From assembly GCF_011059185.1 (NCBI RefSeq), contig NZ_JAALFE010000010.1, forward strand, positions 1-64,000: DNA of 64,000 nt. Direction: 5' to 3'. Position numbers and translations under genes: made by a program. This stretch comes from Paragemmobacter kunshanensis (GTDB taxonomy: Bacteria; Pseudomonadota; Alphaproteobacteria; Rhodobacterales; Rhodobacteraceae). The stretch's first letter is position 1. Every line of letters begins with the position of its first letter. A model generated the notes under the pieces. The model searched no databases. It was not told the origin of the DNA and saw only the letters and a program-made list of their open reading frames with translations. Positions 1 to 64,000 of this stretch are shown here, one piece after another.

Positions 1-1
1 C

Positions 2-196
2 CAGAATGCTGCGGGTTCGAGGCTTGATCCACCCGACTTCGGCCGTTTGCGCGACGACAGACACCGCTCGGGGCGAAGAACGCTTGCCCAGCGAGCAAAA
101 TCAGGCGATCTTGAAGTCAAGCGGCAGGCCACTTGGGGAATGTCGGTGAAAGAGGGGCGAGATTTACCGGATGCAGCTGAAAGGGCTTTGACATGA
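2..196 (+). CDS. C-terminal end of an unidentified upstream gene (partial)
   Basis: An open frame runs in from the window edge and ends with a TGA that overlaps the ATG of the MFS gene (ATGA). The roughly 64 visible residues are basic and match no family I recognise. The 4-base overlap with the next gene is the only real support. It may be the end of a gene co-transcribed with the transporter or just a chance open frame. Confidence 0.25.
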   Translation, partial: QNAAGSRLDPPDFGRLRDDRHRSGRRTLAQRAKSGDLEVKRQATWGMSVKEGRDLPDAAERALT

Positions 197-633
197 CCAC
201 CGCGCCACAGGCCGTCTTGCGTTGGCGGATACTGGCAATCATCTGCACCGGTGTTGTCGGCGTGCTTGCAACATGGTTTTCGGCAACCGCGATCATGCCC
301 GCATTGATCGTAGAATGGAATCTGTCAGCGTCACAGGCGGCATGGATGACCAATGCTGTGCAGGTCGGTTTCGTCGTGGGGGCAATCGGCGCATCGCTTG
401 TCAACCTGCCCGACATTATCTCCATGCACCGGCTGATGACTGCATCAGCGGTGCTGGCTGCACTGGCCAATGCAGCACTGCCCTTTTTGGGGCCAGAGGG
501 TGCGATTGCCCTACGCTTTCTGACCGGCATGGCTCTGGCGGGGGTTTACCCGTTAACCTCAAATGGCTGGAACTGTTTCAGATCTGCGCGCAGAAGGGAT
601 CGCTTCAGGCCGCAGCAGAGGAGTCGGGCCTGA
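193..633 (+). pseudogene. MFS transporter, N-terminal fragment
   Basis: The first about 120 residues are a typical major facilitator N-terminus: a hydrophobic helix beginning at residue 11, then further membrane helices and a short basic loop between them. MFS proteins normally have about 400 residues and 12 helices. After the motif GMALAGVYP (nucleotide about 552) the frame changes to a basic, non-membrane stretch of about 27 residues that is simply an out-of-frame reading of the following LysR gene, then stops at 633. The gene is therefore cut after about three to four helices and cannot make a working transporter. Substrate unknown. Confidence 0.75.
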
Positions 634-1499
634 CGATCAGCACTGTCTCGTATCATTTGCGCAGTCTGGAGGATCATCTGGGCGTCGAGCTGTTCAATCA
701 TGCCCGGCGTCCCATGGTGCTGACGCCAAAGGGCATGGCTTTTCTGCGCAACATAGAAGAGGCGCTTCATGCAATCCGCAGGGCCAAGGCCGAGGCCTCG
801 GCCGGCAGCATATCCGAGGCAAGTTTCCTCAGGATCGGCACGATCGAGGATTTTGACAGCGATATCACGCCCGACCTGGCTGTATTCCTGTCGGCCAAAA
901 TGCCCGTCTGCGATTTTCTGTATCATACCGACTCCAGCCATTCGGTCATCCGCATGTTGCGCGACCGGCAACTTGACCTGGGCGTCACGACCACGCCAAG
1001 CGAAACCATACGCGACCTTGTGGACCGCCCCCTGCTACGCGATCCGTTTGTTCTGGTCCTTCCCCTGGTTGACGACCGATCCCTGACCGAGATCATGGAG
1101 GGGCGCACGAAGCTGCCGTTCCTGCGCTTTTCCAGTAACCTGATGATCGCGCAGCAGATCGAATCGCAACTGCGCCGCATCGGCGTGTCGGCGCCCCACA
1201 GGTTTGAATGCAGCAGCCACCAGACGCTGATGGCGATGGTCGCGGCCGGCGCCGGATGGACCATTACCACGCCCCTGCACTTCTCGCGGGCCAAGAGATT
1301 TCATGCAAAGCTGCGCATGCACCGTTTTCCCGGCAAGACGTTTTCCCGCACGCTGGCGATTGTCAGCACCCCGGACTGCTCGCGCTCGCTGGTTGATCTT
1401 GTCGACAGCAAGCTGCGCAGCCTGATCCTTGAACATGCCCTGGCGCCACTTCACAAAAGCAACCCCTGGCTGACGGACAGCTTCAGGCTGGTTTCCTGA
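552..1499 (+). pseudogene. LysR-family transcriptional regulator lacking its start codon
   Basis: From codon 552 the frame encodes a nearly complete LysR regulator of about 315 residues. It opens with NLKWLELFQICAQKGSLQAA and a winged helix-turn-helix (STVSYHLRSLEDHLGVELFNH), followed by a PBP2-like effector-binding domain from about residue 85. The residue before NLKWLEL is GTT, not a start codon, and there is no in-frame ATG, GTG or TTG or Shine-Dalgarno before the HTH. The upstream sequence belongs to the MFS gene in another frame. I infer that a deletion or join removed the native start and promoter. It lies 193 bases before the flavoprotein gene and may once have controlled it. Confidence 0.75.
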
Positions 1500-1692
1500 C
1501 AGCGCGACTTCCCGCGACAACGATAGTGGCAGGACGTGAGATCCGCGCAGGTCCGCGGAGGGGCGCAAACCATTCCACGTTCTTATCACTACATCACAAA
1601 TCTGTTCCGATATTTTGATAAACCCCACACTGACCGTTGCGGCGCAGCTGAGTTGCCTTCCTTAGTTTGTGCAATTGCATCGGAGGCGTCTC

Positions 1693-2025
1693 ATGAAATC
1701 CCGTACCAAAGTAGTTGTCATCGGCGGCGGCATCGCCGGTTGCTCGACGCTTTATCATCTCACCCAGGAGGGATGGACCGACGTCGTTCTGATCGAGAGG
1801 GATGAGCTGACCTCGGGCACGACATGGCATTCCGCCGCGCAGGTGACGAACTTTGGCGCGAACCAGACGATGGTGGGCCTGAAAAGCCACTCTATCGCGC
1901 TATACAAGAAATTGCGCGACGATCCGGAGTATCCGGTGGTAAACCGCTGCGCCTCGCTAAACCGCACCCGCGCCGTGATCTGCCGACACTGCCCAAGGTT
2001 CCGCCAGATCACCCGCCCCGCGTAG
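1693..2025 (+). pseudogene. Dimethylglycine dehydrogenase-like FAD oxidoreductase, N-terminal fragment
   Basis: The start at ATG 1693 is fixed by the Shine-Dalgarno CGGAGG at 1681-1686. The first about 82 residues are a DAO-family Rossmann N-terminus: VVVIGGGIAGCSTLYHL and then TSGTTWHSA, where the His of dimethylglycine/sarcosine dehydrogenases carries covalent FAD. After LRDDPEYPV (about 1938) the protein loses all resemblance to the family, because the DNA becomes the antisense of a phage head gene, and stops at 2025. Full-length relatives have 800 or more residues. The gene is thus disrupted at the left phage junction. Confidence 0.8.
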
Positions 2026-3248
2026 TTGCCCACAGGGCCAATCTGGCGCGTTTTCGGAGGCGTCCATGTCAAGCCGCCATCCCGGCTTATCTCAAGTTCC
2101 AGCGTGGCCGATTGAAAGCCCTGCCGGGGGAAGAGTTCGATCTGCCCCACGTTGAACCGCTGCCCGTCCTGATACAGCGTCTTGCTTGTCGCCTCTCGGA
2201 TCAGGGGCTGGTTGTCATCCGTGCCGATCTTGGCAAACCGGAACAACTGCGCATCGGATCGCCCGCAATACCACTCCCCGCGAAACTTGGCCGAACACGT
2301 CGCGGACCAAGCCTCCAGCGTCACCCCTTCCGCCCGCTCGTGCCATTCGCCCGTCGCCAGATCATACACCCAGGCCGGGCAATCCCGGAACGTGATGACG
2401 CAGAAGGTATGCCCCTCGTCCTCATAGGTGAAACATGCCTGCGGCTGGCAGTCCTTGATGGCCGTCTCTACGGGGGGAATGCTGATCGGCTGCAATGCCC
2501 CGGCCACGATATGCGCGCGGTTGTCATCTCCGACGAAAAAAGCCGCCCCCGGCAGTCGGGTAATCAGGTTGTGTGACTTCAAGCCAACATCAACCACGCC
2601 GCCCGCTTGCCGCTCGAATGCAGCCGCCCCTGCCCCGCCCGTCAGATACCAAACCTCGTGCGATGTTTCCTTGAACAGATACAACACGCCATTGATCGCG
2701 AAAGGCCGGATCAGGTTGTCATCGCGCCCATCTGCCGTGGAGAAGTTCAGCCCCGGCAGATCGCTTGCGTCGGCAATGTCGCTCCACTGGAACCGCCGCC
2801 CGTTCAACTCGGTGAGAACCGTGTAATTCCCGATGTAATCATGGCTGCCGAAGTCGCTGAAAGCCCCCGGCGTCGGGTTTGTCAGGCTCACTCCATCCCA
2901 CAGGTAATAGTCGCCGTTCGCCACCACGGTTACATCGCCGTTGTTCCCGGCAATCGTGGTGTTTTCGTCGTCCGCTATGGCCCCATGGCTGAGGTATCCG
3001 CCATCCGCTGCGATTTCCTGCAATACCTCGCCAGCCACGGCAAACAGCTTTCCGTCCACCTCTGACAGCGCCCGCGTAAACACGCCCGGAAGGGCGGAAA
3101 ACGGCTGCAAGCCCAAGACAGACTTGATCGCGTATTGCGCCCTGCCCCCGGCAACAATTGGTTCGGGATAGCAATTCACCAGCCGCGACGGGTTGGCCGC
3201 GATGTTATCGCTATCACGCGCGGCAGGGGCGAAGAATTGCAGTTGCAT
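1755..3248 (-). pseudogene. P22 gp10-like head/tail stabilisation protein, 3' end lost
   Basis: The protein starts MQLQFFAPAARDSDNIAANP, the standard opening of P22 gp10-like 'packaged DNA stabilisation' proteins, and continues as a beta-propeller-like repeat protein with the characteristic late motif GRVIWRNLGQCRQI near residue 420. In P22 this protein closes the portal channel after DNA packaging. About 437 residues are phage-derived (3248 down to about 1938). The final 60 codons are the antisense of the flavoprotein gene and cannot be native. The true protein probably ended only a little further on, so function may or may not survive. Confidence 0.75.
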
Positions 3249-3628
3249 CAGTAATACAGGCTCCGCGCCCCGGCGTCGGCTTCCTCGTCGGAAATCGCGC
3301 CGTCATCGTCCAGATCCCGCACGTCCTCGCGGTTGTCGCTGCGGATCGTCGCCATCAGCCTGCGCCAAGCCAGCCCGCGCGTTGTCGGGCGCGGAACGCT
3401 GTATTCCCCGGCCAGTTCCACCGCCAAGAGCATGCCAAGCGGCTGAAACGACATGGTGGGCGTCGTGTCCAGCGTCCACGAAATCGTGGCTTCATTGCCC
3501 AACTCGGCAAACAGGCTATCCAGCACGTCGCCGCCGTTGGCATATTGATCAGCCGTCAGCCCTTCATCCTCGGCTTTCACGCCAAGGATGCGAAAGGCCC
3601 GCTCGATCACTTCAAGCCGCGTCGCCAT
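3248..3628 (-). CDS. P22 gp4-like head completion / tail accessory protein
   Basis: 126 residues. The opening MATRLEVIERAFRILGV and the following conserved aspartate and glycine pattern are typical of the small proteins encoded between coat and gp10 in P22-like phages, which form the ring that extends the portal. The stop overlaps or abuts the ATG of the gp10-like gene and the start overlaps the 3612-3824 gene, so translation is probably coupled. Function is inferred from position and size. Confidence 0.55.
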   Translation of the reverse strand: MATRLEVIERAFRILGVKAEDEGLTADQYANGGDVLDSLFAELGNEATISWTLDTTPTMSFQPLGMLLAVELAGEYSVPRPTTRGLAWRRLMATIRSDNREDVRDLDDDGAISDEEADAGARSLYY

Positions 3629-3824
3629 CTTGCACCTTGCGCGGACGGCCCCGCTTGGGCTTTTCCTCTGAAAGTTCTGCGGGCTTTTCTTCCGTCAGAA
3701 CCTCGAAATTCGGGTTTGCCGCCACAACGGCGCGCAGGTGTTCCGGCACGTCAAACTCGCAGAACGGCGAGAGAGCAATGCCCTTCCAATCTCCGGCTGC
3801 GTTGTTGAGAAACTTGGCGCGCAT
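3612..3824 (-). CDS. Small phage structural-module protein, unknown
   Basis: 70 residues: a short N-terminal globular half (MRAKFLNNAAGDWKG) and a charged C-terminal tail rich in Lys, Arg and Glu (KPKRGRPRK). It overlaps the next gene by 17 bases. Similar small proteins with a basic RGRP tail are common next to head genes. I do not recognise a specific function. Confidence 0.55.
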   Translation of the reverse strand: MRAKFLNNAAGDWKGIALSPFCEFDVPEHLRAVVAANPNFEVLTEEKPAELSEEKPKRGRPRKVQDGDAA

Positions 3825-3875
3825 GGCGTCCCTCCATGGTGGAAGGGGGCAAGGTTTCCCCTGCCCCCGTCGCTA

Positions 3876-4352
3876 TCAGTCAACCGAATAGGCCAGCGTC
3901 AGGGTCAGCGTCCCGCCAGCGGCGGTAACGGCATCCTTCGTGGTGGCGATCAGATCGAAGAAACCGCCCGGATCGGACGTCTGGCCGGAAACGAATTCCC
4001 AAGCCATCTTGCCCGAGTTGGCGTGATCCTTGATCAGGCGCACATCGAAAGCAGATCCCGACAGGTCGATCCCGTCGTTCAGCGCGTCATCATCGGTGGT
4101 GATGTTCGAGGAAACCGCCTTGAACCCCAGATCAAGCGTCGGGGTGTTCGCGGTGGCGTCCAGGACGTCGCCAGCAATGCGCGACAGGCCGTGAATGCGC
4201 GCATTTGAGGGAATGCGAACAAACACGTATTCAGTCCCGGCGGCGACCGAAGTCCCCACCTCAACCGTGCTGTCGATGATCGTGGCCGCGCGCTCTGCCT
4301 TCACTTGCAGAGTGTCCAGCTTCACGATGGAACGGAGAGTTGCGTTAGGCAT
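3876..4352 (-). CDS. Phage head protein, possible decoration protein
   Basis: 158 residues, rich in Ser, Thr, Ala and Asp, with no signal peptide or membrane segment. It lies directly downstream of the coat gene, 10 bases away, a usual site for capsid decoration or stabilising proteins. The composition fits a beta-rich capsid surface protein, but the function is inferred from position only. Confidence 0.6.
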   Translation of the reverse strand: MPNATLRSIVKLDTLQVKAERAATIIDSTVEVGTSVAAGTEYVFVRIPSNARIHGLSRIAGDVLDATANTPTLDLGFKAVSSNITTDDDALNDGIDLSGSAFDVRLIKDHANSGKMAWEFVSGQTSDPGGFFDLIATTKDAVTAAGGTLTLTLAYSVD

Positions 4353-4362
4353 CTGATCCTCC

Positions 4363-5496
4363 TTAGACCGCAGCCGGGGCGCTATACCAGACGGACACCA
4401 TGCCGTGCTGGACGCCGTTGTAGATCAGCTTGGAAACGCCACGGCACTCCTCGATGGCAACGCCATATTCGAAGTCGTAGTCGGTTTCCTTCTTGACCCG
4501 CGAAGTCGGTTCTTGGCCCCAAGCCACGCCCAAAGCCTGAGCGCCGCAGAGAGCCGCCATCGACACATCCGAAGTCGAAGCGCCGACACCCGTAACGACG
4601 GGAATTTCCGGCACTTCGCGGATGATCACGCCGTCCCAGATCAGGTCGCCGTCCTGGAAGATCGGGTTGGATCCGACTTCACGCGGGCGGGCTTCCCGGT
4701 TGGCTGCGAGGATGGACGAGTCCCGCTTGAGATCGCGGAACCCACGCGAACCGACGAACATCACGAACCATTCACGGCCTTCCGCGTCATCCGTCTTGAA
4801 CGGGCGAATGTGCGGATCGGCTTCCTGCGCGCGCATCTTGGCAAGCGACACGATGCCAGCAGACATTTTGTCCGCCGAAGTGTCGATGTTCAGAAGCGAG
4901 TTGGCGTGGTTGTTCGAACTGTTGTTCGACACAGCCGCGCCGAACAGATAGCGGTCAGCGTTGGCAGCAAGGAACGAGTTCTTGTTGCCTTCCGTCTGCG
5001 CCAGATAGGCGGCAAGCGGCGTCAGCGTCGGCCCGCCCGCATCGGCAGATTTGCCTTGCAGGAACGACGTGCCGTCGACAGCCATGAAGCCGCAGATCAG
5101 GTCGTCGCGCAGGCTTTCGCCCGCCCAGGTTTTCAGCTGCATCCGTGCCGCGCGACGCAGGTCCATTTCGGTCCAATGCTCGTCGGGCTTCACGATCACC
5201 ACGCCGTTACGGTTCCAGTTCACCGTGATCGACTTGTTGAAGTTGCCAAGGGCTTCCTCGTTGCCGGACAGGCGCGAGGTGCCTTGCACACCGCCCGACT
5301 TGAGCCGGGTGATGAGGGGGATGTTGATGGTCTTGCCGCCCGCCGAAAGCTCGTATTTCGTCACGATAGGCATCATGGCATTGCCATCGCTCCGGCCCAT
5401 GTAGGGGCGGAAGCGGTTGTCGCGGACGTATTCCGCGAAGAACTGCGCATCCCACTTTGCGACGCGGGAGGCAGTATTGAGAGAGGTTTGTGCCAT
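4363..5496 (-). CDS. Major capsid (coat) protein
   Basis: 377 residues, resembling the phage capsid family that includes N4 gp56-like coats: opening MAQTSLNTASRVAKWDAQFFAEYVRD, then a segment of the type SAGGKTINIPLITRLKSGGV and NRNGVVIVKPDEHWTEMDLR, and a conserved YDFEYGVAIEECRGVSKL near the end. It sits between scaffold and decoration genes in the order expected for P22-like heads. It would form the HK97-fold icosahedral shell. No truncation is seen. Confidence 0.85.
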   Translation of the reverse strand: MAQTSLNTASRVAKWDAQFFAEYVRDNRFRPYMGRSDGNAMMPIVTKYELSAGGKTINIPLITRLKSGGVQGTSRLSGNEEALGNFNKSITVNWNRNGVVIVKPDEHWTEMDLRRAARMQLKTWAGESLRDDLICGFMAVDGTSFLQGKSADAGGPTLTPLAAYLAQTEGNKNSFLAANADRYLFGAAVSNNSSNNHANSLLNIDTSADKMSAGIVSLAKMRAQEADPHIRPFKTDDAEGREWFVMFVGSRGFRDLKRDSSILAANREARPREVGSNPIFQDGDLIWDGVIIREVPEIPVVTGVGASTSDVSMAALCGAQALGVAWGQEPTSRVKKETDYDFEYGVAIEECRGVSKLIYNGVQHGMVSVWYSAPAAV

Positions 5497-5524
5497 CTCT
5501 TACACTCCGTAGGGGTTGATGCGG

Positions 5525-6250
5525 TTACGAACCGAAGGCAGCGTCAAACGCTGAACCTTTGGCGCGCGGTTCACCTGCCTTGCCAGCCGCAGGCGCGGAC
5601 GCCAGCGAACCGGGAAGGCGGGGTTTCGGCTGAGCGGTTCCGCCAAGTTCAGCCATGATCTCTGCGCGGAGTTGTTCCTTGATGGCTTCCATTTGAGAAG
5701 CCTTCCACGCCTCGGGATCAGCGCCGATTTCCTCGGCCACCCGTTGGCGCTTGTAGAACTCCACCGCCGCGTGGAACGGCGACGGATGCTCCAGAAGTTG
5801 CTGCGAAAGATGCGGATGCTGGTCAAAGTAGGCATAAGCCGCCTTCACCTCTTCCGCGCCGAAATCTCGTTCGGCGAGGAACCGCGACTGTTGCAGCTTC
5901 AAGGCGGTGAATTGCGCCTGAAACTGGTTTCGCTCGTATTGCAGCCGCTGATCGGGATCCGTGAAGAAATCCGGGGCGGGCTGCGCCTTCTGTTTCGCTT
6001 CGATCTGTGCGCGCCATTGACGGAGTTCTTCCGCCTCGCGCTCGGCCTTCTGGCGGCGTTCCCGCTCGTCCAGCAACGCACTGATGGGGATTGCGCCCGG
6101 CTTTTCCGCTTCGACAGCCGCAGGCGGCGCGGCCTCTGGTTCGCCCTGGCCTTCGCCTTCCGCCTCGATCTCTTCCGCTTCGACAGCTTCGGAAACTTCG
6201 GCCTCGGGTTCGGGTTGTTCGTCGTCAAGGAATGCGAGTTTATCGCTCAT
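5525..6250 (-). CDS. Capsid scaffolding protein
   Basis: About 241 residues and strongly acidic at the N-terminus (a run of Glu and Ala over residues 8-50), followed by a long predicted coiled coil with many Arg, Glu and Gln (about 60-130) and a short C-terminal helix. This composition and its position between portal and coat identify a scaffold, which drives procapsid assembly and then exits. The ATG at 6250 is preferred over 6265 because GGGAG stands 8 bases before it. Confidence 0.75.
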   Translation of the reverse strand: MSDKLAFLDDEQPEPEAEVSEAVEAEEIEAEGEGQGEPEAAPPAAVEAEKPGAIPISALLDERERRQKAEREAEELRQWRAQIEAKQKAQPAPDFFTDPDQRLQYERNQFQAQFTALKLQQSRFLAERDFGAEEVKAAYAYFDQHPHLSQQLLEHPSPFHAAVEFYKRQRVAEEIGADPEAWKASQMEAIKEQLRAEIMAELGGTAQPKPRLPGSLASAPAAGKAGEPRAKGSAFDAAFGS

Positions 6251-6340
6251 CGTGTCGTCTCCCATGTCGTGGTGAGTTACGCATCGCCCTTGCCCCGGCG
6301 GCGGGGTTTGGTTGTCCGTCCAAACTGCGGTGATCGCCCG

Positions 6341-8122
6341 TTAGAACCCGGCGGCGGTATTCATCGGACGCACGACTTCCATCCGCGCGTCAAATTGCAT
6401 TTTGCCGATGGACGCCATGTCCTTGGCCGCAGCCGCTCTTGCGCGTTCTGCCTCGGCTTCCGTCTTGTCGATCTCGGCCACAGCCCCACGCTGCGCGATT
6501 TGTGCCTGCGCCTGCGCCATCTGCGCTTGCATGGCCTGCGCCTCGGGCGGCGGTTGCATCTTTTCCATGATCTTCCGCTTGTCGCGAATGTCGGCCACGT
6601 CGATCAGCACGTCAGGCGGGATTTGCACACCCTTCGCCGCCAGATCGGCCAGCTTGTCAAACTGTTCCGCCCGCAGAGAGGCATAATCCGGGGCCTGATC
6701 CACGAGGATATCCACGTCAATCTCGGCAATCGGGTTCATCATCTGCGGCCCATAAGGCCCCATCACCATCTGGTTGACGCCGACGAACTGCGCCGCCGCC
6801 TCGTCATCCGTGACGCGGATCCAGCGCGGTTCTTGCCAGAATTGCTTGATGCGGTGCCAGATGGCCCGATAGACCCGTTCCGTCCAGTCGCGCAGGCTGT
6901 CGTAAATCGGCGCAAGTTCGGCCAATCCGGCCTGTTGCTGCGCCATGATTGCCCGCCCGGATTGCTGCCCGGACAACTGGCCGAGAAGCGACGCATTCGG
7001 CCCCAACATGTCGATTTCCTGCTTGGCCTCTTGCAGCAGGTTGAACTGCCCCATCGTCATGTCAGTTGTGGGGATGATCTCGAAAGGCTTCATGCCCGTT
7101 TCTGGATCGAATGCAGCCGGATCGACTTCCACATGCCCGTCCGGCATCGCCAGTTGCCGCTTTACCTCAGCGACGTTCACCGCGCCTTTCATGCCCATAG
7201 TCTGACGATTGTTCAGCGCGTTCAACAGCTTGGAACGGCGCTTGTTGATCTCGTCCTGCATGGAGATCATATCGCGCACCACGCCATAGCGGCGGTTTTC
7301 ACGATCCACATAGCCCGACATGAGGATAATCGGGCAGGCTGGCTTGCCGTCCTCGATATACGGCGACACGTCGTTGTAGAGTTCGCCCTTCCCGGTGAAG
7401 ATCGCCAGATGCCATTGCCCGCCGCGCTTGTAATACATCTGCGCCACGCGGACACGGCGAAGCCGCTTGTCGGCCCATGCCATGCCTTCACGCTGCGGCC
7501 TGTCCTCGTATGTCTCGCCAGCCGTGCCATCGGCCCCGGTGTCAAGAATGGCTTCCAGATCGTCGCCCTGATAGAACTGGCTGGCGTATTCCATCGCCGC
7601 GTCCAAGCTCATCCATTTCAGGACGCCAAGATAGGCCGCATCCGAGAAATCCTTTTCCCGGCTGTGGGGATCGAAAAAGATTTCCTCCCACCGCAGGCGC
7701 TTCACGCAAACATCGAGTTGCCCGTTGTATTCCTCGGCGATGACTTCAACGCCGCCGTAGCCTTCCACAATCAGGTTCTCGAAGGCGTTGGATCGCTTCA
7801 CGTCCACGCGCTGGGTTTCCTCGACAAACCGCAGCGCCTTGGTTGCCAGATCGGCGGCTTCTTCGTCCTGCGGATTGCGCGGATAGGCGACGGGATCGAC
7901 ACGGCCACGCTGCTCAATGCCGATCATCGCGTCGATCTTCCGCTTGATGCGGTTGACTGTGATGATGGGCTGTTTGCGCTTTTTCAGGATTGCCTCTTCC
8001 TCGGCAGTCCATTGGAACCCGTCGTAGTAATCCCGATCACGCTCCGAAGCCTCGCGCGCGTCGCTGGTCAGATCGGTTGCCCGTTCCGCCATGCTTTTGA
8101 GTTGGGCGAGTTCAAGCATCAA
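6341..8122 (-). CDS. Portal protein, P22 type
   Basis: 593 residues, within the usual range for P22-like portals. Recognisable stretches are RDRDYYDGFQWTAEEEAIL near residue 30, QPIITVNRIKRKIDAMIGIE near 55, and the long C-terminal helical part rich in Ala, Gln and Met (from about 530). Twelve copies form the DNA entry channel at one capsid vertex and dock the terminase. The ATG overlaps the terminase stop (ATGA), so the two are translationally coupled. Confidence 0.9.
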   Translation of the reverse strand: MMLELAQLKSMAERATDLTSDAREASERDRDYYDGFQWTAEEEAILKKRKQPIITVNRIKRKIDAMIGIEQRGRVDPVAYPRNPQDEEAADLATKALRFVEETQRVDVKRSNAFENLIVEGYGGVEVIAEEYNGQLDVCVKRLRWEEIFFDPHSREKDFSDAAYLGVLKWMSLDAAMEYASQFYQGDDLEAILDTGADGTAGETYEDRPQREGMAWADKRLRRVRVAQMYYKRGGQWHLAIFTGKGELYNDVSPYIEDGKPACPIILMSGYVDRENRRYGVVRDMISMQDEINKRRSKLLNALNNRQTMGMKGAVNVAEVKRQLAMPDGHVEVDPAAFDPETGMKPFEIIPTTDMTMGQFNLLQEAKQEIDMLGPNASLLGQLSGQQSGRAIMAQQQAGLAELAPIYDSLRDWTERVYRAIWHRIKQFWQEPRWIRVTDDEAAAQFVGVNQMVMGPYGPQMMNPIAEIDVDILVDQAPDYASLRAEQFDKLADLAAKGVQIPPDVLIDVADIRDKRKIMEKMQPPPEAQAMQAQMAQAQAQIAQRGAVAEIDKTEAEAERARAAAAKDMASIGKMQFDARMEVVRPMNTAAGF

Positions 8123-9384
8123 ACAACCTTCCAGTCGTCAGGTTCTCGGGCTTCGGCGCGGTAATCCGGCGGGCGCTGCAAGAGGTCATCGTCCAGCACA
8201 ACGTCCATCGGGATCAGCTTGCCCTTGCGGTGCAGGCGCTCCACGGCATAACGCAGGGCGTCGATCCCGTGGTTATTGGCGTCCTCGGGGACGGGCAGGA
8301 TGGCCCCGGTGCGCTTGTCGATCTCATAGGCGTATGATCCGAGTTCCCGGATCAGGTTAATGCAGCGCGGGTTCACCACGATATCCAGGCCCTGCAAGAA
8401 GCTGATGCCGTCCTCTATCGAACCTTTGCCCTTGCGCGCGCCCCTCATGCGGGGGAAGCCGTGGCGTTGCAGATAGTCTATCGTCTCAGGCCGGGCGCTG
8501 TCAGCGTTGCACGGCCACTTGTGCAACTCAGGAATGCGGGCGAGGAACACAGGCAGGGCGTCGGTAGGAACACCCACCTCGAAAGCCTCGTGATCAACAT
8601 ACAGCGTCTTATTCTCGATCAGGCAGCACCGCAAAGCCGCTGTGGGATCGTTGGCAAAGCCGAAGTCAACGCCGCCATACCAGATCACGCGGGCGGGCGG
8701 CTCAACCTCGCCCACGCGCCAGTTGCGGAAGATGCGGGCTTCCGAAAGCGACTGATACTTGCCTTCCCAAACATGGGCATACTTGTCCGGGTTGCGTTCC
8801 CTGTCGCGGTTCATGTCCTCGCGCAGGGCTTCGGGAAAATACGGGTTGTCGCTCCAGTTCGCCAGCACCACAACGGCGTTGTCCCGTTCGTCGCCGCGCA
8901 GCATGGCGTCAATCGGATCCGTCTCGCTAACCGGGTTCCAGCTTGCCCAAATTTCGCTGCCGTCCTTGCGGATTGTCGGGGTGAGCAGATCCAGGCTCAT
9001 CTGGCTGATCGTCTGCGCTTCCTCAATCCATGCCACATCAAAGCCCTCCAGAGACTTGATGCTTGCGGCTGTGTGGTTTTGCAGGCCACGAAAGATGCAG
9101 AGCGAACCGTTGCGGCCCCGGATTTCCTGATCGGTGATAGTGAAGAAGGCAGACAGCCCGAGTTGGGCAATCTTGTCCTCGATCAGTTGCTTGACGCTGT
9201 CCTTGATGCTGTTCTGGATTTCGCGGACGCAGACCACGCGGAAATTCGGCTTTGTCGCCATGAGTGCGACGGCATAGCCCGCGAAGAAATGCGACTTGCC
9301 AGAACCCCGGCCACCATATGCACCCTTGTATCGCGCAGGCTGTAGAAGGGGCGCGAATACAGCTGGTATATCAAGCTGCGCCAT
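8119..9384 (-). CDS. Terminase large subunit
   Basis: 421 residues. The N-terminal ATPase has Walker A GGRGSGKS (residues 24-31) and Walker B VAWIEEAQ (about 117-124); the C-terminal nuclease domain opens with GGVDFGFANDPTA (about 245) and ends with the acidic NNHGIDALRYA motif (about 375). It pumps DNA into the procapsid and cuts concatemers. It overlaps the small-subunit gene by 14 bases and the portal gene by 4. The catalytic motifs are intact, so this protein should be functional even though the phage is not. Confidence 0.93.
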   Translation of the reverse strand: MAQLDIPAVFAPLLQPARYKGAYGGRGSGKSHFFAGYAVALMATKPNFRVVCVREIQNSIKDSVKQLIEDKIAQLGLSAFFTITDQEIRGRNGSLCIFRGLQNHTAASIKSLEGFDVAWIEEAQTISQMSLDLLTPTIRKDGSEIWASWNPVSETDPIDAMLRGDERDNAVVVLANWSDNPYFPEALREDMNRDRERNPDKYAHVWEGKYQSLSEARIFRNWRVGEVEPPARVIWYGGVDFGFANDPTAALRCCLIENKTLYVDHEAFEVGVPTDALPVFLARIPELHKWPCNADSARPETIDYLQRHGFPRMRGARKGKGSIEDGISFLQGLDIVVNPRCINLIRELGSYAYEIDKRTGAILPVPEDANNHGIDALRYAVERLHRKGKLIPMDVVLDDDLLQRPPDYRAEAREPDDWKVV

Positions 9385-9685
9385 CCGGCTTTACGATGTT
9401 GAGCGTGATGACGCCGGGAAGCGGGTTGTCGGGATCGCTGCCGTGCATCGTCTGGATGGGCAGCACCTTGCCCAGCAGGGCCATGAACGGGCCGGGGTTG
9501 TCCTCTGCCTGCTGCGTCAGATAGGCCACCATGCCTCCCTCGCCGCCTGCCTTTTCCGCCGCTTGCAGGATTGCGTCCTTGAGAAGCGCGGTTGTCTTGT
9601 TCGGCATACCCTTGGGCCGTCCGGGGCCGGGGATACCAGCACAACCCCGCAGCATTTTTTTGGATTTTTTTTCCTCAGACATCAA
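9371..9685 (-). CDS. Putative terminase small subunit / DNA-packaging protein
   Basis: 104 residues with GPGRPKGMPNKTTALLKDAILQ (from residue 19), a basic N-terminus and a helical body. Proteins with this GRPKG-NK opening regularly precede large terminase genes in proteobacterial phages and are taken as packaging-site recognition subunits. It overlaps the large terminase start by 14 bases. Start is either of two tandem ATGs (9685 or 9682). Confidence 0.65.
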   Translation of the reverse strand: MMSEEKKSKKMLRGCAGIPGPGRPKGMPNKTTALLKDAILQAAEKAGGEGGMVAYLTQQAEDNPGPFMALLGKVLPIQTMHGSDPDNPLPGVITLNIVKPDGAA

Positions 9686-9962
9686 TCACGCGCAGGGTTT
9701 CGCCTGCGACCATGCCGATATAGGTGGGAATGCCAGCCGGGACGTAAAGGCCGGTTGCGGGGGTGACGGTTGCACCGCTGCGGACATAGACGGCTGAGGC
9801 GCAGAACACTTGCGCGACTTCGCCCTCGAATGCGGGGAGACCGCCAGCGGCAGAGGTGCCGGACGATGTGATAACCTCGCTGCGGGTTTGGCCGTAATAG
9901 GCGAGAGATTGCCCGTTTGCGGCGGGGCCTGTGCGGCCCAACGTGACATAGACAGATGCCAT
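9675..9962 (-). CDS. Small phage protein opening the late operon
   Basis: 95 residues, rich in Gly, Ser, Thr, Ala and Val, with a beta-rich look (MASVYVTLGRTGPAANGQSL). It is the first gene after the late promoter at 10071-10098 and overlaps the terminase small subunit by 11 bases. Size and composition fit a head-decoration or fibre-like protein, but I cannot name a family. Confidence 0.55.
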   Translation of the reverse strand: MASVYVTLGRTGPAANGQSLAYYGQTRSEVITSSGTSAAGGLPAFEGEVAQVFCASAVYVRSGATVTPATGLYVPAGIPTYIGMVAGETLRVIDV

Positions 9963-10070
9963 GACGGCCTCGCGATGTGTTTGGAAAAGCTTAGGACTTT
10001 GCGCCCGACGCTATTTCAGCCGGGGCCGCGCACCTGACCGCCGCCTAGGGCTGGTGCAGGCAATGGGCGC

Positions 10071-10098
10071 AGTATACCGATGGTTGCGGGATAATCAA
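10071..10098 (-). promoter_or_regulatory. Sigma-70-type promoter for the phage head operon
   Basis: On the minus strand TTGATT (10098-10093) and TATACT (10076-10071) are separated by 16 bases. The hexamers match the consensus at 4 and 5 positions. The start would fall near 10064, leaving a leader of about 100 bases before the first head gene ATG at 9962. This is the largest non-coding gap on the left side of the phage, which supports a promoter here. Confidence 0.6.
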
Positions 10099-10319
10099 GG
10101 GGCGGTGGGCAATTCAGACACCAAGTCCAATTCATGATCTTCGGTATCAGGCCAATGCCGCCACCTACCATCAGCACGGACAGCCAATCTCGTCTTCGAA
10201 CACATGAACGGGTAGCGCTCCAAAACCCACGCATCAGCGCTTGCCACTTTCATCATGGGGCCAGCGTGAAACTTCCCGTCCCGCGTCACATAAACCTTGC
10301 CCTCTTCGATCTGCATCAC
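10095..10319 (-). CDS. Small phage protein, unknown
   Basis: 74 residues with MQIEEGKVYVTRDGKFHAGPM, then two Trp-rich segments and an acidic C-terminus. 'Keeps YVTRDG-K' proteins of this size are frequent in phages of alphaproteobacteria, with no known role. It overlaps the nusG-like gene stop by 4 bases and its own 3' end covers the -35 box of the late promoter. Confidence 0.6.
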   Translation of the reverse strand: MMQIEEGKVYVTRDGKFHAGPMMKVASADAWVLERYPFMCSKTRLAVRADGRWRHWPDTEDHELDLVSELPTAP

Positions 10320-10828
10320 GCCACCGCCTTTCTTGCCGCCAGCGGATCCAGCTTGATCGTCACCACCTGGCCCATGAGTTCCGTTTCCGCCACCACTTCG
10401 GGGAACATAGCACCTTCGGCAATGCGCTTGAAGCGGGCTAGCTGGCCCGCGAACGGCCCTAAGACAATTTCAAGCAATTCGCCGGGGCGATACTCGGAAA
10501 GCCTCTCGCCTGCGTCTATCTGCGCCATGCGCTTGTTGAATTCCGCCTCAACGCTTTCGATAAGCGCGCGGACCATCTTCGCCTCCTTTTCCCCTATGCC
10601 CATCATCGTCTTGATGTGCTTGCTGGCCTTGAAATAGTGCCATTCTTCGGAGCTTGCCTCAATGAACACATACCCCGGCCAGGCAGGCCCAATGACGGCC
10701 TCTGCCCGTCGTTTCTTTCCGCTGCGGCGCACGTCTACGCGCCTAGGTGCATAGCAGGTGATGCCCAAGGCTTCGCATTCCTCTTGGGCGTCGAATTCGC
10801 GGCGGGTGTATGCGGCCCAGAGTGTCAT
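10316..10828 (-). CDS. Phage-encoded NusG/RfaH-family transcription factor
   Basis: 170 residues. The N-terminal NGN domain is clear: LWAAYTRREFDAQEECEALG, then APRR and WPGYVFIE (PGY at 51-53), the same pattern as NusG. The C-terminal KOW motif is RPGELLEIVLGPFAGQL (114-130). NusG paralogues bind RNA polymerase and the elongating transcript and change pausing and termination. It lies just upstream of the head operon promoter, where lambda-like phages place their late antiterminator, so I infer a role in late-gene read-through. The ATG at 10828 shares one base with the preceding stop (TGATG). Confidence 0.8.
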   Translation of the reverse strand: MTLWAAYTRREFDAQEECEALGITCYAPRRVDVRRSGKKRRAEAVIGPAWPGYVFIEASSEEWHYFKASKHIKTMMGIGEKEAKMVRALIESVEAEFNKRMAQIDAGERLSEYRPGELLEIVLGPFAGQLARFKRIAEGAMFPEVVAETELMGQVVTIKLDPLAARKAVA

Positions 10829-10989
10829 CAGAACCTCTTCTCCCACTTCACGCGGACTTTTGTTTTTCCCGGCCTGACTTTCAGGGTTGCGGGCGGTGCT
10901 GGCTTGCTGCCTTTGGATGCGCCTGTGGTGGGGCCTAGGCGGCGTTCCTGCTTGGCGAGATCGGCCTTCTGGCGATCAGTGAGTTTCAT
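10828..10989 (-). CDS. 53-residue basic phage protein
   Basis: A short frame starting MKLTDRQKADLAKQERRLG and ending with a strongly basic tail (RPGKTKVRVKWEKRF). Its stop shares the A of the nusG-like ATG and its start overlaps the end of the 10986 gene by 4 bases, so it is a full member of the coupled chain. With about 16 Lys/Arg it may bind nucleic acid. No family recognised. Confidence 0.6.
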   Translation of the reverse strand: MKLTDRQKADLAKQERRLGPTTGASKGSKPAPPATLKVRPGKTKVRVKWEKRF

Positions 10990-11324
10990 GGTTGCTGCTC
11001 CTTTTGCCTGTCGGAACGGATGCGGGCGATTTCTCGGTTGGCGATTTCAAGCTGATCGCGGAAATACGTGATCCACCCATATAAGGCCGCCGCATCGGAA
11101 CGCCTTTGATCATCGGCCTGCATCACCCGCGAAATCGCCTCATCGCGCTGTGCGGCGATCTTTTCGGCCTCTGCGCGCAATCTGTCGGCTTTGGCCTCCG
11201 CTGCAAGCTGCGCCTCATATGCCTCTTGTGCCTGTCCAGATGCGGCAAGCACGTCTAGCGCCATTTCCCGCAACTGCACCCGCAGCGCTTCGTTTTCGGC
11301 GATCAGTTCTTCCTCGCGGTTCAT
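10986..11324 (-). CDS. Coiled-coil phage protein
   Basis: 112 residues, almost entirely an Ala/Glu/Arg heptad-like helix from residue 3 to 105 (NREEELIAENEALRVQLREM), ending in a basic tail. Such proteins are common in phage early operons and have no assigned function. Coupled by 4-base overlaps on both sides. Confidence 0.55.
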   Translation of the reverse strand: MNREEELIAENEALRVQLREMALDVLAASGQAQEAYEAQLAAEAKADRLRAEAEKIAAQRDEAISRVMQADDQRRSDAAALYGWITYFRDQLEIANREIARIRSDRQKEQQP

Positions 11325-11566
11325 ATCGCTTCCCCTCTGCGCATTTCAGCCGCGCGTTGCAGCCTGTGTTGGATCAATTCGCGCTCGGCAGTCTCGCGGG
11401 CGCGGTATCCGTCGATTTCGTCTGCGGCGGCTTCCAGCAGCAGCGGAAGAAGCACCTGATCGTATGGCTGGCGCTCTCTGGCCGCGAACTGGCGCAGGAG
11501 TTGCGTGTCCACGGGGGTAAGCCGCTTGCGGGCTTCTGCGGTGATATCGCCCCAGTGTGTCATCAT
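11321..11566 (-). CDS. Small helical phage protein, unknown
   Basis: 81 residues. The opening THWGDITAEARKRLTPVDTQLLRQFAARE and an Arg/Glu-rich second helix suggest a soluble, possibly dimeric protein. It is the first gene of the minus-strand group that ends in the nusG-like gene and is divergent from the 11629 gene across 62 bases. Confidence 0.5.
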   Translation of the reverse strand: MMTHWGDITAEARKRLTPVDTQLLRQFAARERQPYDQVLLPLLLEAAADEIDGYRARETAERELIQHRLQRAAEMRRGEAI

Positions 11567-11583
11567 TTCACCCCTTGCATATC

Positions 11584-11600
11584 ATACAAGTAAGTTGTAT
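11584..11600. promoter_or_regulatory. Inverted repeat in a divergent promoter region
   Basis: ATACAA (11584-11589) and TTGTAT (11595-11600) form a perfect 6-base inverted repeat around GTAAG. It is centred in the only space between a minus-strand gene (ending its start at 11566) and a plus-strand gene pair starting at 11629, so it is a likely operator for one or both directions. Confidence 0.4.
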
Positions 11601-11628
11601 ATTCGTGGAATAGCAAATGGAGACCGCC

Positions 11629-11838
11629 ATGAACGCTCTTGATCTGATCGCCGCTGCTCAAGCCCGCCGTGCCGCCGCTGGCCTTGTGTCTGTTGATGGC
11701 ATTGCCTGCCCAAACGCAGCATGGCTGGCTTACTACAACGCCCGTGCCGCTCTGCCCCGCGATGCCGAGGGGCGTATCCGCACCACTACGGAATTGCGCG
11801 CGCTGAAAGCTGCTGCTGTAGCGTCCACCACCGCATGA
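11629..11838 (+). CDS. Small phage protein of a two-gene plus-strand island
   Basis: 69 residues, Ala-rich (MNALDLIAAAQARRAAAGL). GGAG seven bases before the ATG at 11629 decides this start over an upstream ATG at 11617. It is read against the direction of all surrounding genes and overlaps the following HTH gene by 4 bases, so the pair forms its own transcription unit. No known function. Confidence 0.55.
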   Translation: MNALDLIAAAQARRAAAGLVSVDGIACPNAAWLAYYNARAALPRDAEGRIRTTTELRALKAAAVASTTA

Positions 11839-12023
11839 CAGCCCAACGCTTCTGTCAATGGCTTGCCGATATGCAAGCCCAAGGCCGGGCGCGCTCTGAT
11901 GCAGAGTGCGGGCGGCTTCTTGGCGTTTCGGCCAATTCCATCGTGCAAATGAAGCGGCGCGGTGCCGATGATCGCACGGCGCTCGCTTGTGCTGCGTTGC
12001 TTGCTGGCTTGCCTGCATACTAA
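11835..12023 (+). CDS. Small Cro-like helix-turn-helix protein
   Basis: 62 residues. AECGRLLGVSANSIVQMKRRG (residues about 24-44) has the spacing of a phage Cro/CI helix-turn-helix, with a short C-terminal helix. It is the second gene of the plus-strand pair and may act on the ATACAA-TTGTAT repeat upstream. Its stop codon overlaps the methyltransferase stop on the other strand, tail to tail. Confidence 0.55.
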   Translation: MTAQRFCQWLADMQAQGRARSDAECGRLLGVSANSIVQMKRRGADDRTALACAALLAGLPAY

Positions 12024-12613
12024 GCGGCCTCCGTCAGAAGATCGGTGTAATTGCCCCACTGGCTTGCGATGGCTTGGGCGATGCCGGGGTATGTTCTGGA
12101 ACGCTCTTTCCAGCGATCCGGGCCGGGGCTGGCGGTGTGAACCTCTGCAACGGCGGTTGAACCGTCCAGCGCCGATGTTGGCCGCAGCGCAGGAAGCCCG
12201 CGCGTCCAGAAGCATGTGCGCTTCTTCGCGTCGTCACCAAACTGCCAAGGCTGGACGCTGAAAGACGCAGGCCCAACCACGTCACGGGCATACTTGTGCA
12301 TCACGGGGTTTTCCACGGCCACGCGCGGCGCGTTGGCGCGCTGGCAAGCCTGGAAGAATGCAATCGCCTGTTTCAGATCATCCCACAGGTTCCGCTCGTG
12401 CAGCCAGCGGACGCCCGAGTTGCAAAGCCTCGTGCATGGGGGGTGAGCGATGACACCAGCCCAGCGGCGTTGCAGTTGCTCCGTCACGTCGCCTTGAATA
12501 TGCGGGCCGTCCACTTCGGTGGGCAGCAAGTCGCAGGATACCGCGTCGATCCCTATGGCAAGCATGGCATCCCGGACGCGGCCTGAATATTCGCAAGCTA
12601 TGAGCCAGGTCAT
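12020..12613 (-). CDS. DNA cytosine methyltransferase-like protein
   Basis: 197 residues. Motif I-like IACEYSGRVRDAM (5-17), the catalytic-type PPC at 58-60 (AHPPCTRLCNSG) and ENP at 101-103 (VAVENPVMHKY) are in the order of C5-cytosine methyltransferases, but the usual target-recognition domain and later motifs are compressed or missing. It belongs to a short phage lineage whose target is unknown. AGGAG nine bases before the ATG at 12613 sets the start, which shares a base with the preceding stop. It could protect phage DNA from restriction or be a non-catalytic derivative. Confidence 0.65.
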   Translation of the reverse strand: MTWLIACEYSGRVRDAMLAIGIDAVSCDLLPTEVDGPHIQGDVTEQLQRRWAGVIAHPPCTRLCNSGVRWLHERNLWDDLKQAIAFFQACQRANAPRVAVENPVMHKYARDVVGPASFSVQPWQFGDDAKKRTCFWTRGLPALRPTSALDGSTAVAEVHTASPGPDRWKERSRTYPGIAQAIASQWGNYTDLLTEAA

Positions 12614-12888
12614 CACGCGCTCCTTGCGATGGCTTCGGAGCGGATGATCTGCTCGGCCTCTGCTTTGCCTGCGGGGGTGAGTTCCCATGTTGCCCTGTCG
12701 TATCGGTGGTTGGCCTTGTGTCCTGTTGCCCAGCCCTTGCGTGACAGGGTGCGCAGTTCGACATTCAGCCGCTCGAAGCAAAGCCCTGTCCGGCGTTCCA
12801 GTTCGGCGGTTGTCCAGGCGACGGCCATTCTGCGGCCACGATGCCAGAAAGCTTTCAGGACACGCTCAGTCATGCGCGGATCTACCAA
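12613..12888 (-). CDS. Winged-helix DNA-binding protein
   Basis: About 86-91 residues. TTAELERRTGLCFERLNVELRTLSRKGWATG (26-56) reads as a helix-turn-helix followed by a wing. Either TTG 12888 or ATG 12873 could be the start; the ATG has the more usual context. Coupled to the neighbours on both sides. Probable phage regulator. Confidence 0.5.
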   Translation of the reverse strand: MVDPRMTERVLKAFWHRGRRMAVAWTTAELERRTGLCFERLNVELRTLSRKGWATGHKANHRYDRATWELTPAGKAEAEQIIRSEAIARSA

Positions 12889-13223
12889 GGGGCGGCGGGA
12901 AGGGTGACGGTGAACGCTTTCCCGTCTTCCCCGGCGATGCTGAACGGGCGGACAACAACGCGCTTCACAGGGATTGCATGGACGCGAACCGGGCGGGCCT
13001 CCAGAACGGCGTCCTTTTCTTTCGGGGCCGTTTCACCGATGTAATACCTGTTGGTGTTGCGGTTGTGCCTGGCCTTGCTGATGGCGTTCCGCTTGAACAG
13101 GCGTTGCAGCGAAGCGTTGATCAGGTTTTTCCTCACACCAGATGCGGCGATCAGATCGGCCATGATGCATGGGCTTTCGGAAATGCGGCCAAGGACTGCG
13201 GCGTCCAGTTCATCGCGCGTCAT
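12882..13223 (-). CDS. Helix-turn-helix phage protein
   Basis: 113 residues. An N-terminal helical unit (ELDAAVLGRISESPCIMADLIAASGVRKNLINASLQRL) has the layout of a winged helix, followed by a basic strand region (KARHNRNTNRYYIGE) and a C-terminal half of unknown type. It overlaps its neighbours by 4-7 bases. Probably DNA binding. Confidence 0.5.
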   Translation of the reverse strand: MTRDELDAAVLGRISESPCIMADLIAASGVRKNLINASLQRLFKRNAISKARHNRNTNRYYIGETAPKEKDAVLEARPVRVHAIPVKRVVVRPFSIAGEDGKAFTVTLPAAPW

Positions 13224-13774
13224 GCTGCCACCCGTTGCTTGCGGGCCGTCTTGGCATCCTCATGGCGCTGCTTTGCCTCGGCTTCCCAAGCCAATGCAGC
13301 TTCCTCGCCGTGAATGTCCTTGCGGCGAAAAAAAGCGGCGCTGCGATACTTCGTCATGGTTTCCTGATCAATCAGGCCACGCGCGATGATCTCGACAGCC
13401 TCGCGGCCATACAGATACCCCTCGCCCACAGCTTCCCCGGCCTTCATCCGGTTGGCGTTCAACTCGTGAACGTCCAGCACAAATGCGGCGGGCTTTTCGC
13501 TCGGCTTCATGGCCTTTCTGGCATTAGAACAGGCCGCGCCCAATTCCCCGACTGTCGGCCAAGCGCGGGTTTTCATCTGGTATGAGCATTGCTCAAGAAC
13601 CGACGAAACCCATCCGTTGTAACCGTCCTGCGGCGCGAACTTGGTGAGGACGCTAAGAAGCCTTTCGCTCTCGCGCTGCAACGCCTCTGCATTGCCAGCC
13701 ATGCTGCGGGGAGGCGTGTAGCTTTCCAGCCATTGGGCAAGCATCTTGGCGATTTCGGCTTGGCGAAGGTTCAT
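13220..13774 (-). CDS. Phage replication-module protein, possible helicase loader
   Basis: 184 residues, mainly helical, with Trp and Tyr clusters (QDGYNGWVSSVLEQCSYQMK at about 50-69) and a highly charged C-terminal helix. It follows directly, with a 4-base overlap, the DUF1376 replication protein, the position of a lambda P-like helicase loader, but it has no Walker motif. Function inferred from position only. Confidence 0.5.
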   Translation of the reverse strand: MNLRQAEIAKMLAQWLESYTPPRSMAGNAEALQRESERLLSVLTKFAPQDGYNGWVSSVLEQCSYQMKTRAWPTVGELGAACSNARKAMKPSEKPAAFVLDVHELNANRMKAGEAVGEGYLYGREAVEIIARGLIDQETMTKYRSAAFFRRKDIHGEEAALAWEAEAKQRHEDAKTARKQRVAA

Positions 13775-14466
13775 TGGGTAACCCCGTATTTTGAAAAGTC
13801 AGGGACGAAACGCTGCGGCGGGATCAGGCGGGCCGTGATCCAAGGAATGGGATCAATCGCCCCGCTCTTGGCGCAGTCCATGAATGCGCTGATGATTTCA
13901 GCGTCCGGGTGATCCTTGCGCCACTTGCCGATGATGCTGCGGGCTTTCTGTTCTCCGATGCCGTGGCGGCTCAGAAACTTCACGCCACGTTCAAACAAAT
14001 CCTTGGACAAATCCGCAGTCGCATCGAGGCAATCAGCCTCCGTAGCTTTAGCTACGGAATACTTATCTGTATCTGTATCTGTATGGTTGAACGCCTGTTG
14101 AACGGGCGTTGCGTCCTGCCGTTGATTTTGTTGCCTTTTTTCGGCGCTTGCTTTTCCCGCCTTGGATGCAATTTTCAAACCGTCCGCACGCTTTGCAATT
14201 TCACCCTCTGCGCGGCGGTTGGAAAGCATCCCGTCAACCAGTTGCAGCTTGTCCAGATCAACCAGCTTTTCTACCACCGACGCGAAGGTTGCTTCGCGCA
14301 TTCCGCAGTATGTTGACAGGCGGCGCGGGTGATATTCGACAGGGCCGCTTTCTTCGTAGATGCGGCACAGGATCATGGTGTAGACGCCGACTTCCTGCGC
14401 CGTCAGGCCGCGCACACCGTTCATAAAATCGGCGGGGTAAAAGTTGAAATACGGAACGCGCGTCAT
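13771..14466 (-). CDS. DUF1376 phage replication protein
   Basis: 231 residues. The N-terminal DUF1376 domain is clear (VPYFNFYPADFMNGVRGLTAQEVGVYTMILCRIYEESGP, residues 4-42); the middle is a low-complexity linker with an acidic-polar repeat HTDTDTDK made by three copies of a 6-base DNA repeat at about 14063-14081; the C-terminal part (from 155) is helical. DUF1376 proteins of YdaU type take the place of the origin-binding/primosomal protein in many phages. Confidence 0.75.
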   Translation of the reverse strand: MTRVPYFNFYPADFMNGVRGLTAQEVGVYTMILCRIYEESGPVEYHPRRLSTYCGMREATFASVVEKLVDLDKLQLVDGMLSNRRAEGEIAKRADGLKIASKAGKASAEKRQQNQRQDATPVQQAFNHTDTDTDKYSVAKATEADCLDATADLSKDLFERGVKFLSRHGIGEQKARSIIGKWRKDHPDAEIISAFMDCAKSGAIDPIPWITARLIPPQRFVPDFSKYGVTQ

Positions 14467-14753
14467 GCGCCCCTCCGCTTCTTTTCAGCGCGGATGCCGT
14501 GCATGACGCTGGTATGATCACGGCCCAATGCGTCCCCGATCTGCATCAGGGAAAGCCCAGCTTGGCGGGCCTCATACATGACGATCTGGCGAGCGCGGCA
14601 TGTGGCGGCATCGCGGCGCGGGCTGAGAATGCGCTTGGCGGGAATGCCCGTCTGTTCCGACACGGCATCCACGATCAGCAGAGCCGTGTTTTTGTGCTGC
14701 ACGAATACAGACTGACACGCGGCGATGGCTTCGGGGCTGAGAACGTATGTCAT
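14463..14753 (-). CDS. Stand-alone DnaA domain IV-like origin-binding protein
   Basis: 96 residues that match only the C-terminal DNA-binding domain of DnaA: AKRILSPRRDAATCRARQIVMYEARQ (39-64), LSLMQIGDALGRDHTSVMHGIR (68-89). In host DnaA this domain reads the DnaA box through the GRDHTSV motif. The AAA+ ATPase is absent. It lies in the replication module between a VRR-NUC gene and the DUF1376 gene, overlapping both by 4 bases. I infer it recognises a phage origin or competes with host DnaA. ATG 14753 is chosen because it overlaps the preceding stop. Confidence 0.75.
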   Translation of the reverse strand: MTYVLSPEAIAACQSVFVQHKNTALLIVDAVSEQTGIPAKRILSPRRDAATCRARQIVMYEARQAGLSLMQIGDALGRDHTSVMHGIRAEKKRRGA

Positions 14754-15118
14754 GCCGCCCCCCGATTGAACCAGATGCCCCAATCGGCCAGGCGCTGCTT
14801 TACGTCATCCACAGAGCGGACGATGCCCACGCGATACCCCAGCCCGCGAAGCTGATCGTGAACGCGGCGCTGCGCGTCGGTGGGGTAATTGCCCTCGGCC
14901 TTCACCTCGAAGAAGATCGGCCCGACATGCGAAGGCGGCAGCACGATCAGATCCGGCCAGCCCGTTATTGCGCCGTTCTGCTTGGCCTCGGCCAGTTCGC
15001 GGGCAATGGCCTTGCCGCTCTTGTTGATTTCATTGCGGCAGTGGTGAACGATCCAAGCCGGATGCTGGGCGCGCAGCCATTGCACGATGGCGCGCTGGAT
15101 GGGGGCCTCGCGTTTCAT
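14750..15118 (-). CDS. VRR-NUC domain nuclease
   Basis: 122 residues. A basic N-terminal helix (KREAPIQRAIVQWLRAQHP) is followed by GWPDLIVLPPSHVGPIFFEVKAEGNYPTDAQRRVHDQLRGLGYRVGIVRSVDD, in which the PD, the E-x-K (FFEVKAE) and the Q of the PD-(D/E)XK fold are seen. VRR-NUC proteins in phages are structure-specific or packaging-related nucleases. GGAGG seven bases upstream sets the ATG at 15118, which overlaps the stop of the preceding microprotein gene. Confidence 0.8.
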   Translation of the reverse strand: MKREAPIQRAIVQWLRAQHPAWIVHHCRNEINKSGKAIARELAEAKQNGAITGWPDLIVLPPSHVGPIFFEVKAEGNYPTDAQRRVHDQLRGLGYRVGIVRSVDDVKQRLADWGIWFNRGAA

Positions 15119-15252
15119 CCGGAGATCCTCCATGCGGCGAACCAAGCGCCAGCCGCGAAAGACACGCAGCAAAGCGCCAACATCGGCAAGCCGCCGAAAA
15201 TTCCCGCCACTAACGCGCTTGCAAAGAAAGCCAAGAGAAACAGCCAAGCCAT
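15115..15252 (-). CDS. 45-residue membrane microprotein
   Basis: A short frame encoding one or two hydrophobic segments (AWLFLLAFFASALVAGIFGG and MLALCCVSFAAGAWFAAW). Its ATG shares a base with the preceding stop (TGATG) and its TGA overlaps the VRR-NUC ATG by 4 bases, so it lies exactly in the coupled chain. Role unknown; such single-span phage proteins can be involved in exclusion, lysis timing or membrane anchoring. Confidence 0.6.
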   Translation of the reverse strand: MAWLFLLAFFASALVAGIFGGLPMLALCCVSFAAGAWFAAWRISG

Positions 15253-15389
15253 CACGCACCCCGCAGGATTTGCGCGACGATCTGGCGAAGCTGTTCGGCA
15301 ACCTCTTTGGCCCCGGCCCGATCCCCGATCTTGACGAGGCGGAAATACCGCTTGGACAGATAATCCCGCTGTTGCTTGAGGGTCATCAT
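15252..15389 (-). CDS. 45-residue phage protein, unknown
   Basis: Short helical protein (MTLKQQRDYLSKRYFRLVKI, then GAKEVAEQLRQIVAQILRG). The tandem ATGs at 15389 and 15386 overlap the upstream stop and its own TGA shares a base with the next ATG. The perfect coupling argues it is translated. No family recognised. Confidence 0.55.
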   Translation of the reverse strand: MMTLKQQRDYLSKRYFRLVKIGDRAGAKEVAEQLRQIVAQILRGA

Positions 15390-16009
15390 GCGATGGCCTT
15401 CCCGCGCGGCCCCGCAGCCTTCAGGAGCGCATCCATGCGGCGTTGGAAATCCTTGGCCCTTTCACCGTGATCCTCAACCGCCCTGATGGCGGCATGCGCC
15501 TTTGTCAGAAGTTCACCGGAAGTTTCCTGCCACACCGAAATATCAGCGCGCAGGGCGTCCAGTTCTTCGTTCCGCCCGTCCGGGCCAAAAAGTTCCTCGC
15601 GGATCTCAGCAACCCACCCGAACATGCATCCGCCGCCGATGGCTTCCGCCACCGTCACATCGCTTTCAGCGCCCCGATACCGCTCAATGGTGGTGTCATA
15701 AACCTCACCGAGAAGTTCAATGATCTGGCGCTTCTGTTCCCGCGTCGGCTGGCGAAGCGGCGTCACATTCTCAGTCATTTCAGGTTTCTCCGCTTTGCGC
15801 TTTACGCTGCAAGCCATGCAGCGCAGCTTGCCCTTGATGTGCGTCCATCCGTTCTTGGTAAGCCGGTGGATCACCTGTCCCTCGTTCGGCTTCCAAGCGC
15901 CGCCTGATTGCCGCTCGTAATCGCAGTTTTGGTATTCGCTATGCCCGCAATCATCGCATCGACAGATGACGCGCGGCCTTTGCTCTGATCGGTCGGTTGG
16001 CTCGATCAT
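15386..16009 (-). CDS. Zinc-ribbon phage protein, unknown
   Basis: 207 residues. Two CxxC-type pairs (CRCDDCGH at about 16-23 and CMAC at about 64-67) predict an N-terminal zinc ribbon. The rest is helical (about 85-200) with charged heptads. It could bind nucleic acid through the ribbon. It overlaps neighbours by 4 bases on both sides. Confidence 0.55.
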   Translation of the reverse strand: MIEPTDRSEQRPRVICRCDDCGHSEYQNCDYERQSGGAWKPNEGQVIHRLTKNGWTHIKGKLRCMACSVKRKAEKPEMTENVTPLRQPTREQKRQIIELLGEVYDTTIERYRGAESDVTVAEAIGGGCMFGWVAEIREELFGPDGRNEELDALRADISVWQETSGELLTKAHAAIRAVEDHGERAKDFQRRMDALLKAAGPRGKAIA

Positions 16010-16203
16010 CCGAAAGCCCTCCCAACGTATTCCTTGGCGGCTTCAACCGACTTGAACCCGATGGACACCAGTTCCTTGCCGGGGATACGCCACAGATCGA
16101 CGCCGCGCGCCGGATGGCGGGTGATCAGGAACGTCTGGCCGCAGGTGGTGCCTACCCATGTGTCAGAGCCAGAAGCGTCTTTGCCGCGCTCTTGCCACAT
16201 CAT
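16006..16203 (-). CDS. Small phage protein, unknown
   Basis: 65 residues from the tandem ATG at 16203: MMWQERGKDASGSDTWVGTT, then a basic strand-rich part ending FKSVEAAKEYVGRAFG. A longer frame runs upstream to 16356, but its sequence is poor and passes through a hairpin in the wrong frame; the ATG at 16203 overlaps the stop of the small upstream gene, which decides the start. Confidence 0.5.
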   Translation of the reverse strand: MMWQERGKDASGSDTWVGTTCGQTFLITRHPARGVDLWRIPGKELVSIGFKSVEAAKEYVGRAFG

Positions 16204-16343
16204 GATGCACCGAGAAGAAAAGCCCCCGGCATCGCTGCCATGGATGCCGGGGGAGTTGCCGCGCCACCAAGCAGGGAGGAGGCGATGCCATCGGGAGACG
16301 GCACGGGCGCGGGGGAAGGTGTGGAACGGAATGTTTGGCTCAT
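16200..16343 (-). CDS. 47-residue Pro/Ala-rich coupled ORF with an embedded hairpin
   Basis: The frame MSQTFRSTPSPAPVPSPDGI continues to PGAFLLGAS. Its ATG overlaps the stop of the GIY-YIG-like gene and its TGA overlaps the ATG of the 16203 gene, both by 4 bases. The composition is unusual (Pro, Ala, Ser) and the last third is encoded by an 11-base-pair hairpin (16223-16253). It may therefore be a leader-type reading frame whose translation opens or closes the hairpin rather than a gene for a folded protein. Confidence 0.45.
   Translation of the reverse strand: MSQTFRSTPSPAPVPSPDGIASSLLGGAATPPASMAAMPGAFLLGAS
16212..16253 (-). terminator. Terminator-like hairpin inside the early minus operon
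   Basis: On the minus strand a perfect 11-base stem (CCCCCGGCATC, loop of 9, GATGCCGGGGG; 16253-16243 and 16233-16223) is followed directly by CTTTTCTTCTC (16222-16212). This is the build of an intrinsic terminator, although the T tract is interrupted by C. It separates the first two or three genes after the early promoter from the replication genes. Confidence 0.6.
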
Positions 16344-16861
16344 GCGGCCACCCCATTCAAGGCGGCCTCGATTTCGCGCCCATCGCGCGGGGCAAAATCA
16401 GCATCCGTCAAGGTGATGCCCAAAGCGCCAACGTATGCGGTGATTTCGTCGCGCAGCGAGGCGTCAATGTGCTGAAACTGCTTTTCGTGCGTGATGCTGT
16501 AGCTAGGCCGATATCCGGGGAAGCTGTTACACCGTTTCTTGCGGAGTTCTTGCTGCACTTGCATCTTGATCGGCCACGCTACGCCGTCAGCAGGCAGGTT
16601 CCATGGAAGGAGTGTTTTGATTTCGTCGTCCGGGTCCGCGAACCACTCATTACGAATGCGGCGGTCCGCAAAGCGGTCCTTAAGCGCGCGCTCGTGCACC
16701 TCGTCCCCCCACCATGCCCAAAACGGGCGCATGTCACGCCATGTGTGGGTGCGGATCATCTGGAAGCGATTGACGATGCACTCCGACACGCCCAACTTGA
16801 CGGGCTGGCCGGGGCCTTCGCCAAAACAGTATACGGCGGTTGAGTATGTCCAGCCGCTCAT
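16340..16861 (-). CDS. GIY-YIG-like nuclease-fold protein (T5orf172/Mug113 type)
   Basis: 173 residues from ATG 16861, which overlaps the preceding stop. VYCFGEGPGQPVKLGVSE (9-26) corresponds to the first strands and the GxG/K-x-G part of the GIY-YIG relatives of T5orf172 type, and HERALKDRFADRRIRNEWF (about 56-74) to the conserved H-x(5)-F and EWF segment. Phage members have no firmly known role. The upstream reading that continues to 17002 is antisense to the regulator and rejected. Confidence 0.6.
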   Translation of the reverse strand: MSGWTYSTAVYCFGEGPGQPVKLGVSECIVNRFQMIRTHTWRDMRPFWAWWGDEVHERALKDRFADRRIRNEWFADPDDEIKTLLPWNLPADGVAWPIKMQVQQELRKKRCNSFPGYRPSYSITHEKQFQHIDASLRDEITAYVGALGITLTDADFAPRDGREIEAALNGVAA

Positions 16862-17112
16862 GCTGCCACCTCGCGCTTGTCTTTGTTGCGCAGGGAGTGC
16901 TTGCTTGCGTCGTAGCGTTCGCCAGTGGCGATGAACTCCATCACCCGCTTGATGGTCCGGCGGCGAGGCTCTCGGCCATCGCGCAACTGGTCCACAAAGC
17001 AAGGGTCGCCCATCGCTGCCATGCCAAACGAACTTTTTGACATACCAGATGAAGCGATGAACGCTTCCACGATAGCCAAAAGGTCAAGATGTTGTGGGTG
17101 TGTGTGCTGCAT
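16858..17112 (-). CDS. Cro-type regulator, first gene of the leftward early operon
   Basis: 84 residues. SKSSFGMAAMGDPCFVDQLRDGREPRRRTIKRVMEFI (25-61) has the layout of a helix-turn-helix of the type that reads one operator half-site. The gene is divergent from the 17200 repressor, as Cro is from CI. The predicted promoter (-35 TTGCAA 17147-17142, 17-base spacer, -10 TAACTT 17124-17119) would start transcription close to the ATG at 17112 itself, and there is no Shine-Dalgarno, so the message may be leaderless. Confidence 0.6.
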   Translation of the reverse strand: MQHTHPQHLDLLAIVEAFIASSGMSKSSFGMAAMGDPCFVDQLRDGREPRRRTIKRVMEFIATGERYDASKHSLRNKDKREVAA

Positions 17113-17118
17113 GAGGCC

Positions 17119-17199
17119 AAGTTAGGAAATTTCTTGACTACTTGCAACTGGAAATTTCCGCGTTGAAGGCTTAGGTTGGGAAAGGATAAATCCTATCCC
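17119..17199. promoter_or_regulatory. Divergent switch region with two GGAAATTTCC operators
   Basis: Between the two divergent regulators lie GGAAATTTCT (17125-17134, in the spacer of the leftward promoter) and GGAAATTTCC (17150-17159, two bases upstream of its -35), centres 25 bases apart. Rightward, TTGAAG (17163-17168) and GATAAA (17185-17190), 16 bases apart, could be the repressor promoter. A 10-base inverted repeat with one mismatch (17178-17187 and 17190-17199) covers its -10 and ends at the repressor ATG. The arrangement resembles a lambdoid OR region. Confidence 0.65.
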
Positions 17200-17526
17200 A
17201 TGGAGCGGACGCAGATCATGTCTATCGTGGCCCGGAACCTTAGCGCGCTGATGGAGGAGCGGGGGACTAACCCCTTCGAACTCGCCAAGCGCGCCGGGGT
17301 GAACCAAACGGCCATCTACGACATCATGAAGGGCAAGAGCCAAAACCCGCGCGTGGACACCCTCCACAAGATCGCCGTGGAAGGCTTGGGCGTTCCGCTT
17401 TCAGCCCTTGTTTCAGAACCAAGCGATATTGAACTTAATCGCCAGCTTGTTGAGGTTTTCGGGCTTTTGCCGGAAATTGATCGGGCGCGCATTCTGACAA
17501 TGGCGCGCGCACTCTTGCCGAACTAA
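17200..17526 (+). CDS. CI-like XRE-family phage repressor (short form)
   Basis: 108 residues from ATG 17200 (ATG 17218 is an alternative). The N-terminal XRE helix-turn-helix is clear: NLSALMEERGTNPFELAKRAGVNQTAIYDIMKGKSQNPRVDTLHKIA. A short helical C-terminus follows (about 70-108). It lacks the S24 auto-cleavage peptidase domain of classical CI, so SOS induction by self-cleavage is not expected. It is divergent from the Cro-type gene and probably binds the four GGAAATTTCC sites. Confidence 0.75.
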   Translation: MERTQIMSIVARNLSALMEERGTNPFELAKRAGVNQTAIYDIMKGKSQNPRVDTLHKIAVEGLGVPLSALVSEPSDIELNRQLVEVFGLLPEIDRARILTMARALLPN

Positions 17527-17632
17527 GCGCCGAAACGATCTCTGAAAACAAAGCCAACCTGTTCGCCCTGGACAGCCGTTGAATGATGGCTGCAAACTCA
17601 TCCTTCTCAAATTTGATGTTCACGCTTCACCC

Positions 17633-17650
17633 CCTTCCAAGTTTGGAAGG
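17633..17650. repeat. Short perfect inverted repeat
   Basis: CCTTCCAA and TTGGAAGG flank GT, an 18-base palindrome in the 224-base space between the repressor gene and the rightward operon. No T tract follows, so it is more likely a protein-binding site or weak transcript end than a strong terminator. The rest of 17527-17683 holds no convincing gene. Confidence 0.4.
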
Positions 17651-17683
17651 TGACATAGGGCGCGCGGATCGTCACTAAAGAAG

Positions 17684-17724
17684 TTTCCAAAATTTCCGCT
17701 TGCGATTGGGAAATTTCCTAGTAT
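17684..17724 (+). promoter_or_regulatory. Operator pair and -10 box before the rightward early operon
   Basis: CAAAATTTCC (17688-17697, 8 of 10 matches) and the perfect GGAAATTTCC (17709-17718) lie with centres 21 bases apart. The second directly abuts TAGTAT (17719-17724), a plausible -10. Bound repressor would block RNA polymerase here. A clear -35 was not found. The first gene follows with GGAGG at 17741-17745 and ATG at 17751. Confidence 0.6.
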
Positions 17725-17750
17725 TGTTCCTCTAACGAATGGAGGAACCG

Positions 17751-18017
17751 ATGCCCCACCGCGACGACACCGACAGGTTCTGCACCGTCTGCAAAGGCAA
17801 GCGGCATCTGATCGACGCATCACGCGATGACTACGGATACAGCGCCCGCAGCTTCACGACGTGCTGGGCCTGCACCACGGCATCCGAGCCGGAAGCCACC
17901 CACAGCAAGGACGATCTGATTGACGCCGCTGTGGCTCGCATGGCCGCCGATGCTGGCATGACGATCCCCGCCTTTCGCCAACACCAATGGAACCTGATGC
18001 ACGGAGAAGAAGCATGA
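17751..18017 (+). CDS. Small zinc-finger-like phage protein
   Basis: 88 residues. CTVC (about 11-14) and CWAC (about 38-41) form a likely four-cysteine zinc site; the C-terminal half is helical. GGAGG six bases before ATG 17751 decides the start over an ATG at 17739. First gene of the rightward operon, so it is expressed earliest. No function known. Confidence 0.55.
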   Translation: MPHRDDTDRFCTVCKGKRHLIDASRDDYGYSARSFTTCWACTTASEPEATHSKDDLIDAAVARMAADAGMTIPAFRQHQWNLMHGEEA

Positions 18018-18115
18018 CGCCGGAAGATATCGCCGAAGGACTGCGCGATTTCCTGATGTTCGCCGTTGTGGCCGCTGTGGTGGTTTACGGCTTTCTCAGC
18101 ATGTGGGGCATGTGA
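18014..18115 (+). CDS. 33-residue membrane microprotein
   Basis: One hydrophobic span (DFLMFAVVAAVVVYGFLSMW) after a short acidic start. ATG overlaps the preceding stop by 4 bases, and its TGA shares a base with the next ATG. Function unknown. Confidence 0.55.
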   Translation: MTPEDIAEGLRDFLMFAVVAAVVVYGFLSMWGM

Positions 18116-18276
18116 TGACTGCCCGTGAATACCTTCGCAACACCGCGCTGGCCGACATGGTTTACGCGCGCGGCGAATACCATAGCTGCCGCCAGCGCGG
18201 CCTGCGGGTGATGACGGAGTATTACCGCCGCGAAATGGTGCGGGCATACATGGTTCTGCGGGGGCTGCGGAAATGA
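18115..18276 (+). CDS. 53-residue basic phage protein
   Basis: Helical and rich in Arg, Tyr and Met (MTAREYLRNTALADMVYARG; ending MVLRGLRK). Start shares a base with the preceding stop and the end overlaps the ERF gene by 4 bases. The chain of overlaps supports translation. No family recognised. Confidence 0.5.
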   Translation: MTAREYLRNTALADMVYARGEYHSCRQRGLRVMTEYYRREMVRAYMVLRGLRK

Positions 18277-18830
18277 GCGACGCAATCAAAGCGCTGGTGA
18301 AGGCCCAGAAGGAAATGGGCGCTGTCATCAAGAACACGACGAACCCGCACCTGAAAAGCAAGTATGCCGATCTTGGCGCGGTTCTGGACGCTTGCCAATC
18401 GGCGCTGCATGGCAACGGCTTTGCCATCATGCAGCCGAGCGGCAAGGACGAGTTCGGCCAGTTCGTGGATACCATCTTGGCCCACGAAAGCGGCGAGAGG
18501 CTGTCCAGCCGCGTCTATCTGGTGATCGGCAAACAGGACATGCAGGGCGTTGGTTCTGCCATCACCTATGCGCGCCGCTACGGGCTGCTGGGCATGACTG
18601 GCCTTGCCCCTGAGGACGACGACGGGGAAGCGACAAAAGCGCCGAAGCGCCAGGCTGCCGCCGATCCCGAAGCCCTCGCCATCGCCTGCGAAAGCCTCGC
18701 CAACGCCGACAGCGTGGAAGCCCTCAACGCCATCTGGCTGGATCTTCCCCCGGCTGTGAAGGCCGACGCCTCAGCGCTGGAAACCGCCAAGAAACGCAAA
18801 ACCCAACTGACTGCAAAGGAAGCGGCATGA
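18273..18830 (+). CDS. ERF-family single-strand annealing recombinase
   Basis: 185 residues. The ERF core is visible: LVKAQKEMGAVIKNTTNPHLKSKYADLGAVLDAC (8-41), then GNGFAIMQPS and VGSAITYARRYGLLGMTGLAPEDDD (about 92-116), the most conserved ERF block. The C-terminal 60 residues are a variable helical tail. ERF proteins anneal complementary strands in phage recombination, usually with an SSB, which follows here with a 4-base overlap. No exonuclease partner is seen. Confidence 0.88.
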   Translation: MSDAIKALVKAQKEMGAVIKNTTNPHLKSKYADLGAVLDACQSALHGNGFAIMQPSGKDEFGQFVDTILAHESGERLSSRVYLVIGKQDMQGVGSAITYARRYGLLGMTGLAPEDDDGEATKAPKRQAAADPEALAIACESLANADSVEALNAIWLDLPPAVKADASALETAKKRKTQLTAKEAA

Positions 18831-19243
18831 AATCCCTGACAATCGCGGGCGGCATCGGGAAAGATGCTGTAACCCGCACCACGCAACAAGGCGACAAGGT
18901 TACGGGCTTCTCCGTGGGCGTTACCGAAGGCTTCGGAGACAGCAAGCGCACCCTTTGGTTCGATTGCAGCCTGTGGGGTTCGCGCGGCGAAAAGCTGGCG
19001 CAATACCTCACCAAGGGGGCGCGTGTCGTTGTCTCTGGCGACATGTCCACGCGCGAACATGATGGGAAAACATACCTCACCCTGCGCGCTGCCGAAGTCA
19101 CCCTGATGGGCGGCAATGATCGCCGCGACGACGGGCAATCCAACACCGCCCGCGCTGCGGATCGCGCCCAACGGCCCACAGGCGGCGCACCTGCTGGTGC
19201 CTACATGGACGACGAGATCCCCTTCGCCCCGGAGTGGCGCTGA
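18827..19243 (+). CDS. ssb: Phage single-stranded DNA-binding protein
   Basis: 138 residues. The OB fold covers about 1-100 (MKSLTIAGGIGKDAVTRTT, FDCSLWGSRGEKLAQYLTKGARVVVSGDMS), followed by a short linker and the acidic tip DDEIPF, here extended by APEWR so that the tip is not terminal. In host SSBs this tip recruits repair proteins and must be C-terminal, so the extension is unusual. Partner of the ERF recombinase. Confidence 0.85.
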   Translation: MKSLTIAGGIGKDAVTRTTQQGDKVTGFSVGVTEGFGDSKRTLWFDCSLWGSRGEKLAQYLTKGARVVVSGDMSTREHDGKTYLTLRAAEVTLMGGNDRRDDGQSNTARAADRAQRPTGGAPAGAYMDDEIPFAPEWR

Positions 19244-19743
19244 TGGAATACCGCGCCCGCTATCAAGGTGGCGTCCTGCGCCTGCTGACAAACGCCAAGC
19301 CAGATCTGGACGATGGCGAGGTTGTGCTTGTCACCATTGAGCGCGGGCGCAGCACCAACAGCCACAAGCACCAATTCGCATGGATCAGTGACGCTTGGGC
19401 CAACCTGCCGGAAAGCCTCTGTGCCATGCCTTGGGCCGACACGCCTGAGACGATGCGCAAACACGCGCTGATCGCCACAGGCTTCCACCAGACATACACG
19501 CTCGATTGCGGGGCCATGGCAACCGCCCGCCGCGTCAAGGCTGCGCTGGTGGCCGCTGAGGCGGGGAAACACGGATACGCCATTGGCCGCGTTGTGGGGC
19601 CAGTGGTGACGATCTGGACGCCGGAAAGCCAATCCCTGCGGGCGATGGGCGGAAAGCGGTTTCAGGAGAGCAAGACAGCCATCCTGGACTGGATCGCGGC
19701 GCAGATTGGCGTTGAGCCGGAGAAGCTGGTGAGGGCCGCATGA
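19243..19743 (+). CDS. Conserved phage early protein, unknown function
   Basis: 166 residues: MEYRARYQGGVLRLL, then HKHQFAWISDAWANLPESL and WADTPETMRKHALIATGFHQ, and near the end MGGKRFQESKTAILDWIAAQIGV. I know this pattern as a family of phage early proteins of alphaproteobacteria, without a known activity; its place between SSB and an HNH nuclease suggests recombination or replication. ATG 19243 shares a base with the preceding stop. Confidence 0.6.
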   Translation: MEYRARYQGGVLRLLTNAKPDLDDGEVVLVTIERGRSTNSHKHQFAWISDAWANLPESLCAMPWADTPETMRKHALIATGFHQTYTLDCGAMATARRVKAALVAAEAGKHGYAIGRVVGPVVTIWTPESQSLRAMGGKRFQESKTAILDWIAAQIGVEPEKLVRAA

Positions 19744-20069
19744 ACCTCGCTCAGAAACCACCGCTTGGCCTGAAAGAGCCGAAGCCAGTCAACGGCACCG
19801 CCGCCTGCAAGCGCCACATGGCGGCTGTAGCGGCCCTGCCCTGCCTTGTGTGCGGGGTTCATGGGGTGGAAGTTCACCACGAAGGCAATCCGCGTTCTGA
19901 CATGCGCGTTCTGCCGCTCTGCCCGCGCCATCACCGCCGCGAATACGGCCCCGGCGCTTATCATTATTCTCCCCGCGCCTTCTACGAAGAACACGGCGAC
20001 AGCAAGTTTTTGCTGGCGAAGGTGGCCGACATGCTGGCCGGGGAACTGACGAAATGGAGCCGCGCATGA
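19740..20069 (+). CDS. HNH-type nuclease, Ref/DUF968-like
   Basis: 109 residues. CLVCG (about 35-39) and CPRHH (about 61-65) would bind zinc; VEVHHEGNPRSDMRVLPLCPRHHRREYGPGAYHYS carries the HH-N-H array of the beta-beta-alpha metal fold. Phage P1 Ref and DUF968 proteins are RecA-dependent nucleases with this layout. With ERF and SSB it makes up a phage recombination set. Confidence 0.72.
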   Translation: MNLAQKPPLGLKEPKPVNGTAACKRHMAAVAALPCLVCGVHGVEVHHEGNPRSDMRVLPLCPRHHRREYGPGAYHYSPRAFYEEHGDSKFLLAKVADMLAGELTKWSRA

Positions 20070-20263
20070 CCGTTGTCGAATACGACTTCACCGAGCCGCC
20101 CGCAGGCCGCAAGTGCTGCGATTTCTGCAATGAGTGGCACGTCGAGCTGCGGCTGATCGACCATCAGGGATGGACGGTTGACAGCATCACCTGCCGCGAA
20201 TGCTTCGGCGTTCACGAGGCAGATTTCACCGATTTGGAACTTATTCAAGGAGCCATGAAATGA
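20066..20263 (+). CDS. Small four-cysteine phage protein
   Basis: 65 residues. CCDFCNEWH and CRECF give a zinc-ribbon-like pair of CxxC motifs. ATG 20066 overlaps the preceding stop, which decides this start. Probably a zinc-stabilised binding protein of unknown role. Confidence 0.5.
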   Translation: MTVVEYDFTEPPAGRKCCDFCNEWHVELRLIDHQGWTVDSITCRECFGVHEADFTDLELIQGAMK

Positions 20264-20619
20264 TCAGCGCAAACATTCAGAACATCACCAAGGCCGAGGC
20301 GGAGGAACATGGCCCCGGCGAGTATCACGGCGCTTTCGGTGTCGTGACGGTCTTCTGCGAAAGCCGGAACGTCAACGAGACGGTGAATCTGTTCCTCCCC
20401 GCTGGCACCGCCGAAGCCGTCGCGGCCTGCATCAACGTGGCCGTGGCCGCTGGTGCGCAACAGGCCAAGGCCGACAAGATCGCCGCCCTCAAGCGCGAGT
20501 GGAACCGCGTCTGCGAGGCGATGAACGTCGGTAGCTGGCACGGTAGCGAAACCGATGCTCTGGCCGAGATCGAGCGCATCAAGGCGCGGATCGCAGAATT
20601 GGAGAGCGAAGATGCATGA
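20260..20619 (+). CDS. Phage early protein, unknown
   Basis: 119 residues: an N-terminal alpha/beta part and a C-terminal coiled coil from about residue 68 (KADKIAALKREWNRVCEAM, LAEIERIKARIAELES). Coupled by 4- and 8-base overlaps. No family recognised. Confidence 0.5.
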   Translation: MISANIQNITKAEAEEHGPGEYHGAFGVVTVFCESRNVNETVNLFLPAGTAEAVAACINVAVAAGAQQAKADKIAALKREWNRVCEAMNVGSWHGSETDALAEIERIKARIAELESEDA

Positions 20620-20791
20620 ACGCCATCTGATCCGCACCGCCGAGAGCATCGCCGACGAGTTGGACGCCAAGCTTGCGGCGATGCAGCCGCGCGGGCGGCT
20701 GTTGCTGGAGCCGTGGCAATTCGTGGCCGTGGGCTTTGTGTTCGGCGCGTGTTTCGTCGCGCTGATCGCGCTGGGGAGGATGGTGGGATGA
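20612..20791 (+). CDS. Small membrane-anchored phage protein
   Basis: 59 residues: a soluble helical N-terminus and one membrane span near the C-terminus (FVAVGFVFGACFVALIALG). One of several single-span proteins in this operon. Unknown function. Confidence 0.5.
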   Translation: MHERHLIRTAESIADELDAKLAAMQPRGRLLLEPWQFVAVGFVFGACFVALIALGRMVG

Positions 20792-21327
20792 GTGACAACC
20801 CCTTCGCCGCCCTGCTGGATGGGGTGCCGCGCCGTGTCATCGAGGACGGTGGCGATGCGCTGTATCACGGCAAGCGCACAACCTATCTGCCCGAAACCGA
20901 CGTCCTCGCCGCCCTCGCCGCCGCCGTGCCTGCCGATCTGGCAGAAGCGTCGGGTGGCATTTTGCGCACACTCCGCGACGACCAGGACCTGTTGACCTCT
21001 GACGCAGCCGATCTGATCGCCACCTTGTTGGCCCGCATCGCCGCGCAGGAGGCGGTGAACAATGGGCTTAAGAGATACATCCAAGGATATCGTCAGGCGA
21101 CGCGCGAAAGCGCGCGGCAATTTGAGGCAGAACTTGACCGCGCCGAAGCCACAGAAACCGCCCTCGCCGCAGAGCGGGCCAAGACGGCGCGGCTGGTGGA
21201 GGCGTTGAAGATCATCGCTGAGGCAAAAGACCTTGAGGCCCCCAGTGAATACAATCGTGGATGGAACAACTCTCGCAGTCGTTTGAGAGACGCCGCCCGC
21301 GCCGCCATCACGGAGGCAGGCCAATGA
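20788..21327 (+). CDS. Coiled-coil phage protein, first copy of a duplicated gene
   Basis: 179 residues. Residues 3-53 (NPFAALLDGVPRRVIEDGGD ... AAAVPADLAEA) are nearly identical to the start of the 22766 gene, and both end in an Ala/Glu coiled coil with ARAAITEA. The middles differ. So the two are paralogues that share head and tail modules and exchanged or lost the centre. Function unknown; coiled coil suggests an oligomer. Confidence 0.6.
   Translation: MSDNPFAALLDGVPRRVIEDGGDALYHGKRTTYLPETDVLAALAAAVPADLAEASGGILRTLRDDQDLLTSDAADLIATLLARIAAQEAVNNGLKRYIQGYRQATRESARQFEAELDRAEATETALAAERAKTARLVEALKIIAEAKDLEAPSEYNRGWNNSRSRLRDAARAAITEAGQ
20800..20955 (+). repeat. Direct repeat, copy 1 of about 150 bases
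   Basis: By eye over 90 percent identical to 22779-22928. Most differences are single-base changes, several synonymous. It covers the N-terminal domain of two paralogous genes about 2 kb apart. Confidence 0.8.
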
Positions 21328-21497
21328 GCGATCCGTCTGAAAAATACTACGTCGTGGAATTTATGGCTTTTGCCTTTGAAACCAAAGAGCAAGCCGGAGA
21401 GTTCGCGGACAAGCTTACGGATGCATTCTGCTCCATGCCGGAAGCGGAAGGCTATGGGGCGTCATCTCGCGTCAAGGAGGTGCTTTCCGATGACTGA
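21324..21497 (+). CDS. 57-residue phage protein, unknown
   Basis: A small alpha/beta protein (KYYVVEFMAFAFETKEQAGEF, then DAFCSMPEAEGYGASSRV). The start overlaps the preceding stop and the end overlaps the next gene by 8 bases. No family recognised. Confidence 0.45.
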   Translation: MSDPSEKYYVVEFMAFAFETKEQAGEFADKLTDAFCSMPEAEGYGASSRVKEVLSDD

Positions 21498-21681
21498 CAG
21501 CGCATTTCCGTCACCCGAAACCGAACACATGCACTACGTCCCCGGCCTCACCAAGCGCGAATACGCGGCGATCCACATCGCGGCGGCGCTGGCTGGCCGT
21601 GGCGTGATGTTCGCGGGCGAAGACGTAGCAAAGCGCGCGGTGGAACTGGCCGACGCCGTGTTGAGGGAGGCGGGGGAATGA
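21490..21681 (+). CDS. 63-residue phage protein, unknown
   Basis: MTDSAFPSPETEHMHYVPGL followed by TKREYAAIHIAAALAGRG and a C-terminal helix. The motif GLTKREYAAIHIAAALA recurs in many phage and bacterial small proteins with no known role. AAGGAGG stands about 8 bases upstream of the ATG. Overlaps both neighbours. Confidence 0.5.
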   Translation: MTDSAFPSPETEHMHYVPGLTKREYAAIHIAAALAGRGVMFAGEDVAKRAVELADAVLREAGE

Positions 21682-22076
21682 GTGAGCGCACAGCATATTA
21701 CACACTGCACCAAGGCCGCTATAACCTGGGTAGCAATGAACAACAGTGGAGGCTTGGCCTCTATACTCCTTTTGGCAATGTCTCGGAAATCTTTGACGAA
21801 GAGCCGCGCTTCTGTGATAGCGTAGAGGACGTTCTTTGCGCCATTGAAGAGCGCGTTAAAAGCTGGTGGATTTCCACTAGCCGCGAAAAGAACCTTGCGA
21901 CAATTGCAACCATAAGGGCGAATCTGCCTGAATGTGAGCTGCTTTATGCGCAGCGCAGGTTAGTAGTCCTTCGTGCACAAGCGGAACGCTTGGGGGCTGA
22001 TATTGCGTTAGCCGAAAAACTGATTGCCGCGCTGCAATCAGAGATAGCCGACGCCATGCTGGAGGCCCGCGAATGA
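21678..22076 (+). CDS. Phage protein of lower GC content, unknown
   Basis: 132 residues: an aromatic-rich N-terminus (TAYYTLHQGRYNLGSNEQQW) and a long C-terminal helix (about 80-132). The codon use is visibly less GC-rich than in its neighbours (many TTT, GAA, ATA, AAT), which suggests separate acquisition. Overlaps neighbours by 4 bases. Confidence 0.5.
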   Translation: MSERTAYYTLHQGRYNLGSNEQQWRLGLYTPFGNVSEIFDEEPRFCDSVEDVLCAIEERVKSWWISTSREKNLATIATIRANLPECELLYAQRRLVVLRAQAERLGADIALAEKLIAALQSEIADAMLEARE

Positions 22077-22468
22077 CTGATCGCCGCCTCCCCCATGGCT
22101 GGGGGATAGCCACTGCCGCGATGCTTGGCGGGCTGATCATCGGCGGAACCGCCGCAGTAATGGCATTCGGCCAGGATACCCACCACTGGAACGCCGAAAC
22201 CTACGTCACCATGCAGCCGTCATCGCGCCCCGGCGTGGAGGCCGAGGTGATGTTCGCCAATACCGGGATCCACCAACTCAGCATCTACAGCTTCACGCTG
22301 TCGATCGACGGGCTGGCCGTTGATGTGCGGGTGGAAATCAATGCATCCGGCGCGGACGATCTGATTACCGTCACGCCGCCTGCGGGGTTTATGTCCGTGC
22401 CGCCGTCGATTCTGGTGCCCGAAGATGGCGCGGGCCGGATTGATATCGTTGCTGAGGGGATGATGTGA
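22073..22468 (+). CDS. Membrane-anchored phage protein with exported domain
   Basis: 131 residues. One span (IATAAMLGGLIIGGTAAVMAF, about 12-32) precedes a beta-rich domain of about 95 residues (VEAEVMFANTGIHQLSIYSFT, VEINASGADDLITVTPPAGF), likely facing the periplasm. A possible exclusion or surface protein of the lysogen, but unproven. Confidence 0.5.
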   Translation: MTDRRLPHGWGIATAAMLGGLIIGGTAAVMAFGQDTHHWNAETYVTMQPSSRPGVEAEVMFANTGIHQLSIYSFTLSIDGLAVDVRVEINASGADDLITVTPPAGFMSVPPSILVPEDGAGRIDIVAEGMM

Positions 22469-22776
22469 TGGACGCGCCGGAACGCATTTGGGCTTGCCGC
22501 GAACCTGATTGGCATAGCGGGGAAACAGGCAGCCCGCTTATCGGTGGCAATTGGGAAGATCATGATTTCACAGGCCACGGGGCAGAATACGTCCGCGCCG
22601 ATCTGTGCGCCGATCCCGCGCTGCTGGCGGAGGCGGTGGAGGTGCTGCGGGAATGCCATGACGCTTTGCGCGACCACGGCAAGCAATACCCGCACATGGT
22701 CAAGGGCTACACCCTAGACGCTGAAAACCGCGCCCGCGCCTTCATCGCCAAGCTGGAGAACCGCCATGACCGCTAA
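22465..22776 (+). CDS. Small phage protein, unknown
   Basis: 102-103 residues (tandem ATGs at 22465 and 22468). PERIWACREPD and the following Trp/Gly segment, then AEYVRADL, form a pattern found in many phage 'E-R-I-W-A' proteins of unknown role. Overlaps the next gene by 11 bases. Confidence 0.5.
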   Translation: MMDAPERIWACREPDWHSGETGSPLIGGNWEDHDFTGHGAEYVRADLCADPALLAEAVEVLRECHDALRDHGKQYPHMVKGYTLDAENRARAFIAKLENRHDR

Positions 22777-23419
22777 CCCCTTCGCCGCCATGCTGGATGG
22801 GGTGCAGCGCCGTGTCATCGAGGACGGTGGCGATGCGCTGTATCACGGCAAGCGCACAACCTACCTGCCAGAAACCGAAGTCCTCGCCTCCCTCGCCGCC
22901 GCCGTGCCTGCCGATCTGGCAGAGGCGGGGAAGGTGCTGGAAGGCGTGACGCCGGGGCGCGTGGTGCAGTTTCACCCGTCATTCTGCAAGGAGGCAGAAG
23001 GCGCTCCATTCAGTGAATGGGACTCAAGTCACGATCTTTCTGTCATCCAGCCAGACGGCAAGCGTTACCGAATTGGTTCGATGCGCCATGCCAATGATGC
23101 AACGTTCTTCCAATGGTGCCGCGAAGGCGTCCCGGCCCTCATCGCCCGCATCGCCGCGCAGGAGGCGCAGATCGATGATGCAAAAGACTACGCCGAGACA
23201 TGCAACAGCCTTATGCGAAAAGCGCAAAGGGATCATGAAGCCGCAGAAACCGCCCTCGCCGCGTCTCAGGCCCGCGTGGCGAAGCTGGTGGCGGCGTTGA
23301 AGCGGTGGGAACACAGTGGATGCCCCGATTGCGGTGGAGACTGCGCCAGTGCAAATCCGCCCGTTTCTCTTTGCATCATGCGCGAAACCCGCGCCGCCAT
23401 CACGGAGGCGACCCAATGA
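22766..23419 (+). CDS. Coiled-coil phage protein, second copy of a duplicated gene
   Basis: 217 residues. Residues 3-53 almost repeat those of the 20788 gene. The middle (about 58-125) has a distinct domain (VVQFHPSFCKEAEGAPFSEW, then CREGVPALIARIAAQEA). The C-terminus again is a coiled coil, with an inserted CPDCGGDC zinc-like knot near residue 190 and the shared end ETRAAITEA. Suggests modular growth by recombination between paralogues. Confidence 0.6.
   Translation: MTANPFAAMLDGVQRRVIEDGGDALYHGKRTTYLPETEVLASLAAAVPADLAEAGKVLEGVTPGRVVQFHPSFCKEAEGAPFSEWDSSHDLSVIQPDGKRYRIGSMRHANDATFFQWCREGVPALIARIAAQEAQIDDAKDYAETCNSLMRKAQRDHEAAETALAASQARVAKLVAALKRWEHSGCPDCGGDCASANPPVSLCIMRETRAAITEATQ
22779..22928 (+). 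repeat. Direct repeat, copy 2 of about 150 bases
   Basis: Copy of 20800-20955 with a few substitutions. The two copies are in the same orientation, so recombination between them would remove about 2 kb with eight small genes. Confidence 0.8.
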
Positions 23420-23937
23420 CCCTGATCGACAAGGCCGAGGCGCTGGCAAAGTGCAAGGCAATTGCAGAAGAAGCACGGACCTACGGCATGCCGCAGATGG
23501 CAATGGGGGCATTTGCCTGCATGGAAGCCGTTGACGCCCTCGCCCCCACGTACGCCGCACATGTTAACGAAACGCCGAAAAGCGAACACGACGGCGCGGA
23601 CGTGTTAACCGCCGCACAGGCGCGCTCACGCTGCCCCTATGGCGCGACAGGCGACGACTGCTGCGGCGGGTATTGCAGCATGGATGATGACCAGGAAGGA
23701 GGTGATGACCTTGACCGACGGTTACGGTCGCATGAGACAAGCCCCGGTGTAACAGCCGGGGCGGACGACGCACAGGCGCGGGAGGCGGCGGCCGAGGCCA
23801 TGGCTGCACTGTCATGGGCCAAGGCGAACCTGCAAGCCCTGTCATGCCGCGCCGGGAACGAAGGCGCTGAATTCCCCATTGTTGACCGCGCGCTGGCGTC
23901 ATTGCGCCTCGCCCTGATCGGGGAGACGAGCGAATGA
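23416..23937 (+). CDS. Phage early protein, possibly a fusion of two small genes
   Basis: 173 residues. An N-terminal helical domain (MTLIDKAEALAKCKAIAEEA) and a cysteine-rich stretch (CPYGATGDDCCGGYC, about 74-88), an acidic linker, then a helical C-terminus (AAAEAMAALSWAKANLQAL). At 23696-23706 the DNA contains a perfect 11-base match to the anti-Shine-Dalgarno, out of keeping with a pure coding stretch, so this may be a joined pair of ancestral genes. Confidence 0.5.
   Translation: MTLIDKAEALAKCKAIAEEARTYGMPQMAMGAFACMEAVDALAPTYAAHVNETPKSEHDGADVLTAAQARSRCPYGATGDDCCGGYCSMDDDQEGGDDLDRRLRSHETSPGVTAGADDAQAREAAAEAMAALSWAKANLQALSCRAGNEGAEFPIVDRALASLRLALIGETSE
23696..23762 (+). other. Perfect ribosome-binding site, mini-ORF and hairpin inside a gene
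   Basis: AAGGAGGTGAT (23696-23706) complements 11 bases of the 16S 3' end. A mini-ORF could start at TTG 23711 (8-base spacing) or ATG 23705 (too close) and ends at TAA 23750-23752. The stop lies in the loop of a 7-base-pair hairpin (GCCCCGG 23741-23747, CCGGGGC 23756-23762). All is embedded in another frame of the 23416 gene. Confidence 0.45.
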
Positions 23938-24101
23938 ATGACGTGTCCCTGCAAGCCGTGCTGAAACAAACCCGCGAAGATGCGCTGCGTGAGGCGGCTG
24001 CTGCTGTGCGCGCCAGATACATTGGCGACAACAACCGCGAGGATCAGGAAGTGTTGAGATGCGAAGCGGCAATCCTCGCCATGATCGGAGAACGCACATG
24101 A
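23934..24101 (+). CDS. 55-residue helical phage protein
   Basis: MNDVSLQAVLKQTREDALRE continuing to CEAAILAMIGERT. Its ATG and TGA overlap neighbours by 4 bases. Helical and acidic/basic mixed. No family recognised. Confidence 0.45.
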   Translation: MNDVSLQAVLKQTREDALREAAAAVRARYIGDNNREDQEVLRCEAAILAMIGERT

Positions 24102-24316
24102 GCCACGATTGGGGATCCCTGCGCCGTGTTGCGGCCGATGAACGCAGCCCTGCCGCTCTCGGCCCCTTCACGCCCTGGCTATGCGAGTATCAGGGCCATG
24201 ACGGCCTCTACTGCATCGTTCTGCACGGCACCGACCCGGAACAAGTTTGGCAGGCCAATGTGTGCAAGCTGCCGGGGCTGCGGATCATCGGTATTCATTG
24301 GGAGGCCCGCACATGA
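24098..24316 (+). CDS. 72-residue phage protein, unknown
   Basis: MSHDWGSLRRVAADERSPAA, then a strand-rich segment with Trp and Cys (WLCEYQGHDGLYCIVLHGTD). Small alpha/beta protein; coupled on both sides. No family recognised. Confidence 0.45.
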   Translation: MSHDWGSLRRVAADERSPAALGPFTPWLCEYQGHDGLYCIVLHGTDPEQVWQANVCKLPGLRIIGIHWEART

Positions 24317-24594
24317 GCCTGAGCAAGCTGATAGAGGCGGTGGCGGTCCACAACAAGCGCGCGGGAACGGCCCCGGCTGGTGCGGTCTACATCGGTCGCG
24401 GATCGGCATGGGGCAACCCCTTCGTGATCGGCAAGGACGGAACGCGGGATGAAGTCTGCGACCGCTTCGAGCGGGAAGTTCTGCCGACGCTGGACCTTGA
24501 GCCGTTGCGCGGAAAGCATCTGGTCTGCTGGTGCAAGCCAGCCCGGTGCCATGGTGACGCCATCCTCCGCGCGCTGGAACAGGAGGGGCGGTGA
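24313..24594 (+). CDS. DUF4326 protein
   Basis: 93 residues. YIGRGSAWGNPFVIGKDGTR (26-45) and LRGKHLVCWCKPARCHGDAIL (about 65-85) are the two signature blocks of DUF4326, a small family common in phages, with conserved Gly-rich loop, Asn and a CxC/CH cluster that may bind metal. Biochemical role not established. Confidence 0.8.
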   Translation: MSLSKLIEAVAVHNKRAGTAPAGAVYIGRGSAWGNPFVIGKDGTRDEVCDRFEREVLPTLDLEPLRGKHLVCWCKPARCHGDAILRALEQEGR

Positions 24595-24719
24595 TGGGTG
24601 ACGTGGCAATTATCGGCATCTTTGCGGCGGGCGTTGCATTTGGGGTCATTGCAACGCTGATTTACTGGCCGTGGGTGGAGCCGCGCATCCTGCCCGACAG
24701 CGAGGCCCGCGATGACTAG
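24594..24719 (+). CDS. 41-residue membrane microprotein
   Basis: One span from the start (VAIIGIFAAGVAFGVIATLI) then a short acidic cytoplasmic or periplasmic tail. Start shares a base with the preceding stop; the end overlaps the HTH gene by 8 bases. Confidence 0.5.
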   Translation: MGDVAIIGIFAAGVAFGVIATLIYWPWVEPRILPDSEARDD

Positions 24720-24912
24720 CCCCCTTGCCGTGAAGGCGCAGACAGCGGCGGCGATGCTTGACATGCCGCCGAAGGATTTCATGCGGCTGGTGGAATGTGG
24801 AGCCTTGCCGCCGCCTGTCAGGATCGGGAAGTTTGAACGGTGGCGGGTGGAACAACTTAACGCAATCATTCGCGGCGATGCTGCGAAGCCAGATGAGGGG
24901 TTTGAACTGTGA
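24712..24912 (+). CDS. AlpA/excisionase-like helix-turn-helix protein
   Basis: 66 residues. VKAQTAAAMLDMPPKDFMRLVECGALPPPVRIGKFERWRVEQLNAII has the MerR-like order of a recombination directionality factor: HTH, then a G-x-x-RW wing. Located four genes before the integrase on the same strand, so it is a good candidate for Xis. Confidence 0.65.
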   Translation: MTSPLAVKAQTAAAMLDMPPKDFMRLVECGALPPPVRIGKFERWRVEQLNAIIRGDAAKPDEGFEL

Positions 24913-25325
24913 GTGACGGGAAAAGGCCACTTAACCTTGGCGACTTTGACCTACCAGGCCTTGATCTGCCCAAGGATGCTTTGCAGTTGATGTATATGAT
25001 CCGCGACTATTTGCGGTCACAGGTTGATCATGGGTCAAGCATGGATACAGGCGGCGGCCTTGGATGTGCGGATCTTTGGGTAACGTTTGATGGAAAAGAA
25101 TACACCGTCACCGTGAAAGGCGGCGGTTCCGAAAAGGCACATGCCGACCGCATGGAGGAACTGACGCTTATCCAAAACATTATGGCGCGCGGCGTAGAAC
25201 AGGCCAAGTCAGAAACTGACAAGGCCCGCATCGCTGCTCTTCGAAATGTATTGAGAATGATATTGGAGGCGCAAAGCATTGAGGATGCCAAACGTTTCGC
25301 GGAAGAAGCTATTGAGGATATATGA
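24909..25325 (+). CDS. Phage protein, unknown
   Basis: 138 residues from GTG 24909, which overlaps the preceding TGA (GTGA). An N-terminal segment, LWVTFDGKEYTVTVKGG in the middle, and a long C-terminal helix (RMEELTLIQNIMARGVEQAK). Lower GC than its neighbours. No family recognised. Confidence 0.5.
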   Translation: MSDGKRPLNLGDFDLPGLDLPKDALQLMYMIRDYLRSQVDHGSSMDTGGGLGCADLWVTFDGKEYTVTVKGGGSEKAHADRMEELTLIQNIMARGVEQAKSETDKARIAALRNVLRMILEAQSIEDAKRFAEEAIEDI

Positions 25326-25420
25326 TGACCCCGCCCCGCCCCCGCATAACCAAGCCGCGCCTTGTCTGGCGGCTGCGCGGTGGCGTCTGGACACCGTGCC
25401 ATCGCGTGGAGGACATATGA
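25322..25420 (+). CDS. 32-residue basic phage peptide
   Basis: MMTPPRPRITKPRLVWRLRG and VWTPCHRVEDI: Pro/Arg-rich. Overlaps the stop before and the ATG after, both by 4 bases. Support rests on the coupling only. Confidence 0.4.
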   Translation: MMTPPRPRITKPRLVWRLRGGVWTPCHRVEDI

Positions 25421-25581
25421 CTAGCATCATTCGCCCCGATGCCTTGCGCCGTATGGTGGCCGAATGGGTCACGGCAGGCTGCACGGTTGAGATAGAGCCG
25501 GATGGCAAGATCCGCGTGACCCCGCCCGCCAATGTGCAGCGCGGGCCGGATCCTGACCTGATTGATTGGGGGCGCAAGTGA
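25417..25581 (+). CDS. 54-residue phage protein upstream of integrase
   Basis: MTSIIRPDALRRMVAEWVTAG, then TVEIEPDGKIRVTPP and an acidic end. The pattern 'A-x-G-x-x-V-E-I-x-P-D-G' is typical of small proteins that precede integrases in alphaproteobacterial prophages. Overlaps the integrase start by 4 bases. Confidence 0.5.
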   Translation: MTSIIRPDALRRMVAEWVTAGCTVEIEPDGKIRVTPPANVQRGPDPDLIDWGRK

Positions 25582-26558
25582 AGCGCAGTCTTCCGGCTTT
25601 CGTGTATCCCAAGGGCAAGCGGGGCTATCTATATTTCGTCAGGCCAGGAACGTGTCAGCGCATTCACGCCGCCCCCGGAACAGCAGAGTTTTACGCCGAA
25701 TACACCCGACTGTTGCGGGGCCGCATCGTTACGCCAAAGCAGACTATTTCCAAGCTGATCGCCAGCTATCGCCAATCGCGCGGGTGGGCAAAGCTGGCAT
25801 TCAACACTCGCAAATCATATGAGCGCAGCCTCGCCTATTTTGAGAAGTCAGCAGGCAATGTTGATCCGGCCACATTGCAGCGCGTCCACATCATTCAAAT
25901 GCAGAAGGCACTTTCTGACAAGCCGACCGACGCTAACCGCAAGATCGGGGCGCTGTCTGTGCTACTGGAACACGCAATTGATATTGGCTGGATGAAGGAT
26001 AACCCGGCAAAGGGCGTCAAGAGCCTGCCCGCGACGGGCAAGGTCCGCAAGCCGTGGCCTGCTGATCTGATCGCAGCCTTTCGCGCCACTGCAACGGGCC
26101 GCACGGCGCTTCTGTTCGAGTTGCTCCTAGGCACAGGGCAACGGATCAATGACGTGCTTGCGCTGCGCTGGTCCGACATGGACGGCGACGGCTTTACGAT
26201 CAAGCAAGGCAAGACCAAGCGGGAATTGTTCATCCCCCTTACCGATCGGTTGCGCGCTGTGCTGGACGCCACGCCCAAGCGGTCGCTGTTCATCGTGTGC
26301 CAGGATAACGGCAGGCCCGTGGGCTATAACTTGGCGTGGAAAGACATTCGCGAGGTCAGGGAGAAGATCGGCGCGCAGGAATACGACATCCACGCGCTGC
26401 GCCATGCTGCGGCGTCAGAAATTGCCAGCATCCCCGGCCTAACCTCTGAGCATGTCATGGCGATAACCGGGCATAGCGCGGTGGAAATGGTGCGCCTGTA
26501 TGCCGGGAAGGCGATGCAGAGGGCCAGAGCTAAAGAAGCACAGGAGAAACGGAAATGA
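25578..26558 (+). CDS. int: Tyrosine recombinase (phage integrase)
   Basis: 326 residues from GTG 25578, which overlaps the preceding stop. An N-terminal arm domain (KRSLPAFVYPKGKRGYLYFV), a SAM-like core-binding domain (about 50-150), and a catalytic domain with Arg in GTGQRINDVLALRW (about R189), HALRH (about H272-R275), GH in ITGHSAVEM (about H299) and the nucleophile Tyr in VRLYAGKA (about Y308). All catalytic residues are present, so it should be active. It is the next-to-last phage gene, near the right boundary as expected for an attachment-site-linked integrase. Confidence 0.92.
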   Translation: MKRSLPAFVYPKGKRGYLYFVRPGTCQRIHAAPGTAEFYAEYTRLLRGRIVTPKQTISKLIASYRQSRGWAKLAFNTRKSYERSLAYFEKSAGNVDPATLQRVHIIQMQKALSDKPTDANRKIGALSVLLEHAIDIGWMKDNPAKGVKSLPATGKVRKPWPADLIAAFRATATGRTALLFELLLGTGQRINDVLALRWSDMDGDGFTIKQGKTKRELFIPLTDRLRAVLDATPKRSLFIVCQDNGRPVGYNLAWKDIREVREKIGAQEYDIHALRHAAASEIASIPGLTSEHVMAITGHSAVEMVRLYAGKAMQRARAKEAQEKRK

Positions 26559-26884
26559 CTATGAAAGTTTTGTTGCGGTCAGAAATTTGCCAACAAGCGC
26601 CGGAACGTTGGGCGCAACAGTATCGGAACACTAGTGACGAACATAAGGCCCGAATAACTGAACGTCTCTTGGCGCTTTCTCCACAGGATCGGACGCCAGA
26701 GAAGATTGACCAAATTATCGGAAACACAAGTTGGACGAGGAACGTGTGCGACGAATGCGGAGAGAACCATGATCTTCTTATCATGATCGGCGAAGAGCCT
26801 GACTATGATGCCAGGTGGGTAGAACTGTGCGCGGGGTGCCTTCTGGCGGCTACAAAGGTTTTGGAACAAACGGCGGCTAAATAG
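26555..26884 (+). CDS. Last phage gene, small zinc-ribbon-like protein
   Basis: 109 residues with CDECGENHD (about 66-74) and CAGC (about 93-96), a probable four-cysteine zinc site, and a helical N-terminus. Overlaps the integrase by 4 bases. Lower GC than the rest of the operon. Its end lies 68 bases from the ctrA junction. Confidence 0.5.
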
Positions 26885-27486
26885 AGAACTTTGAAACCGC
26901 GTTGAAACGGAAACATAGGCGCATTGATTTTGTTGGATTTTTTGCGCCTAGAAAGATGGTTCAGGAACATCTCCTTGGTCAGCGTCGTGCCCTTGCGCAG
27001 GCTGAGGAGTTCCAGGATCTGATACTCCTTGCCGGTCAGATGCACGCTCTTGCCATCCACATCGACGGATTTGGCATCAAGGTTCACATTCACCCGCCCC
27101 GTCCGGATCACCGATTGCGCATGCCCCTTGGACCGGCGGATGATCGCGTGGATCCGCGCGATCAGCTCTTCGCGGTGGAAGGGTTTGGTCAGGTAATCAT
27201 CCGCGCCAAAGCCAAAGCCGCGGATCTTGTTGTCGGTATCGTCCGACCCTGACAGGATCAGGATCGGCGTCTCGATCCGGGCCAGCCGCAACTGGCGCAG
27301 AACCTCATGCCCGCTCATGTCGGGAAGGTTCAGGTCCAGCAGGATCAGGTCGTAATCGTAGAGTTTCGCCAGATCGATGCCGTCTTCGCCCAGATCGGTG
27401 CAATAGACGTTCAGATTGGCATGTGTCAGCATCAATTCGATGCTCCGCGACGTCGCGGGATCGTCTTCAACCAGAAGTACTCGCAT
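26803..27486 (-). pseudogene. ctrA: ctrA, cell-cycle response regulator with replaced C-terminus
   Basis: The first 178 residues are classic CtrA: receiver with phospho-acceptor D51 ([10 protein letters not shown]) and K101, then the start of the OmpR-type winged helix ([29 protein letters not shown]). Native CtrA would continue YGG-x-DEPE and reach about 235-238 residues with the recognition helix and wing. Here, from about 26952, the frame reads through phage sequence for about 49 unrelated residues. DNA binding should be lost. CtrA is not essential in Rhodobacterales but controls motility and gene-transfer-agent genes there. Confidence 0.85.
26916..26950. repeat. Perfect 8-base inverted repeat at the phage right end
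   Basis: TAGGCGCA (26916-26923) and TGCGCCTA (26943-26950) are separated by 19 AT-rich bases and end directly at the ctrA junction. It could be an integrase core or arm site, or a terminator for the integrase operon (a T-run lies inside the loop side). Confidence 0.5.
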
Positions 27487-27532
27487 TCTTTACACTCCGA
27501 AGGTCGCCTGTAACGACTTTGCAGATCACTCG

Positions 27533-27547
27533 TTAAACATTGATTAC
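27533..27547 (-). promoter_or_regulatory. Possible CtrA-binding site upstream of ctrA
   Basis: TTAA-N7-TTAC at 27533-27547 matches the CtrA box TTAA-N7-TTAA at 7 of 8 positions. It lies about 50 bases upstream of the ctrA start, where autoregulation sites are found in relatives. In this strain the CtrA protein is probably unable to use it. Confidence 0.4.
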
Positions 27548-27574
27548 TATGCCAGCATTTGCACGAAACACAAT

Positions 27575-27853
27575 TTAAAATTGACGATATCGCTGAATCT
27601 TCGTCACCCGCAGCGCAGCCTCTCCATGGCTGCGCACGGCGTTTTCCCAGTGGCTGAATTCCTCATCCGTCAGGGCATATCGCTCCAGCGCCTCGTCCCG
27701 CGCGATCAACCCGTGGGTAACGGCCTGCACCACCACCGCCTTGCGCCGCGCAACCCAGCGCCGCGTATCCAGGGGCGGCAGATCCGCCCGTGTCAGGATC
27801 GTTCCATCCGGCAGCGTCACATGGCGCGGGCCGGGTACACGCTTGATATACAT
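27575..27853 (-). CDS. sciP: SciP-like CtrA inhibitor (DUF1153)
   Basis: 92 residues starting MYIKRVPGPRHVTLPDGTIL and continuing with ADLPPLDTRRWVARRKAVVVQAV and ALERYALTDEEFSHWENAVRSHGEAALRVTKIQRYRQ, the full DUF1153 pattern with its helix-turn-helix. SciP binds CtrA at promoters and blocks its contact with RNA polymerase. AAGGAG seven bases before ATG 27853 decides the start over 27859. It precedes ctrA on the same strand, as in other Rhodobacterales. Confidence 0.9.
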   Translation of the reverse strand: MYIKRVPGPRHVTLPDGTILTRADLPPLDTRRWVARRKAVVVQAVTHGLIARDEALERYALTDEEFSHWENAVRSHGEAALRVTKIQRYRQF

Positions 27854-27990
27854 GACCATGCTCCTTCCGATCTGTGCCGAGTATCGCCCCACAGTGTTAA
27901 CTGATGCTGAATGCGCCCGGGGTCCGGGGTCTTGTGGTGGCAGGCGTTTTTCCTGTATGCCTGCGCCCTGCTCCGCCAAGGATCCGACCG

Positions 27991-29136
27991 ATGCCGCTCG
28001 ACCATCCGCTCAACTCGCTGGGCCTTGCCAAACCGCCGGCCGAAACCCGTGTCGTCGTCGCCATGTCGGGCGGCGTCGATTCCTCTGTCGTTGCGGCAAT
28101 GCTGGCGGAAGAGGGCTATGATGTCGTGGGCGTCACCCTGCAACTCTACGATCACGGCGCGGCGCTGGCAAAGAAGGGCGCCTGCTGTGCGGGCCGCGAT
28201 ATCCACGATGCCCGCCGCGTGGCCGAAACCATGGGCTTTCCGCATTACGTCCTCGATTACGAAAACACCTTCCGCGAGGCGGTGATCGAGGAATTCGCAG
28301 ATGCCTACCTGGCAGGCGCAACCCCTGTTCCCTGCATCCGCTGCAACGAAAGGGTCAAGTTCAAGGATCTGCTCGCCACCGCAAGGGATCTGGACGCCGA
28401 TTGCATGGCCACGGGCCATTACATCCAGCGCAAGATGGGGGCGATGGGGCCAGAGCTGCACATGGCCACGGACCCGAACCGCGACCAGAGCTATTTTCTC
28501 TTCTCCACCACCGCGGAACAGCTGTCCTACCTGCGCTTCCCCTTGGGCCACCTTGCCTCCAAGGCGGAAACCCGCGCGCTCGCCGCGCGCTATGGCCTGC
28601 CTGTGGCCGACAAGCCCGATAGCCAGGATATCTGCTTCGTCCCGAACGGCAACTATGCCGCCGTGATCGAGAAACTCCGTCCCGGCGCCGCCGACCCGGG
28701 CGAGATCGTGGATATCTCCGGTACCGTCCTCGGCACCCACCGGGGCGTGATCCATTACACCATCGGCCAGCGCAAGGGTCTCGGCATCGGCGGCCTGGAT
28801 GAGCCGCTTTATGTGGTGAAGCTCGACCCCGAGACCCGCCGCGTGATCGTCGGCCCCAAGGAGGCGCTGTCCACCCGCACCGTCCCGCTGCGCGAGATCA
28901 ACTGGCTGGGTGACGCCCCCCTGACCAGCCGGCCTGAATGGCACCTGAACGTCAAGGTCCGCTCCACAAGGCCCCCGCGCCCCGCCGTGATCCGGCCCCT
29001 GTCCGAGACAGAGGCCGAGGTGGAACTGCTTTCGCCGGAAGACGGCGTCAGCCCGGGCCAGGCCTGCGTCTTCTACGCCCCCGAAGGCAGCCGCGTGCTG
29101 GGCGGCGGCTGGATCTGGAAGGGCCGCCCGGCCTGA
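27991..29136 (+). CDS. mnmA: tRNA-specific 2-thiouridylase MnmA
   Basis: 381 residues from ATG 27991, preceded by AAGGA. The PP-loop motif SGGVDSS lies near residue 26; [14 protein letters not shown] (about 115) gives the first catalytic cysteine, GHYIQR follows, and DSQDICFVP (about 215) the second cysteine. It thiolates uridine 34 of Lys, Glu and Gln tRNAs. Divergent from sciP. An upstream frame to 27904 has no Shine-Dalgarno and is rejected. Its stop lies inside the first of three tandem hairpins. Confidence 0.95.
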
Positions 29137-29236
29137 GATTTTTCACTGAAAAATCTCAGGCAACCTCCACCAAAACTCTTCTGGAAGAGTTTTGGTGTCT
29201 CCCGCGCCAAGATTTTTGGTCAAAAATCTTGGCGCG
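29132..29236. terminator. Three tandem perfect hairpins between mnmA and lpxB
   Basis: Stem 1: 29132-29143 with 29149-29160 (12 pairs, loop CACTG). Stem 2: 29169-29180 with 29185-29196 (12 pairs, loop CTGG). Stem 3: 29203-29217 with 29222-29236 (15 pairs, loop GGTC). The genes on both sides converge here, so each hairpin can serve both transcripts. Stem 1 includes the mnmA stop codon. T-runs lie inside the stems rather than after them. Confidence 0.75.
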
Positions 29237-29247
29237 TCGTGGCGAAA

Positions 29248-30363
29248 TCACAGCACCGAAAGCACCGACTGTGCCGCCCGCAGGCCGGGCGGCGTGCCGC
29301 CTTTTCCCAGCCGCTCCATCACAAGGCTCATCGCACCTTCTTGTGGCGAAGGGTCCGCCAGCAACGCCTCCACCGCGGGCGCGATCAGGTCGGCCCGGCA
29401 GCGCTCTCCGATGAATTCCGGCACGACCCGCGTCTCCGACACGAGGTTCACCAAAGTTACCGTGTCGATCAGCGCCGCCCGCCGCATCAGCCACAGCGTC
29501 AGCGGGTGCATGTCGTAGGCGATCACCATCGGGCAGCCATTCGCCGCCAGTTCCAGCGACACGGTCCCCGACGCTGCCACCGCCACATCCGCCGCCGCGA
29601 AGGCCCCGCGCTTTGCGCCTGCCTCCTCCACGATCGTGGGCGTCACCGGCCAGCCCGCCGCCATCTCGCGCACCAGTCCCGCCACGCCCGGCACCGTGGG
29701 CAGCGCCACGCGCAGCCCCGGATACCGCGTGGCCAGCAATCCCACCACCTCGCCCAGCACCGGCATCAGCCGGGACACCTCGCCCCGCCGCGACCCCGGC
29801 AAGGCCAGCAGCAGCGGCCCCGTCCCCGCCCAGACCGCCCGCTCCTCCTCTGACGCCAAGGCCTCGGCCACCACCGGATGCCCCACGAAATCGCAACTCA
29901 TCCCCGCCGCCTGCATATAGGGCGGCTCGAAGGGCAAGAGCGCCAGCACATGATCCACATGCCGCGCCATCTTTGCCGCCCGCCCCGGCCGCCAGGCCCA
30001 GACCGACGGCGCGACGTAATGGATCGTCCGCACCGCAGGCTTCATGGCCTTCACCAAGGCCGCCACCCGCAACCCGAAATCGGGCGAGTCGATCGTCACC
30101 AGCGCCACCGCATCGGATGCCACGACCGCCTCCGCCACCTCGCGGATACGCCGCTTCAGGTGGAAATACCTGGGCAGCACCTCGGCGATCCCCATCACCG
30201 AAAGCTCCTCCATCGGGAACAGCGACGCCATCCCCGCAGCCTGCATCAGCGGCCCCGCCACCCCCGCAAATTCCACATCCGGCCGCAGCACCCGCAGCCC
30301 CGCCATCAGCGCCGCCCCCAGACGGTCGCCCGACGGCTCGCCTGCCACAAGGAAGATCTTCAC
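29248..30363 (-). CDS. lpxB: Lipid-A-disaccharide synthase
   Basis: 371 residues from GTG 30363, which overlaps the lpxI stop. KIFLVAGEPSGDRLGAALM at the start, VDSPDF-like TIDSPDFGLRV near 97, HYVAPSVWAWRPGRAAKM near 120 and LPGSRRGEV near 200 are LpxB signatures. It joins lipid X with UDP-diacylglucosamine at the inner membrane. Last gene of the fabZ-lpxA-lpxI-lpxB run. The reading frame extends far upstream only as antisense of lpxI. Confidence 0.95.
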   Translation of the reverse strand: MKIFLVAGEPSGDRLGAALMAGLRVLRPDVEFAGVAGPLMQAAGMASLFPMEELSVMGIAEVLPRYFHLKRRIREVAEAVVASDAVALVTIDSPDFGLRVAALVKAMKPAVRTIHYVAPSVWAWRPGRAAKMARHVDHVLALLPFEPPYMQAAGMSCDFVGHPVVAEALASEEERAVWAGTGPLLLALPGSRRGEVSRLMPVLGEVVGLLATRYPGLRVALPTVPGVAGLVREMAAGWPVTPTIVEEAGAKRGAFAAADVAVAASGTVSLELAANGCPMVIAYDMHPLTLWLMRRAALIDTVTLVNLVSETRVVPEFIGERCRADLIAPAVEALLADPSPQEGAMSLVMERLGKGGTPPGLRAAQSVLSVL

Positions 30364-31163
30364 GGCTCCCGCGCCCAGAGGAAAAGCCCCGCCGCCTCGG
30401 CCTCGGCCACCATCGCGGGCAGGTCCAGACAGATTACCCCGCCCGCTTCCCACACGATCCCGCCAAGCCCCGCCGCCGCCACCCGCCGAACGGTTTCCAC
30501 CCCCAGCGCGGGCAGGTCGATCCGCCGGTCCTGCGCGGGCTTCGGCGCCTTGTAGAAGACGCCCTTCGCCCCCGCAGGCCGCAGCCCCGCCGGGATCGCC
30601 GCGACGCCTGCCAGCATCGCATCCGTCCCCGGCAATGCCTCCACGGCAAGACACAGCCCCTGCTGCACCACCGCGCCCTGCCCCACATCCACGCGCCCCA
30701 GCGCCGCCACGATCACCGCAGCGCGGCCAGCATCCGCGCGGTCCCGCTCGCCCACGGTCCCGCACAGCACGCCCGCCCCCGGCACCAGCGCGGGCGCAAG
30801 CTCCGCCACGCCGGCAAGCGCAAATCCCGCCTCTTCGAAAATCGCCAACACCTCGCGCAGGGTCGCATCGTCGCCCTGCCCCATCGCGGCCAGCAGGCGT
30901 GGCACCATCGTCGCCGTATCCGGGTCGAACAGCGCCGGGTCCAGCCTCGGCCGCTGCACCGCACCCGCGAAACAGACGCGGCTCACCCCCGCCTCCTCCA
31001 GCGCGCGCAGGAAGGGCACCAGCCGTTCCACCCGGAACCGCAGGTCCGGCTCCACGCCCGCCGGATCGAACCCCTCCAGTGCCGCCACGAAGGGCCGCTC
31101 CACCGCCGCCGCCACTGCCGCAGGCAGGGCCCCCCGTCCCGCGATGATCGCCGTCCGCGTCAT
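30360..31163 (-). CDS. lpxI: UDP-2,3-diacylglucosamine pyrophosphatase LpxI
   Basis: 267 residues, DUF1009 type. AIIAGRGALPAAVA at the start, GAVQRPRLDPALFDPDTATM near 65-85 and the C-terminal block GAKGVFYKAPKPAQDRRIDLPALG (about 195-218) are typical. It cleaves UDP-diacylglucosamine to lipid X and UMP and replaces LpxH in most alphaproteobacteria. Overlaps lpxA and lpxB by 4 bases. Confidence 0.92.
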   Translation of the reverse strand: MTRTAIIAGRGALPAAVAAAVERPFVAALEGFDPAGVEPDLRFRVERLVPFLRALEEAGVSRVCFAGAVQRPRLDPALFDPDTATMVPRLLAAMGQGDDATLREVLAIFEEAGFALAGVAELAPALVPGAGVLCGTVGERDRADAGRAAVIVAALGRVDVGQGAVVQQGLCLAVEALPGTDAMLAGVAAIPAGLRPAGAKGVFYKAPKPAQDRRIDLPALGVETVRRVAAAGLGGIVWEAGGVICLDLPAMVAEAEAAGLFLWAREP

Positions 31164-31957
31164 TTCGGCGTCAGGAAGGATCGGTCCGAGGCGGAAAGAA
31201 TGAAATCCGTCACTTCCCGCACATGCGGGCTGTCCGTCTCTTCGCCCAAACGGCGCGCCCGGTCGAGGAAGGTCCCCTCCCCCTGCGCCAACATCTGATA
31301 GGCGGCCCGCAGCGCGGTGATCTCGCCCCGCTCCACCCCGCGCCGTTTCAGCCCGACAAGGTTCAGCCCGTCCAACTCGCCCCGCGGGGCCTGCACCAGG
31401 CCATAGGGGATCACGTCATTCGTCACCATGGTGACCGCCCCGATGATCGCGCCCTGCCCGATGCGCACGAACTGATGCACCCCCGACAGGCCACCCACGA
31501 TCACGTCATCGCCCAGCACGCAATGGCCCGCGATGGCGACATGGTTCACCAGGATCACCCGGTTGCCGATCTGCGCGTCATGGCCCACATGCGCGCCCGT
31601 CATGATCAGCACGTCATCGCCCACCCGCGTGACCCCGCCGCCCCCCTCGGTGCCCAGGTTCAGCGTCGCCCCCTCGCGGATGCGGCAGCGGCGGCCCACC
31701 ACAAGGCGCGACTTCTCGCCCTTGTATTTCAGGTCCTGCGGCACCTCGCCCACCGTGGCGAAGGGAAAGATCACCGTCTCGCAGCCGATCTCGGTCGCCC
31801 CGGTTACAACGGCATGGCTCTTCACCACCACCCGCTCGTGCAGCACGACATCCGGGCCGATCACGCAGAACGGCCCGACATCGCAGCCCGCCCCGATCAC
31901 TGCCCCCGGTTCGACCACGGCAGAGGGATGGATGCGCGCCTCGGGATGAATGGCCAT
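31160..31957 (-). CDS. lpxA: Acyl-ACP--UDP-N-acetylglucosamine O-acyltransferase
   Basis: 265 residues from MAIHPEARIHPSAVVEPGAVI. The left-handed beta-helix is seen as hexapeptide repeats through about residue 190, with the catalytic His in VGHDAQIGNRV (about 125) and the C-terminal helical domain ALRAAYQMLAQGEG. First committed step of lipid A synthesis. The ATG at 31957 lies 4 bases after fabZ; a longer upstream frame is antisense-like and rejected. Confidence 0.95.
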   Translation of the reverse strand: MAIHPEARIHPSAVVEPGAVIGAGCDVGPFCVIGPDVVLHERVVVKSHAVVTGATEIGCETVIFPFATVGEVPQDLKYKGEKSRLVVGRRCRIREGATLNLGTEGGGGVTRVGDDVLIMTGAHVGHDAQIGNRVILVNHVAIAGHCVLGDDVIVGGLSGVHQFVRIGQGAIIGAVTMVTNDVIPYGLVQAPRGELDGLNLVGLKRRGVERGEITALRAAYQMLAQGEGTFLDRARRLGEETDSPHVREVTDFILSASDRSFLTPK

Positions 31958-31961
31958 CGGA

Positions 31962-32423
31962 TCAGGCCTTCGGAACGTCGAACATCGCCATGAAGGTGGC
32001 CTCGCAGGCAAGCTCCCCCTCCACCATGGCGCGGCCCTCGAACTTCCACACCCGGCCCCCGCCACGCAGCGCCTTCACATGCAATTCAAGCACATCACCC
32101 GGCACGACCTTCCGGCGGAACTTCACCCCATCGACCCCCATGAAGAAGACCTTCGCATTCTTGTCCACAAGGTCCATCGACAGCCCCACAAGGATGCCCG
32201 AAGTCTGCGCCATGGCCTCGATGATCAGCACGCCCGGAAAGACCGGCATCCCCGGGAAATGCCCGGTGAACTGCGGCTCGTTGATCGTCACGTTCTTGAT
32301 CCCCACGCAGCTTTCGTTCACCACGATGTCGCGCACCTTGTCCACCAGCAGGAAAGGATAGCGATGCGGGATGATCCGCTGGATCAGGTCGAGATCCGCA
32401 AAGGTGACGGGGCTTTCGCTCAT
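31962..32423 (-). CDS. fabZ: 3-hydroxyacyl-ACP dehydratase FabZ
   Basis: 153 residues. The hot-dog fold has the catalytic pair in [20 protein letters not shown] (His about 57, Glu about 71) and [15 protein letters not shown] at the start. It dehydrates hydroxyacyl-ACP for fatty acid and supplies the lipid A acyl pool. GGAG six bases before ATG 32423 decides that start over ATG 32435. Confidence 0.95.
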
Positions 32424-32501
32424 CTTCTTCTCCATCGGGCAATCAAGGCGGATGCCCCTTCGTGACTAGCAACTCGGGCAGGGTGAAACAAGCACCTGCC
32501 A

Positions 32502-33149
32502 TCAGGGGGTGGCAGGGGCCTCGGGCATGGCGGGCGGCGCCGCCTCGCCGCCGGATCCCGGCGCCACGGCACCTTCCTCCGGCAGGGCGCTGCCATCCCC
32601 CAGCGCGGCGTCGATCCGCGCCACGGCTTCCTCGGTGATGTCCACCCCGCGCAGCGACAGGATCACCATCTCCTTGTCGAAGATCGCCACCGCCCCCGCA
32701 TCGCGCATCAATTCGCCCAGAACCGGCACCGCCGCCTGCAGAAAACGCTGGCGGTCCTCTTCCCGCTTCAAGGTGATCGACCGCGACTTCGCATCCTGTG
32801 CCGCGCGGATCGCCTCGGTCTTGCTGTCGAACTCGGCGGCCAGCTTCTGAAAGGATTCGGCATCCAGCGTCGCGCGCTGGTCGGTCAATTGGCGCTCTTC
32901 CTCTTCCAGCGCCTGTTCCAGGCGCAGGTTCTCGGCAATCAGGACCTGGCTTTCCGCCTGAAAGCGTGCCTCGGCCGCCTTGCCGAAGGCGGAATCCGCA
33001 AACAGGCGGTTCCGGTCCAGCATCAGCACGGGTGCGCGCGGCAGAACCTCTTCCGCCTGCTCCTGCGCCAGCGCGCCCTGTCCGGCCCCCATCAGGGCCA
33101 GTGCCACCGCCAGCGCGGCGGCAAAGGGGGCTGACCGCAGCCGCGGCAT
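32502..33149 (-). CDS. OmpH/Skp-family periplasmic chaperone
   Basis: 215 residues. Signal peptide to about residue 29 (ALMGAGQGALA-Q), a core strand (PVLMLDRNRLF), a long coiled coil (about 60-150) and a low-complexity Pro/Ala/Gly C-terminal tail. Skp-like proteins hold unfolded outer-membrane proteins before delivery to BamA, encoded directly upstream with a 1-base overlap. Confidence 0.88.
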   Translation of the reverse strand: MPRLRSAPFAAALAVALALMGAGQGALAQEQAEEVLPRAPVLMLDRNRLFADSAFGKAAEARFQAESQVLIAENLRLEQALEEEERQLTDQRATLDAESFQKLAAEFDSKTEAIRAAQDAKSRSITLKREEDRQRFLQAAVPVLGELMRDAGAVAIFDKEMVILSLRGVDITEEAVARIDAALGDGSALPEEGAVAPGSGGEAAPPAMPEAPATP

Positions 33150-35509
33150 CAGAACTTGGTCGAAACCGTCAGGTCGAAGGTCTGCTCGACGTCATAGGTT
33201 TCCTTGACCAACGGCTTGGCAAAGTTCAACCGCAGCGGCCCCACCGGCGTTTCCCAGAAGATCGAGAAGCCGATCGACGACCGCAGGTTCATCGAATCGT
33301 CCACGATATCCGCGCCCGCCAGACCGCCGTTCACGTTGTCCAGGCTCCAGACCGATCCCACATCGAAGAACAGCCCACCCGTGATCCCGTATTCCTCGGG
33401 CAGGCCCACCGGGAAATCCGCCTCAAACCGCGCCACGGCGAACATGTTGCCGCCCAGCGCCTCGGCCGTGGCCCCCGCGCCCAGTTCGCGCGGCCCGATC
33501 CCGCCCGGCTCGAAGCCGCGGATCTTGCCATTGCCGAAGAAGCGCTCGGTGATCCTGCTGTTCGTGCCGCCCAGGCTGTTGATCATGCCGCCCTCAAAGA
33601 TGGCGCGCAGCGTCACCTCTTCCTGCCGCACCTTGGTTTCCGCAAGGGCCAGCGCGGTGGTCATCACATATTTGCTGTCTCCGCCCAGCCCGGCAAAATC
33701 CTGGCCAAAGCGCAACAGCACGCCGCCCTTCGGGTTCAACCCGCTGATCCGGCTGTCATAGCTGTAGGTATAGCCGATGGCGCTGGTCGTCACGGCCCCC
33801 TGCGCATCCTCCAGCCGCAGGATCTGCGACGAGGTGGCAGGCACATTGCTGATCTTGCTATCCTGATAGGAATAGCGCACTTCCAGCCGGCTCAACTCGC
33901 CCAGCGGAAACTCCAGCGCGGGCGAGATGCGGGCAATGCGCGAGTCATAGGTGGACGAATTCTCGTTGTCCGACTCCCGGTAGGACACCGCGAATTTCAG
34001 CGCCACGTCGCGCCCCAGGAAAGCAGGCTCGACGAACGAGAAACTGCCCTCGGCCGAATCCGTGCCCGAGGTCAGCGACAGGCCCACCGCCTGCCCCCGG
34101 CCAAGGAAGTTCTGCTCGCTCAGGCCCACGTTGAAGCCAACGCCGGTCGACACGCCATAGCTTGCCCCGAAGGTCAGCGAACCGGTCGGCTGCTCCTCGA
34201 CATCGACATTCACCACCACCTGATCGGGGGTGCTGCCCGGCTCGGCATTCACGCTGGCATCGGCGAAATAGCCCAAGGCGCGGATGCGCTCGGCCGACTG
34301 GCGGATTTCCCGCGCATTCAGCGGGTCGCCTTCCACCGTGCGGAACTGGCGGCGCACCACCTGATCCAGGGTCGTCGTATTGCCCTCGATGTCGATCCGC
34401 TCGACAAAGATCCGCTCGCCCCGGACGATGGCGAATTCCACATCCAGCACCCCGCCCCGTTCGTCACGGGTGATGCGCGGATCGACGCGGACGAAGTTCA
34501 ACCCCTTGCGCAGGGCCAGGTTTTCCATCCGCGCGATATTGTTGTCGATCAGCGCAGGCGACCAGACCTCGCCCTTGCGGATGCGCTGGACGGCCGCGAA
34601 TTCCGCCGCATCCAGCCCCTCGATCTCGGAGACCGTCGACACCTCGCCGATGCGGAACTGCTGCCCCTCGCGGATCGTGATCGTCACGAAAAAGGCGTCC
34701 CGCTCGCGCGCCACATCCGATGTGGCGTCCAGCACCTGCACATCGGCATAGCCGCGCGCCAGATAGAAATCGCGCAAAAGCTGCTTGTCCAGCTCCAGCC
34801 GCTCCGCCACGAAGGTATCGCTCTGGATGATCTGGCGCAGCAGGCCCGCCTGCTTGGTCTCCAGCACCTGCCGCAGGCGGCGGTCGCTGAAGGCGCGGTT
34901 GCCGACGAAGGACAGCCGCTCGATCTCTGCCACCTTGCCTTCGGTGATCTCGAAGACCAGGTCCACACGGTTTCCGTCGCGGCGGATGATGCGCGGCTCC
35001 ACCGTGGCCGCGATCCGGCCCCGCAGCCGATAGGCTTCGGCGATATTGGCCGCATCCTCTTCGGCCTGCGACGGCGAATAGACGAAACGCCCCTTGGATT
35101 TGGCGATCTCGGCCAGCTCCTCGTCCTTCAGGCGCGAATTGCCCTCGAAGTTGACGATGTTCACCATCGGATATTCGACGACCCGGATCAGCAGCGTGCT
35201 GCCCTGCGGCACCAGTTCGACGGATTCGAACAATCCGGAATTCACGATGCCCTGATAGGCGTCATTCAGACGTGCCGCCGAAACCGTCTCGCCCCGACCG
35301 ATTCCTGCGTAAGAGATGATCGTCGCAGGCTCGATGGTCTGGTTGCCCTCGACCTTCACGGTCGAAAAGCTGTAGCTCTGCGCGATGGCGGGTGTCAGGA
35401 ACGGCGTCGAAATGGCCGCGCTGGAAAGGAAAACCGCAATCAGGGCCGGGCGCAGCACCCCCGTCTTCGTCTCCGCCGACGCCCCAAATACGCCTGTCGG
35501 TTTCCGCAT
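33149..35509 (-). CDS. bamA: Outer membrane protein assembly factor BamA
   Basis: 786 residues. Signal peptide to about residue 43 (LTPAIA-QS), five POTRA domains (about 45-415; the first opens FSTVKVEGNQTIEPATI), and a 16-strand barrel ending in the terminal aromatic beta-signal (FDLTVSTKF). VRGFEPGGIGPRE-like segment (KIRGFEPGGIGPREL, about 660) is the conserved loop 6. Inserts barrel proteins in the outer membrane. Placed between rseP and ompH as usual. Confidence 0.95.
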   Translation of the reverse strand: MRKPTGVFGASAETKTGVLRPALIAVFLSSAAISTPFLTPAIAQSYSFSTVKVEGNQTIEPATIISYAGIGRGETVSAARLNDAYQGIVNSGLFESVELVPQGSTLLIRVVEYPMVNIVNFEGNSRLKDEELAEIAKSKGRFVYSPSQAEEDAANIAEAYRLRGRIAATVEPRIIRRDGNRVDLVFEITEGKVAEIERLSFVGNRAFSDRRLRQVLETKQAGLLRQIIQSDTFVAERLELDKQLLRDFYLARGYADVQVLDATSDVARERDAFFVTITIREGQQFRIGEVSTVSEIEGLDAAEFAAVQRIRKGEVWSPALIDNNIARMENLALRKGLNFVRVDPRITRDERGGVLDVEFAIVRGERIFVERIDIEGNTTTLDQVVRRQFRTVEGDPLNAREIRQSAERIRALGYFADASVNAEPGSTPDQVVVNVDVEEQPTGSLTFGASYGVSTGVGFNVGLSEQNFLGRGQAVGLSLTSGTDSAEGSFSFVEPAFLGRDVALKFAVSYRESDNENSSTYDSRIARISPALEFPLGELSRLEVRYSYQDSKISNVPATSSQILRLEDAQGAVTTSAIGYTYSYDSRISGLNPKGGVLLRFGQDFAGLGGDSKYVMTTALALAETKVRQEEVTLRAIFEGGMINSLGGTNSRITERFFGNGKIRGFEPGGIGPRELGAGATAEALGGNMFAVARFEADFPVGLPEEYGITGGLFFDVGSVWSLDNVNGGLAGADIVDDSMNLRSSIGFSIFWETPVGPLRLNFAKPLVKETYDVEQTFDLTVSTKF

Positions 35510-35599
35510 CGCCCTAGCCCCGCCATTAACAAATTCTTGTGTCCTGACTTAGCCGGAAGCGCAGGACTTGTCAAAAGGCAGAGGCGTTCTTAACCAAAT

Positions 35600-35743
35600 T
35601 CAATGCGCCAGAAGCGAGGTGCCGAGGAATGCCCCGGCCAGCAGCCCGGCAATCATCGTCCCCACGGTGAAGATCCGGTCCGAATTCACCACCATGATCA
35701 CGGAGAGGCCGCGATACCCGTTCGAGAAACCCTGCATCGTCAT
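35600..35743 (-). CDS. 47-residue membrane microprotein between bamA and rseP
   Basis: MTMQGFSNGYRGLSVIMVVN continues into one membrane span (GTMIAGLLAGAFLGTSLL). GAGGAG stands 2-7 bases before the ATG at 35743, a strong Shine-Dalgarno. No function known. It lies in the envelope cluster, so a role at the membrane is plausible. Confidence 0.6.
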   Translation of the reverse strand: MTMQGFSNGYRGLSVIMVVNSDRIFTVGTMIAGLLAGAFLGTSLLAH

Positions 35744-35879
35744 GCTCCTCATCTGTCGATGATGCGGAACTAGGCCCCGATTATGGCACCAGTTTGGCCC
35801 CGGTCCGGCGCTTTCGCGGCCTGCGGCATGGTGGCACGGCCCTTGCTGTCGCGCCGGTCGCGCTCAGCGGCGGGATATC

Positions 35880-37217
35880 TCAGGGGCAGAAGATGTCATT
35901 GGTCAGCGCGAAGACCATCAGCGTCAGAATCGCCGCCAGCCCCACCGCCATCAGCACCTGCAGCGCCCGCGCCGTCGGCGGGCGGCCGGTCACCGCCTCA
36001 TAGGCGTAGAACACCAGATGCCCCCCATCCAGCACCGGCACCGGAAAGAGGTTCATCATCCCCACCGCCGTGGACAGCATGGCGATGAACCAGATGAAGC
36101 TGGTCAGCCCCGCACTCGCCGCCGCCCCGGATGTTTCGGCAATCCCGATGGGGCCGCGCAGGTTGCAGGATGAAATCGCCCCGGTCACCATATGCCACAG
36201 CCCCGAAAGCGAGGTCGTGGCGATGTCCCATGTCTGGCCCGCCCCAAGGGTGATGCTTTCCACCAGCCCGGGCTGGCGTGTCTCGGGTTCGAAATAAAGC
36301 GCGCCCGTCAACCCGATCAGCCAGCGCGTCTCGAACCCGCCTTCCGACAAGGGCAGATCCACCCGGCGCGGCTGCAACTCCAGCGTGATCTTCTGCCCGC
36401 CGCGCAACAGATCCAGCGTGATCGGCCCGCCGTCGGATGCCCCCACGATCTCGCGCAACTGGGCGAATGTCACCACCGGCGCGCCATCCACCGCCAGCAC
36501 CACATCGCCCGGCTCCACCCCCGCCTCGCGCGCAGCGGAATCGGGATGCACCGATTCCACCAGCGGCGGCAAAGGATGCGAATCCGTCAGATCCAGCTCC
36601 GCCTCGCCCCGCGCCACGCGATAGGCCACCCGCGGTTCGGCAGGCAGCGTCGCGGCCGCCGCAAGGAAGCTTGGAAAATCTGGCGTCTCCTGCCCGCCCA
36701 GTTCCAGGATCCGGTCGCCCGGCTGCAATTCGGCCGTGATCCCCGGCATCCCCCGCACCGATCCCACGGCAGGCGCCTCGGTCGCCACGCCATTGGTCAG
36801 GAACACCCCGGCAAAGACCAGGATCGACAGCACGAAGTTGAACACCGGCCCCGCCGCCACCGTCGCCGTCCGCGCCCAAAGCGGCGCGCCATGCATCGTG
36901 GCCCGCCGCTGTTCCGGCGTCAGCCCGCCCAGATCATCCACATGCCCGGCCGAGGCCGCGTTGGAATCGCCGAAGAACTTCACATAACCGCCCAGCGGCA
37001 GCGCGGCGATCTGCCAGCGCGTGCCCTGCCCATCCATCCGCGACCAGATCACCGGCCCGAAGCCCAGCGAGAAGACCTCCGCATGGATGCCCGACCAACG
37101 CCCGACGATGTAATGCCCGAATTCATGCACGAAAACGATGATGAGCAGCGCCACCACGAAAGCCAGCACCGTATAGGCCAGCCCCCCGAAACTCGGGATC
37201 AGGTTGATCAGTTCCAC
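35880..37217 (-). CDS. rseP: Site-2 membrane metalloprotease RseP
   Basis: 445 residues. The zinc motif HEFGH (31-35) lies in the first membrane helix, two PDZ-like regions follow (about 130-290, GDRILELGGQETP and AGVEPGDVVLAVDGAPV), then the helix pair with NLFPVPVLDGGHLVFY (about 385-400), carrying the third zinc ligand. Cleaves membrane anchors of anti-sigma factors and signal peptides. Lies 3 bases after dxr. Confidence 0.95.
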   Translation of the reverse strand: MELINLIPSFGGLAYTVLAFVVALLIIVFVHEFGHYIVGRWSGIHAEVFSLGFGPVIWSRMDGQGTRWQIAALPLGGYVKFFGDSNAASAGHVDDLGGLTPEQRRATMHGAPLWARTATVAAGPVFNFVLSILVFAGVFLTNGVATEAPAVGSVRGMPGITAELQPGDRILELGGQETPDFPSFLAAAATLPAEPRVAYRVARGEAELDLTDSHPLPPLVESVHPDSAAREAGVEPGDVVLAVDGAPVVTFAQLREIVGASDGGPITLDLLRGGQKITLELQPRRVDLPLSEGGFETRWLIGLTGALYFEPETRQPGLVESITLGAGQTWDIATTSLSGLWHMVTGAISSCNLRGPIGIAETSGAAASAGLTSFIWFIAMLSTAVGMMNLFPVPVLDGGHLVFYAYEAVTGRPPTARALQVLMAVGLAAILTLMVFALTNDIFCP

Positions 37218-37220
37218 GCC

Positions 37221-38405
37221 CTACCTGCCCTTTTTGCCATGCGCCGCGCATTCCGCGGCCCTTGTCCTTGCCAGATGGTCCATCGCCAGCACTTCGTCCA
37301 GACCCGCCGCCGGAATTCCCAGCGCCACCTCGCCCGAAAGCCGCTCCAGCGTGGCCTCGACCACCGCCGCCATGTCCAGAAACCCGATCTCACCCGCCAT
37401 GAAATGATCCAGCGCGATCTCCTTGGCCGCGTTGAAGGCCGCCCCCGCCTTGCCGCGCAGCGCCATCACCTCGCGCGCCAGCCGCAGCGCGGGGAAACGC
37501 AGCTCATCGGGCGCCTCGAAGCTCAGCCGTGCCAGCCGCGCCAGATCCAGCCGCTCCACCGGCACATCGCCCCGCGCGGGCCAGTGCAGCGCATAGCCGA
37601 TGGCATGGCGCATGTCCGCAGGCCCCAGATGGGCCATCACGCCGCCATCGCGGAACCCCACCAGCGCATGCACGATGCTTTGCGGATGCACCAGCACCTC
37701 GATCATCGCCGGCTCAAAACCGAAGAACTCCCGCGTCTCGATCAGTTCCAGCGCCTTGTTGAACATCGAGGCGGAATCGATGCTGATCCGGTTGCCCATC
37801 GACCAGTTCGGATGCGCCTTCGCCTCGGCCACCGTGGCCGCGGCCAGCCGCTCCAGCGGCCAGTCGCGAAACGGCCCGCCCGATGCGGTGATGATCACCC
37901 GCTCCACCGCAGCCCTGTCCTCGCCCGTCAGTGCCTGGAACACCGCCGAATGCTCGCTGTCCACCGGCAGGATCGTCGCGCCATGCGCCTCGGCCGTGGA
38001 CATCAGCAAGGGCCCCGCCGTGACAAGGCTTTCCTTGTTGGCCAGTGCCAGCGTTCCCCCATGACGCAGCGCGCGCATCCCCGGCACCAGCCCCGCCGCG
38101 CCGACGATCGCGCTCATCACCCAATCGGCAGGCCGGTCCGCGGCCTCGGCAATCGCCGCCGCCCCCGCCGCCGCCTCCACGCCCGATCCGGCCAGCGCCG
38201 CCCGCAGCGCGGGCAGTTCCTCCTCATGCGCGACAACCGCCACCTCGGCCCGCAACTCCCGCGCCATCTCGGCCAGCCGCGCCACATTGCGCGCGCCCGT
38301 CAGCGCCACCGTGCGGAACGCCCCGGCCCCGCCCGCCCTGCGGATCAGGTCAAAGGTGCTTTCCCCGATGGACCCCGTGGCCCCGAATATGGAAATCGAC
38401 CGCAT
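37221..38405 (-). CDS. dxr: 1-deoxy-D-xylulose 5-phosphate reductoisomerase
   Basis: 394 residues. NADPH loop SIFGATGSIGESTFDLI (4-20), LANKESLVTAG (about 120), PVDSEHSAVFQAL (about 145) and the metal/substrate segment ITASGGPFRDWP, HPNWSMGNRISIDSASMFNKALE (about 200-222) are complete. Makes MEP for isoprenoid synthesis, feeding undecaprenyl synthesis by uppS two genes upstream. Confidence 0.95.
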   Translation of the reverse strand: MRSISIFGATGSIGESTFDLIRRAGGAGAFRTVALTGARNVARLAEMARELRAEVAVVAHEEELPALRAALAGSGVEAAAGAAAIAEAADRPADWVMSAIVGAAGLVPGMRALRHGGTLALANKESLVTAGPLLMSTAEAHGATILPVDSEHSAVFQALTGEDRAAVERVIITASGGPFRDWPLERLAAATVAEAKAHPNWSMGNRISIDSASMFNKALELIETREFFGFEPAMIEVLVHPQSIVHALVGFRDGGVMAHLGPADMRHAIGYALHWPARGDVPVERLDLARLARLSFEAPDELRFPALRLAREVMALRGKAGAAFNAAKEIALDHFMAGEIGFLDMAAVVEATLERLSGEVALGIPAAGLDEVLAMDHLARTRAAECAAHGKKGR

Positions 38406-38411
38406 GCAGGA

Positions 38412-39305
38412 TCAGCCGATGGGAAGCGTCTTGAAGAACAGGCCCAGCACCATCACCAGAACCGTCGCCCCGATCAGCGCGTCGAACCGGTCCAGCAGCC
38501 CGCCATGGCCCGGGATCAGGGACGAGCTGTCCTTCACCCCCGCCCGCCGCTTCACCCAGCTTTCCGCGATGTCGCCCAATTGCCCGGCCAGGGCCACCAG
38601 CGCCGAAAGCGGCACCAGAACCCAGCCGCCAAGCCCCGCCAGCACAAAGCCCGCCCCCACCAGCGCCGCCCCGATCCAGCCCGCAACCGTGCCCGACCAT
38701 GTCTTCTTCGGGCTGACGCGGGGCCAGAATTTCGGCCCGCCCACCATGCGCCCGACGAAATATCCCGCCACATCCGACGTCACCACGATGATCACCAGCC
38801 ACAGCACCCCGGCCGTTCCCGCCTCGTCGCGGAATTCCACCAGCCCATAGCCCGCCACCATGATCGCCGCCGCATAGATCGCCGCGATCCGCCGGTCGCG
38901 CCGCGGCGTCAGCGCCAGCGCCAGCGAGGGGATCATCAGGAAGGCCGCCGCCAGATCCGACCGCAGCACCAGCGCCGCGCCCAGCGCCGCCGCCCCGATC
39001 CCCGCCATGACCAGCGGGCGGTTCTTCTGCACGGGCGCCGTGATCGAAGCCAGTTCCCAGATCATCCCCGCCGTCAGCAGCACCACCAGCACCGCAAAGG
39101 ACGGGCCGCCCAACCAGATTTCCGCCGCCCCGACAGAGACCATGACGATGGCCGACACGAACCGCGTCCGCAGATCCGCCCAGCGCAGGCTGCCCGCCGG
39201 GGCCGGGGCGAAGGCCGCCGCCTCCTGCCCGGCCTGCCCGGGGGCTGTGCCACCCTCCTCGGGGGTGCCCCCTGTCGGCCCGGCCTCCTGCTGCCCGGTC
39301 GTCAT
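38412..39305 (-). CDS. cdsA: Phosphatidate cytidylyltransferase
   Basis: 297 residues from ATG 39305, which overlaps the uppS stop. A Pro/Gly/Glu-rich cytoplasmic start of about 40 residues precedes eight hydrophobic helices. The CDS signature is SPKKTWSGTVAGWIGAALVGAGF and further on LSALVALAGQLGDIAESWVKRRAGVKDSS, with the metal-binding DIAES-KR-KD. Makes CDP-diacylglycerol. Confidence 0.93.
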   Translation of the reverse strand: MTTGQQEAGPTGGTPEEGGTAPGQAGQEAAAFAPAPAGSLRWADLRTRFVSAIVMVSVGAAEIWLGGPSFAVLVVLLTAGMIWELASITAPVQKNRPLVMAGIGAAALGAALVLRSDLAAAFLMIPSLALALTPRRDRRIAAIYAAAIMVAGYGLVEFRDEAGTAGVLWLVIIVVTSDVAGYFVGRMVGGPKFWPRVSPKKTWSGTVAGWIGAALVGAGFVLAGLGGWVLVPLSALVALAGQLGDIAESWVKRRAGVKDSSSLIPGHGGLLDRFDALIGATVLVMVLGLFFKTLPIG

Positions 39306-40045
39306 GCGTTCACCACCCCGCCGAACCGGCGTTCGCGATGGCCGAACTGCCCCACGATCTGCGCCAGATGCTGCGCCCCGAAATCGGGCCACAGCGTTTC
39401 AGAGAATTCGTATTCCGCATAGGCCGCCTGCCAGGGCAGGAAATTCGATGTCCGCGTCTCGCCGCTGGTGCGGATGATCAGGTCCGGGTCGGGCAGATCG
39501 CCCGTATCCAGCCGCGACGAGATCAGCGCCTCGGTCACCGCCTCGGGTGCCAGCAGCCCCGCCGCCACGTCCCGCGCGATGGCGCGCACCGTGCGCGTGA
39601 TCTCGTCCCGGCCGCCGTAATTGATCGCCACCGTCAGGTTCAGCCGCGTGCCCGCCGCCGTCCGCGCCTCGATCCCGGCCATCATCTTCTGCAGCTTGGG
39701 ATCCAGCCGCGACCTGTCGCCGATGAAGCGCAGCCGCACCCCCTCCACCGACAGCCGGTCCGCCTCGCGCTCGATATAGCGCGCGAAGATCGCCATCAGG
39801 CCCAGCACCTCTTCGGTGGACCGCTTCCAGTTCTCGGTCGAAAAGGCATAGATGGTCAGCCAGCGGATCCCCAGATCCGGACAGGCGCGCACCACCTCGC
39901 GCACCCGCTCGGCCCCGCGCCGGTGGCCCACCAGCCGCGGCCAGCCGCGCGAGGTGGCCCAGCGGCCGTTTCCGTCCATGATGATGGCCACATGCTCCGC
40001 ATTGCGGGGCGGGCGCTTCGGATCGGTTTTCTCGCCTGTGCCCAA
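39302..40045 (-). CDS. uppS: Undecaprenyl diphosphate synthase
   Basis: About 247 residues. HVAIIMDGNGRWATSRGWPRLVGH (18-41) carries the catalytic Asp; YAFSTENWKRS, NLTVAINYGGRDEI and PDLIIRTSGETRTSNFLPWQAAYAEYEF are all present. Builds the C55 carrier lipid for the cell wall and O-antigen. The proposed start is TTG 40045 with GGGGAG upstream; a later start is possible but none has a better site. Confidence 0.93.
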   Translation of the reverse strand: MGTGEKTDPKRPPRNAEHVAIIMDGNGRWATSRGWPRLVGHRRGAERVREVVRACPDLGIRWLTIYAFSTENWKRSTEEVLGLMAIFARYIEREADRLSVEGVRLRFIGDRSRLDPKLQKMMAGIEARTAAGTRLNLTVAINYGGRDEITRTVRAIARDVAAGLLAPEAVTEALISSRLDTGDLPDPDLIIRTSGETRTSNFLPWQAAYAEYEFSETLWPDFGAQHLAQIVGQFGHRERRFGGVVNA

Positions 40046-40102
40046 GCCCAGCTCCCCGTCAGACGGCAGGCAGGCGGCCCCGGGGCCGCCCTGCGCCCCG
40101 TG

Positions 40103-40669
40103 TCAGACCTGCATGATTTCCGCTTGCTTCTGTTCAAGCTGCCTGTCGACCGCGGCAATCGCCTTGTCCGTCAGCTCCTGCACCTCGTCCGACCACATCT
40201 TCTGGTCGTCCTCGGACATGCCCGCCGCCTTGGCCTTCTTGATCTGGTCCATCCCGTCGCGCCGCACGTTGCGTATCGCGACCTTGGCGCTTTCGGCATA
40301 TTGCGCCGCGACCTTGGCAAGCTCCTTGCGGCGCTGCTCGTTCAGTTCCGGGATGGGCAGCCGGATCAGCGGCCCGTCGGTCACCGGGTTGATCCCCAGC
40401 CCGCTTTCGCGGATCGCCTTTTCCACCTTGCCGATCATGCCCTTGTCCCAGACATTGATGACCACCATCCGCGGTTCGGGCACGTTCACCGTGCCCAGCT
40501 GGTTGATGGGTGTCATCTGGCCATAGGCTTCCACCTGAATGGGATCCAGGATCTGGGCCGAGGCCCGCCCCGTCCGCAGCGAGGCGAATTCCGTCTTCAG
40601 CGCGTTCATCGCGCCATCCATGCGGCGCTCGATGGCGTCAAGGTCGATGTCGAGGTCGTCAGCCGACAT
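40103..40669 (-). CDS. frr: Ribosome recycling factor
   Basis: 188 residues from ATG 40669, preceded by [35 protein letters not shown] at the start, [19 protein letters not shown] and a C-terminal helical arm ([20 protein letters not shown]) are typical. Splits post-termination ribosomes with EF-G. Confidence 0.95.
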
Positions 40670-40746
40670 GTGGTCTTCCTTCATTCCCCGGTCCGCTGCG
40701 GGACCGTTTCCCGTTCTATAGCAGAGCCGCGCCAAAACGGAACAGC

Positions 40747-40771
40747 CCCGTAGGGCGGGGATTTCCCCGCC
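40747..40771. repeat. REP-like palindrome, copy 1
   Basis: TAGGGCGGGG and CCCCGCC arms around ATTT, between pyrH and frr. A variant of the element found at 50009, 57218-57312, 62489 and 62521. Confidence 0.65.
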
Positions 40772-40783
40772 ACCCGCCGCAGT

Positions 40784-41518
40784 TCACCCAGTAACGCGCG
40801 TATAGGTGCCCTCGCCGCGCAGGATGCCGCGGAACCCGCCCGGTTCATCCAGCGAGAAGACGATGATCGGCAGGTTGTTGTCGCGGGCCAGCGCAATGGC
40901 CGAGGCATCCATCACCCCCAGATGCCTGGCCAGGCATTCGTCATAGCTGACGGTCTCATAGCGCTTGGCATCGGCATGCTTCTTGGGGTCCTTGTCATAG
41001 ACCCCGTCCACCTTGGTGCCCTTGAAGATCGCCTGGCAGGCCATCTCGTTGGCGCGCAGCGTGGCGGCCGTGTCGGTGGTGAAATAGGGATTGCCCGTTC
41101 CGGCGGCAAAGATGCAGACCCGCTTCTTCTCCAGATGCCGCACCGCGCGGCGGCGGATATAGGGCTCGCAGACCTGATCCATCGGGATCGCGCTGATCAC
41201 CCGGGTGAAGACGCCCAGCTGCTCCAGCGCCGACTGCATCGCCAGCGCGTTCATCACCGTGGCCAGCATCCCCATGTAATCCGCCGTCGTCCGCTCCATC
41301 CCCTGCGCCGATCCGGCCAGTCCGCGGAAGATGTTGCCGCCGCCGATCACCATGCAGATCTCGACGCCCAGATCATGGACCGACTTCACCTCCTGCGCGA
41401 TGCGCTGGACGGTGGGCGGATGCAGCCCGAAGCCCTGATCACCCATCAGGGCCTCACCGGAAATCTTGAGCATGACGCGGCTATAGGTGACCGATGCATC
41501 AAGAACCGGTTTGGACAT
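40784..41518 (-). CDS. pyrH: UMP kinase
   Basis: 244 residues. [18 protein letters not shown] (15-32), [11 protein letters not shown] (about 56), [30 protein letters not shown] and [13 protein letters not shown] show the amino-acid-kinase fold of bacterial UMP kinase. Phosphorylates UMP to UDP and feeds UDP sugars of lipid A and peptidoglycan. In many relatives it follows tsf; here it is divergent from miaA. Confidence 0.95.
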
Positions 41519-41680
41519 GGAAACCCCGCTTTTCGTAATCTGGTTTGACTGCGGCGCAAAATGTATGAAAACGGCGTCGGGTTCAACCGGGGAACCGCGC
41601 GCCCTGCGGGCCGCGCGGGCGGGGAGGGCAACCTGCCCTCCCCGCACCCCTCCCGGCGCGGAGCGCGACCCCCGGCGCGG

Positions 41681-42571
41681 ATGGAAAGGAGGCAGGCCCT
41701 GCGGTTCGACACCAAGACCCTCTCGCGCGAGGCGCCCATCCTGATCGCAGGCCCCACCGCCAGCGGCAAATCGGCCCTGGCGATGGAGCTTGCCGCCCGC
41801 GACGGGCGGGTGATCGTCAATGCCGATGCGCTGCAGGTCTATGCCAACTGGCGCATCCTGACCGCCCGCCCCTCTCGCCAGGATGAAGCGCAGGCCCCTC
41901 ACGCCCTCTATGGCCATGTCCCGCGCGAGGCCGACTGGTCCGTCGGCCACTGGCTGCGCGCCGTCCTGCCGCTTCTGGATCGCCCCGTCGTCATCGTGGG
42001 GGGCACCGGGCTCTACTTCACCGCCCTGACCGAGGGCCTGGCCGAGATCCCCCCCACCCCCGCCGCCATCCGCGCCCGCGCCGACCTCATCCGCGAAACC
42101 GAAGGCCCCGCCGCCCTTCTGGCCGCGCTCGACCCTGCCACCGCCGCCCGGATCGACCGTCAGAACCCCGCCCGCATCCAGCGCGCCTGGGAGGTGCTGC
42201 AGACCACCGGCCGCGGCCTTGCCGCCTGGCAGGACGACACCGCCCCCCCGGCCCTGCCCCTTTCAAAGGCCGAAGCACTGGTGCTGACCCCCGATGTCGC
42301 CTGGCTGAACGCCCGCATCGACCGCCGCTTCGACGCCATGATCGCCGAAGGTGCGCTGGAGGAGGCGCGCGCCGAACTCCCCCATTGGCAACCGAACCGC
42401 CCCGCCTCGCGCGCCATCGGCGCGCCGGAACTCATCGCCCATCTGCAGGGCAGCCTGCCCCTGCTTGAGGCCATCGCCGCCGCCAAGACAGCCTCGCGCC
42501 AATATGCCAAGCGCCAGCGCACCTGGTTCCGCTCGCGCATGGGCGACTGGCGCGCCATCCCCCTGCCCTGA
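41681..42571 (+). CDS. miaA: tRNA dimethylallyltransferase
   Basis: About 296 residues. P-loop [21 protein letters not shown], then [20 protein letters not shown] and [21 protein letters not shown] are the MiaA signatures. Prenylates A37 of UNN-reading tRNAs. The start is uncertain: ATG 41681 gives [13 protein letters not shown], and AAAGGAGG just inside that stretch suggests that a later non-ATG codon near 41700 might be the real start. Confidence 0.9.
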
Positions 42572-42609
42572 GCCAGAAGCGAACCGGACCCACACGCACA
42601 ACCCAAAGG

Positions 42610-42641
42610 TTATCAACAGCATCCGAAAGGCTTGTGGATAA
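42610..42641. promoter_or_regulatory. Two DnaA-box-like sites
   Basis: TTATCAACA (42610-42618, one mismatch) and TGTGGATAA (42633-42641, perfect, opposite orientation) lie 15 bases apart in the miaA-araC intergenic region. They could make the downstream regulator DnaA-responsive or titrate DnaA. No AT-rich unwinding element or origin genes are next to them. Confidence 0.45.
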
Positions 42642-42727
42642 CTGCCCGGCCTTGCCATCTTTTTGCTTGGGTTGGTTGCAATACCGGCGTTATGATTCGC
42701 TTCGAACCCATGGCGGAAGAGCCCCGG

Positions 42728-43549
42728 ATGCAAGACCTCACTCAGGCAGCGGCCCTTACCGGCCCGGCTGGCGGCGAACCGCGACTTGTCGCGATCCCGC
42801 GGCTGGCGGCTGGCGGTCGCTGGCGGGTCGAGGCGATGCGCGCCATTTCCGAACCCATGCTGCTCTGGTTCACCAAGGGCCAGGGCCGCATCACCATCGC
42901 GGGCGTCACCCGCGGCTATACCGCCCATAACGCCGTCTTCATCCCCGCAGGAGTGATGCATGGCTTCGAGGTCGGCCCGCAGGTCTTTGGCAATGCCCTC
43001 TTCTTCGGCAAGGATTGCACCCTGCCCCTGCCGCAGGCCCCGCATCTGCTGCGCATCCGCGAGGTGCATGCCCAGCAGGAGGTGAATGTCATCTTCGACA
43101 TGATCCTGCGCGAGATGAATTCCGACAGCCCGGCCCATGAACGCGCCACGCGCCATTACATGGGCCTGCTCGGCGTCTGGCTGGAACGCCAGGTCGCCAA
43201 GGCCGCGCCCGAACAGACCCGCCCCGATGCCGCGAAACGGCTTGTGGCGCGCTACACCGCCCTGATCGAACGCGATTTCCGCACCGGCGCAGGGGTCGGC
43301 GAATTCGCCGCCGCGCTGGGCGTCACGCCCACCCACCTGTCGCGCTGCTGCCGGCAGGCCTGCGGGCGCTCGGCCATCACCATCCTGCAGGATCGCCGCA
43401 TCTTCGAAGCGCGCCGCCTGCTGGCCGAAACGCGCATGCCCGTGGGCGAAATCGGGGCCAGCCTCGGCTTCACCTCGGCGGCCTATTTCACCCGCGCCTT
43501 CCAACACCTTACGGGCAAGTCGCCCACCGAATTCCGGCGCTCGGTTTGA
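42728..43549 (+). CDS. AraC-family transcriptional regulator
   Basis: About 273 residues with an N-terminal cupin-like sensor (about 25-130; GYTAHNAVFIPAGVMHGFEV) and two HTH units at the C-terminus (VGEFAAALGVTPTHLSRCCRQ and MPVGEIGASLGFTSAAYFTRAFQHLTGKSPTEFRR). GGAAGAG eight bases before ATG 42728 favours this start over 42692 or 42710. It precedes the ABC importer on the same strand and may control it, but the effector is unknown. Confidence 0.85.
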   Translation: MQDLTQAAALTGPAGGEPRLVAIPRLAAGGRWRVEAMRAISEPMLLWFTKGQGRITIAGVTRGYTAHNAVFIPAGVMHGFEVGPQVFGNALFFGKDCTLPLPQAPHLLRIREVHAQQEVNVIFDMILREMNSDSPAHERATRHYMGLLGVWLERQVAKAAPEQTRPDAAKRLVARYTALIERDFRTGAGVGEFAAALGVTPTHLSRCCRQACGRSAITILQDRRIFEARRLLAETRMPVGEIGASLGFTSAAYFTRAFQHLTGKSPTEFRRSV

Positions 43550-43554
43550 CCTTG

Positions 43555-43568
43555 CGGGCAAATGCCCG
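43555..43568. promoter_or_regulatory. Palindrome upstream of the ABC importer operon
   Basis: CGGGCA and TGCCCG around AA, just after the araC-type stop. Either a weak transcript end or a regulator-binding site. The remaining 43569-43783 is a non-coding leader of about 215 bases before the binding-protein gene; no clear gene in it. Confidence 0.35.
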
Positions 43569-43783
43569 TATACGTCCTGAACATGTCGTAAACAGACATT
43601 GAACCGCCGAAACCAAGCGTTGACGGATGGTCGAAAAAGATGCGCTATTGGCGGGGCGATCCGTGCGCATCGGTTCGGTTTTTCCGGTCTCCCCCTGCGG
43701 GATGACCGGACGCGAAAAGATCAACCGGGGCGCGAAAGCGACATAAAAACCAATAAAGCCACTGCCTGTCCAGGGAGACCGAA

Positions 43784-45430
43784 ATGAAAGACACAACCCA
43801 GACCGCCATGATCCATCCGGCGGCAACCATGTATGCCGAGGAAGTGCGCCAGGGCGTCCTGTCCCGCCGTGAATTCCTCGCCCGCACCACCGCGCTCGGC
43901 GTTTCCGCCGCCGCTGCCTATGCCCTGATCGGCATGGACGCGCCCGCCATGGCGCAGGACACCCCCACCGAAGGCGGCACGCTGCGCATGTCGATGGAGA
44001 TCAAGGCGCTGAAGGACCCGCGCACCGCCGACTGGTCGCAGATCGCCAACGTCACCCGTGGCTGGCTGGAATACCTCGTCGAATACAACAATGACGGCTC
44101 GATCCGCGGCATGCTGCTCGACTCGTGGGAAGCCAATGCCGACGCGACCGAATACACGCTCAAGGTCCGCGCGGGCGTGAAGTGGAACAACGGCGAGGAT
44201 TTCACCGCCGATGACGTGGCGCACAACTTCGCCCGCTGGGCCGACGGCAATGTCGAAGGCAACTCGATGCCGGGCCGCATCTCGATGCTCGTCGATGCCG
44301 AGAAGAAGGCCCTGCGCGACGGCGCCGTCACCGTGGTCGATCCGCTGACCGTGAAGCTCGCGCTCTCCGCGCCCGACGTGTCGCTGCTCGCGGGCCTGGC
44401 CGATTATCCGGCTGCGGTCGTTCACAAATCCTATGAAAACGGCGACCCGACCCAGACCCCGGGCACCGGCCCCTATCTGCCCGAAACCGTCGAGGTTGGC
44501 GTCAAGGCGCATCTGGTCAAGAACACCAACCACACCTGGTGGGGCACCGCCGTCTATGGCGGCCCCTATCTGGACCGGATCGAATATACCGAACTCGGCA
44601 CCGATCCCTCGGCCGAAGTGAACGCCGCCGCCGCCGGTGAAATCGACGCGACCTATCAGTCGACGGGCGAATTCATCGAACAGTTCGATGCGCTGGGCTG
44701 GACGAAATCCGAAGCCGTCACCGCCGCGACGCTGGCCGTCCGCTTCAACCAGCTGGCCGAGGAATACAAGGATGTGAACGTCCGTACCGGCCTCATTCAG
44801 TGCGTGGACAACAATGTCGTCCTCGAACTGGGCTATTCGAACCTCGGCACCGTGGCGGAAAACCACCATGTCTGCCCGATCCACCCCGAATACTACGCCC
44901 TGCCCCCGCTGACTGCCGATCCGGCCGCCGGCGCGCAGAAGGTCAAGGATGCGGGCAAGGGCGATTTCGAATTCGAGCTCATCTCGCTCGATGACAGCTG
45001 GCAGGCCGCAACCTGCGACGCCGTCGCAGCCCAGATCCGCGATGCGGGCCTGAACATCAAGCGCACCGTGCTTCCCGGCTCCACCTTCTGGAACGACTGG
45101 CTGAAATACCCCTTCTCGGCCACCGAATGGAACATGCGTCCGCTCGGCGTCCAGATCCTCGCGCTGGCCTATCGTTCGGGCGAAGCCTGGAACGAAGCCG
45201 CCTTCTCGAACGCCGAATTCGATGCCGAACTCGCCAAGGCGCTGTCGATTTCCGATGCCAAGGCGCGGTCCGAAGTGATGAAGCGTCTCGAAGAGATCAT
45301 GCAGGAACAGGGCGTCATGGTGCAGCCCTACTGGCGCTCGATCTACCGCCACTTCGATCCCAAGGTGAAGGGGGCCGACATGCACGCGACCTTCGAACAC
45401 CACCACTACAAGTGGTCGATCTCGGCCTGA
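43784..45430 (+). CDS. ABC transporter substrate-binding protein, family 5 (peptide type)
   Basis: 548 residues. A twin-arginine-like signal ([24 protein letters not shown], about 27-50) is followed by [10 protein letters not shown], then the family-5 signature [30 protein letters not shown]. Periplasmic receptor for peptides, opines or similar. The RR-F signal suggests Tat export, so it may fold before crossing the membrane. First gene of a four-gene importer operon. Confidence 0.9.
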
Positions 45431-45449
45431 TCGCCTGATTGCCAATCGG

Positions 45450-45480
45450 ATGCGCGGGGGGGCACCTCTCCCCCGCGCAT
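45450..45480 (+). terminator. Hairpin between binding-protein and permease genes
   Basis: A perfect 11-base stem ATGCGCGGGGG (45450-45460) and CCCCCGCGCAT (45470-45480) with a 9-base loop. No T-run follows, so it likely acts as an RNA-stabilising or attenuating element that lets the binding protein be made in excess over the permeases. Confidence 0.55.
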
Positions 45481-45562
45481 CTTCCGCATCGCCACCAGAG
45501 CCGCAGCAAGGCCCCCGCGCCTCTGCCCGCCCTCATCCCCCATGATCGGGAAAGGATGATCC

Positions 45563-46648
45563 ATGCTGTATTTCGTGCTGCGGCGCATCGGCGTGATGGT
45601 GCTGACCGCCATCGCCCTGACCTTCATCGTCTTCTACATGACGAACCTGCCCCCCAACCTCGAGAAGCTCGCCAAGTCCGAGGCCTCGGTCCGCATGGCC
45701 GACGATGCCGTGGCAAGCTGGCTCGAGAATAACGGCTATGGCGGGCCGGTGCTGGTGCGCTATGGCGAATGGCTGGGCGTCATGCCCGGCTGGACGCGCG
45801 AGGGGGAGGATGGCACCCTGCGCGGCCGCTGCATCGCAAATGGCACCGATCCCGCCACCGCCCCCCGCTTCTGCGGCATCCTGCAGGGCAACTGGGGCTT
45901 TTCCACCGTCTTCAAGCAGCCGGTGACAGAGGTTCTCGCCCGCTCGCTCGGCGCGACGGGCTGGCTCATGCTCTGGGTGATGATCGTGATGGTGCCCTCC
46001 TCGCTGCTCCTGGGCGTGCTGTCGGGCATGCGCGAAGGCTCGCGCACCGACCGCGTGCTGTCCACCTTCGCCATCACCACCACGGCAACCCCCGAATATG
46101 TCTCGGGCGTCATCCTGATCGCGCTTCTCGCCTCTGCCACGGCGGGCATCTCGCCCATCCTGGCCGAGGCGGGCTGGATCTCGGGCAAGACGCTCTTCCC
46201 CGGCACCGCGACATCGGCCATGGACGACATCACCTTCTGGAACTTCTTCCTCCCCGTGATGACCATCGCCCTTTACGGCATCGGCTACATCGCCCGCATG
46301 ACCCGCGCCTCGATGACCGAGGTGATGACCCAGCAATATATCCGCACCGCCCGCCTGAAAGGCGTCTCCTTCCGCCAGGTCGTGATGAAGCACGCGCTCC
46401 GCAACGCCCTGATCGCCCCCTTCACGGTGATCATGCTGCAATTCCCCTGGCTGCTGAACGGCGTGGTGATCGTGGAAACGCTGTTCAACTACAAGGGCTT
46501 CGGCTGGACGCTCGTGCAGGCCGCCGGCAACAACGACATCGACACGCTGCTCGCCTGCTCGGTCGTCGCCGTCTTCGTCGTCCTGGTGACGCAGCTGATC
46601 TCGGATATCGGCTACGTCTTCCTCAATCCCCGCATCCGCCTCGCCTAA
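45563..46648 (+). CDS. ABC transporter permease, DppB type
   Basis: 361 residues. The start YFVLRRIGVMVLTAIALTFIVFYMTNLPP is the usual DppB first helix, a large periplasmic loop follows (about 35-130), and the EAA loop is YIRTARLKGVSFRQVVMKHALRNALIAPFT (about 255-284). One half of the inner membrane channel. The large loop is longer than in DppB of enterobacteria but common in this subfamily. Confidence 0.9.
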   Translation: MLYFVLRRIGVMVLTAIALTFIVFYMTNLPPNLEKLAKSEASVRMADDAVASWLENNGYGGPVLVRYGEWLGVMPGWTREGEDGTLRGRCIANGTDPATAPRFCGILQGNWGFSTVFKQPVTEVLARSLGATGWLMLWVMIVMVPSSLLLGVLSGMREGSRTDRVLSTFAITTTATPEYVSGVILIALLASATAGISPILAEAGWISGKTLFPGTATSAMDDITFWNFFLPVMTIALYGIGYIARMTRASMTEVMTQQYIRTARLKGVSFRQVVMKHALRNALIAPFTVIMLQFPWLLNGVVIVETLFNYKGFGWTLVQAAGNNDIDTLLACSVVAVFVVLVTQLISDIGYVFLNPRIRLA

Positions 46649-46657
46649 GGATCACGC

Positions 46658-47824
46658 ATGGAAGACGCACTCTCCTGGGGTTCCATCCTCCTGCGCATCG
46701 CGGCGCAACTCCTGCCCGTCTGGGTGGCCCTGATCGTCACCTTCGCCCTTTCGATGCAGTTCAAGCGCCGCCTCGGCCTCTATGGCCGCATCTTCGACAG
46801 CCCGGTCGGCATGACGGGATTCGGCCTTGTCATGTTCTGGGTCTTCACCGCCCTCTTCGCCGACTGGATCATCACCCATGACCCGCTGGCACAGCTTTCG
46901 GGCATGAAGAACATCATCCCCGGCTCGCCGCTCAAGGATCCCGCCGAAGGGGCCTATCCCTGGTATCTGCTGGGCGGCGACCACCTCGCCCGCGATGTCT
47001 TCTCCCGCGTCGTCATGGGCGCGCGCGAGGTGCTGAAGATCGCCCCCGCCGCCACGGTCGTGGCTTTCATGGTGGGCATCACGCTGGGCCTGCCCGCAGG
47101 CTATCTCGGCGGCAGGCTCGATACCACGATCAGCTTCCTGTCGAACCTCGTCCTCGCCTTCCCGGTGATCCTGCTCTTCTACCTGCTCGTGACACCCGAA
47201 ATCCGCGTCACCGGCATCCCCATCGCGCTGGCCGCCATCCTCTTCATCTTCCCGGTGATCTTCCTCACCATCCTCTTCAACTCGCGCTTCTTCACCACCC
47301 CTGCCAAGCGCAACCTCTATGTGGGCCTCACGCTGCTCTTCGGCCTCTGGGCCTATAGCGGCCTCGCCTTCAACGCCGATCCCTTGGGCATCTGGTCGAT
47401 GGACCCGAACATGCTCAACGTCTTCGTCTCGGTGGTCTTCGTGAACTCGCCCGGCGTGTTCCGCATCGTGCGCGGCATGGTGATGGACATCAAGACCCGC
47501 GACTATGTGGCGGCAGGCCAGACCCGGGGCGAAGGGCCATGGTATATCATGCTCTGGGAAATCCTGCCCAATGCCCGCGGCCCCCTGATCGTCGATTTCT
47601 GCCTCCGCATCGGCTACACCACGATCCTTCTGGGCACGCTCGGCTTCTTCGGCCTCGGCGTCACGCCCGAATCCCCCGATTGGGGCAGCACCATCAACTA
47701 TGGCCGCCGCCTTCTGGCCATCGCCCCCCACCCGGCGGTCGTCCCTGCCATCGCCCTCATGTCGCTCGTCCTCGGCCTGAACCTCCTCGCCGACGGCCTG
47801 CGCGAGGAAAGCATGAAGGACTGA
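46658..47824 (+). CDS. ABC transporter permease, DppC type
   Basis: 388 residues. LGGDHLARDVFSRVVMGAREVLKIA (about 106-130) is the DppC signature; the EAA loop is DYVAAGQTRGEGPWYIMLWEILPNARGPLIV. About 80 residues longer than the usual 300, with an additional hydrophobic pair at about 170-245. Pairs with the preceding permease. Confidence 0.9.
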   Translation: MEDALSWGSILLRIAAQLLPVWVALIVTFALSMQFKRRLGLYGRIFDSPVGMTGFGLVMFWVFTALFADWIITHDPLAQLSGMKNIIPGSPLKDPAEGAYPWYLLGGDHLARDVFSRVVMGAREVLKIAPAATVVAFMVGITLGLPAGYLGGRLDTTISFLSNLVLAFPVILLFYLLVTPEIRVTGIPIALAAILFIFPVIFLTILFNSRFFTTPAKRNLYVGLTLLFGLWAYSGLAFNADPLGIWSMDPNMLNVFVSVVFVNSPGVFRIVRGMVMDIKTRDYVAAGQTRGEGPWYIMLWEILPNARGPLIVDFCLRIGYTTILLGTLGFFGLGVTPESPDWGSTINYGRRLLAIAPHPAVVPAIALMSLVLGLNLLADGLREESMKD

Positions 47825-47860
47825 CGCCGCGATGCCCCTCTGCTGCTTCATCTGTTCAAA

Positions 47861-47910
47861 AATATCCCACGGGGGTCCGGGGGTGTGAAACCCCCGGTCC
47901 CGCACGATCA
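47861..47910. repeat. G/C-rich inverted repeat before the ATPase gene
   Basis: CCGGGGGT and ACCCCCGG flank a short GTGAA loop, with a preceding AAAAATATCCCACGGGGGT. The same style of element is common between genes in Rhodobacteraceae. May stabilise the upstream mRNA. Confidence 0.5.
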
Positions 47911-47927
47911 ACCCGCGCGAGGTCGAA

Positions 47928-50012
47928 ATGTCTGAACCCTGGGATCCCTCCAAACCCATCCTCGAAATCGAGAACCTCTCGATCTCCTTCTTCACCCGCC
48001 TGCGCGAAATCCCCGCCGTGATGGATTTCTCCTGCACCGTCATGGCGGGCGAGGCGATGGGGCTGGTGGGCGAATCCGGCTGCGGCAAATCCACCGTGGC
48101 CCTCGCCGTCATGCGCGATCTGGGCAAGAACGGCCGCATCACCGGCGGCTCGATCCGGTTCAAGGGCCGCGACCTGACGCTTATGAGTGAAGAGGAACTC
48201 CGCCACATCCGCGGCTCCGAGATCGCGATGATCTATCAGGAACCCATGGCCTCGCTGAACCCGGCCATGAAGATCGGCGCGCAGCTGGCCGAAGTGCCGA
48301 TGATCCATCAGGGCATGTCCAGGGACGAGGCCTGGAAACTCGCCCGCCAGATCGTGGCCGATGTCCGCCTGCCCGACCCCGACCGCATCGTGAATGCCTA
48401 CCCGCACCAGCTTTCGGGCGGCCAGCAGCAGCGCATCGTCATCGCCATGGCGCTGATGTCGAAACCCGCGCTCCTCATCCTCGACGAACCCACCACCGCA
48501 CTCGACGTCACGGTCGAAGCCGGCATCGTCGACCTCGTCAAGGATCTGGGCGAGAAATACGGCACCTCGATGCTCTTCATCTCGCACAACCTCGGCCTCG
48601 TGCTGGATGTCTGCGACCGCCTCTGCGTGATGTATTCCGGCGAGGCGGTAGAGACCGGCAATGTCGAAGAGGTCTTCGACAAGATGCGCCACCCCTATAC
48701 CCAGGCGCTCTTCCGCTCCATCCCGCTGCCCGGCGCCGACAAGAACGCCCGCCCCCTCGTGGCCATTCCCGGCAACTTCCCCCTGCCCCATGAACGGCCC
48801 CAGGGCTGCAATTTCGGCCCCCGCTGCAGCTATTTCGTCGAAGGCCGCTGCAATGCGCAGGACATCCCCATGGTCGCCGTCCCTGACGGCCACCGCCACG
48901 AAACCCGCTGCCTGCGCAGCACCGAAATCGACTGGTCCACGCCCCCCGCCGCCGGCAAGGTGACCGAAAAGGCCGAGATCGGCCGCGTCGTCCTGAAACT
49001 CGACGACCTGAAGAAATACTATTCCGTCGGCACCTCGGCCTTCGGCGGCGGCATGCAGAAGGTGGTGAAGGCCAACGAAACCCTCTCCTTCGAAGCGCGC
49101 GAAGGCGAGACGCTCGCCATCGTGGGCGAATCCGGCTGTGGCAAATCCACTTTCGCCAAGGTGCTGATGGGGCTGGAAACCGCCACCTCCGGCCAGATCA
49201 TGCTGTTTGACGAAAACGTGCAGTCAACGCCGATCCAGATGCGCGGCACGGACACGATCTCGAAACTCCAGATGGTGTTCCAGAACCCCTTCGACACGCT
49301 CAACCCCTCCATGACCGTGGGCCGCCAGATCATCCGCGCGCTGGAAATCTTCGATTACGGCAATTCCGACGCCGAACGCCACGCGCGGATGCTGGAACTC
49401 CTCGACCTCGTCAAACTCCCCCGCGCCTTCGCCGACCGCATGCCGCGCCAGCTGTCGGGCGGCCAGAAACAGCGCGTCGGCATCGCCCGCGCCTTCGCGG
49501 GCGGCGCCAAGGTGGTGGTGGCCGACGAACCCGTCTCGGCGCTGGACGTGTCGGTCCAGGCCGCCGTCACCGACCTCCTGATGGACATCCAGAGGAAGAA
49601 CAAGACCACCCTCCTCTTCATCAGCCATGACCTGTCGATCGTCCGTTACCTCTCGGACCGGGTGATGGTGATGTATCTGGGCCATGTGGTGGAAATGGGC
49701 ACGACCGATCAGGTCTTCGCCCCCCCCTACCACCCCTATACCGAGGCGCTTCTCTCCGCCGTCCCCATCGCCGATACCCGCGTGCAGAAAAGCCGCATCG
49801 TGCTGGAAGGCGACATCCCCTCGGCGGTCAACCCGCCCCCCGGCTGCCCCTTCCAGACGCGCTGCCGCTGGAAAGCCCAGGTCGCGGGCGGCCTGTGCGA
49901 GAAGGAGGTGCCCCCCGTCCGCATGCTGGAGGGTGGCCATCAGATCAAGTGCCACCTGCCCGATGCAGTGCTTGCCAGCATGGAACCCGTCATCAAGATC
50001 GCGGCAGAGTAG
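47928..50012 (+). CDS. Fused double ATPase of a peptide-type ABC importer (DppD-DppF)
   Basis: 694 residues with two complete ATPase units. Unit 1: Walker A GESGCGKST (about 48-56), signature QLSGGQQQR, Walker B ALLILDEPTTALD. Unit 2 from about 350: Walker A GESGCGKST, signature QLSGGQKQR, Walker B VVVADEPVSALD. Both units carry the oligopeptide C-terminal extension with cysteines (CNFGPRCSYF-GRC, CPFQTRCRWK) that binds Fe-S in related proteins. The TAG stop lies inside a REP-like repeat. Confidence 0.93.
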   Translation: MSEPWDPSKPILEIENLSISFFTRLREIPAVMDFSCTVMAGEAMGLVGESGCGKSTVALAVMRDLGKNGRITGGSIRFKGRDLTLMSEEELRHIRGSEIAMIYQEPMASLNPAMKIGAQLAEVPMIHQGMSRDEAWKLARQIVADVRLPDPDRIVNAYPHQLSGGQQQRIVIAMALMSKPALLILDEPTTALDVTVEAGIVDLVKDLGEKYGTSMLFISHNLGLVLDVCDRLCVMYSGEAVETGNVEEVFDKMRHPYTQALFRSIPLPGADKNARPLVAIPGNFPLPHERPQGCNFGPRCSYFVEGRCNAQDIPMVAVPDGHRHETRCLRSTEIDWSTPPAAGKVTEKAEIGRVVLKLDDLKKYYSVGTSAFGGGMQKVVKANETLSFEAREGETLAIVGESGCGKSTFAKVLMGLETATSGQIMLFDENVQSTPIQMRGTDTISKLQMVFQNPFDTLNPSMTVGRQIIRALEIFDYGNSDAERHARMLELLDLVKLPRAFADRMPRQLSGGQKQRVGIARAFAGGAKVVVADEPVSALDVSVQAAVTDLLMDIQRKNKTTLLFISHDLSIVRYLSDRVMVMYLGHVVEMGTTDQVFAPPYHPYTEALLSAVPIADTRVQKSRIVLEGDIPSAVNPPPGCPFQTRCRWKAQVAGGLCEKEVPPVRMLEGGHQIKCHLPDAVLASMEPVIKIAAE

Positions 50013-50030
50013 GGCGGGGTTCACCCCGCC
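50009..50030. repeat. REP-like palindrome, copy 2
   Basis: Core GTAGGGCGGGGTTCACCCC. The TAG of the ATPase gene is the second to fourth base of this element, so the repeat provides the stop codon. Confidence 0.75.
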
Positions 50031-50045
50031 TCTCGCCCCGCAAAG

Positions 50046-50212
50046 GCGAAATCTGACACAGATTTCGCGCCGTTTCCTGACGCAGGAAACGGCCCCCTTC
50101 GGGGGCAGCGAAAGTCATGCGGCGCAGGCCGCACGCACTCTCCCCGTATCCAAAGGCTGGGCCCCGGAATTTGCGTCAAATTCCGCCGCGATTGTCTCGC
50201 GTCAGAAATCGC
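50046..50212. repeat. Cluster of hairpins with a shared GACGC-type loop
   Basis: Perfect stems: 50046-50054/50060-50068 (loop GACAC), 50069-50078/50084-50093 (loop GACGC), 50165-50172/50178-50185 (loop GCGTC, i.e. GACGC on the other strand), and an imperfect one at about 50188-50212 (again GCGTC). A G/C hairpin (50092-50106) lies among them. Convergent genes lie at both sides. The rest of the 213-base space holds no gene. Confidence 0.7.
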
Positions 50213-50225
50213 CCACATCGCCAGT

Positions 50226-50825
50226 TCAGCCGAGGATTGCCTTCACGTAATTCTCGGTCTCGGCATAGGGCGGGATGCCGTCATGCGTCTCAACCGCCAT
50301 CGGCCCCGCATTATAGGCCGCCAGCGCCAGCCGCCACGAACCGAAGCGGTCATACATCATCCGCAGATAGCGCGCCCCGCCGTCCAGGTTCTCGGCCGGA
50401 TCGTTGATATCCACCCCCAGAAGCCGCGCCGTATCCGGCATCAGCTGCGCCAGCCCCGTCGCGCCCTTCGGGCTGACCGCGCCCGCATTCCAGCCGCTCT
50501 CCTGCTGCACCAGCCGCAGAAACAGATCCTCGGGGATGTTGTGCCTGCGCGCGGCGGCCTTGGCCACCTCCAGGAACTCGCCCTTGTAATTGCCGCGAAA
50601 GGCCGGCAGCGGGCCGTCATCCTCTTCGCCCTCGCGCTTGGGGCGCAGCCGCTCCGATCCGGAATACTGCTTGGCCAGCCGTCCATCCAGCAGCGATTTC
50701 TGCTTCTCGAAGATGGCCAGCCTCGACTGCCCCGATCCCGAAAGGACAAGCCCCTCGGCCCGCAGCCCGCCCTCGGCAAGACCGCCCCCCAGAAGGATCA
50801 CCGCTCCGAAGGCCAAAGCCCGCAT
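50226..50825 (-). CDS. Lytic transglycosylase (SLT domain)
   Basis: 199 residues with a signal peptide (about 1-23). The C-terminal SLT domain has the catalytic Glu in [36 protein letters not shown] (about 103-139) and the substrate groove [10 protein letters not shown]. Cuts murein glycan chains with an anhydro product. The part between signal and domain is charged and probably disordered. Confidence 0.9.
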
Positions 50826-50886
50826 GCCACCATCCCAGTCAGATCAGCGCGGACCATACATCCCCGCCGCGCCCTTGACCAGTGGG

Positions 50887-51438
50887 TCACGATCCCGCAG
50901 CCCCGCCCGGCCGCGCCGTCACCAGCGGCGCATTCAGCAGGTCCTCGATCAGGATGCTCACCAACTGCCCGCGCCCCTGCACCCCGGCCTTGCGGTAGAT
51001 CGCGTTCAGATGCGTCTTCACCGTGCCCTCCGCCGATCCGCGCAGCTTCGCGATCTCGGCGATGGTGCAGCCCTTGATGGTGAATCCGGCCACATCCGCC
51101 TCCGATGGCGTCAGCCCCCATTGGCGAAAGTAATCCTCCATCAACTCCGCCAGCGCCCCGGCCGCCACCCCCAGCGACCTTTCCATATGCGCCTGCCGCC
51201 GGAGCAGGGCCATCAAGGCCCCCACCTCGAAGGCGATGCCCAGAAACAGCCCCGCGGTCGCCGCCAGTTCGGGCAGCATGTGCCAGGGATGAAAGCCCAG
51301 TTCACCCAGATCGGCGATCACATCCACAAGGAAGAACCCCGCGCACAGGACCTGGAACAGGATCAGCCCCAGGATGCGCCGCGGGGATCGCGGCGCGGGT
51401 CGGGGCCTGTCGCGCGTCGTCTCGAAGTCGTCCGTCAT
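50887..51438 (-). CDS. Membrane-bound LuxR-type regulator
   Basis: 183 residues. Two membrane helices (about 20-40 and 55-80) precede a LuxR/GerE HTH (WGLTPSEADVAGFTIKGCTIAEIAKLRGSAEGTVKTHLNAIYRKAGVQGRGQLVSILIEDLL). No receiver or autoinducer domain. The membrane part may sense a signal directly. Neighbours: cytochrome b561 and PepSY genes. Confidence 0.8.
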   Translation of the reverse strand: MTDDFETTRDRPRPAPRSPRRILGLILFQVLCAGFFLVDVIADLGELGFHPWHMLPELAATAGLFLGIAFEVGALMALLRRQAHMERSLGVAAGALAELMEDYFRQWGLTPSEADVAGFTIKGCTIAEIAKLRGSAEGTVKTHLNAIYRKAGVQGRGQLVSILIEDLLNAPLVTARPGGAAGS

Positions 51439-51494
51439 GGCATGCAGATCCGTCCTTGGTCATCGGTCAGGCCCGGGGCAGGCCAATGGCAGGC

Positions 51495-52016
51495 TCAGGG
51501 CAGGGTCTTGTATCCCGTCACCATGGACTTCGGAAGATTGACACCAAGTCGCAGGCTTTCCCCCACCACCGCCAGCACATGCACCACGACCGAAATCTCG
51601 GCCCAGACCACCAGCACCTGATGCACCTCCTCGACCCATTCCACACCGAAGAAGGTCAGCGTCGTCATCGCATAACCCGATGCCGCCAGTCCCGCCATGG
51701 TCAGCAGCAGGTTCCAGATCATCAGCGCGCCCAGCGGCGAATGGCCCGCATGGGCATGCCGCCGCCCCGTCGCCATGTCGCGGATCTGGCCCAGCACCGC
51801 GCCGGGCATCGGCAGGAAATCGGCAAAGCGCGCATGCCGCGTGCCGACAAGGCCCCAGACCACCCGCAGCGCGATCAAGCCCGCCACGGCATAGCCCACC
51901 CATTGATGAACCTCCCTGCCCGGCCGGGTGAAAAAGGCATTGGCCAGAAAGGCCCCCGCCAGCGACCAGTGAAAGATCCGCACCAGCGGATCCCAGACGC
52001 GCACTCTTTCCGACAT
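51495..52016 (-). CDS. Cytochrome b561-type diheme membrane protein
   Basis: 173 residues from ATG 52016 with GGGAAGATGAG in front. Four membrane helices with paired histidines ([47 protein letters not shown]), as in the Ni/Fe-hydrogenase-like b-type cytochrome family. Likely exchanges electrons with quinone and a periplasmic partner, possibly linked to the PepSY protein beside it. Confidence 0.85.
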
Positions 52017-52111
52017 CTCATCTTCCCTTGCTCTGCGGTTCGGCTCCAAAGCGGGGGGCACGGCCGCCGCAGCGCGGTCGACCCGTGCCCCCCTGCCCCG
52101 GTGACGGGCGA

Positions 52112-52369
52112 TCAGCCCTCGTCTTCCTCATGCTCGACCTGCTTCAGATCGGCATCGAACCACAGCTCCTGCATCTTGCCGTCCTTCACGACATAGACCT
52201 CGATCAGCCCGTCTTCCGATTTGAACTGGCGCACCTCATAGCCTTCGGCGGTCAGTTGCGCGGTCAGCGTTTCCTGCGCGGCGGCGTCCACCTTGCCCTC
52301 CGACGCCATGGCAAAGGGGGCGGAAAGAAGGGTCAGGGCCAGCGCGGCCACGGCACTCTTGCGGATCAT
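52112..52369 (-). CDS. Secreted PepSY-domain protein
   Basis: 85 residues. Signal peptide to about residue 22 ([12 protein letters not shown]), then a single PepSY unit ([41 protein letters not shown]). Such small periplasmic proteins commonly stand next to cytochrome b561 and two-component genes. Acidic tail EHEEDEG. Confidence 0.8.
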
Positions 52370-52723
52370 CTGTTCAACCTTTCATGTTGCGCGGCAGGGC
52401 GCTTTGCCCGGCCGTCGTCGCCCCAGATGCCACCCCGCCCCGCCCACCGGAATCCGCCGCAGGGTATAGACCGCCCCGCCTGCCCCCCTCTGCAACCCCG
52501 GTTGCAGATCCCCCCTCCCCGCCACACCCCCCTCTGCAACCCAGGTTGCAGAGCCCGGCGCGCAACTTCGCCCCCCTCCGCCCGCGCCTTCGCATTGCGG
52601 CAGGTCGTGGGGGCGGGTATAGCGTCAGGGAAGGCGTCGCAGGATGCCGGTCCGCTCTGCCCGAAGGGTTTCGTTAACCCTCAAGGGCCTAAGGTCCGCA
52701 AGAACAGATTCGGGGAGAACTCC
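52370..52723. promoter_or_regulatory. Intergenic region between pepSY and ssb
   Basis: 354 bases without a convincing gene; it must hold the divergent promoters of the PepSY gene and ssb. Contains two similar hairpins: CTGCAACC/GGTTGCAG (52490-52507) and CTCTGCAACC/GGTTGCAGAG (52532-52553), 26 bases apart in a C-rich stretch. The ssb start has GGGGAG upstream. No LexA-type site (GAACN7GTTC or GTTC-N7-GTTC) stands out. Confidence 0.55.
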
Positions 52724-53266
52724 ATGGCTGGCTCGGTCAACAAGGTCATCATCATCGGCAATCTCGGGCGCGATCCCGAGGTGCGCAGTTTCCAGAATGG
52801 CGGCAAGGTGGTGAACCTGCGCATCGCCACCTCGGAAACCTGGCGCGACCGGAACTCGGGCGAACGCAAGGAACGCACCGAATGGCATTCCGTCGCCATC
52901 TTCAACGAGGCGCTCGCCAAGATCGCCGAGCAGTATCTGCGCAAGGGCTCCACCGTCTATATCGAAGGCGCGCTGGAAACCCGCAAATGGCAGGACCAGT
53001 CGGGCCAGGACCGTTACACCACCGAAATCGTCCTGCGCCCCTATAACGGCAACCTCACCCTTCTGGGCGGTCGCGGTGATGGCGGCGGCAGTGGCGGCGG
53101 TGGCGATTACGGCGGCGGCCAGGATGATTATCAGGGCGGCGGCTATTCCGGTGGCGCATCCGGCGGCGGGCGCGGCGGTTCGGGTGGCGGCTATTCCGGC
53201 GGCGGCTCGGGCGGCGCAGGCGGCGGCGGTGGCCGGGCCGACATGGACGACGAAATCCCCTTCTGA
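52724..53266 (+). CDS. ssb: Single-stranded DNA-binding protein
   Basis: 180 residues. OB fold in 1-115 ([61 protein letters not shown]), a Gly/Ser-rich linker (about 117-170), and the acidic tip DMDDEIPF at the very end. The linker is encoded by a GGCGGC-type repetitive DNA stretch at 53080-53235. Host copy; the prophage has a second SSB. Confidence 0.95.
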
Positions 53267-53364
53267 TCGGCGGTCATCCCCGGCGCGGGTTTTCCTTGCA
53301 AGGAGCCCCGCGCCGTGTTTCCGTCCGGGGCAGAGGTCGCAAAGACCCGCCTCAGGGGGGAAAG

Positions 53365-54738
53365 ATGAACATATTCAAAGACTTCTCAGCAACCCTGGCG
53401 GTTGCCCTCTGCATTCTTGCAGCACCGGCGCAGGCCCAGTCACAGGATCAGTCACAGGTCCAGTCACAGGATCAGGCACAGGATCAGGCACAGGCCGGGG
53501 CGCGCGATGACCGCGCGCAGGTGCTGGGCAGCTGGTATCGGATGATCCTCGAACTCGTCCGCCATACCCCCACCTACAGCCCCCCCGTCGCCAGCCGCGC
53601 CTTCGCCTATACCGCCCTCATCGCCTATGAGGCCACCGCCTCGGGCAGTGACCGGCTGCAATCCCTCACCGGGCAGGTCGCCGCCGTACCCATGCCCCCC
53701 CTCCGCGAGGACGGTCTCGCCTATGACGAGGATGTCATCCTCAACACCGCCCTCGCCCATGCGGTGGACGTCTATTTCTCCAACACCGGCCCCACCGGCC
53801 AACGCGCCAAGGCCGCGCTGACGAAACAGCTCGACGCCCTCACCGCCGAAGGCACCGATCCCGACACCCTCGCCCGCTCGCAGGCCTATGGCGCCGCCCT
53901 GGCCGAAGCGATCATCGCCGCCTCCGCCGATGACGGCGGCGCCGTGGTGGAAAACCTGGGCTTTCCCATGACCTACACCCTCGGCGGCGAACCGCAGGAC
54001 TGGGTGCCCACCAGCCTTGTCCAGCTGCAGCAGGCCCCGCTCCTGCCCGCCTGGGGCCAGAACCGCCCCTTCACCCTGCCCGATGGCGAAGCCTGCCCCC
54101 TGCCCCCGCCCCCCGCCTATTCCGAAGACCCGGGATCAGAATTCTACAAGCAGGCGATGGAGGTCTATGACACCTCCAGATCCCTGACCGACGAACAAAA
54201 GATCATCGCCCGCTTCTGGTCCGACGATCCCATGCTCTCGCCCACCCCGCCGGGCCACTGGGTGTCCATCATCTTCGAAATCGCCGAACGCGACGCGCTT
54301 CCCGTCGAAGACCGGGTCAACGCCCTCGTCCGCCTCGGCATGGCCGTCTCCGACGGCTTCATCGTCAACTGGCGCGACAAGTATCGCTACGATCTGCTCC
54401 GCCCCGTCACCTATATCCGCCGCGTGATCGACCCGAAATGGGAACCCCTGCTGATCACACCACCCTTCCCCGAATATCCTTCCGGCCACTCCACCCAATC
54501 GGGCGCCGTGGCGCAGGTGCTGACCGCCACCTTCGGCACCCCTTTCCCCTTCACCGACAGCACGCATGAGGCCGATGGCCTCGCCCCCCGCGACTTCCCC
54601 GATTTCTGGACAGCGGCGCGCGAGGCGGGCATCTCGCGCCTCTATGGCGGCATCCATTTCCGCGCGGCCATCGACCTTGGCCTCGATCAGGGGGCCTGCG
54701 TCGGCGATCACGTCAACGCGCTGAAGACATGGAAATGA
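53365..54738 (+). CDS. Vanadium-dependent haloperoxidase-like PAP2 enzyme
   Basis: 457 residues with a signal peptide (about 1-24). The three vanadate/phosphate motifs are present: K in DKYRYDLLRPVTYIR (about K339), PSGHST (about 372-377, H375) and SRLYGGIHFRAAIDLG (R425, H431). The size and order fit secreted vanadium chloroperoxidase relatives rather than small PAP2 phosphatases. The mature N-terminus has a Gln/Asp/Ser repeat (QSQDQSQVQSQDQAQDQAQ). Overlaps the CRTAC gene by 10 bases. Halide use not provable from sequence. Confidence 0.82.
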   Translation: MNIFKDFSATLAVALCILAAPAQAQSQDQSQVQSQDQAQDQAQAGARDDRAQVLGSWYRMILELVRHTPTYSPPVASRAFAYTALIAYEATASGSDRLQSLTGQVAAVPMPPLREDGLAYDEDVILNTALAHAVDVYFSNTGPTGQRAKAALTKQLDALTAEGTDPDTLARSQAYGAALAEAIIAASADDGGAVVENLGFPMTYTLGGEPQDWVPTSLVQLQQAPLLPAWGQNRPFTLPDGEACPLPPPPAYSEDPGSEFYKQAMEVYDTSRSLTDEQKIIARFWSDDPMLSPTPPGHWVSIIFEIAERDALPVEDRVNALVRLGMAVSDGFIVNWRDKYRYDLLRPVTYIRRVIDPKWEPLLITPPFPEYPSGHSTQSGAVAQVLTATFGTPFPFTDSTHEADGLAPRDFPDFWTAAREAGISRLYGGIHFRAAIDLGLDQGACVGDHVNALKTWK

Positions 54739-56336
54739 TCCCGATGCGCCGCGCCCTCCTGCTCCTCGCCCTCGCCGCCGCCGCCCCCGCCCGCGCGCAG
54801 GATCCGGCGATCCCCAGCTTTGCCGAGGAAACCGCCCCCGCAGGCTTCACCCATGCCTTCACCGGCGAATGGGAATTCATGGTGGGCGGCGGAATCGCCG
54901 TCTTCGATTGCAACGGCGACACCCGCCCCGACATCTTCGCCGCCGGCGGCACCGCCCCCGCCGCCCTCTTCGTGAACGACAGCGCTCCCGCAGGCCCCCT
55001 CGCCTTCACCCCAACCCCTTCGGGGCTTGAGGAAACCTCCGTCTCCGGCGCCTACCCGCTCGATATCGACGGCGACGGCATCCTCGACCTCGCCCTCCTC
55101 CGCGTCGGGCAAGACCGGCTGATGCGCGGCCTTGGTGACTGCAGGTTCGAAGATGCCTCCGCGGCATGGGGCTTTGACGGGCTCGATCTGTGGTCCACCG
55201 CCTTTGCCGCCACATGGGAACAGGGCGCATCCCTGCCCACGCTGGCCATCGGCACCTATATCGACCGCGCGCAAGAGGCCTTCCCCTGGGGCAACTGCAC
55301 CCCCAACCACCTCTACCGCCCCAAGACCGACGGGTCAGGCTACGACGCCCCCCTCCCCCTCACCCCCGGCTTCTGCGCCCTTTCGATCCTCTTCACCGAC
55401 TGGGACAGGCAAGGCACCCCCGACCTGCGCGTCTCCAATGACCGCGAATATTACAAGGGCGGGCAGGAACAGCTCTGGCATGTCGAACCCGGCCAGCCCC
55501 CCCGCCTGTTCACTGAAGCAGAAGGCTGGCAGCGCCTGCGCATCTGGGGCATGGGCATCGCGCAGGAAGATCTGAATTTCGACGGCTTCCCCGAATTCTT
55601 CCTCACCTCCATGGCCGACAACAAGCTGCAGACGCTGGCCGAGATCCCGCCCCAGGGCGCGCCACTCCCCCGCTACCGCGACATCGCGCTGAAATCCGGC
55701 GTCACCGCCCACCGCCCCTATACCGGCGGCGACCTGCGCCCCTCCACCGCCTGGCACGCGCAATTCGGCGATGTGAACAATGACGGCCTGCCGGATCTCT
55801 ATGTGGTCAAGGGCAATGTCTGGGCCATGCCCGATTTCGCCGAGGACGATCCCAACAACCTCCTTCTGCAACGCCCCGACGGAACCTTCCTCGAATCCGG
55901 CGACAGGTCCGGTGTCGCCTCCATGGCCCAGGGGCGCGGCGGCGCGCTGGTCGATCTGAATGCCGATGGCCTGCTCGACATGATCGCGCTCAACCGCAAC
56001 GAACCCGCCCAGATCTGGCGCAACACCACGGCCAGCCCGGCCAACTGGATCGCGCTCGATCTCTCCCTGCCCGGCCCCAACCGCAACGCCATCGGCGCCT
56101 GGATCGAACTGCGCCGCCCCGATGGCCGCATCCACAGCCGCGAGGTGCAGGTCGGCGGCGGCCATGTCGGCGGCATCCTCGTCCCCCAACATTTCGGCCT
56201 CGGCCCCGCGACCAGCGCCGAAATCCGCATCCTCTGGCCCGACGGCACGGCGGGCGACTGGCAGACCCTCGCCGCCAATGCCGTCTGGCGGCTGGAACCG
56301 GGCCGCGCTCCCGTGGCCGTCACCGCCCCGAACTGA
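54729..56336 (+). CDS. CRTAC / FG-GAP repeat exported protein (ASPIC/UnbV)
   Basis: About 535 residues; signal peptide to AARAQ (about 23; ATG 54744 may be the better start). FG-GAP/VCBS calcium loops recur: DCNGDTRPDIF, DIDGDGILDLALL, NNDGLPDLYVV, DLNADGLLDMIAL. The ASPIC/UnbV domain ends it (NWIALDLSLPGPNRNAIGAWI, then EIRILWPDGTAGDWQ). A propeller-like extracytoplasmic binding protein. Coupled to the haloperoxidase-like gene, so a shared extracellular role is likely. Confidence 0.85.
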   Translation: MEMIPMRRALLLLALAAAAPARAQDPAIPSFAEETAPAGFTHAFTGEWEFMVGGGIAVFDCNGDTRPDIFAAGGTAPAALFVNDSAPAGPLAFTPTPSGLEETSVSGAYPLDIDGDGILDLALLRVGQDRLMRGLGDCRFEDASAAWGFDGLDLWSTAFAATWEQGASLPTLAIGTYIDRAQEAFPWGNCTPNHLYRPKTDGSGYDAPLPLTPGFCALSILFTDWDRQGTPDLRVSNDREYYKGGQEQLWHVEPGQPPRLFTEAEGWQRLRIWGMGIAQEDLNFDGFPEFFLTSMADNKLQTLAEIPPQGAPLPRYRDIALKSGVTAHRPYTGGDLRPSTAWHAQFGDVNNDGLPDLYVVKGNVWAMPDFAEDDPNNLLLQRPDGTFLESGDRSGVASMAQGRGGALVDLNADGLLDMIALNRNEPAQIWRNTTASPANWIALDLSLPGPNRNAIGAWIELRRPDGRIHSREVQVGGGHVGGILVPQHFGLGPATSAEIRILWPDGTAGDWQTLAANAVWRLEPGRAPVAVTAPN

Positions 56337-56408
56337 TCCGTTCTGATGGCTGGACCTTGGGGCCGACAATCCCTATATATTCAGTCAAGAAACCCGACCG
56401 GAACACCC

Positions 56409-56768
56409 ATGACCCACGCGGACAAGATCGAAGGCGCGCCCCTGATCGCCCCTTCCAGCACCGATCACCCCCTCTACGATCAGGTCGTCGAGGCCTGCCG
56501 CACGGTCTTCGACCCGGAAATTCCGGTGAACATCTTCGATCTGGGGCTTGTCTACACGATCGACATCACCGCCGAAAATGACGTCGACATCACCATGACC
56601 CTCACAGCCCCGGGCTGTCCTGTGGCGGGCGAGATGCCGGGCTGGGTCGCCGATGCGGTGGAGCCGCTGGCGGGCGTGAAATCGGTGAACGTAAAGATGA
56701 CCTTCGATCCCCCCTGGGGCATGGACATGATGTCCGACGAAGCCCGCCTCGAACTCGGCTTCATGTAA
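56409..56768 (+). CDS. DUF59 Fe-S assembly protein (SufT-like)
   Basis: 119 residues. VVEACRTVFDPEIPVNIFDLGLVYTIDI, then TLTAPGCPVAGEMPGWVADAV, with the conserved Cys in PGCPV, and FDPPWGMDMMSDEARLELG complete the MIP18/DUF59 fold. SufT-type proteins assist maturation of Fe-S proteins. Followed after 66 bases by an A-type carrier. The rest of the suf operon is not here. Confidence 0.88.
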   Translation: MTHADKIEGAPLIAPSSTDHPLYDQVVEACRTVFDPEIPVNIFDLGLVYTIDITAENDVDITMTLTAPGCPVAGEMPGWVADAVEPLAGVKSVNVKMTFDPPWGMDMMSDEARLELGFM

Positions 56769-56834
56769 TCGCTTGGAAAAGCGGGGTCCGCGCCCTATCT
56801 TCAGGATCAGCGCAGTCCCCCAAAGGATCAGATC

Positions 56835-57194
56835 ATGTTCGGCATTCCCGGCAAGCAGGCCGTGACCCTGACCCCCGCCGCCGTGCGGCAGATCGCCCGC
56901 CTGATGGAAAGGCAGGGCAGCGCGGGCCTGCGCATCGGCGTGAAAAAGGGCGGTTGCGCGGGCATGGAATACACCATGGACTATGTCACCGACGTCAATC
57001 CGATGGATGAGGTGGTGGAACAGGATGGCGCGCGGGTGATGATTGCCCCCATGGCGCAGATGTTCCTCTTCGGAACCGAGATCGACTATCAGACATCGCT
57101 CCTCGAATCCGGCTTCCACTTCAACAATCCCAACGTGGCCGAGGCCTGCGGCTGCGGTGAGTCGATCAAGTTCAAGGACCAGCCCGCCGCCTGA
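56835..57194 (+). CDS. A-type Fe-S carrier (SufA/IscA-like)
   Basis: 119 residues. The three cluster cysteines are present: GGCAGMEY (about Cys 45) and CGCGES (about Cys 108 and 110). GLRIGVKKGGCAGMEYTMDYV and ACGCGESI are hallmark. Delivers Fe-S clusters to targets; with the DUF59 gene it forms a small biogenesis pair. Confidence 0.92.
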   Translation: MFGIPGKQAVTLTPAAVRQIARLMERQGSAGLRIGVKKGGCAGMEYTMDYVTDVNPMDEVVEQDGARVMIAPMAQMFLFGTEIDYQTSLLESGFHFNNPNVAEACGCGESIKFKDQPAA

Positions 57195-57217
57195 CCCCGC
57201 GCGCGCGATCCCGCGCC

Positions 57218-57312
57218 CGTAGGGCGGGGTTCACCCCGCCCCCCGACACCGCCCGTAGGGCGGGGTTCACCCCGCCACCCTCGCCAACCCGTAGGGCGGG
57301 GGTCTCCCCGCC
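57218..57312. repeat. Three tandem REP-like palindromes, copies 3-5
   Basis: 57218-57240, 57254-57276 and 57290-57312, each with core GTAGGGCGGGG and a CCCCGCC arm, 36 bases apart. The third has a GTCT loop in place of TTCA. They fill about a third of the 304-base space between the sufA-like gene and tpiA; the rest (57313-57498) is a C-rich leader with no gene visible. Confidence 0.8.
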
Positions 57313-57498
57313 ACACCCACGCAACCTGCCCCCCCGCACCGATCCCCGCCCTTTCCCGATTTCCCTGCCGAAATCGGTCTGCACCGCCTGTTGCACTGCG
57401 CGTCTGCACAAATTGTTGCACACCCCTTTCCCTTGAAACCCTTTCCCCGTAACCCTGTTTGCGCTCACATTTGCGCGCTTTGGGAACCGGAGGACAGG

Positions 57499-58242
57499 AT
57501 GAGAAAACTCGCCGCAGGCAACTGGAAGATGAACGGCACCGCCGCCGCCCTGGCCGAGGTTTCGGCGCTGGCCCAGGCCCATCCCGCCCCCGCTTGCGAC
57601 ATGCTGCTCTGCCCCCCCGCCACCCTGATCGCGCGCATGGCCGATGTCGCCCGCGGCACGGCGATCAAGGTCGGCGGGCAGGATTGCCATGCCAGATCCT
57701 CGGGCGCGCACACGGGCGACATTTCGGCAGAAATGCTTGTCGATTCAGGGGCTTCGCATGTGATCCTCGGGCATTCCGAACGCCGCACCGACCATGGCGA
57801 AACCGATGCGCAGGTCCTGGCCAAGGCCGAAGCCGCCCTCAAGGCGGGCCTCATCGCCATCGTCTGCATCGGCGAGACGGAAGCCGAACGCGATGCCGGC
57901 CGCACCCTCGACGTGGTGGGAACCCAACTGCACGGCTCCGTCCCCGCCGATGCGACGGCCGCCAATCTGGTCATCGCCTATGAACCGGTCTGGGCCATCG
58001 GCACCGGCCGCACCCCCACCATCGCCGAGATCGCCGAAGTCCACGCCTTCCTCCGCGCCCGCCTCACCGCCCGCATCGGCGCGGCGGCGGCGGATGTGCC
58101 CCTTCTCTATGGCGGCTCGGTAAAGCCTTCCAACGCAACGGAAATCTTTGCCGTGCCCCATGTCGACGGTGCCCTTGTCGGCGGCGCCAGCCTCAAGGCC
58201 GCCGATTTCGGCGCCATCGTTTCCGCCCTTTCCGCGGCCTGA
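57499..58242 (+). CDS. tpiA: Triosephosphate isomerase
   Basis: 247 residues. AAGNWKMNG (5-13) has the catalytic Asn and Lys; [10 protein letters not shown] (about 90) the electrophilic His; [17 protein letters not shown] (about 160-176) the catalytic Glu; [12 protein letters not shown] (about 202) the phosphate loop. Complete TIM barrel. Confidence 0.96.
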
Positions 58243-58321
58243 TCGCGCCCTTTCACGTCGCCCCCGGAACAGCCCGCAGGGCCGCTCCGGGGGATGGTGC
58301 AGGGGTGATTCAGGATATTCC

Positions 58322-59242
58322 ATGACCGCCCTTTCCCCCGCCCGCTCTCCGCTTTCCGCCAATCTCATCTGCATGGCCTCCATGCTGATCTGGGCCGCGG
58401 CCCTTCCCGCCGCCGAGATCCTGATCCGCGCCGATCCCGCACCGCTTCCCCCCATCCTGCTGAACGCCGCCCGAATGGTCATGGCCGCGGCCTTCCTGCT
58501 GCCCGTCTGGTGGCTGGTCGAAGGGGGCGCAGCGCTGCGCCGCGCCAATTGGCTGCGCGGCACGATGGTGGGATCGCTGCTGGCGCTGGGCGCGCTGCTT
58601 CTGGTCTTCGGGCAGACCCGCACCTCGGCGGTCATGGCCGCCGTGGTCTCCTCGGCCATGCCGCTGATCGGGATGACACTGGAAATTTTCCTTGATGGGC
58701 GCAGGCTTACGCCCGGAATCGTGCTGGGCCTCATGCTGTCCATCATCGGGGGCATCCTTGCCGCGGGGAATTTCGACGGCGGCCTCGGCTTCGGCATCGG
58801 CGCGCTGCTCTGCCTGGGCTCTGTCATCACCTTCACCCTCGCCTCGCGCTGGACGGTCACCGCCCTGCCCGGCCTTACCCCCCTCGGTTCCACCAGCCTC
58901 ACCGTCTGCGGCGCGGCCATCACCGGCACCGCCTTTGGCCTGATCAGCCTCGCCCTCGGCTTCCCCGGCCCCAACCTCGCCGCCTTCGGCCTGACCGAAT
59001 TCACGGCACTCGCCATCTACGGCATCGGCGGGCTGGCCATCAGCCAGGTGCTCTGGATCATCGCCGTGGGCAGTCTCGGCATCGCGATGTCGGCGCTGCA
59101 CATCAACCTGACCCCTTTCTACGTCATGGTCTTCATGCTGGCTTTGGGCGGCACCTGGAGCTGGGTCCAGGCCCTCGGCGCGGCCCTTGTCGCGATCGGA
59201 GTGCTTGTGGCACAAGGGCTTATCCCCATCTTCCGCCGCTGA
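58322..59242 (+). CDS. EamA/DMT-family membrane exporter
   Basis: 306 residues with ten hydrophobic helices in two EamA halves (about 10-140 and 155-300; NLICMASMLIWAAALPAAEIL; SALHINLTPFYVMVFMLALG). DMT exporters move amino acids, bases or drugs; substrate not predictable. Lies 7 bases before the P450 gene, likely one operon. Confidence 0.85.
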   Translation: MTALSPARSPLSANLICMASMLIWAAALPAAEILIRADPAPLPPILLNAARMVMAAAFLLPVWWLVEGGAALRRANWLRGTMVGSLLALGALLLVFGQTRTSAVMAAVVSSAMPLIGMTLEIFLDGRRLTPGIVLGLMLSIIGGILAAGNFDGGLGFGIGALLCLGSVITFTLASRWTVTALPGLTPLGSTSLTVCGAAITGTAFGLISLALGFPGPNLAAFGLTEFTALAIYGIGGLAISQVLWIIAVGSLGIAMSALHINLTPFYVMVFMLALGGTWSWVQALGAALVAIGVLVAQGLIPIFRR

Positions 59243-59249
59243 CAGGCCC

Positions 59250-60473
59250 ATGCAGACCCTTTCCCAATCCCCCACCGATCCCGCCTTCGTGCAGAACCCC
59301 TATCCGTTCTACGAACGCGCCCGCGCCACCGGCCCCTTCTTCCACTGGCAGGACTACGCCCTTGCCTGCACCCCCTCTGCCGCCGCCGTGAACGCCATCC
59401 TGCGCGACCGCCGCTTCGGCCGCGAGGCCCCCCCCGAACATGCCCCCGCCATCCCCGATCACCTGCGCCCCTTCTACGCGGTCGAGGCGCATTCCATGCT
59501 GGAGCTGGAACCCCCCCGCCATACCCGCCTGCGCGCCCTCGTCCTGCGCGCCTTCACCTCGCGCCGCATCGCCGCCCTTGCCCCGGAAATCACGCAGCTT
59601 TCCCATGACCTGATCGACGCCCTTCCCGCGGGGGAATTCGATCTCCTGCCGCATTTCGCGCAGAAACTGCCCGTCATCATCATCGCCCGCCTCCTCGGCG
59701 TGCCGGAAGAAATGGCGGATGACCTGCTGCGCTGGTCCAATGCGATGGTGGGCATGTACATGGCCGGGCGCAGGCGCGAAACCGAAGATCGCGCCGTCGC
59801 CGCGACCGAGGCCTTCGTTTCCTTCCTGCGCGGCTATGTCGAGGCCCGCCGCAACGACCCGCGCGATGATCTGATCTCGCATCTCATCGCCGCCGAAAGC
59901 GAAGGCGACCGCCTCTCCACCGATGAACTGATCACCACCTGCATCCTGCTTCTGAATGCCGGGCACGAGGCGACGGTGCATACCCTCGGCAATGGCGTGA
60001 AGACCCTGCTTGAGGCAAAGACACCCGCCACCGCCCTCGCCCCCGCAGGCATCGAGGCCACGGTCGAGGAAATCCTCCGCTACGATCCCGCGCTGCATCT
60101 CTTCACCCGCTGGGCCTATGAGGATGTCGAGGTGATGGGCCAGACCTTCCACCGTGGCGATCAGGTCGGCCTGCTGCTTGCCGCCGCCAACCGCGACCCC
60201 GGGCAATGGGACCGCCCCGACAGGTTCCGCCCCGACCGCGTCGCGAAACCCAATGCCACCTTCGGCGCGGGCCTGCATTTCTGCGTAGGCGCCCCGCTGG
60301 CCCGGCTGGAACTGCAGATCGCCCTGCCCATCCTTTTTGCCCGCCTGCCGGACCTGCGGCTGGCCGGTCGCCCGCATTATGCCGATGTCTTCCACTTCCA
60401 CGGGCTCAAGGCCCTGAAGCTGAAGGCGGATCAACGCCTGCCCGCCATACCTTCGGGCAGGATTCAACCGTAA
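59250..60473 (+). CDS. Cytochrome P450
   Basis: 407 residues, bacterial class I. The I-helix is LLLNAGHEATVHTLGNGV (Thr for O2 activation), the K-helix pair EEILRYDPALHLFTRWA, and the heme loop FGAGLHFCVGAPLAR with Cys about 345. No ferredoxin or reductase fusion, so it needs separate redox partners. Start at ATG 59250. The coupled DMT exporter suggests a small-molecule product or substrate. Confidence 0.93.
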   Translation: MQTLSQSPTDPAFVQNPYPFYERARATGPFFHWQDYALACTPSAAAVNAILRDRRFGREAPPEHAPAIPDHLRPFYAVEAHSMLELEPPRHTRLRALVLRAFTSRRIAALAPEITQLSHDLIDALPAGEFDLLPHFAQKLPVIIIARLLGVPEEMADDLLRWSNAMVGMYMAGRRRETEDRAVAATEAFVSFLRGYVEARRNDPRDDLISHLIAAESEGDRLSTDELITTCILLLNAGHEATVHTLGNGVKTLLEAKTPATALAPAGIEATVEEILRYDPALHLFTRWAYEDVEVMGQTFHRGDQVGLLLAAANRDPGQWDRPDRFRPDRVAKPNATFGAGLHFCVGAPLARLELQIALPILFARLPDLRLAGRPHYADVFHFHGLKALKLKADQRLPAIPSGRIQP

Positions 60474-60541
60474 GGCTGCCTTGCCTGATCGCGCCTGCAC
60501 CCCCACAACCAGATCATGGCCAAAGGGGGTGATGATACGCC

Positions 60542-60802
60542 GTGCTGACTGCCTTTCTCACCACCATTGCCACCTGCCTTGGCATGGGCGCCATCCTGCT
60601 GGCCGTGCGCCGCCTCTCCGGATTGCCCCGCAGCCTCTGGATCAATGTCGGGCTGACGCTGGCCGGCGGGGGTATCATCCTCATCCTCCACCTGATCACA
60701 CCGGATCTGATGGGTTTCGAGACCTGGCAAGGTCTGGGGTTCGAGATCGGCAAGCACGCGCTGGAACTGCTGGTGATCCTGCTCGTCCTCGTGGCCTTCT
60801 GA
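60542..60802 (+). CDS. Small three-helix membrane protein
   Basis: 86 residues from GTG 60542, with GGGGGTGATG just before. Three hydrophobic segments (FLTTIATCLGMGAILLAV, LWINVGLTLAGGGIILILHL, LELLVILLVLVAF). No family recognised. Converges with the Lrp gene. Confidence 0.55.
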   Translation: MLTAFLTTIATCLGMGAILLAVRRLSGLPRSLWINVGLTLAGGGIILILHLITPDLMGFETWQGLGFEIGKHALELLVILLVLVAF

Positions 60803-60821
60803 CCGGCGCGGCGCCAGATCC

Positions 60822-61283
60822 TCAGACCGGCAGCACCGTCGTGGCCTTGATCTCTTCCATGCTCAGCAGGGCCGTCACGTTGTAGATCCGCACCTCGGAA
60901 ATCAGCGCCTGATAGAAGGTGTCATAGGCCCGCGCATTCTTCACCCGCACCTTCAGCACATAGTCGATATCCCCGGCCAGCCGATGCGCCTCAAGCACTT
61001 CGGGCCGCTCGCGCAGCGCCTTGAGGAACTTGCGCTGCCACTCCGCCTCATGCTCGCTCGTGCGGATCAGCACGAAGAAGCAGGCTTCCAGCCCCAGCGC
61101 CTCGGGGTCAAGGATCGCCGTCTGCCGGGTGATCACCCCAGCCTCCTTCATCCGCCGGATCCGGTTCCAGACCGGCGTCTTCGAAGACCCGACCTTGCGC
61201 GCGATCTCATCCAGCGATTGCTCGGCATCGGCCTGCAGTTCCGCAAGGATTTTCCTGTCCATCTCGTCCAGCCGGACCGCCAT
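60822..61283 (-). CDS. Lrp/AsnC-family regulator of sulfur assimilation context
   Basis: 153 residues from ATG 61283. HTH DRKILAELQADAEQSLDEIARKVGSSKTPVWNRIRRMKEAGVI, then the RAM effector domain (about 65-145; ERPEVLEAHRLAGDIDYVLKVRV). Divergent from cobA-DUF2849-cysI across 137 bases, so probably their regulator. In relatives this AsnC gene keeps the same position. Confidence 0.88.
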   Translation of the reverse strand: MAVRLDEMDRKILAELQADAEQSLDEIARKVGSSKTPVWNRIRRMKEAGVITRQTAILDPEALGLEACFFVLIRTSEHEAEWQRKFLKALRERPEVLEAHRLAGDIDYVLKVRVKNARAYDTFYQALISEVRIYNVTALLSMEEIKATTVLPV

Positions 61284-61420
61284 TCGCGAAAACCCCCTTT
61301 GCCCGGAAACACGTTCCATCTGCCGCCAGTATCGGAACAAACGTTCTTATCTGCAAGGGCGTCTGGCCCAAAACCGGGAAAATATCCTATATTCCCCACA
61401 GCAATCCGTAGGACAGCCCG

Positions 61421-62194
61421 ATGACCGACCTGCCTCACTTCACCCCTGCCGCCGTGGCCGTCACCTTTGTCGGTGCAGGCCCCGGGGCCGCCGCGCATCT
61501 GACGCTGGGCGCCTTCCGCGCCCTGCAGGCCGCCGATGTGGTGATCCATGACCGGCTGGTGGGCGCAGAGGTGCTGGCCCTGATCCCGCCCCATGTCACC
61601 CGGATCGACGTCGGCAAGGAAGGCTTCGGCCCCTCCACCACCCAATCCACCATCAACGCCACCCTCGTCGCGCAGGCCATGACCGGCGCGCGCATCGTGC
61701 GGCTCAAGGGCGGCGATTGCGGCATCTTCGGCCGGCTGGATGAAGAGATGGACGCGCTGGAAGCGGCGGGCCTTTCCTTCGCCATCCTCCCGGGCCTCAC
61801 CTCCGCCGCCGTGGCCGCGGCCAGCATCGGCCAAAGCCTCACGAAACGCGGCCGCAACGGCGCGCTGCGCATCGTGACGGGCCATGACATGGAAGGTTTC
61901 GCCGAACAGGACTGGCGCGGCATGGCCCGCGCGGGGGAGGTCGCCGCGATCTACATGGGCAAGAAATCCAGCCGCTTCATCCAGGGCCGCCTGATGATGC
62001 ATGGCGCCGATCCGGCAACCCCCGTCGCCATCGTCGAAAACGTCTCGCGCCCCGAACAGCGCATCATCGCCGCCACCCTCTCCACCCTCCCCGAAGCCGT
62101 GGCGCAGGTGGACGGCCCCGCCGTCCTGCTCTACGGCCTCGCCCCCCGCCGCGCCCGCGCGGCGCTCTCCGAATTGAAGGAAGCCACCGCATGA
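61421..62194 (+). CDS. cobA: Uroporphyrinogen-III C-methyltransferase
   Basis: 257 residues. VAVTFVGAGPGAAAHLTLGAFRAL at the start (SAM loop), VIHDRLV, DVGKEGFGPSTTQSTIN, ARIVRLKGGDCGIFGR and PGLTSAAVAAASIGQSLTKRG are the CobA/SUMT motifs. Makes precorrin-2 for siroheme, the cofactor of the sulfite reductase encoded two genes on. No CysG dehydrogenase half is fused. Confidence 0.92.
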   Translation: MTDLPHFTPAAVAVTFVGAGPGAAAHLTLGAFRALQAADVVIHDRLVGAEVLALIPPHVTRIDVGKEGFGPSTTQSTINATLVAQAMTGARIVRLKGGDCGIFGRLDEEMDALEAAGLSFAILPGLTSAAVAAASIGQSLTKRGRNGALRIVTGHDMEGFAEQDWRGMARAGEVAAIYMGKKSSRFIQGRLMMHGADPATPVAIVENVSRPEQRIIAATLSTLPEAVAQVDGPAVLLYGLAPRRARAALSELKEATA

Positions 62195-62493
62195 GCCGCC
62201 GCTTCACCCCCAAGGTTGTCACCGCCAACCGCCTGCGCGAAGGCGATGTGGTCTATCTCACCGCCGATGACCGCTGGTCCCCCTTCCACCACGAGGCCGA
62301 ACTGATCGAGGACGAGGCCCATGCCCAGATGCGCCTCCTGCATGGGGCGGCGCAGAAACTGGTTGTGGTCGGCGCCTATCTCGCCGATGCCAAGCCCGGC
62401 CCCAACGGCCCGGAACCCACGCATTTCCGCGAGGAATTCCGCACCCGCGGCCCCTCGAACTACAACCACGGCAAGCAGGCCGATTACGCGTAG
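62191..62493 (+). CDS. DUF2849 protein of the sulfite-reduction operon
   Basis: 100 residues: FTPKVVTANRLREGDVVYLTADDRWS and the C-terminal GPSNYNHGKQADYA are the DUF2849 marks. Always found between cobA and cysI in these bacteria; function not known. It overlaps cobA by 4 bases. Its TAG stop is supplied by a REP-like repeat. Confidence 0.88.
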   Translation: MSRRFTPKVVTANRLREGDVVYLTADDRWSPFHHEAELIEDEAHAQMRLLHGAAQKLVVVGAYLADAKPGPNGPEPTHFREEFRTRGPSNYNHGKQADYA

Positions 62494-62543
62494 GGCGGAG
62501 TTCACCCCGCCTCCCCCTCCCGTAGGGCGGGGTTCACCCCGCC
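62489..62543. repeat. Two REP-like palindromes, copies 6-7
   Basis: 62489-62511 (one substitution, GGAG) and 62521-62543. The first contains the stop codon of the DUF2849 gene at 62491-62493. They stand 31 bases before the cysI start. Confidence 0.75.
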
Positions 62544-62573
62544 CCCCCGACCCGAAATTCAAAGGCCGCACCG

Positions 62574-64000
62574 ATGTACAGCTATTCCGAATTCGACGAA
62601 GCCTTCGTCCGCGAACGTGTCGCCCAGTTCACTCATCAGGTGGAACGCCGCCTCGACGGCTCGCTGACCGAGGATGAATTCCGCCCCCTGCGCCTGATGA
62701 ACGGCCTCTACCTGCAACTCCACGCCTATATGCTGCGCGTGGCCATCCCCTATGGCACGATCAACCCGCGCCAGATGCGCCAACTCGCCCATATCGCCCA
62801 GACCTGGGACAAGGGCTATGGCCACTTCACCACCCGCCAGAACATCCAGTTCAACTGGCCCAAGCTGGAAGACGTGCCGAAGATGCTGCAAGCCCTGGCC
62901 GATGTGGGCATGCACGCCATCCAGACCTCGGGCAACTGCGTCCGCAACGTCACCGCCGACCATTTCGCCGGCGCGGCTGCAGATGAAATCGAAGATCCCC
63001 GCCCCGTCGCCGAACTTTTGCGCCAATGGTCCACCGACCACCCGGAATTCCAGTTCCTGCCCCGCAAGTTCAAGATCGCCATCACCGGCAGCCCGCATGA
63101 CCGCGCCGTCACCCGCGCGCATGACATCGGACTGCGCATGGTGCGCAACGCGGCGGGCGAACCGGGCTTCGAGGTGATCGTGGGCGGCGGCCTTGGCCGC
63201 ACCCCCATGATCGGCCACACCGTGCGGAATTTCCTGCCCAAGGCCGACCTGCTGCCTTACGTCGAAGCCGTCCTCAGCGTCTACAACACGCTCGGCCGTC
63301 GCGACAACAAATACAAGGCCCGCATCAAGATCACCGTGCATGAGACGGGCAAGGAAGAAATCACCCGCCTGATCGAAGAGCGTTTCGCCGAACTCCGCCC
63401 CCTCTTCGGCGGCAACGACCAGAAACTTCTGGCCGAAATCGAAGAGGCCTTCGCCCCCCCCGCCTTCCGCAACGCGCCGACGGACGCCTACGACGCCTTC
63501 TACAAGGCCGACCCGACCTTCCGGTCCTGGGCCGACACCAACCTCACCGCCCATCGCAACGCGCAATACGCCATCGTCACCATCAGCCTCAAGGCACATG
63601 GGGAAACCCCCGGCGATGCTACGGCTGACCAGATGCGCCTGATCGCGGACCTTGCCGAAACCTACGGCCATTCCGAAATCCGCATCAGCCACGAACAGAA
63701 CGTCATCCTTCCCCATGTCCACAAGGCCGACCTCCCCGCGCTGCACGCCGCGCTGGTCAATGCGGGTCTGGGGACGGCCAATGTCGGCCTGATCTCCGAC
63801 ATCATCGCCTGCCCCGGCATGGATTACTGCGCGCTCGCCACCGCGCGCTCGATCCCGATCGCCCAGCAGATCGCCACCCGCTTCGACGAATTGAAGCTGG
63901 AACACGACATCGGCCCGCTGAAGATCAAGATCTCCGGCTGCATCAACGCCTGCGGCCATCACCATGTGGGCCATATCGGCATCCTCGGGCTGGATCGTGC
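62574..64000 (+). CDS. cysI: Nitrite/sulfite reductase (siroheme, 4Fe-4S), 3' end outside window
   Basis: 475 codons visible from ATG 62574. Two ferredoxin-like/siroheme half-domains: QLAHIAQTWDKGYGHFTTRQNIQFNWPKLEDVPKML (first), SEIRISHEQNVILPHVHKADL (second). Cluster and siroheme cysteines C413 and C419 (CPGMDYC) and C456 and C460 (GCINAC) have the C-x5-C...C-x3-C spacing of sulfite reductase. Reduces sulfite to sulfide. Follows cobA and DUF2849 in one operon; the window ends before the stop. Confidence 0.92.
   Translation, partial: MYSYSEFDEAFVRERVAQFTHQVERRLDGSLTEDEFRPLRLMNGLYLQLHAYMLRVAIPYGTINPRQMRQLAHIAQTWDKGYGHFTTRQNIQFNWPKLEDVPKMLQALADVGMHAIQTSGNCVRNVTADHFAGAAADEIEDPRPVAELLRQWSTDHPEFQFLPRKFKIAITGSPHDRAVTRAHDIGLRMVRNAAGEPGFEVIVGGGLGRTPMIGHTVRNFLPKADLLPYVEAVLSVYNTLGRRDNKYKARIKITVHETGKEEITRLIEERFAELRPLFGGNDQKLLAEIEEAFAPPAFRNAPTDAYDAFYKADPTFRSWADTNLTAHRNAQYAIVTISLKAHGETPGDATADQMRLIADLAETYGHSEIRISHEQNVILPHVHKADLPALHAALVNAGLGTANVGLISDIIACPGMDYCALATARSIPIAQQIATRFDELKLEHDIGPLKIKISGCINACGHHHVGHIGILGLDR

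Follow-up and report, generated by a model that had tools for sequence, protein, structure and literature searches.

A prophage inserted at an attachment site inside ctrA, with an IS1380-linked host segment at its other border

Introduction

Some prophages lie in regulatory or virulence genes. One of them, the comK phage of Listeria, divides its gene at an exact core. The hlb phage of S. aureus, as described under the name of active lysogeny, splits its gene in the same way, and precise excision would restore it; active lysogeny involves regulated excision. Paracoccus phage vB_PkoS_Pkon1 (MK291442), an active siphovirus whose genome is complete, and prophage vB_PpaP_PD15 have their att site in the gene of an OmpR-family regulator, which in the account given in PMC6536676 is disrupted and not restored. 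The Pkon1 core, GTTTCTCAA(G/C)CAT in its record and in PMC6536676, reads F-L-N-H in frame. ISEcp1 and other IS1380-family elements, as described in PMC2887853, have an IS1380 transposase, generate 5-bp target duplications and move adjacent DNA by means of a substitute right end. In the description of PMC6363796, CtrA of Rhodobacter capsulatus is needed for production and release of the gene transfer agent RcGTA and is not essential, while PMC10589892 describes deletion of ctrA in R. capsulatus as conferring resistance to phage Jorvik.

The locus described here lies in a 64,000-nucleotide stretch of Paragemmobacter kunshanensis DNA (the window), which begins contig C2 (NZ_JAALFE010000010.1). 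Its prophage has a tyrosine integrase in the same clade as that of Pkon1 (55% identity), and its core fits the Pkon1 core, lies at the F-L-N-H codons and is duplicated at both prophage ends. Unlike Pkon1, it has a podovirus-like head module (terminase, portal and gp10), with no middle block in view. Like the prophages of active lysogeny, it precisely interrupts a regulatory gene, but the present copy looks defective. The window also contains an IS1380-family element that resembles ISEcp1 in its transposase, its 5-bp duplication and the adjacent DNA moved with it, but differs in carrying fragments of host genes (MFS, LysR and flavoprotein) and in meeting the phage without a duplication. The coordinates of all features are given in Table 1.

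Table 1. Features of the window, with strand and supporting matches
Feature	Position	Strand	Evidence
IS1380-family insertion sequence, right end; inverted repeat GGGGAATGTCGG ending at 146	1..146	+	1671-bp element from C66 and window
MFS-transporter gene 5' region carried with IS; substitute right end at 552	147..552	+	PF06779
Target duplication TTAAC (5 bp) of IS+MFS unit	553..557	.	Identical to flank of IS left end, start of C35
LysR-family regulator gene, 5' end removed by IS+MFS unit	558..1499	+	PF00126, PF03466
FAD-dependent oxidoreductase (DMGDH-like) gene, 5' part	1669..1937	+	PF01266; intact continuation on C47
Host/phage junction, not att site	1937..1938	.	C47 overlap and open frame; no matching 5-bp duplication
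gp10-like head closure protein gene, final codons missing	1938..3248	-	phrog_578; 86% identical to L055
Major head protein gene	4363..5496	-	phrog_334
Portal protein gene	6341..8122	-	phrog_156
Terminase large subunit gene	8119..9384	-	phrog_3717, phrog_2; 55% to Xanthomonas phage PBR31
Cro/C1-type HTH protein gene (probable repressor)	17176..17526	+	PF13443
ERF recombinase and single-strand-binding protein genes	18273..19243	+	PF04404, PF00436
Tyrosine integrase gene, ctrA-targeting clade	25566..26558	+	PF00589, phrog_1; 55% to Pkon1 integrase; tree
ctrA 5' part, codons 1-178	26953..27486	-	NF045991 CtrA model 1-178 of 224; PF00486 1-34 of 77; C23 match
Attachment core TCCTGAACCA, integrase-side att site within ctrA	26957..26966	-	Same 10 bp at C23 junction

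Results

The attachment site in ctrA

The right border of the prophage is a site-specific attachment site inside ctrA, the gene of CtrA, a response regulator that governs motility and gene transfer as a master regulator. The match to CtrA ceases at residue 178, at window position 26953, and since the protein is cut there its score against the NCBIfam model (NF045991) is 323 bits, below the cut-off of 350. The core corresponds to ctrA codons 174-177 and occurs once on its strand within the window. The same 10 bp are found at a second junction, on contig C23, where the 3' part of ctrA is fused to the opposite phage arm, which encodes a tail fibre and a GIY-YIG-like protein. When the two flanks are joined across the core, they give an in-frame CtrA of 239 residues, 233 of which are identical to those of a same-genus CtrA. 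A search of the genome found no second close ctrA, the next best match being at most 41% identical. Since the 3' part of ctrA lies on C23 with the opposite arm and the same core, ctrA is the one host gene interrupted through prophage integration.

The original prediction held that two host genes are truncated at the prophage borders and that the remainder of the phage disappeared in a deletion after integration, together with the 3' part of ctrA and the host sequence as far as the flavoprotein gene. Both truncations are present in the sequence, the flavoprotein match ending at 1937/1938, and the searches indeed failed to locate the phage middle. However, the 3' part of ctrA survives, and an exact overlap of 77 nt leads from the flavoprotein gene to its in-frame continuation on contig C47, so that such a deletion is extremely improbable.

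The fusion protein encoded at the right border would keep the receiver domain and lack the C-terminal half of the DNA-binding domain. Because this half is missing, the lysogen should be without CtrA activity, and hence without the motility and GTA release that go with it, unless the phage excises. The full CtrA site, TTAAN7TTAA, is absent from the window.

The IS1380-family element

Contig C2 starts inside an IS1380-family element whose transposase scores 387.5 bits against the NF033539 IS1380 model (cut-off 180) and also matches PF13701. The right end of this element is carried by 16 contig ends. When the 5-bp flanks of its left and right ends are compared, 9 of 16 pair at offset 0, while the mean at 299 other offsets is 0.44 and the maximum 3. 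In its native context the MFS frame runs on at the beginning of contig C32, with a 77-nt overlap corresponding to window positions 476-552. Joining the flanks at TTAAC, which removes the IS and the MFS region, restores a LysR start in frame, MSRRATSKDLNLKW, which resembles that of the paralogue on contig C53. The IS and 406 bp of the MFS region are thus shown to be one transposition unit, which entered the LysR gene and duplicated TTAAC there; like ISEcp1, the element can mobilise DNA next to it.

The rightward forks at 552, 905 and 1937 start from one IS end. There are three continuations at 552, two at 905 and two at 1937; the fork at 905 leads to contig C55, and no 5-bp duplication was found at that junction either. 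These multiple continuations would be expected if the culture were mixed, most cells keeping the native IS-MFS-LysR-flavoprotein order and a subpopulation having the IS-linked copy in the prophage. Duplicated copies within one genome give the same forks without heterogeneity, however, and we consider a mixed population quite improbable. A pairing of contig C45 with the end of C32 through ATAAA was set aside, because contig C30 also begins with ATAAA and has a longer open frame with C45.

The phage genes

The head module stops within the gp10-like gene, as predicted, and the match to phrog_578, in which residues 2-436 align with 5-460 of 486, confirms it. The protein is about 8 residues shorter than its relative in IMG/VR contig 3300012667_000787 (L055). 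No middle phage genes were found when proteins of relatives served as queries, without a positive control, in two protein searches of the whole genome and in a local scan that covered 83 sequences; of these 83, 35 are partly or wholly N, where a missing piece could hide. The L055 middle proteins that were tried have no match in the genome. Tail-block proteins of L055 and PBR31 have no local match except for the C-terminal part of an endolysin on contig C62. We read C62 as part of a siphovirus-like tail region that includes an endolysin and probably belongs to another prophage, and did not take it as the missing middle. Mel-JY03 has about 1% of the query in common, at 92% identity.

The left border

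The left border is not an integration scar. It is an internal junction, with an IS1380-linked host segment (window positions 1-1937) meeting the phage at 1937/1938. The content of this segment (an IS end, an MFS piece, a LysR gene and the 5' end of the flavoprotein gene) is not phage-like. The overlap with the end of C47 covers window positions 1861-1937, and beyond it the flavoprotein frame is open. The junction does not have the 5-bp duplication of an ISEcp1-like unit: its 5-mer, GGTAA, is absent among 32 flanks of IS left ends, as are, by eye, the 5-mers shifted by 1-4 bases. Contig C23 stops at an IS of the same type, at the left end of the element, and none of the 16 right ends offers a partner for its flank, CCTAG. 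The far end of contig C35 was considered as a continuation of the phage, since its IS flank ends in GTAAA, the same as positions 1939-1943, but its open frame is unlike the gp10 end of L055.

The main rival explanation is that the ctrA site is real and that the junction at 1937/1938 is an assembly misjoin, made at a k=77 fork through chimeric or minority reads, with the true prophage complete elsewhere. An exact 77-nt overlap is what an unresolved fork leaves behind, the target duplication is absent, and some small contigs read as N. Against this, no rival neighbour of the phage side from 1938 onward was found among 112 readable contig ends of 234 or in an own-genome search that scored 40 of 103 first-look candidates, although a missing piece could hide among the remaining ends. 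A further own-genome search, used for the forks, scored 40 of 50 such candidates. The middle genes are also absent from the searches described above, and the C23 phage arm and the start of C2 sit at opposite ends of the same type of IS, a collinearity that is explained if they belong together. A misjoin is rather unlikely, even though it deserves more weight than the other alternatives.

The two borders thus do differ in kind. The left end, which had been read as a phage end in a broken host gene, is indeed truncated, but it is a piece of host DNA beside an IS. The suspicion that the locus has undergone a rearrangement or has been affected by an assembly problem was also right; the proposed chimeric assembly survives as a less likely reading for the left junction alone.

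Discussion

We consider it probable that a phage with a Pkon1-type integrase integrated in ctrA, and that the left border is the end of an IS1380-linked host segment that replaced the phage middle. In such a history, a temperate phage would have integrated site-specifically at the F-L-N-H codons, leaving the 5' part of ctrA next to the integrase and the 3' part next to the tail-fibre/GIY-YIG arm. A longer IS copy, comprising the IS and 1.79 kb and ending in the flavoprotein gene, may have replaced the phage middle from gp10 to the tail fibre; alternatively, a later deletion inside such a copy may have done so. The IS that ends C23 and the IS that starts C2 would be the same copy, giving a defective but collinear prophage. 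Since neither 1937/1938 nor the C23 flank has a 5-bp duplication partner, we infer the C23-IS-C2 adjacency from collinearity and exclusion. For draft genomes, the lesson is that what looks like a second broken gene beside a prophage can turn out to be either an IS-linked segment or a k-mer fork.

The interruption of ctrA is not confined to this genome. The gene is split within residues 175-178 beside related integrases in Paracoccus denitrificans, P. methylarcula, P. mutanolyticus, Limimaricola hongkongensis and a metagenomic provirus. The 5' half adjoins the integrase at loci L198, L199, L212, L213 and L244, and the 3' side of ctrA is present at L221. The tblastn query for the 5' half ended at residue 178 by design, and the ends of the halves were read from translations. 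Two further loci, L219 and L220, stop 3 and 30 bases past the integrase, short of any att-site information. In the integrase tree, which left out L213 (integrase matched only in part) and took in L208 (7 stops and a very long branch), the window integrase falls in a 10-row clade with support of 100/99 that contains the tree's ctrA-flanked rows. IMG/VR 2901664502_000008 is identical to the present assembly, including the left border, and was not counted as independent evidence. Since the same cut occurs beside related integrases in several bacteria and the Pkon1 core fits, ctrA is, by these comparisons, a recurrent phage target, and its use would remove the DNA-binding half of CtrA.

The use of ctrA as an integration target appears to be unrecognised in the open-licence papers searched. 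The term "ctrA" has 0 occurrences in the main text of the Pkon1/PD15 paper (PMC6536676), and "ctra" is absent from the main text of PMC8224337, for which the search index counts one occurrence.

By splitting ctrA time after time, a phage lineage would silence the GTA particles of its host and exclude rivals that depend on CtrA, which would tie together lysogeny, gene transfer and phage competition; named strains, P. denitrificans DSM 413 among them, contain related cases. We suggest, tentatively and with some doubt, that ctrA may be a dedicated integration hotspot in Rhodobacteraceae, used by unrelated temperate phages with one integrase type that cuts in the DNA-binding domain of CtrA, and that lysogeny may act as a reversible off-switch for motility and GTA release, excluding CtrA-dependent rival phages until the gene is made whole by excision. 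The GTA_TIM family has four matches in the present genome, which may therefore possess a GTA that could be silenced.

The split ctrA gene

The open frame that runs leftward from 27486, at the right border of the prophage, matches the Rhodobacterales CtrA model over positions 1-178 of 224 with 323 bits, a score below the cut-off of 350 because the frame is cut. It ends within the C-terminal DNA-binding domain, where the match to PF00486 covers model positions 1-34 of 77 and scores 24.7 bits, under the cut-off of 26.2. No second close CtrA was found in the genome, where the next-best protein matches reach at most 41% identity. CtrA 92-97% identical to the query is present in 16 of 18 same-genus genomes, and the other two, G004 and G012, have distant matches only.

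The draft genome (117 contigs, 99.98% complete by estimate) carries the window as bases 1-64000 of contig C2, which has 159,058 bases. The original prediction was that a deletion or rearrangement had removed the 3' part of ctrA, with a chimeric assembly as the alternative; this part is present on contig C23 at 140697-142205, where a genome search using the downstream portion of the ctrA region from a relative matched it at 82% identity. The sequence TCCTGAACCA, which is ctrA codons 174-177, occurs at both ctrA junctions, at 26957-26966 of the window and on C23, and joining the flanks at this core gives a 239-residue CtrA identical at 233 of 239 positions to that of a same-genus relative. The split has the anatomy of site-specific integration into a single gene. 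The phage region, 1930-26960, had been placed between two broken genes; both are indeed cut in the contig, but only ctrA has this anatomy. In G024, of the same family, ctrA keeps residues 118-178 and its 3' part (L042, 8314-8809), while the 5' part is replaced near a contig end by a putatively transposase-like sequence, perhaps another route to ctrA loss.

Features of the window, of contig C23 and of related loci
Feature	Location	Remark
IS1380-family element, right end	window 1-146	element of 1,671 bp
MFS gene, 5' part	406 bases directly after the IS	native continuation starts contig C32
LysR gene	window from 553	followed by the flavoprotein gene
Integrase gene	window 25566-26558	55% identical to Paracoccus phage Pkon1 integrase
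ctrA, window	 	5' half leaves CtrA after residue 178 (from translation)
GIY-YIG-like protein	C23, beside ctrA 3' part	22.1 bits, just below 22.6 cut-off
Tail-fibre fragment	C23, beside ctrA 3' part	 
L198, P. denitrificans DSM 413	 	5' half leaves CtrA after residue 177 (from translation)
L199, P. methylarcula	 	5' half leaves CtrA after residue 177 (from translation)
L213, P. mutanolyticus	 	leaves CtrA after residue 177 (from translation); integrase only partly matched
L212, Limimaricola hongkongensis	 	5' half leaves CtrA after residue 175 (from translation)
L221	4001-5252	integrase adjoins ctrA 3' half, not 5' half: opposite orientation

Recurrence of integrases at ctrA

Integration into this regulator is already in print for two Paracoccus phages, under the name 'OmpR family'. 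The Pkon1 record places the att site within an OmpR-family regulator gene. The core given in the Pkon1 paper (PMC6536676) is GTTTCTCAA(G/C)CAT; according to that paper, the podovirus-type prophage PD15, whose recombinase is 92.7% similar to that of Pkon1, has the same kind of target, and the name ctrA is absent from its main text. No paper in the open-licence literature searched was found to name the regulator as ctrA, to note its recurrence in different genera or to describe an IS-scrambled member.

An integrase scan of 84,980 species genomes gives 21 loci with relatives, and two IMG/VR scans give 2 and 10, the 2 included in the 10. Among the 32 loci checked (29 new scan loci, Pkon1, L056 and L057), a ctrA half lies within the retrieved stretch in six: L198, L199, L212, L213, L221 and L056, the last being the present assembly itself and not an independent case. 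The L198 integrase, which adjoins ctrA, is 93% identical to that of Pkon1. At 5040-5160 of L212 the cut ctrA reads FLKRI versus FLNHL, which may point to a core of fewer than 10 bp. With CtrA as query, IMG/VR yields 19 loci (L231-L249), including this assembly's own copy (L233); in L244, ctrA residues 86-178 adjoin an integrase 58% identical to that of the window. Thirteen of the 19 align over at least 218 residues, two at only 35% and 28% identity, and by their length these are possibly phage-borne CtrA homologues.

In a tree of 22 integrases, midpoint-rooted on the long L208 branch, the window integrase belongs to a 10-row clade (support 100/99). Six of its rows are flanked by ctrA (window, L198, L199, L212, L221 and L244); the clade also holds Pkon1, with its recorded att site, L057, which carries TCCTCAACCACCT right of the integrase, and L219 and L220, whose sequences end too soon past the integrase to show ctrA. 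Of the 12 rows outside the clade, none shows ctrA in the retrieved stretch; in 8 of them that stretch includes 4,000 bases to the right of the integrase.

The left border and the IS1380-family element

Contig C47 terminates in 77 bases that are the exact reverse complement of window 1861-1937, and past 1937 the flavoprotein frame stays open into C47; the end of this gene, which had been supposed lost, is thus present. Exact overlaps of 77 bases arise at contig ends where de Bruijn assembly with k = 77 meets a fork, and such sharing occurs at many other contig ends here. The IS aside, matching contig ends all exit the window rightwards and none enters from the left, with further forks at 905, leading to C55, and at 1937, where the path continues into C47 or the phage. 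On the phage side, neither a genome search using window 1000-3000 (which scored 40 of 103 candidates) nor a comparison with 112 readable contig ends out of 234 revealed a competing neighbour.

The IS has at least 32 left ends, 31 of them at contig ends and the other within C66 (40 of 60 candidates scored), and canonical right ends number 16 in the visible assembly, which suggests that substitute right ends are often used. The element makes 5-bp duplications on insertion: at offset 0 a left-flank partner exists for 9 of the 16 right flanks, whereas the 299 other offsets average 0.44 matches and never exceed 3. TTAAC both starts the LysR part and adjoins the left IS end that lies at the beginning of C35. 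Joined there, the two flanks give an empty site in frame, with a LysR start behind AGGAGG and an N-terminal pattern matching the C53 paralogue. The duplication and the rebuilt start indicate that the IS and the 406 bp moved as one unit, just as ISEcp1, also of the IS1380 family, moves adjacent DNA (PMC2887853).

Probable loss of the prophage middle

On C23 the phage arm stops precisely where the left end of an IS of this type begins, and C2 starts within the right end of such an element. In the order C23, IS, window 1-1937, phage, both ctrA halves are correctly oriented and the arms are collinear, the tail fibre lying downstream of gp10, the head-closure gene at 1938. Two whole-genome protein searches with middle-gene proteins of L055, a related IMG/VR contig, run without a positive control, found no phage middle genes. 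A local search of 83 sequences (35 partly or wholly N) with 26 proteins of L055 and Xanthomonas phage PBR31 matched, outside the window head genes, only an endolysin on C62. Because the arms are collinear across the IS and the middle genes were not found, it is rather probable that an IS-linked host segment replaced the phage middle. The absence of a 5-bp duplication at 1937/1938 and at the C55 junction, and of a partner for the C23 flank CCTAG, counts against such a replacement, as do the runs of N in 35 of the 83 sequences searched; that 1937/1938 is instead an assembly misjoin seems less likely.

C62 (L072) holds a second phage tail/lysis fragment, between an IS left end and another repeat common to four contig ends. 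In the C-terminal part, its endolysin shares 64% identity with the L055 endolysin; considered as the missing middle, C62 was rejected, since it looks like another phage. Short stretches of window 24558-25405 are 92% DNA-identical to 'Microcystis phage' Mel-JY03, recorded from a cyanobacterial host.

Predicted consequences for the host

The split CtrA retains its receiver. With the C-terminal half of the DNA-binding domain gone, it should be inactive at CtrA promoters. In R. capsulatus, CtrA is required for GTA production and release and dispensable for life (PMC6363796), and deleting ctrA prevents infection with phage Jorvik (PMC10589892). By analogy, a prophage at ctrA would be predicted to shut down motility and GTA release and to keep out phages that depend on CtrA, an effect that would be reversible if excision is possible. 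This prophage has an uninterrupted integrase frame and two intact cores; the copy is probably defective, because its middle block was not found. The GTA_TIM family (PF13547) has four matches in this genome, on C36, C48, C59 and C74; a GTA cluster and GTA-like prophages may coexist in it.
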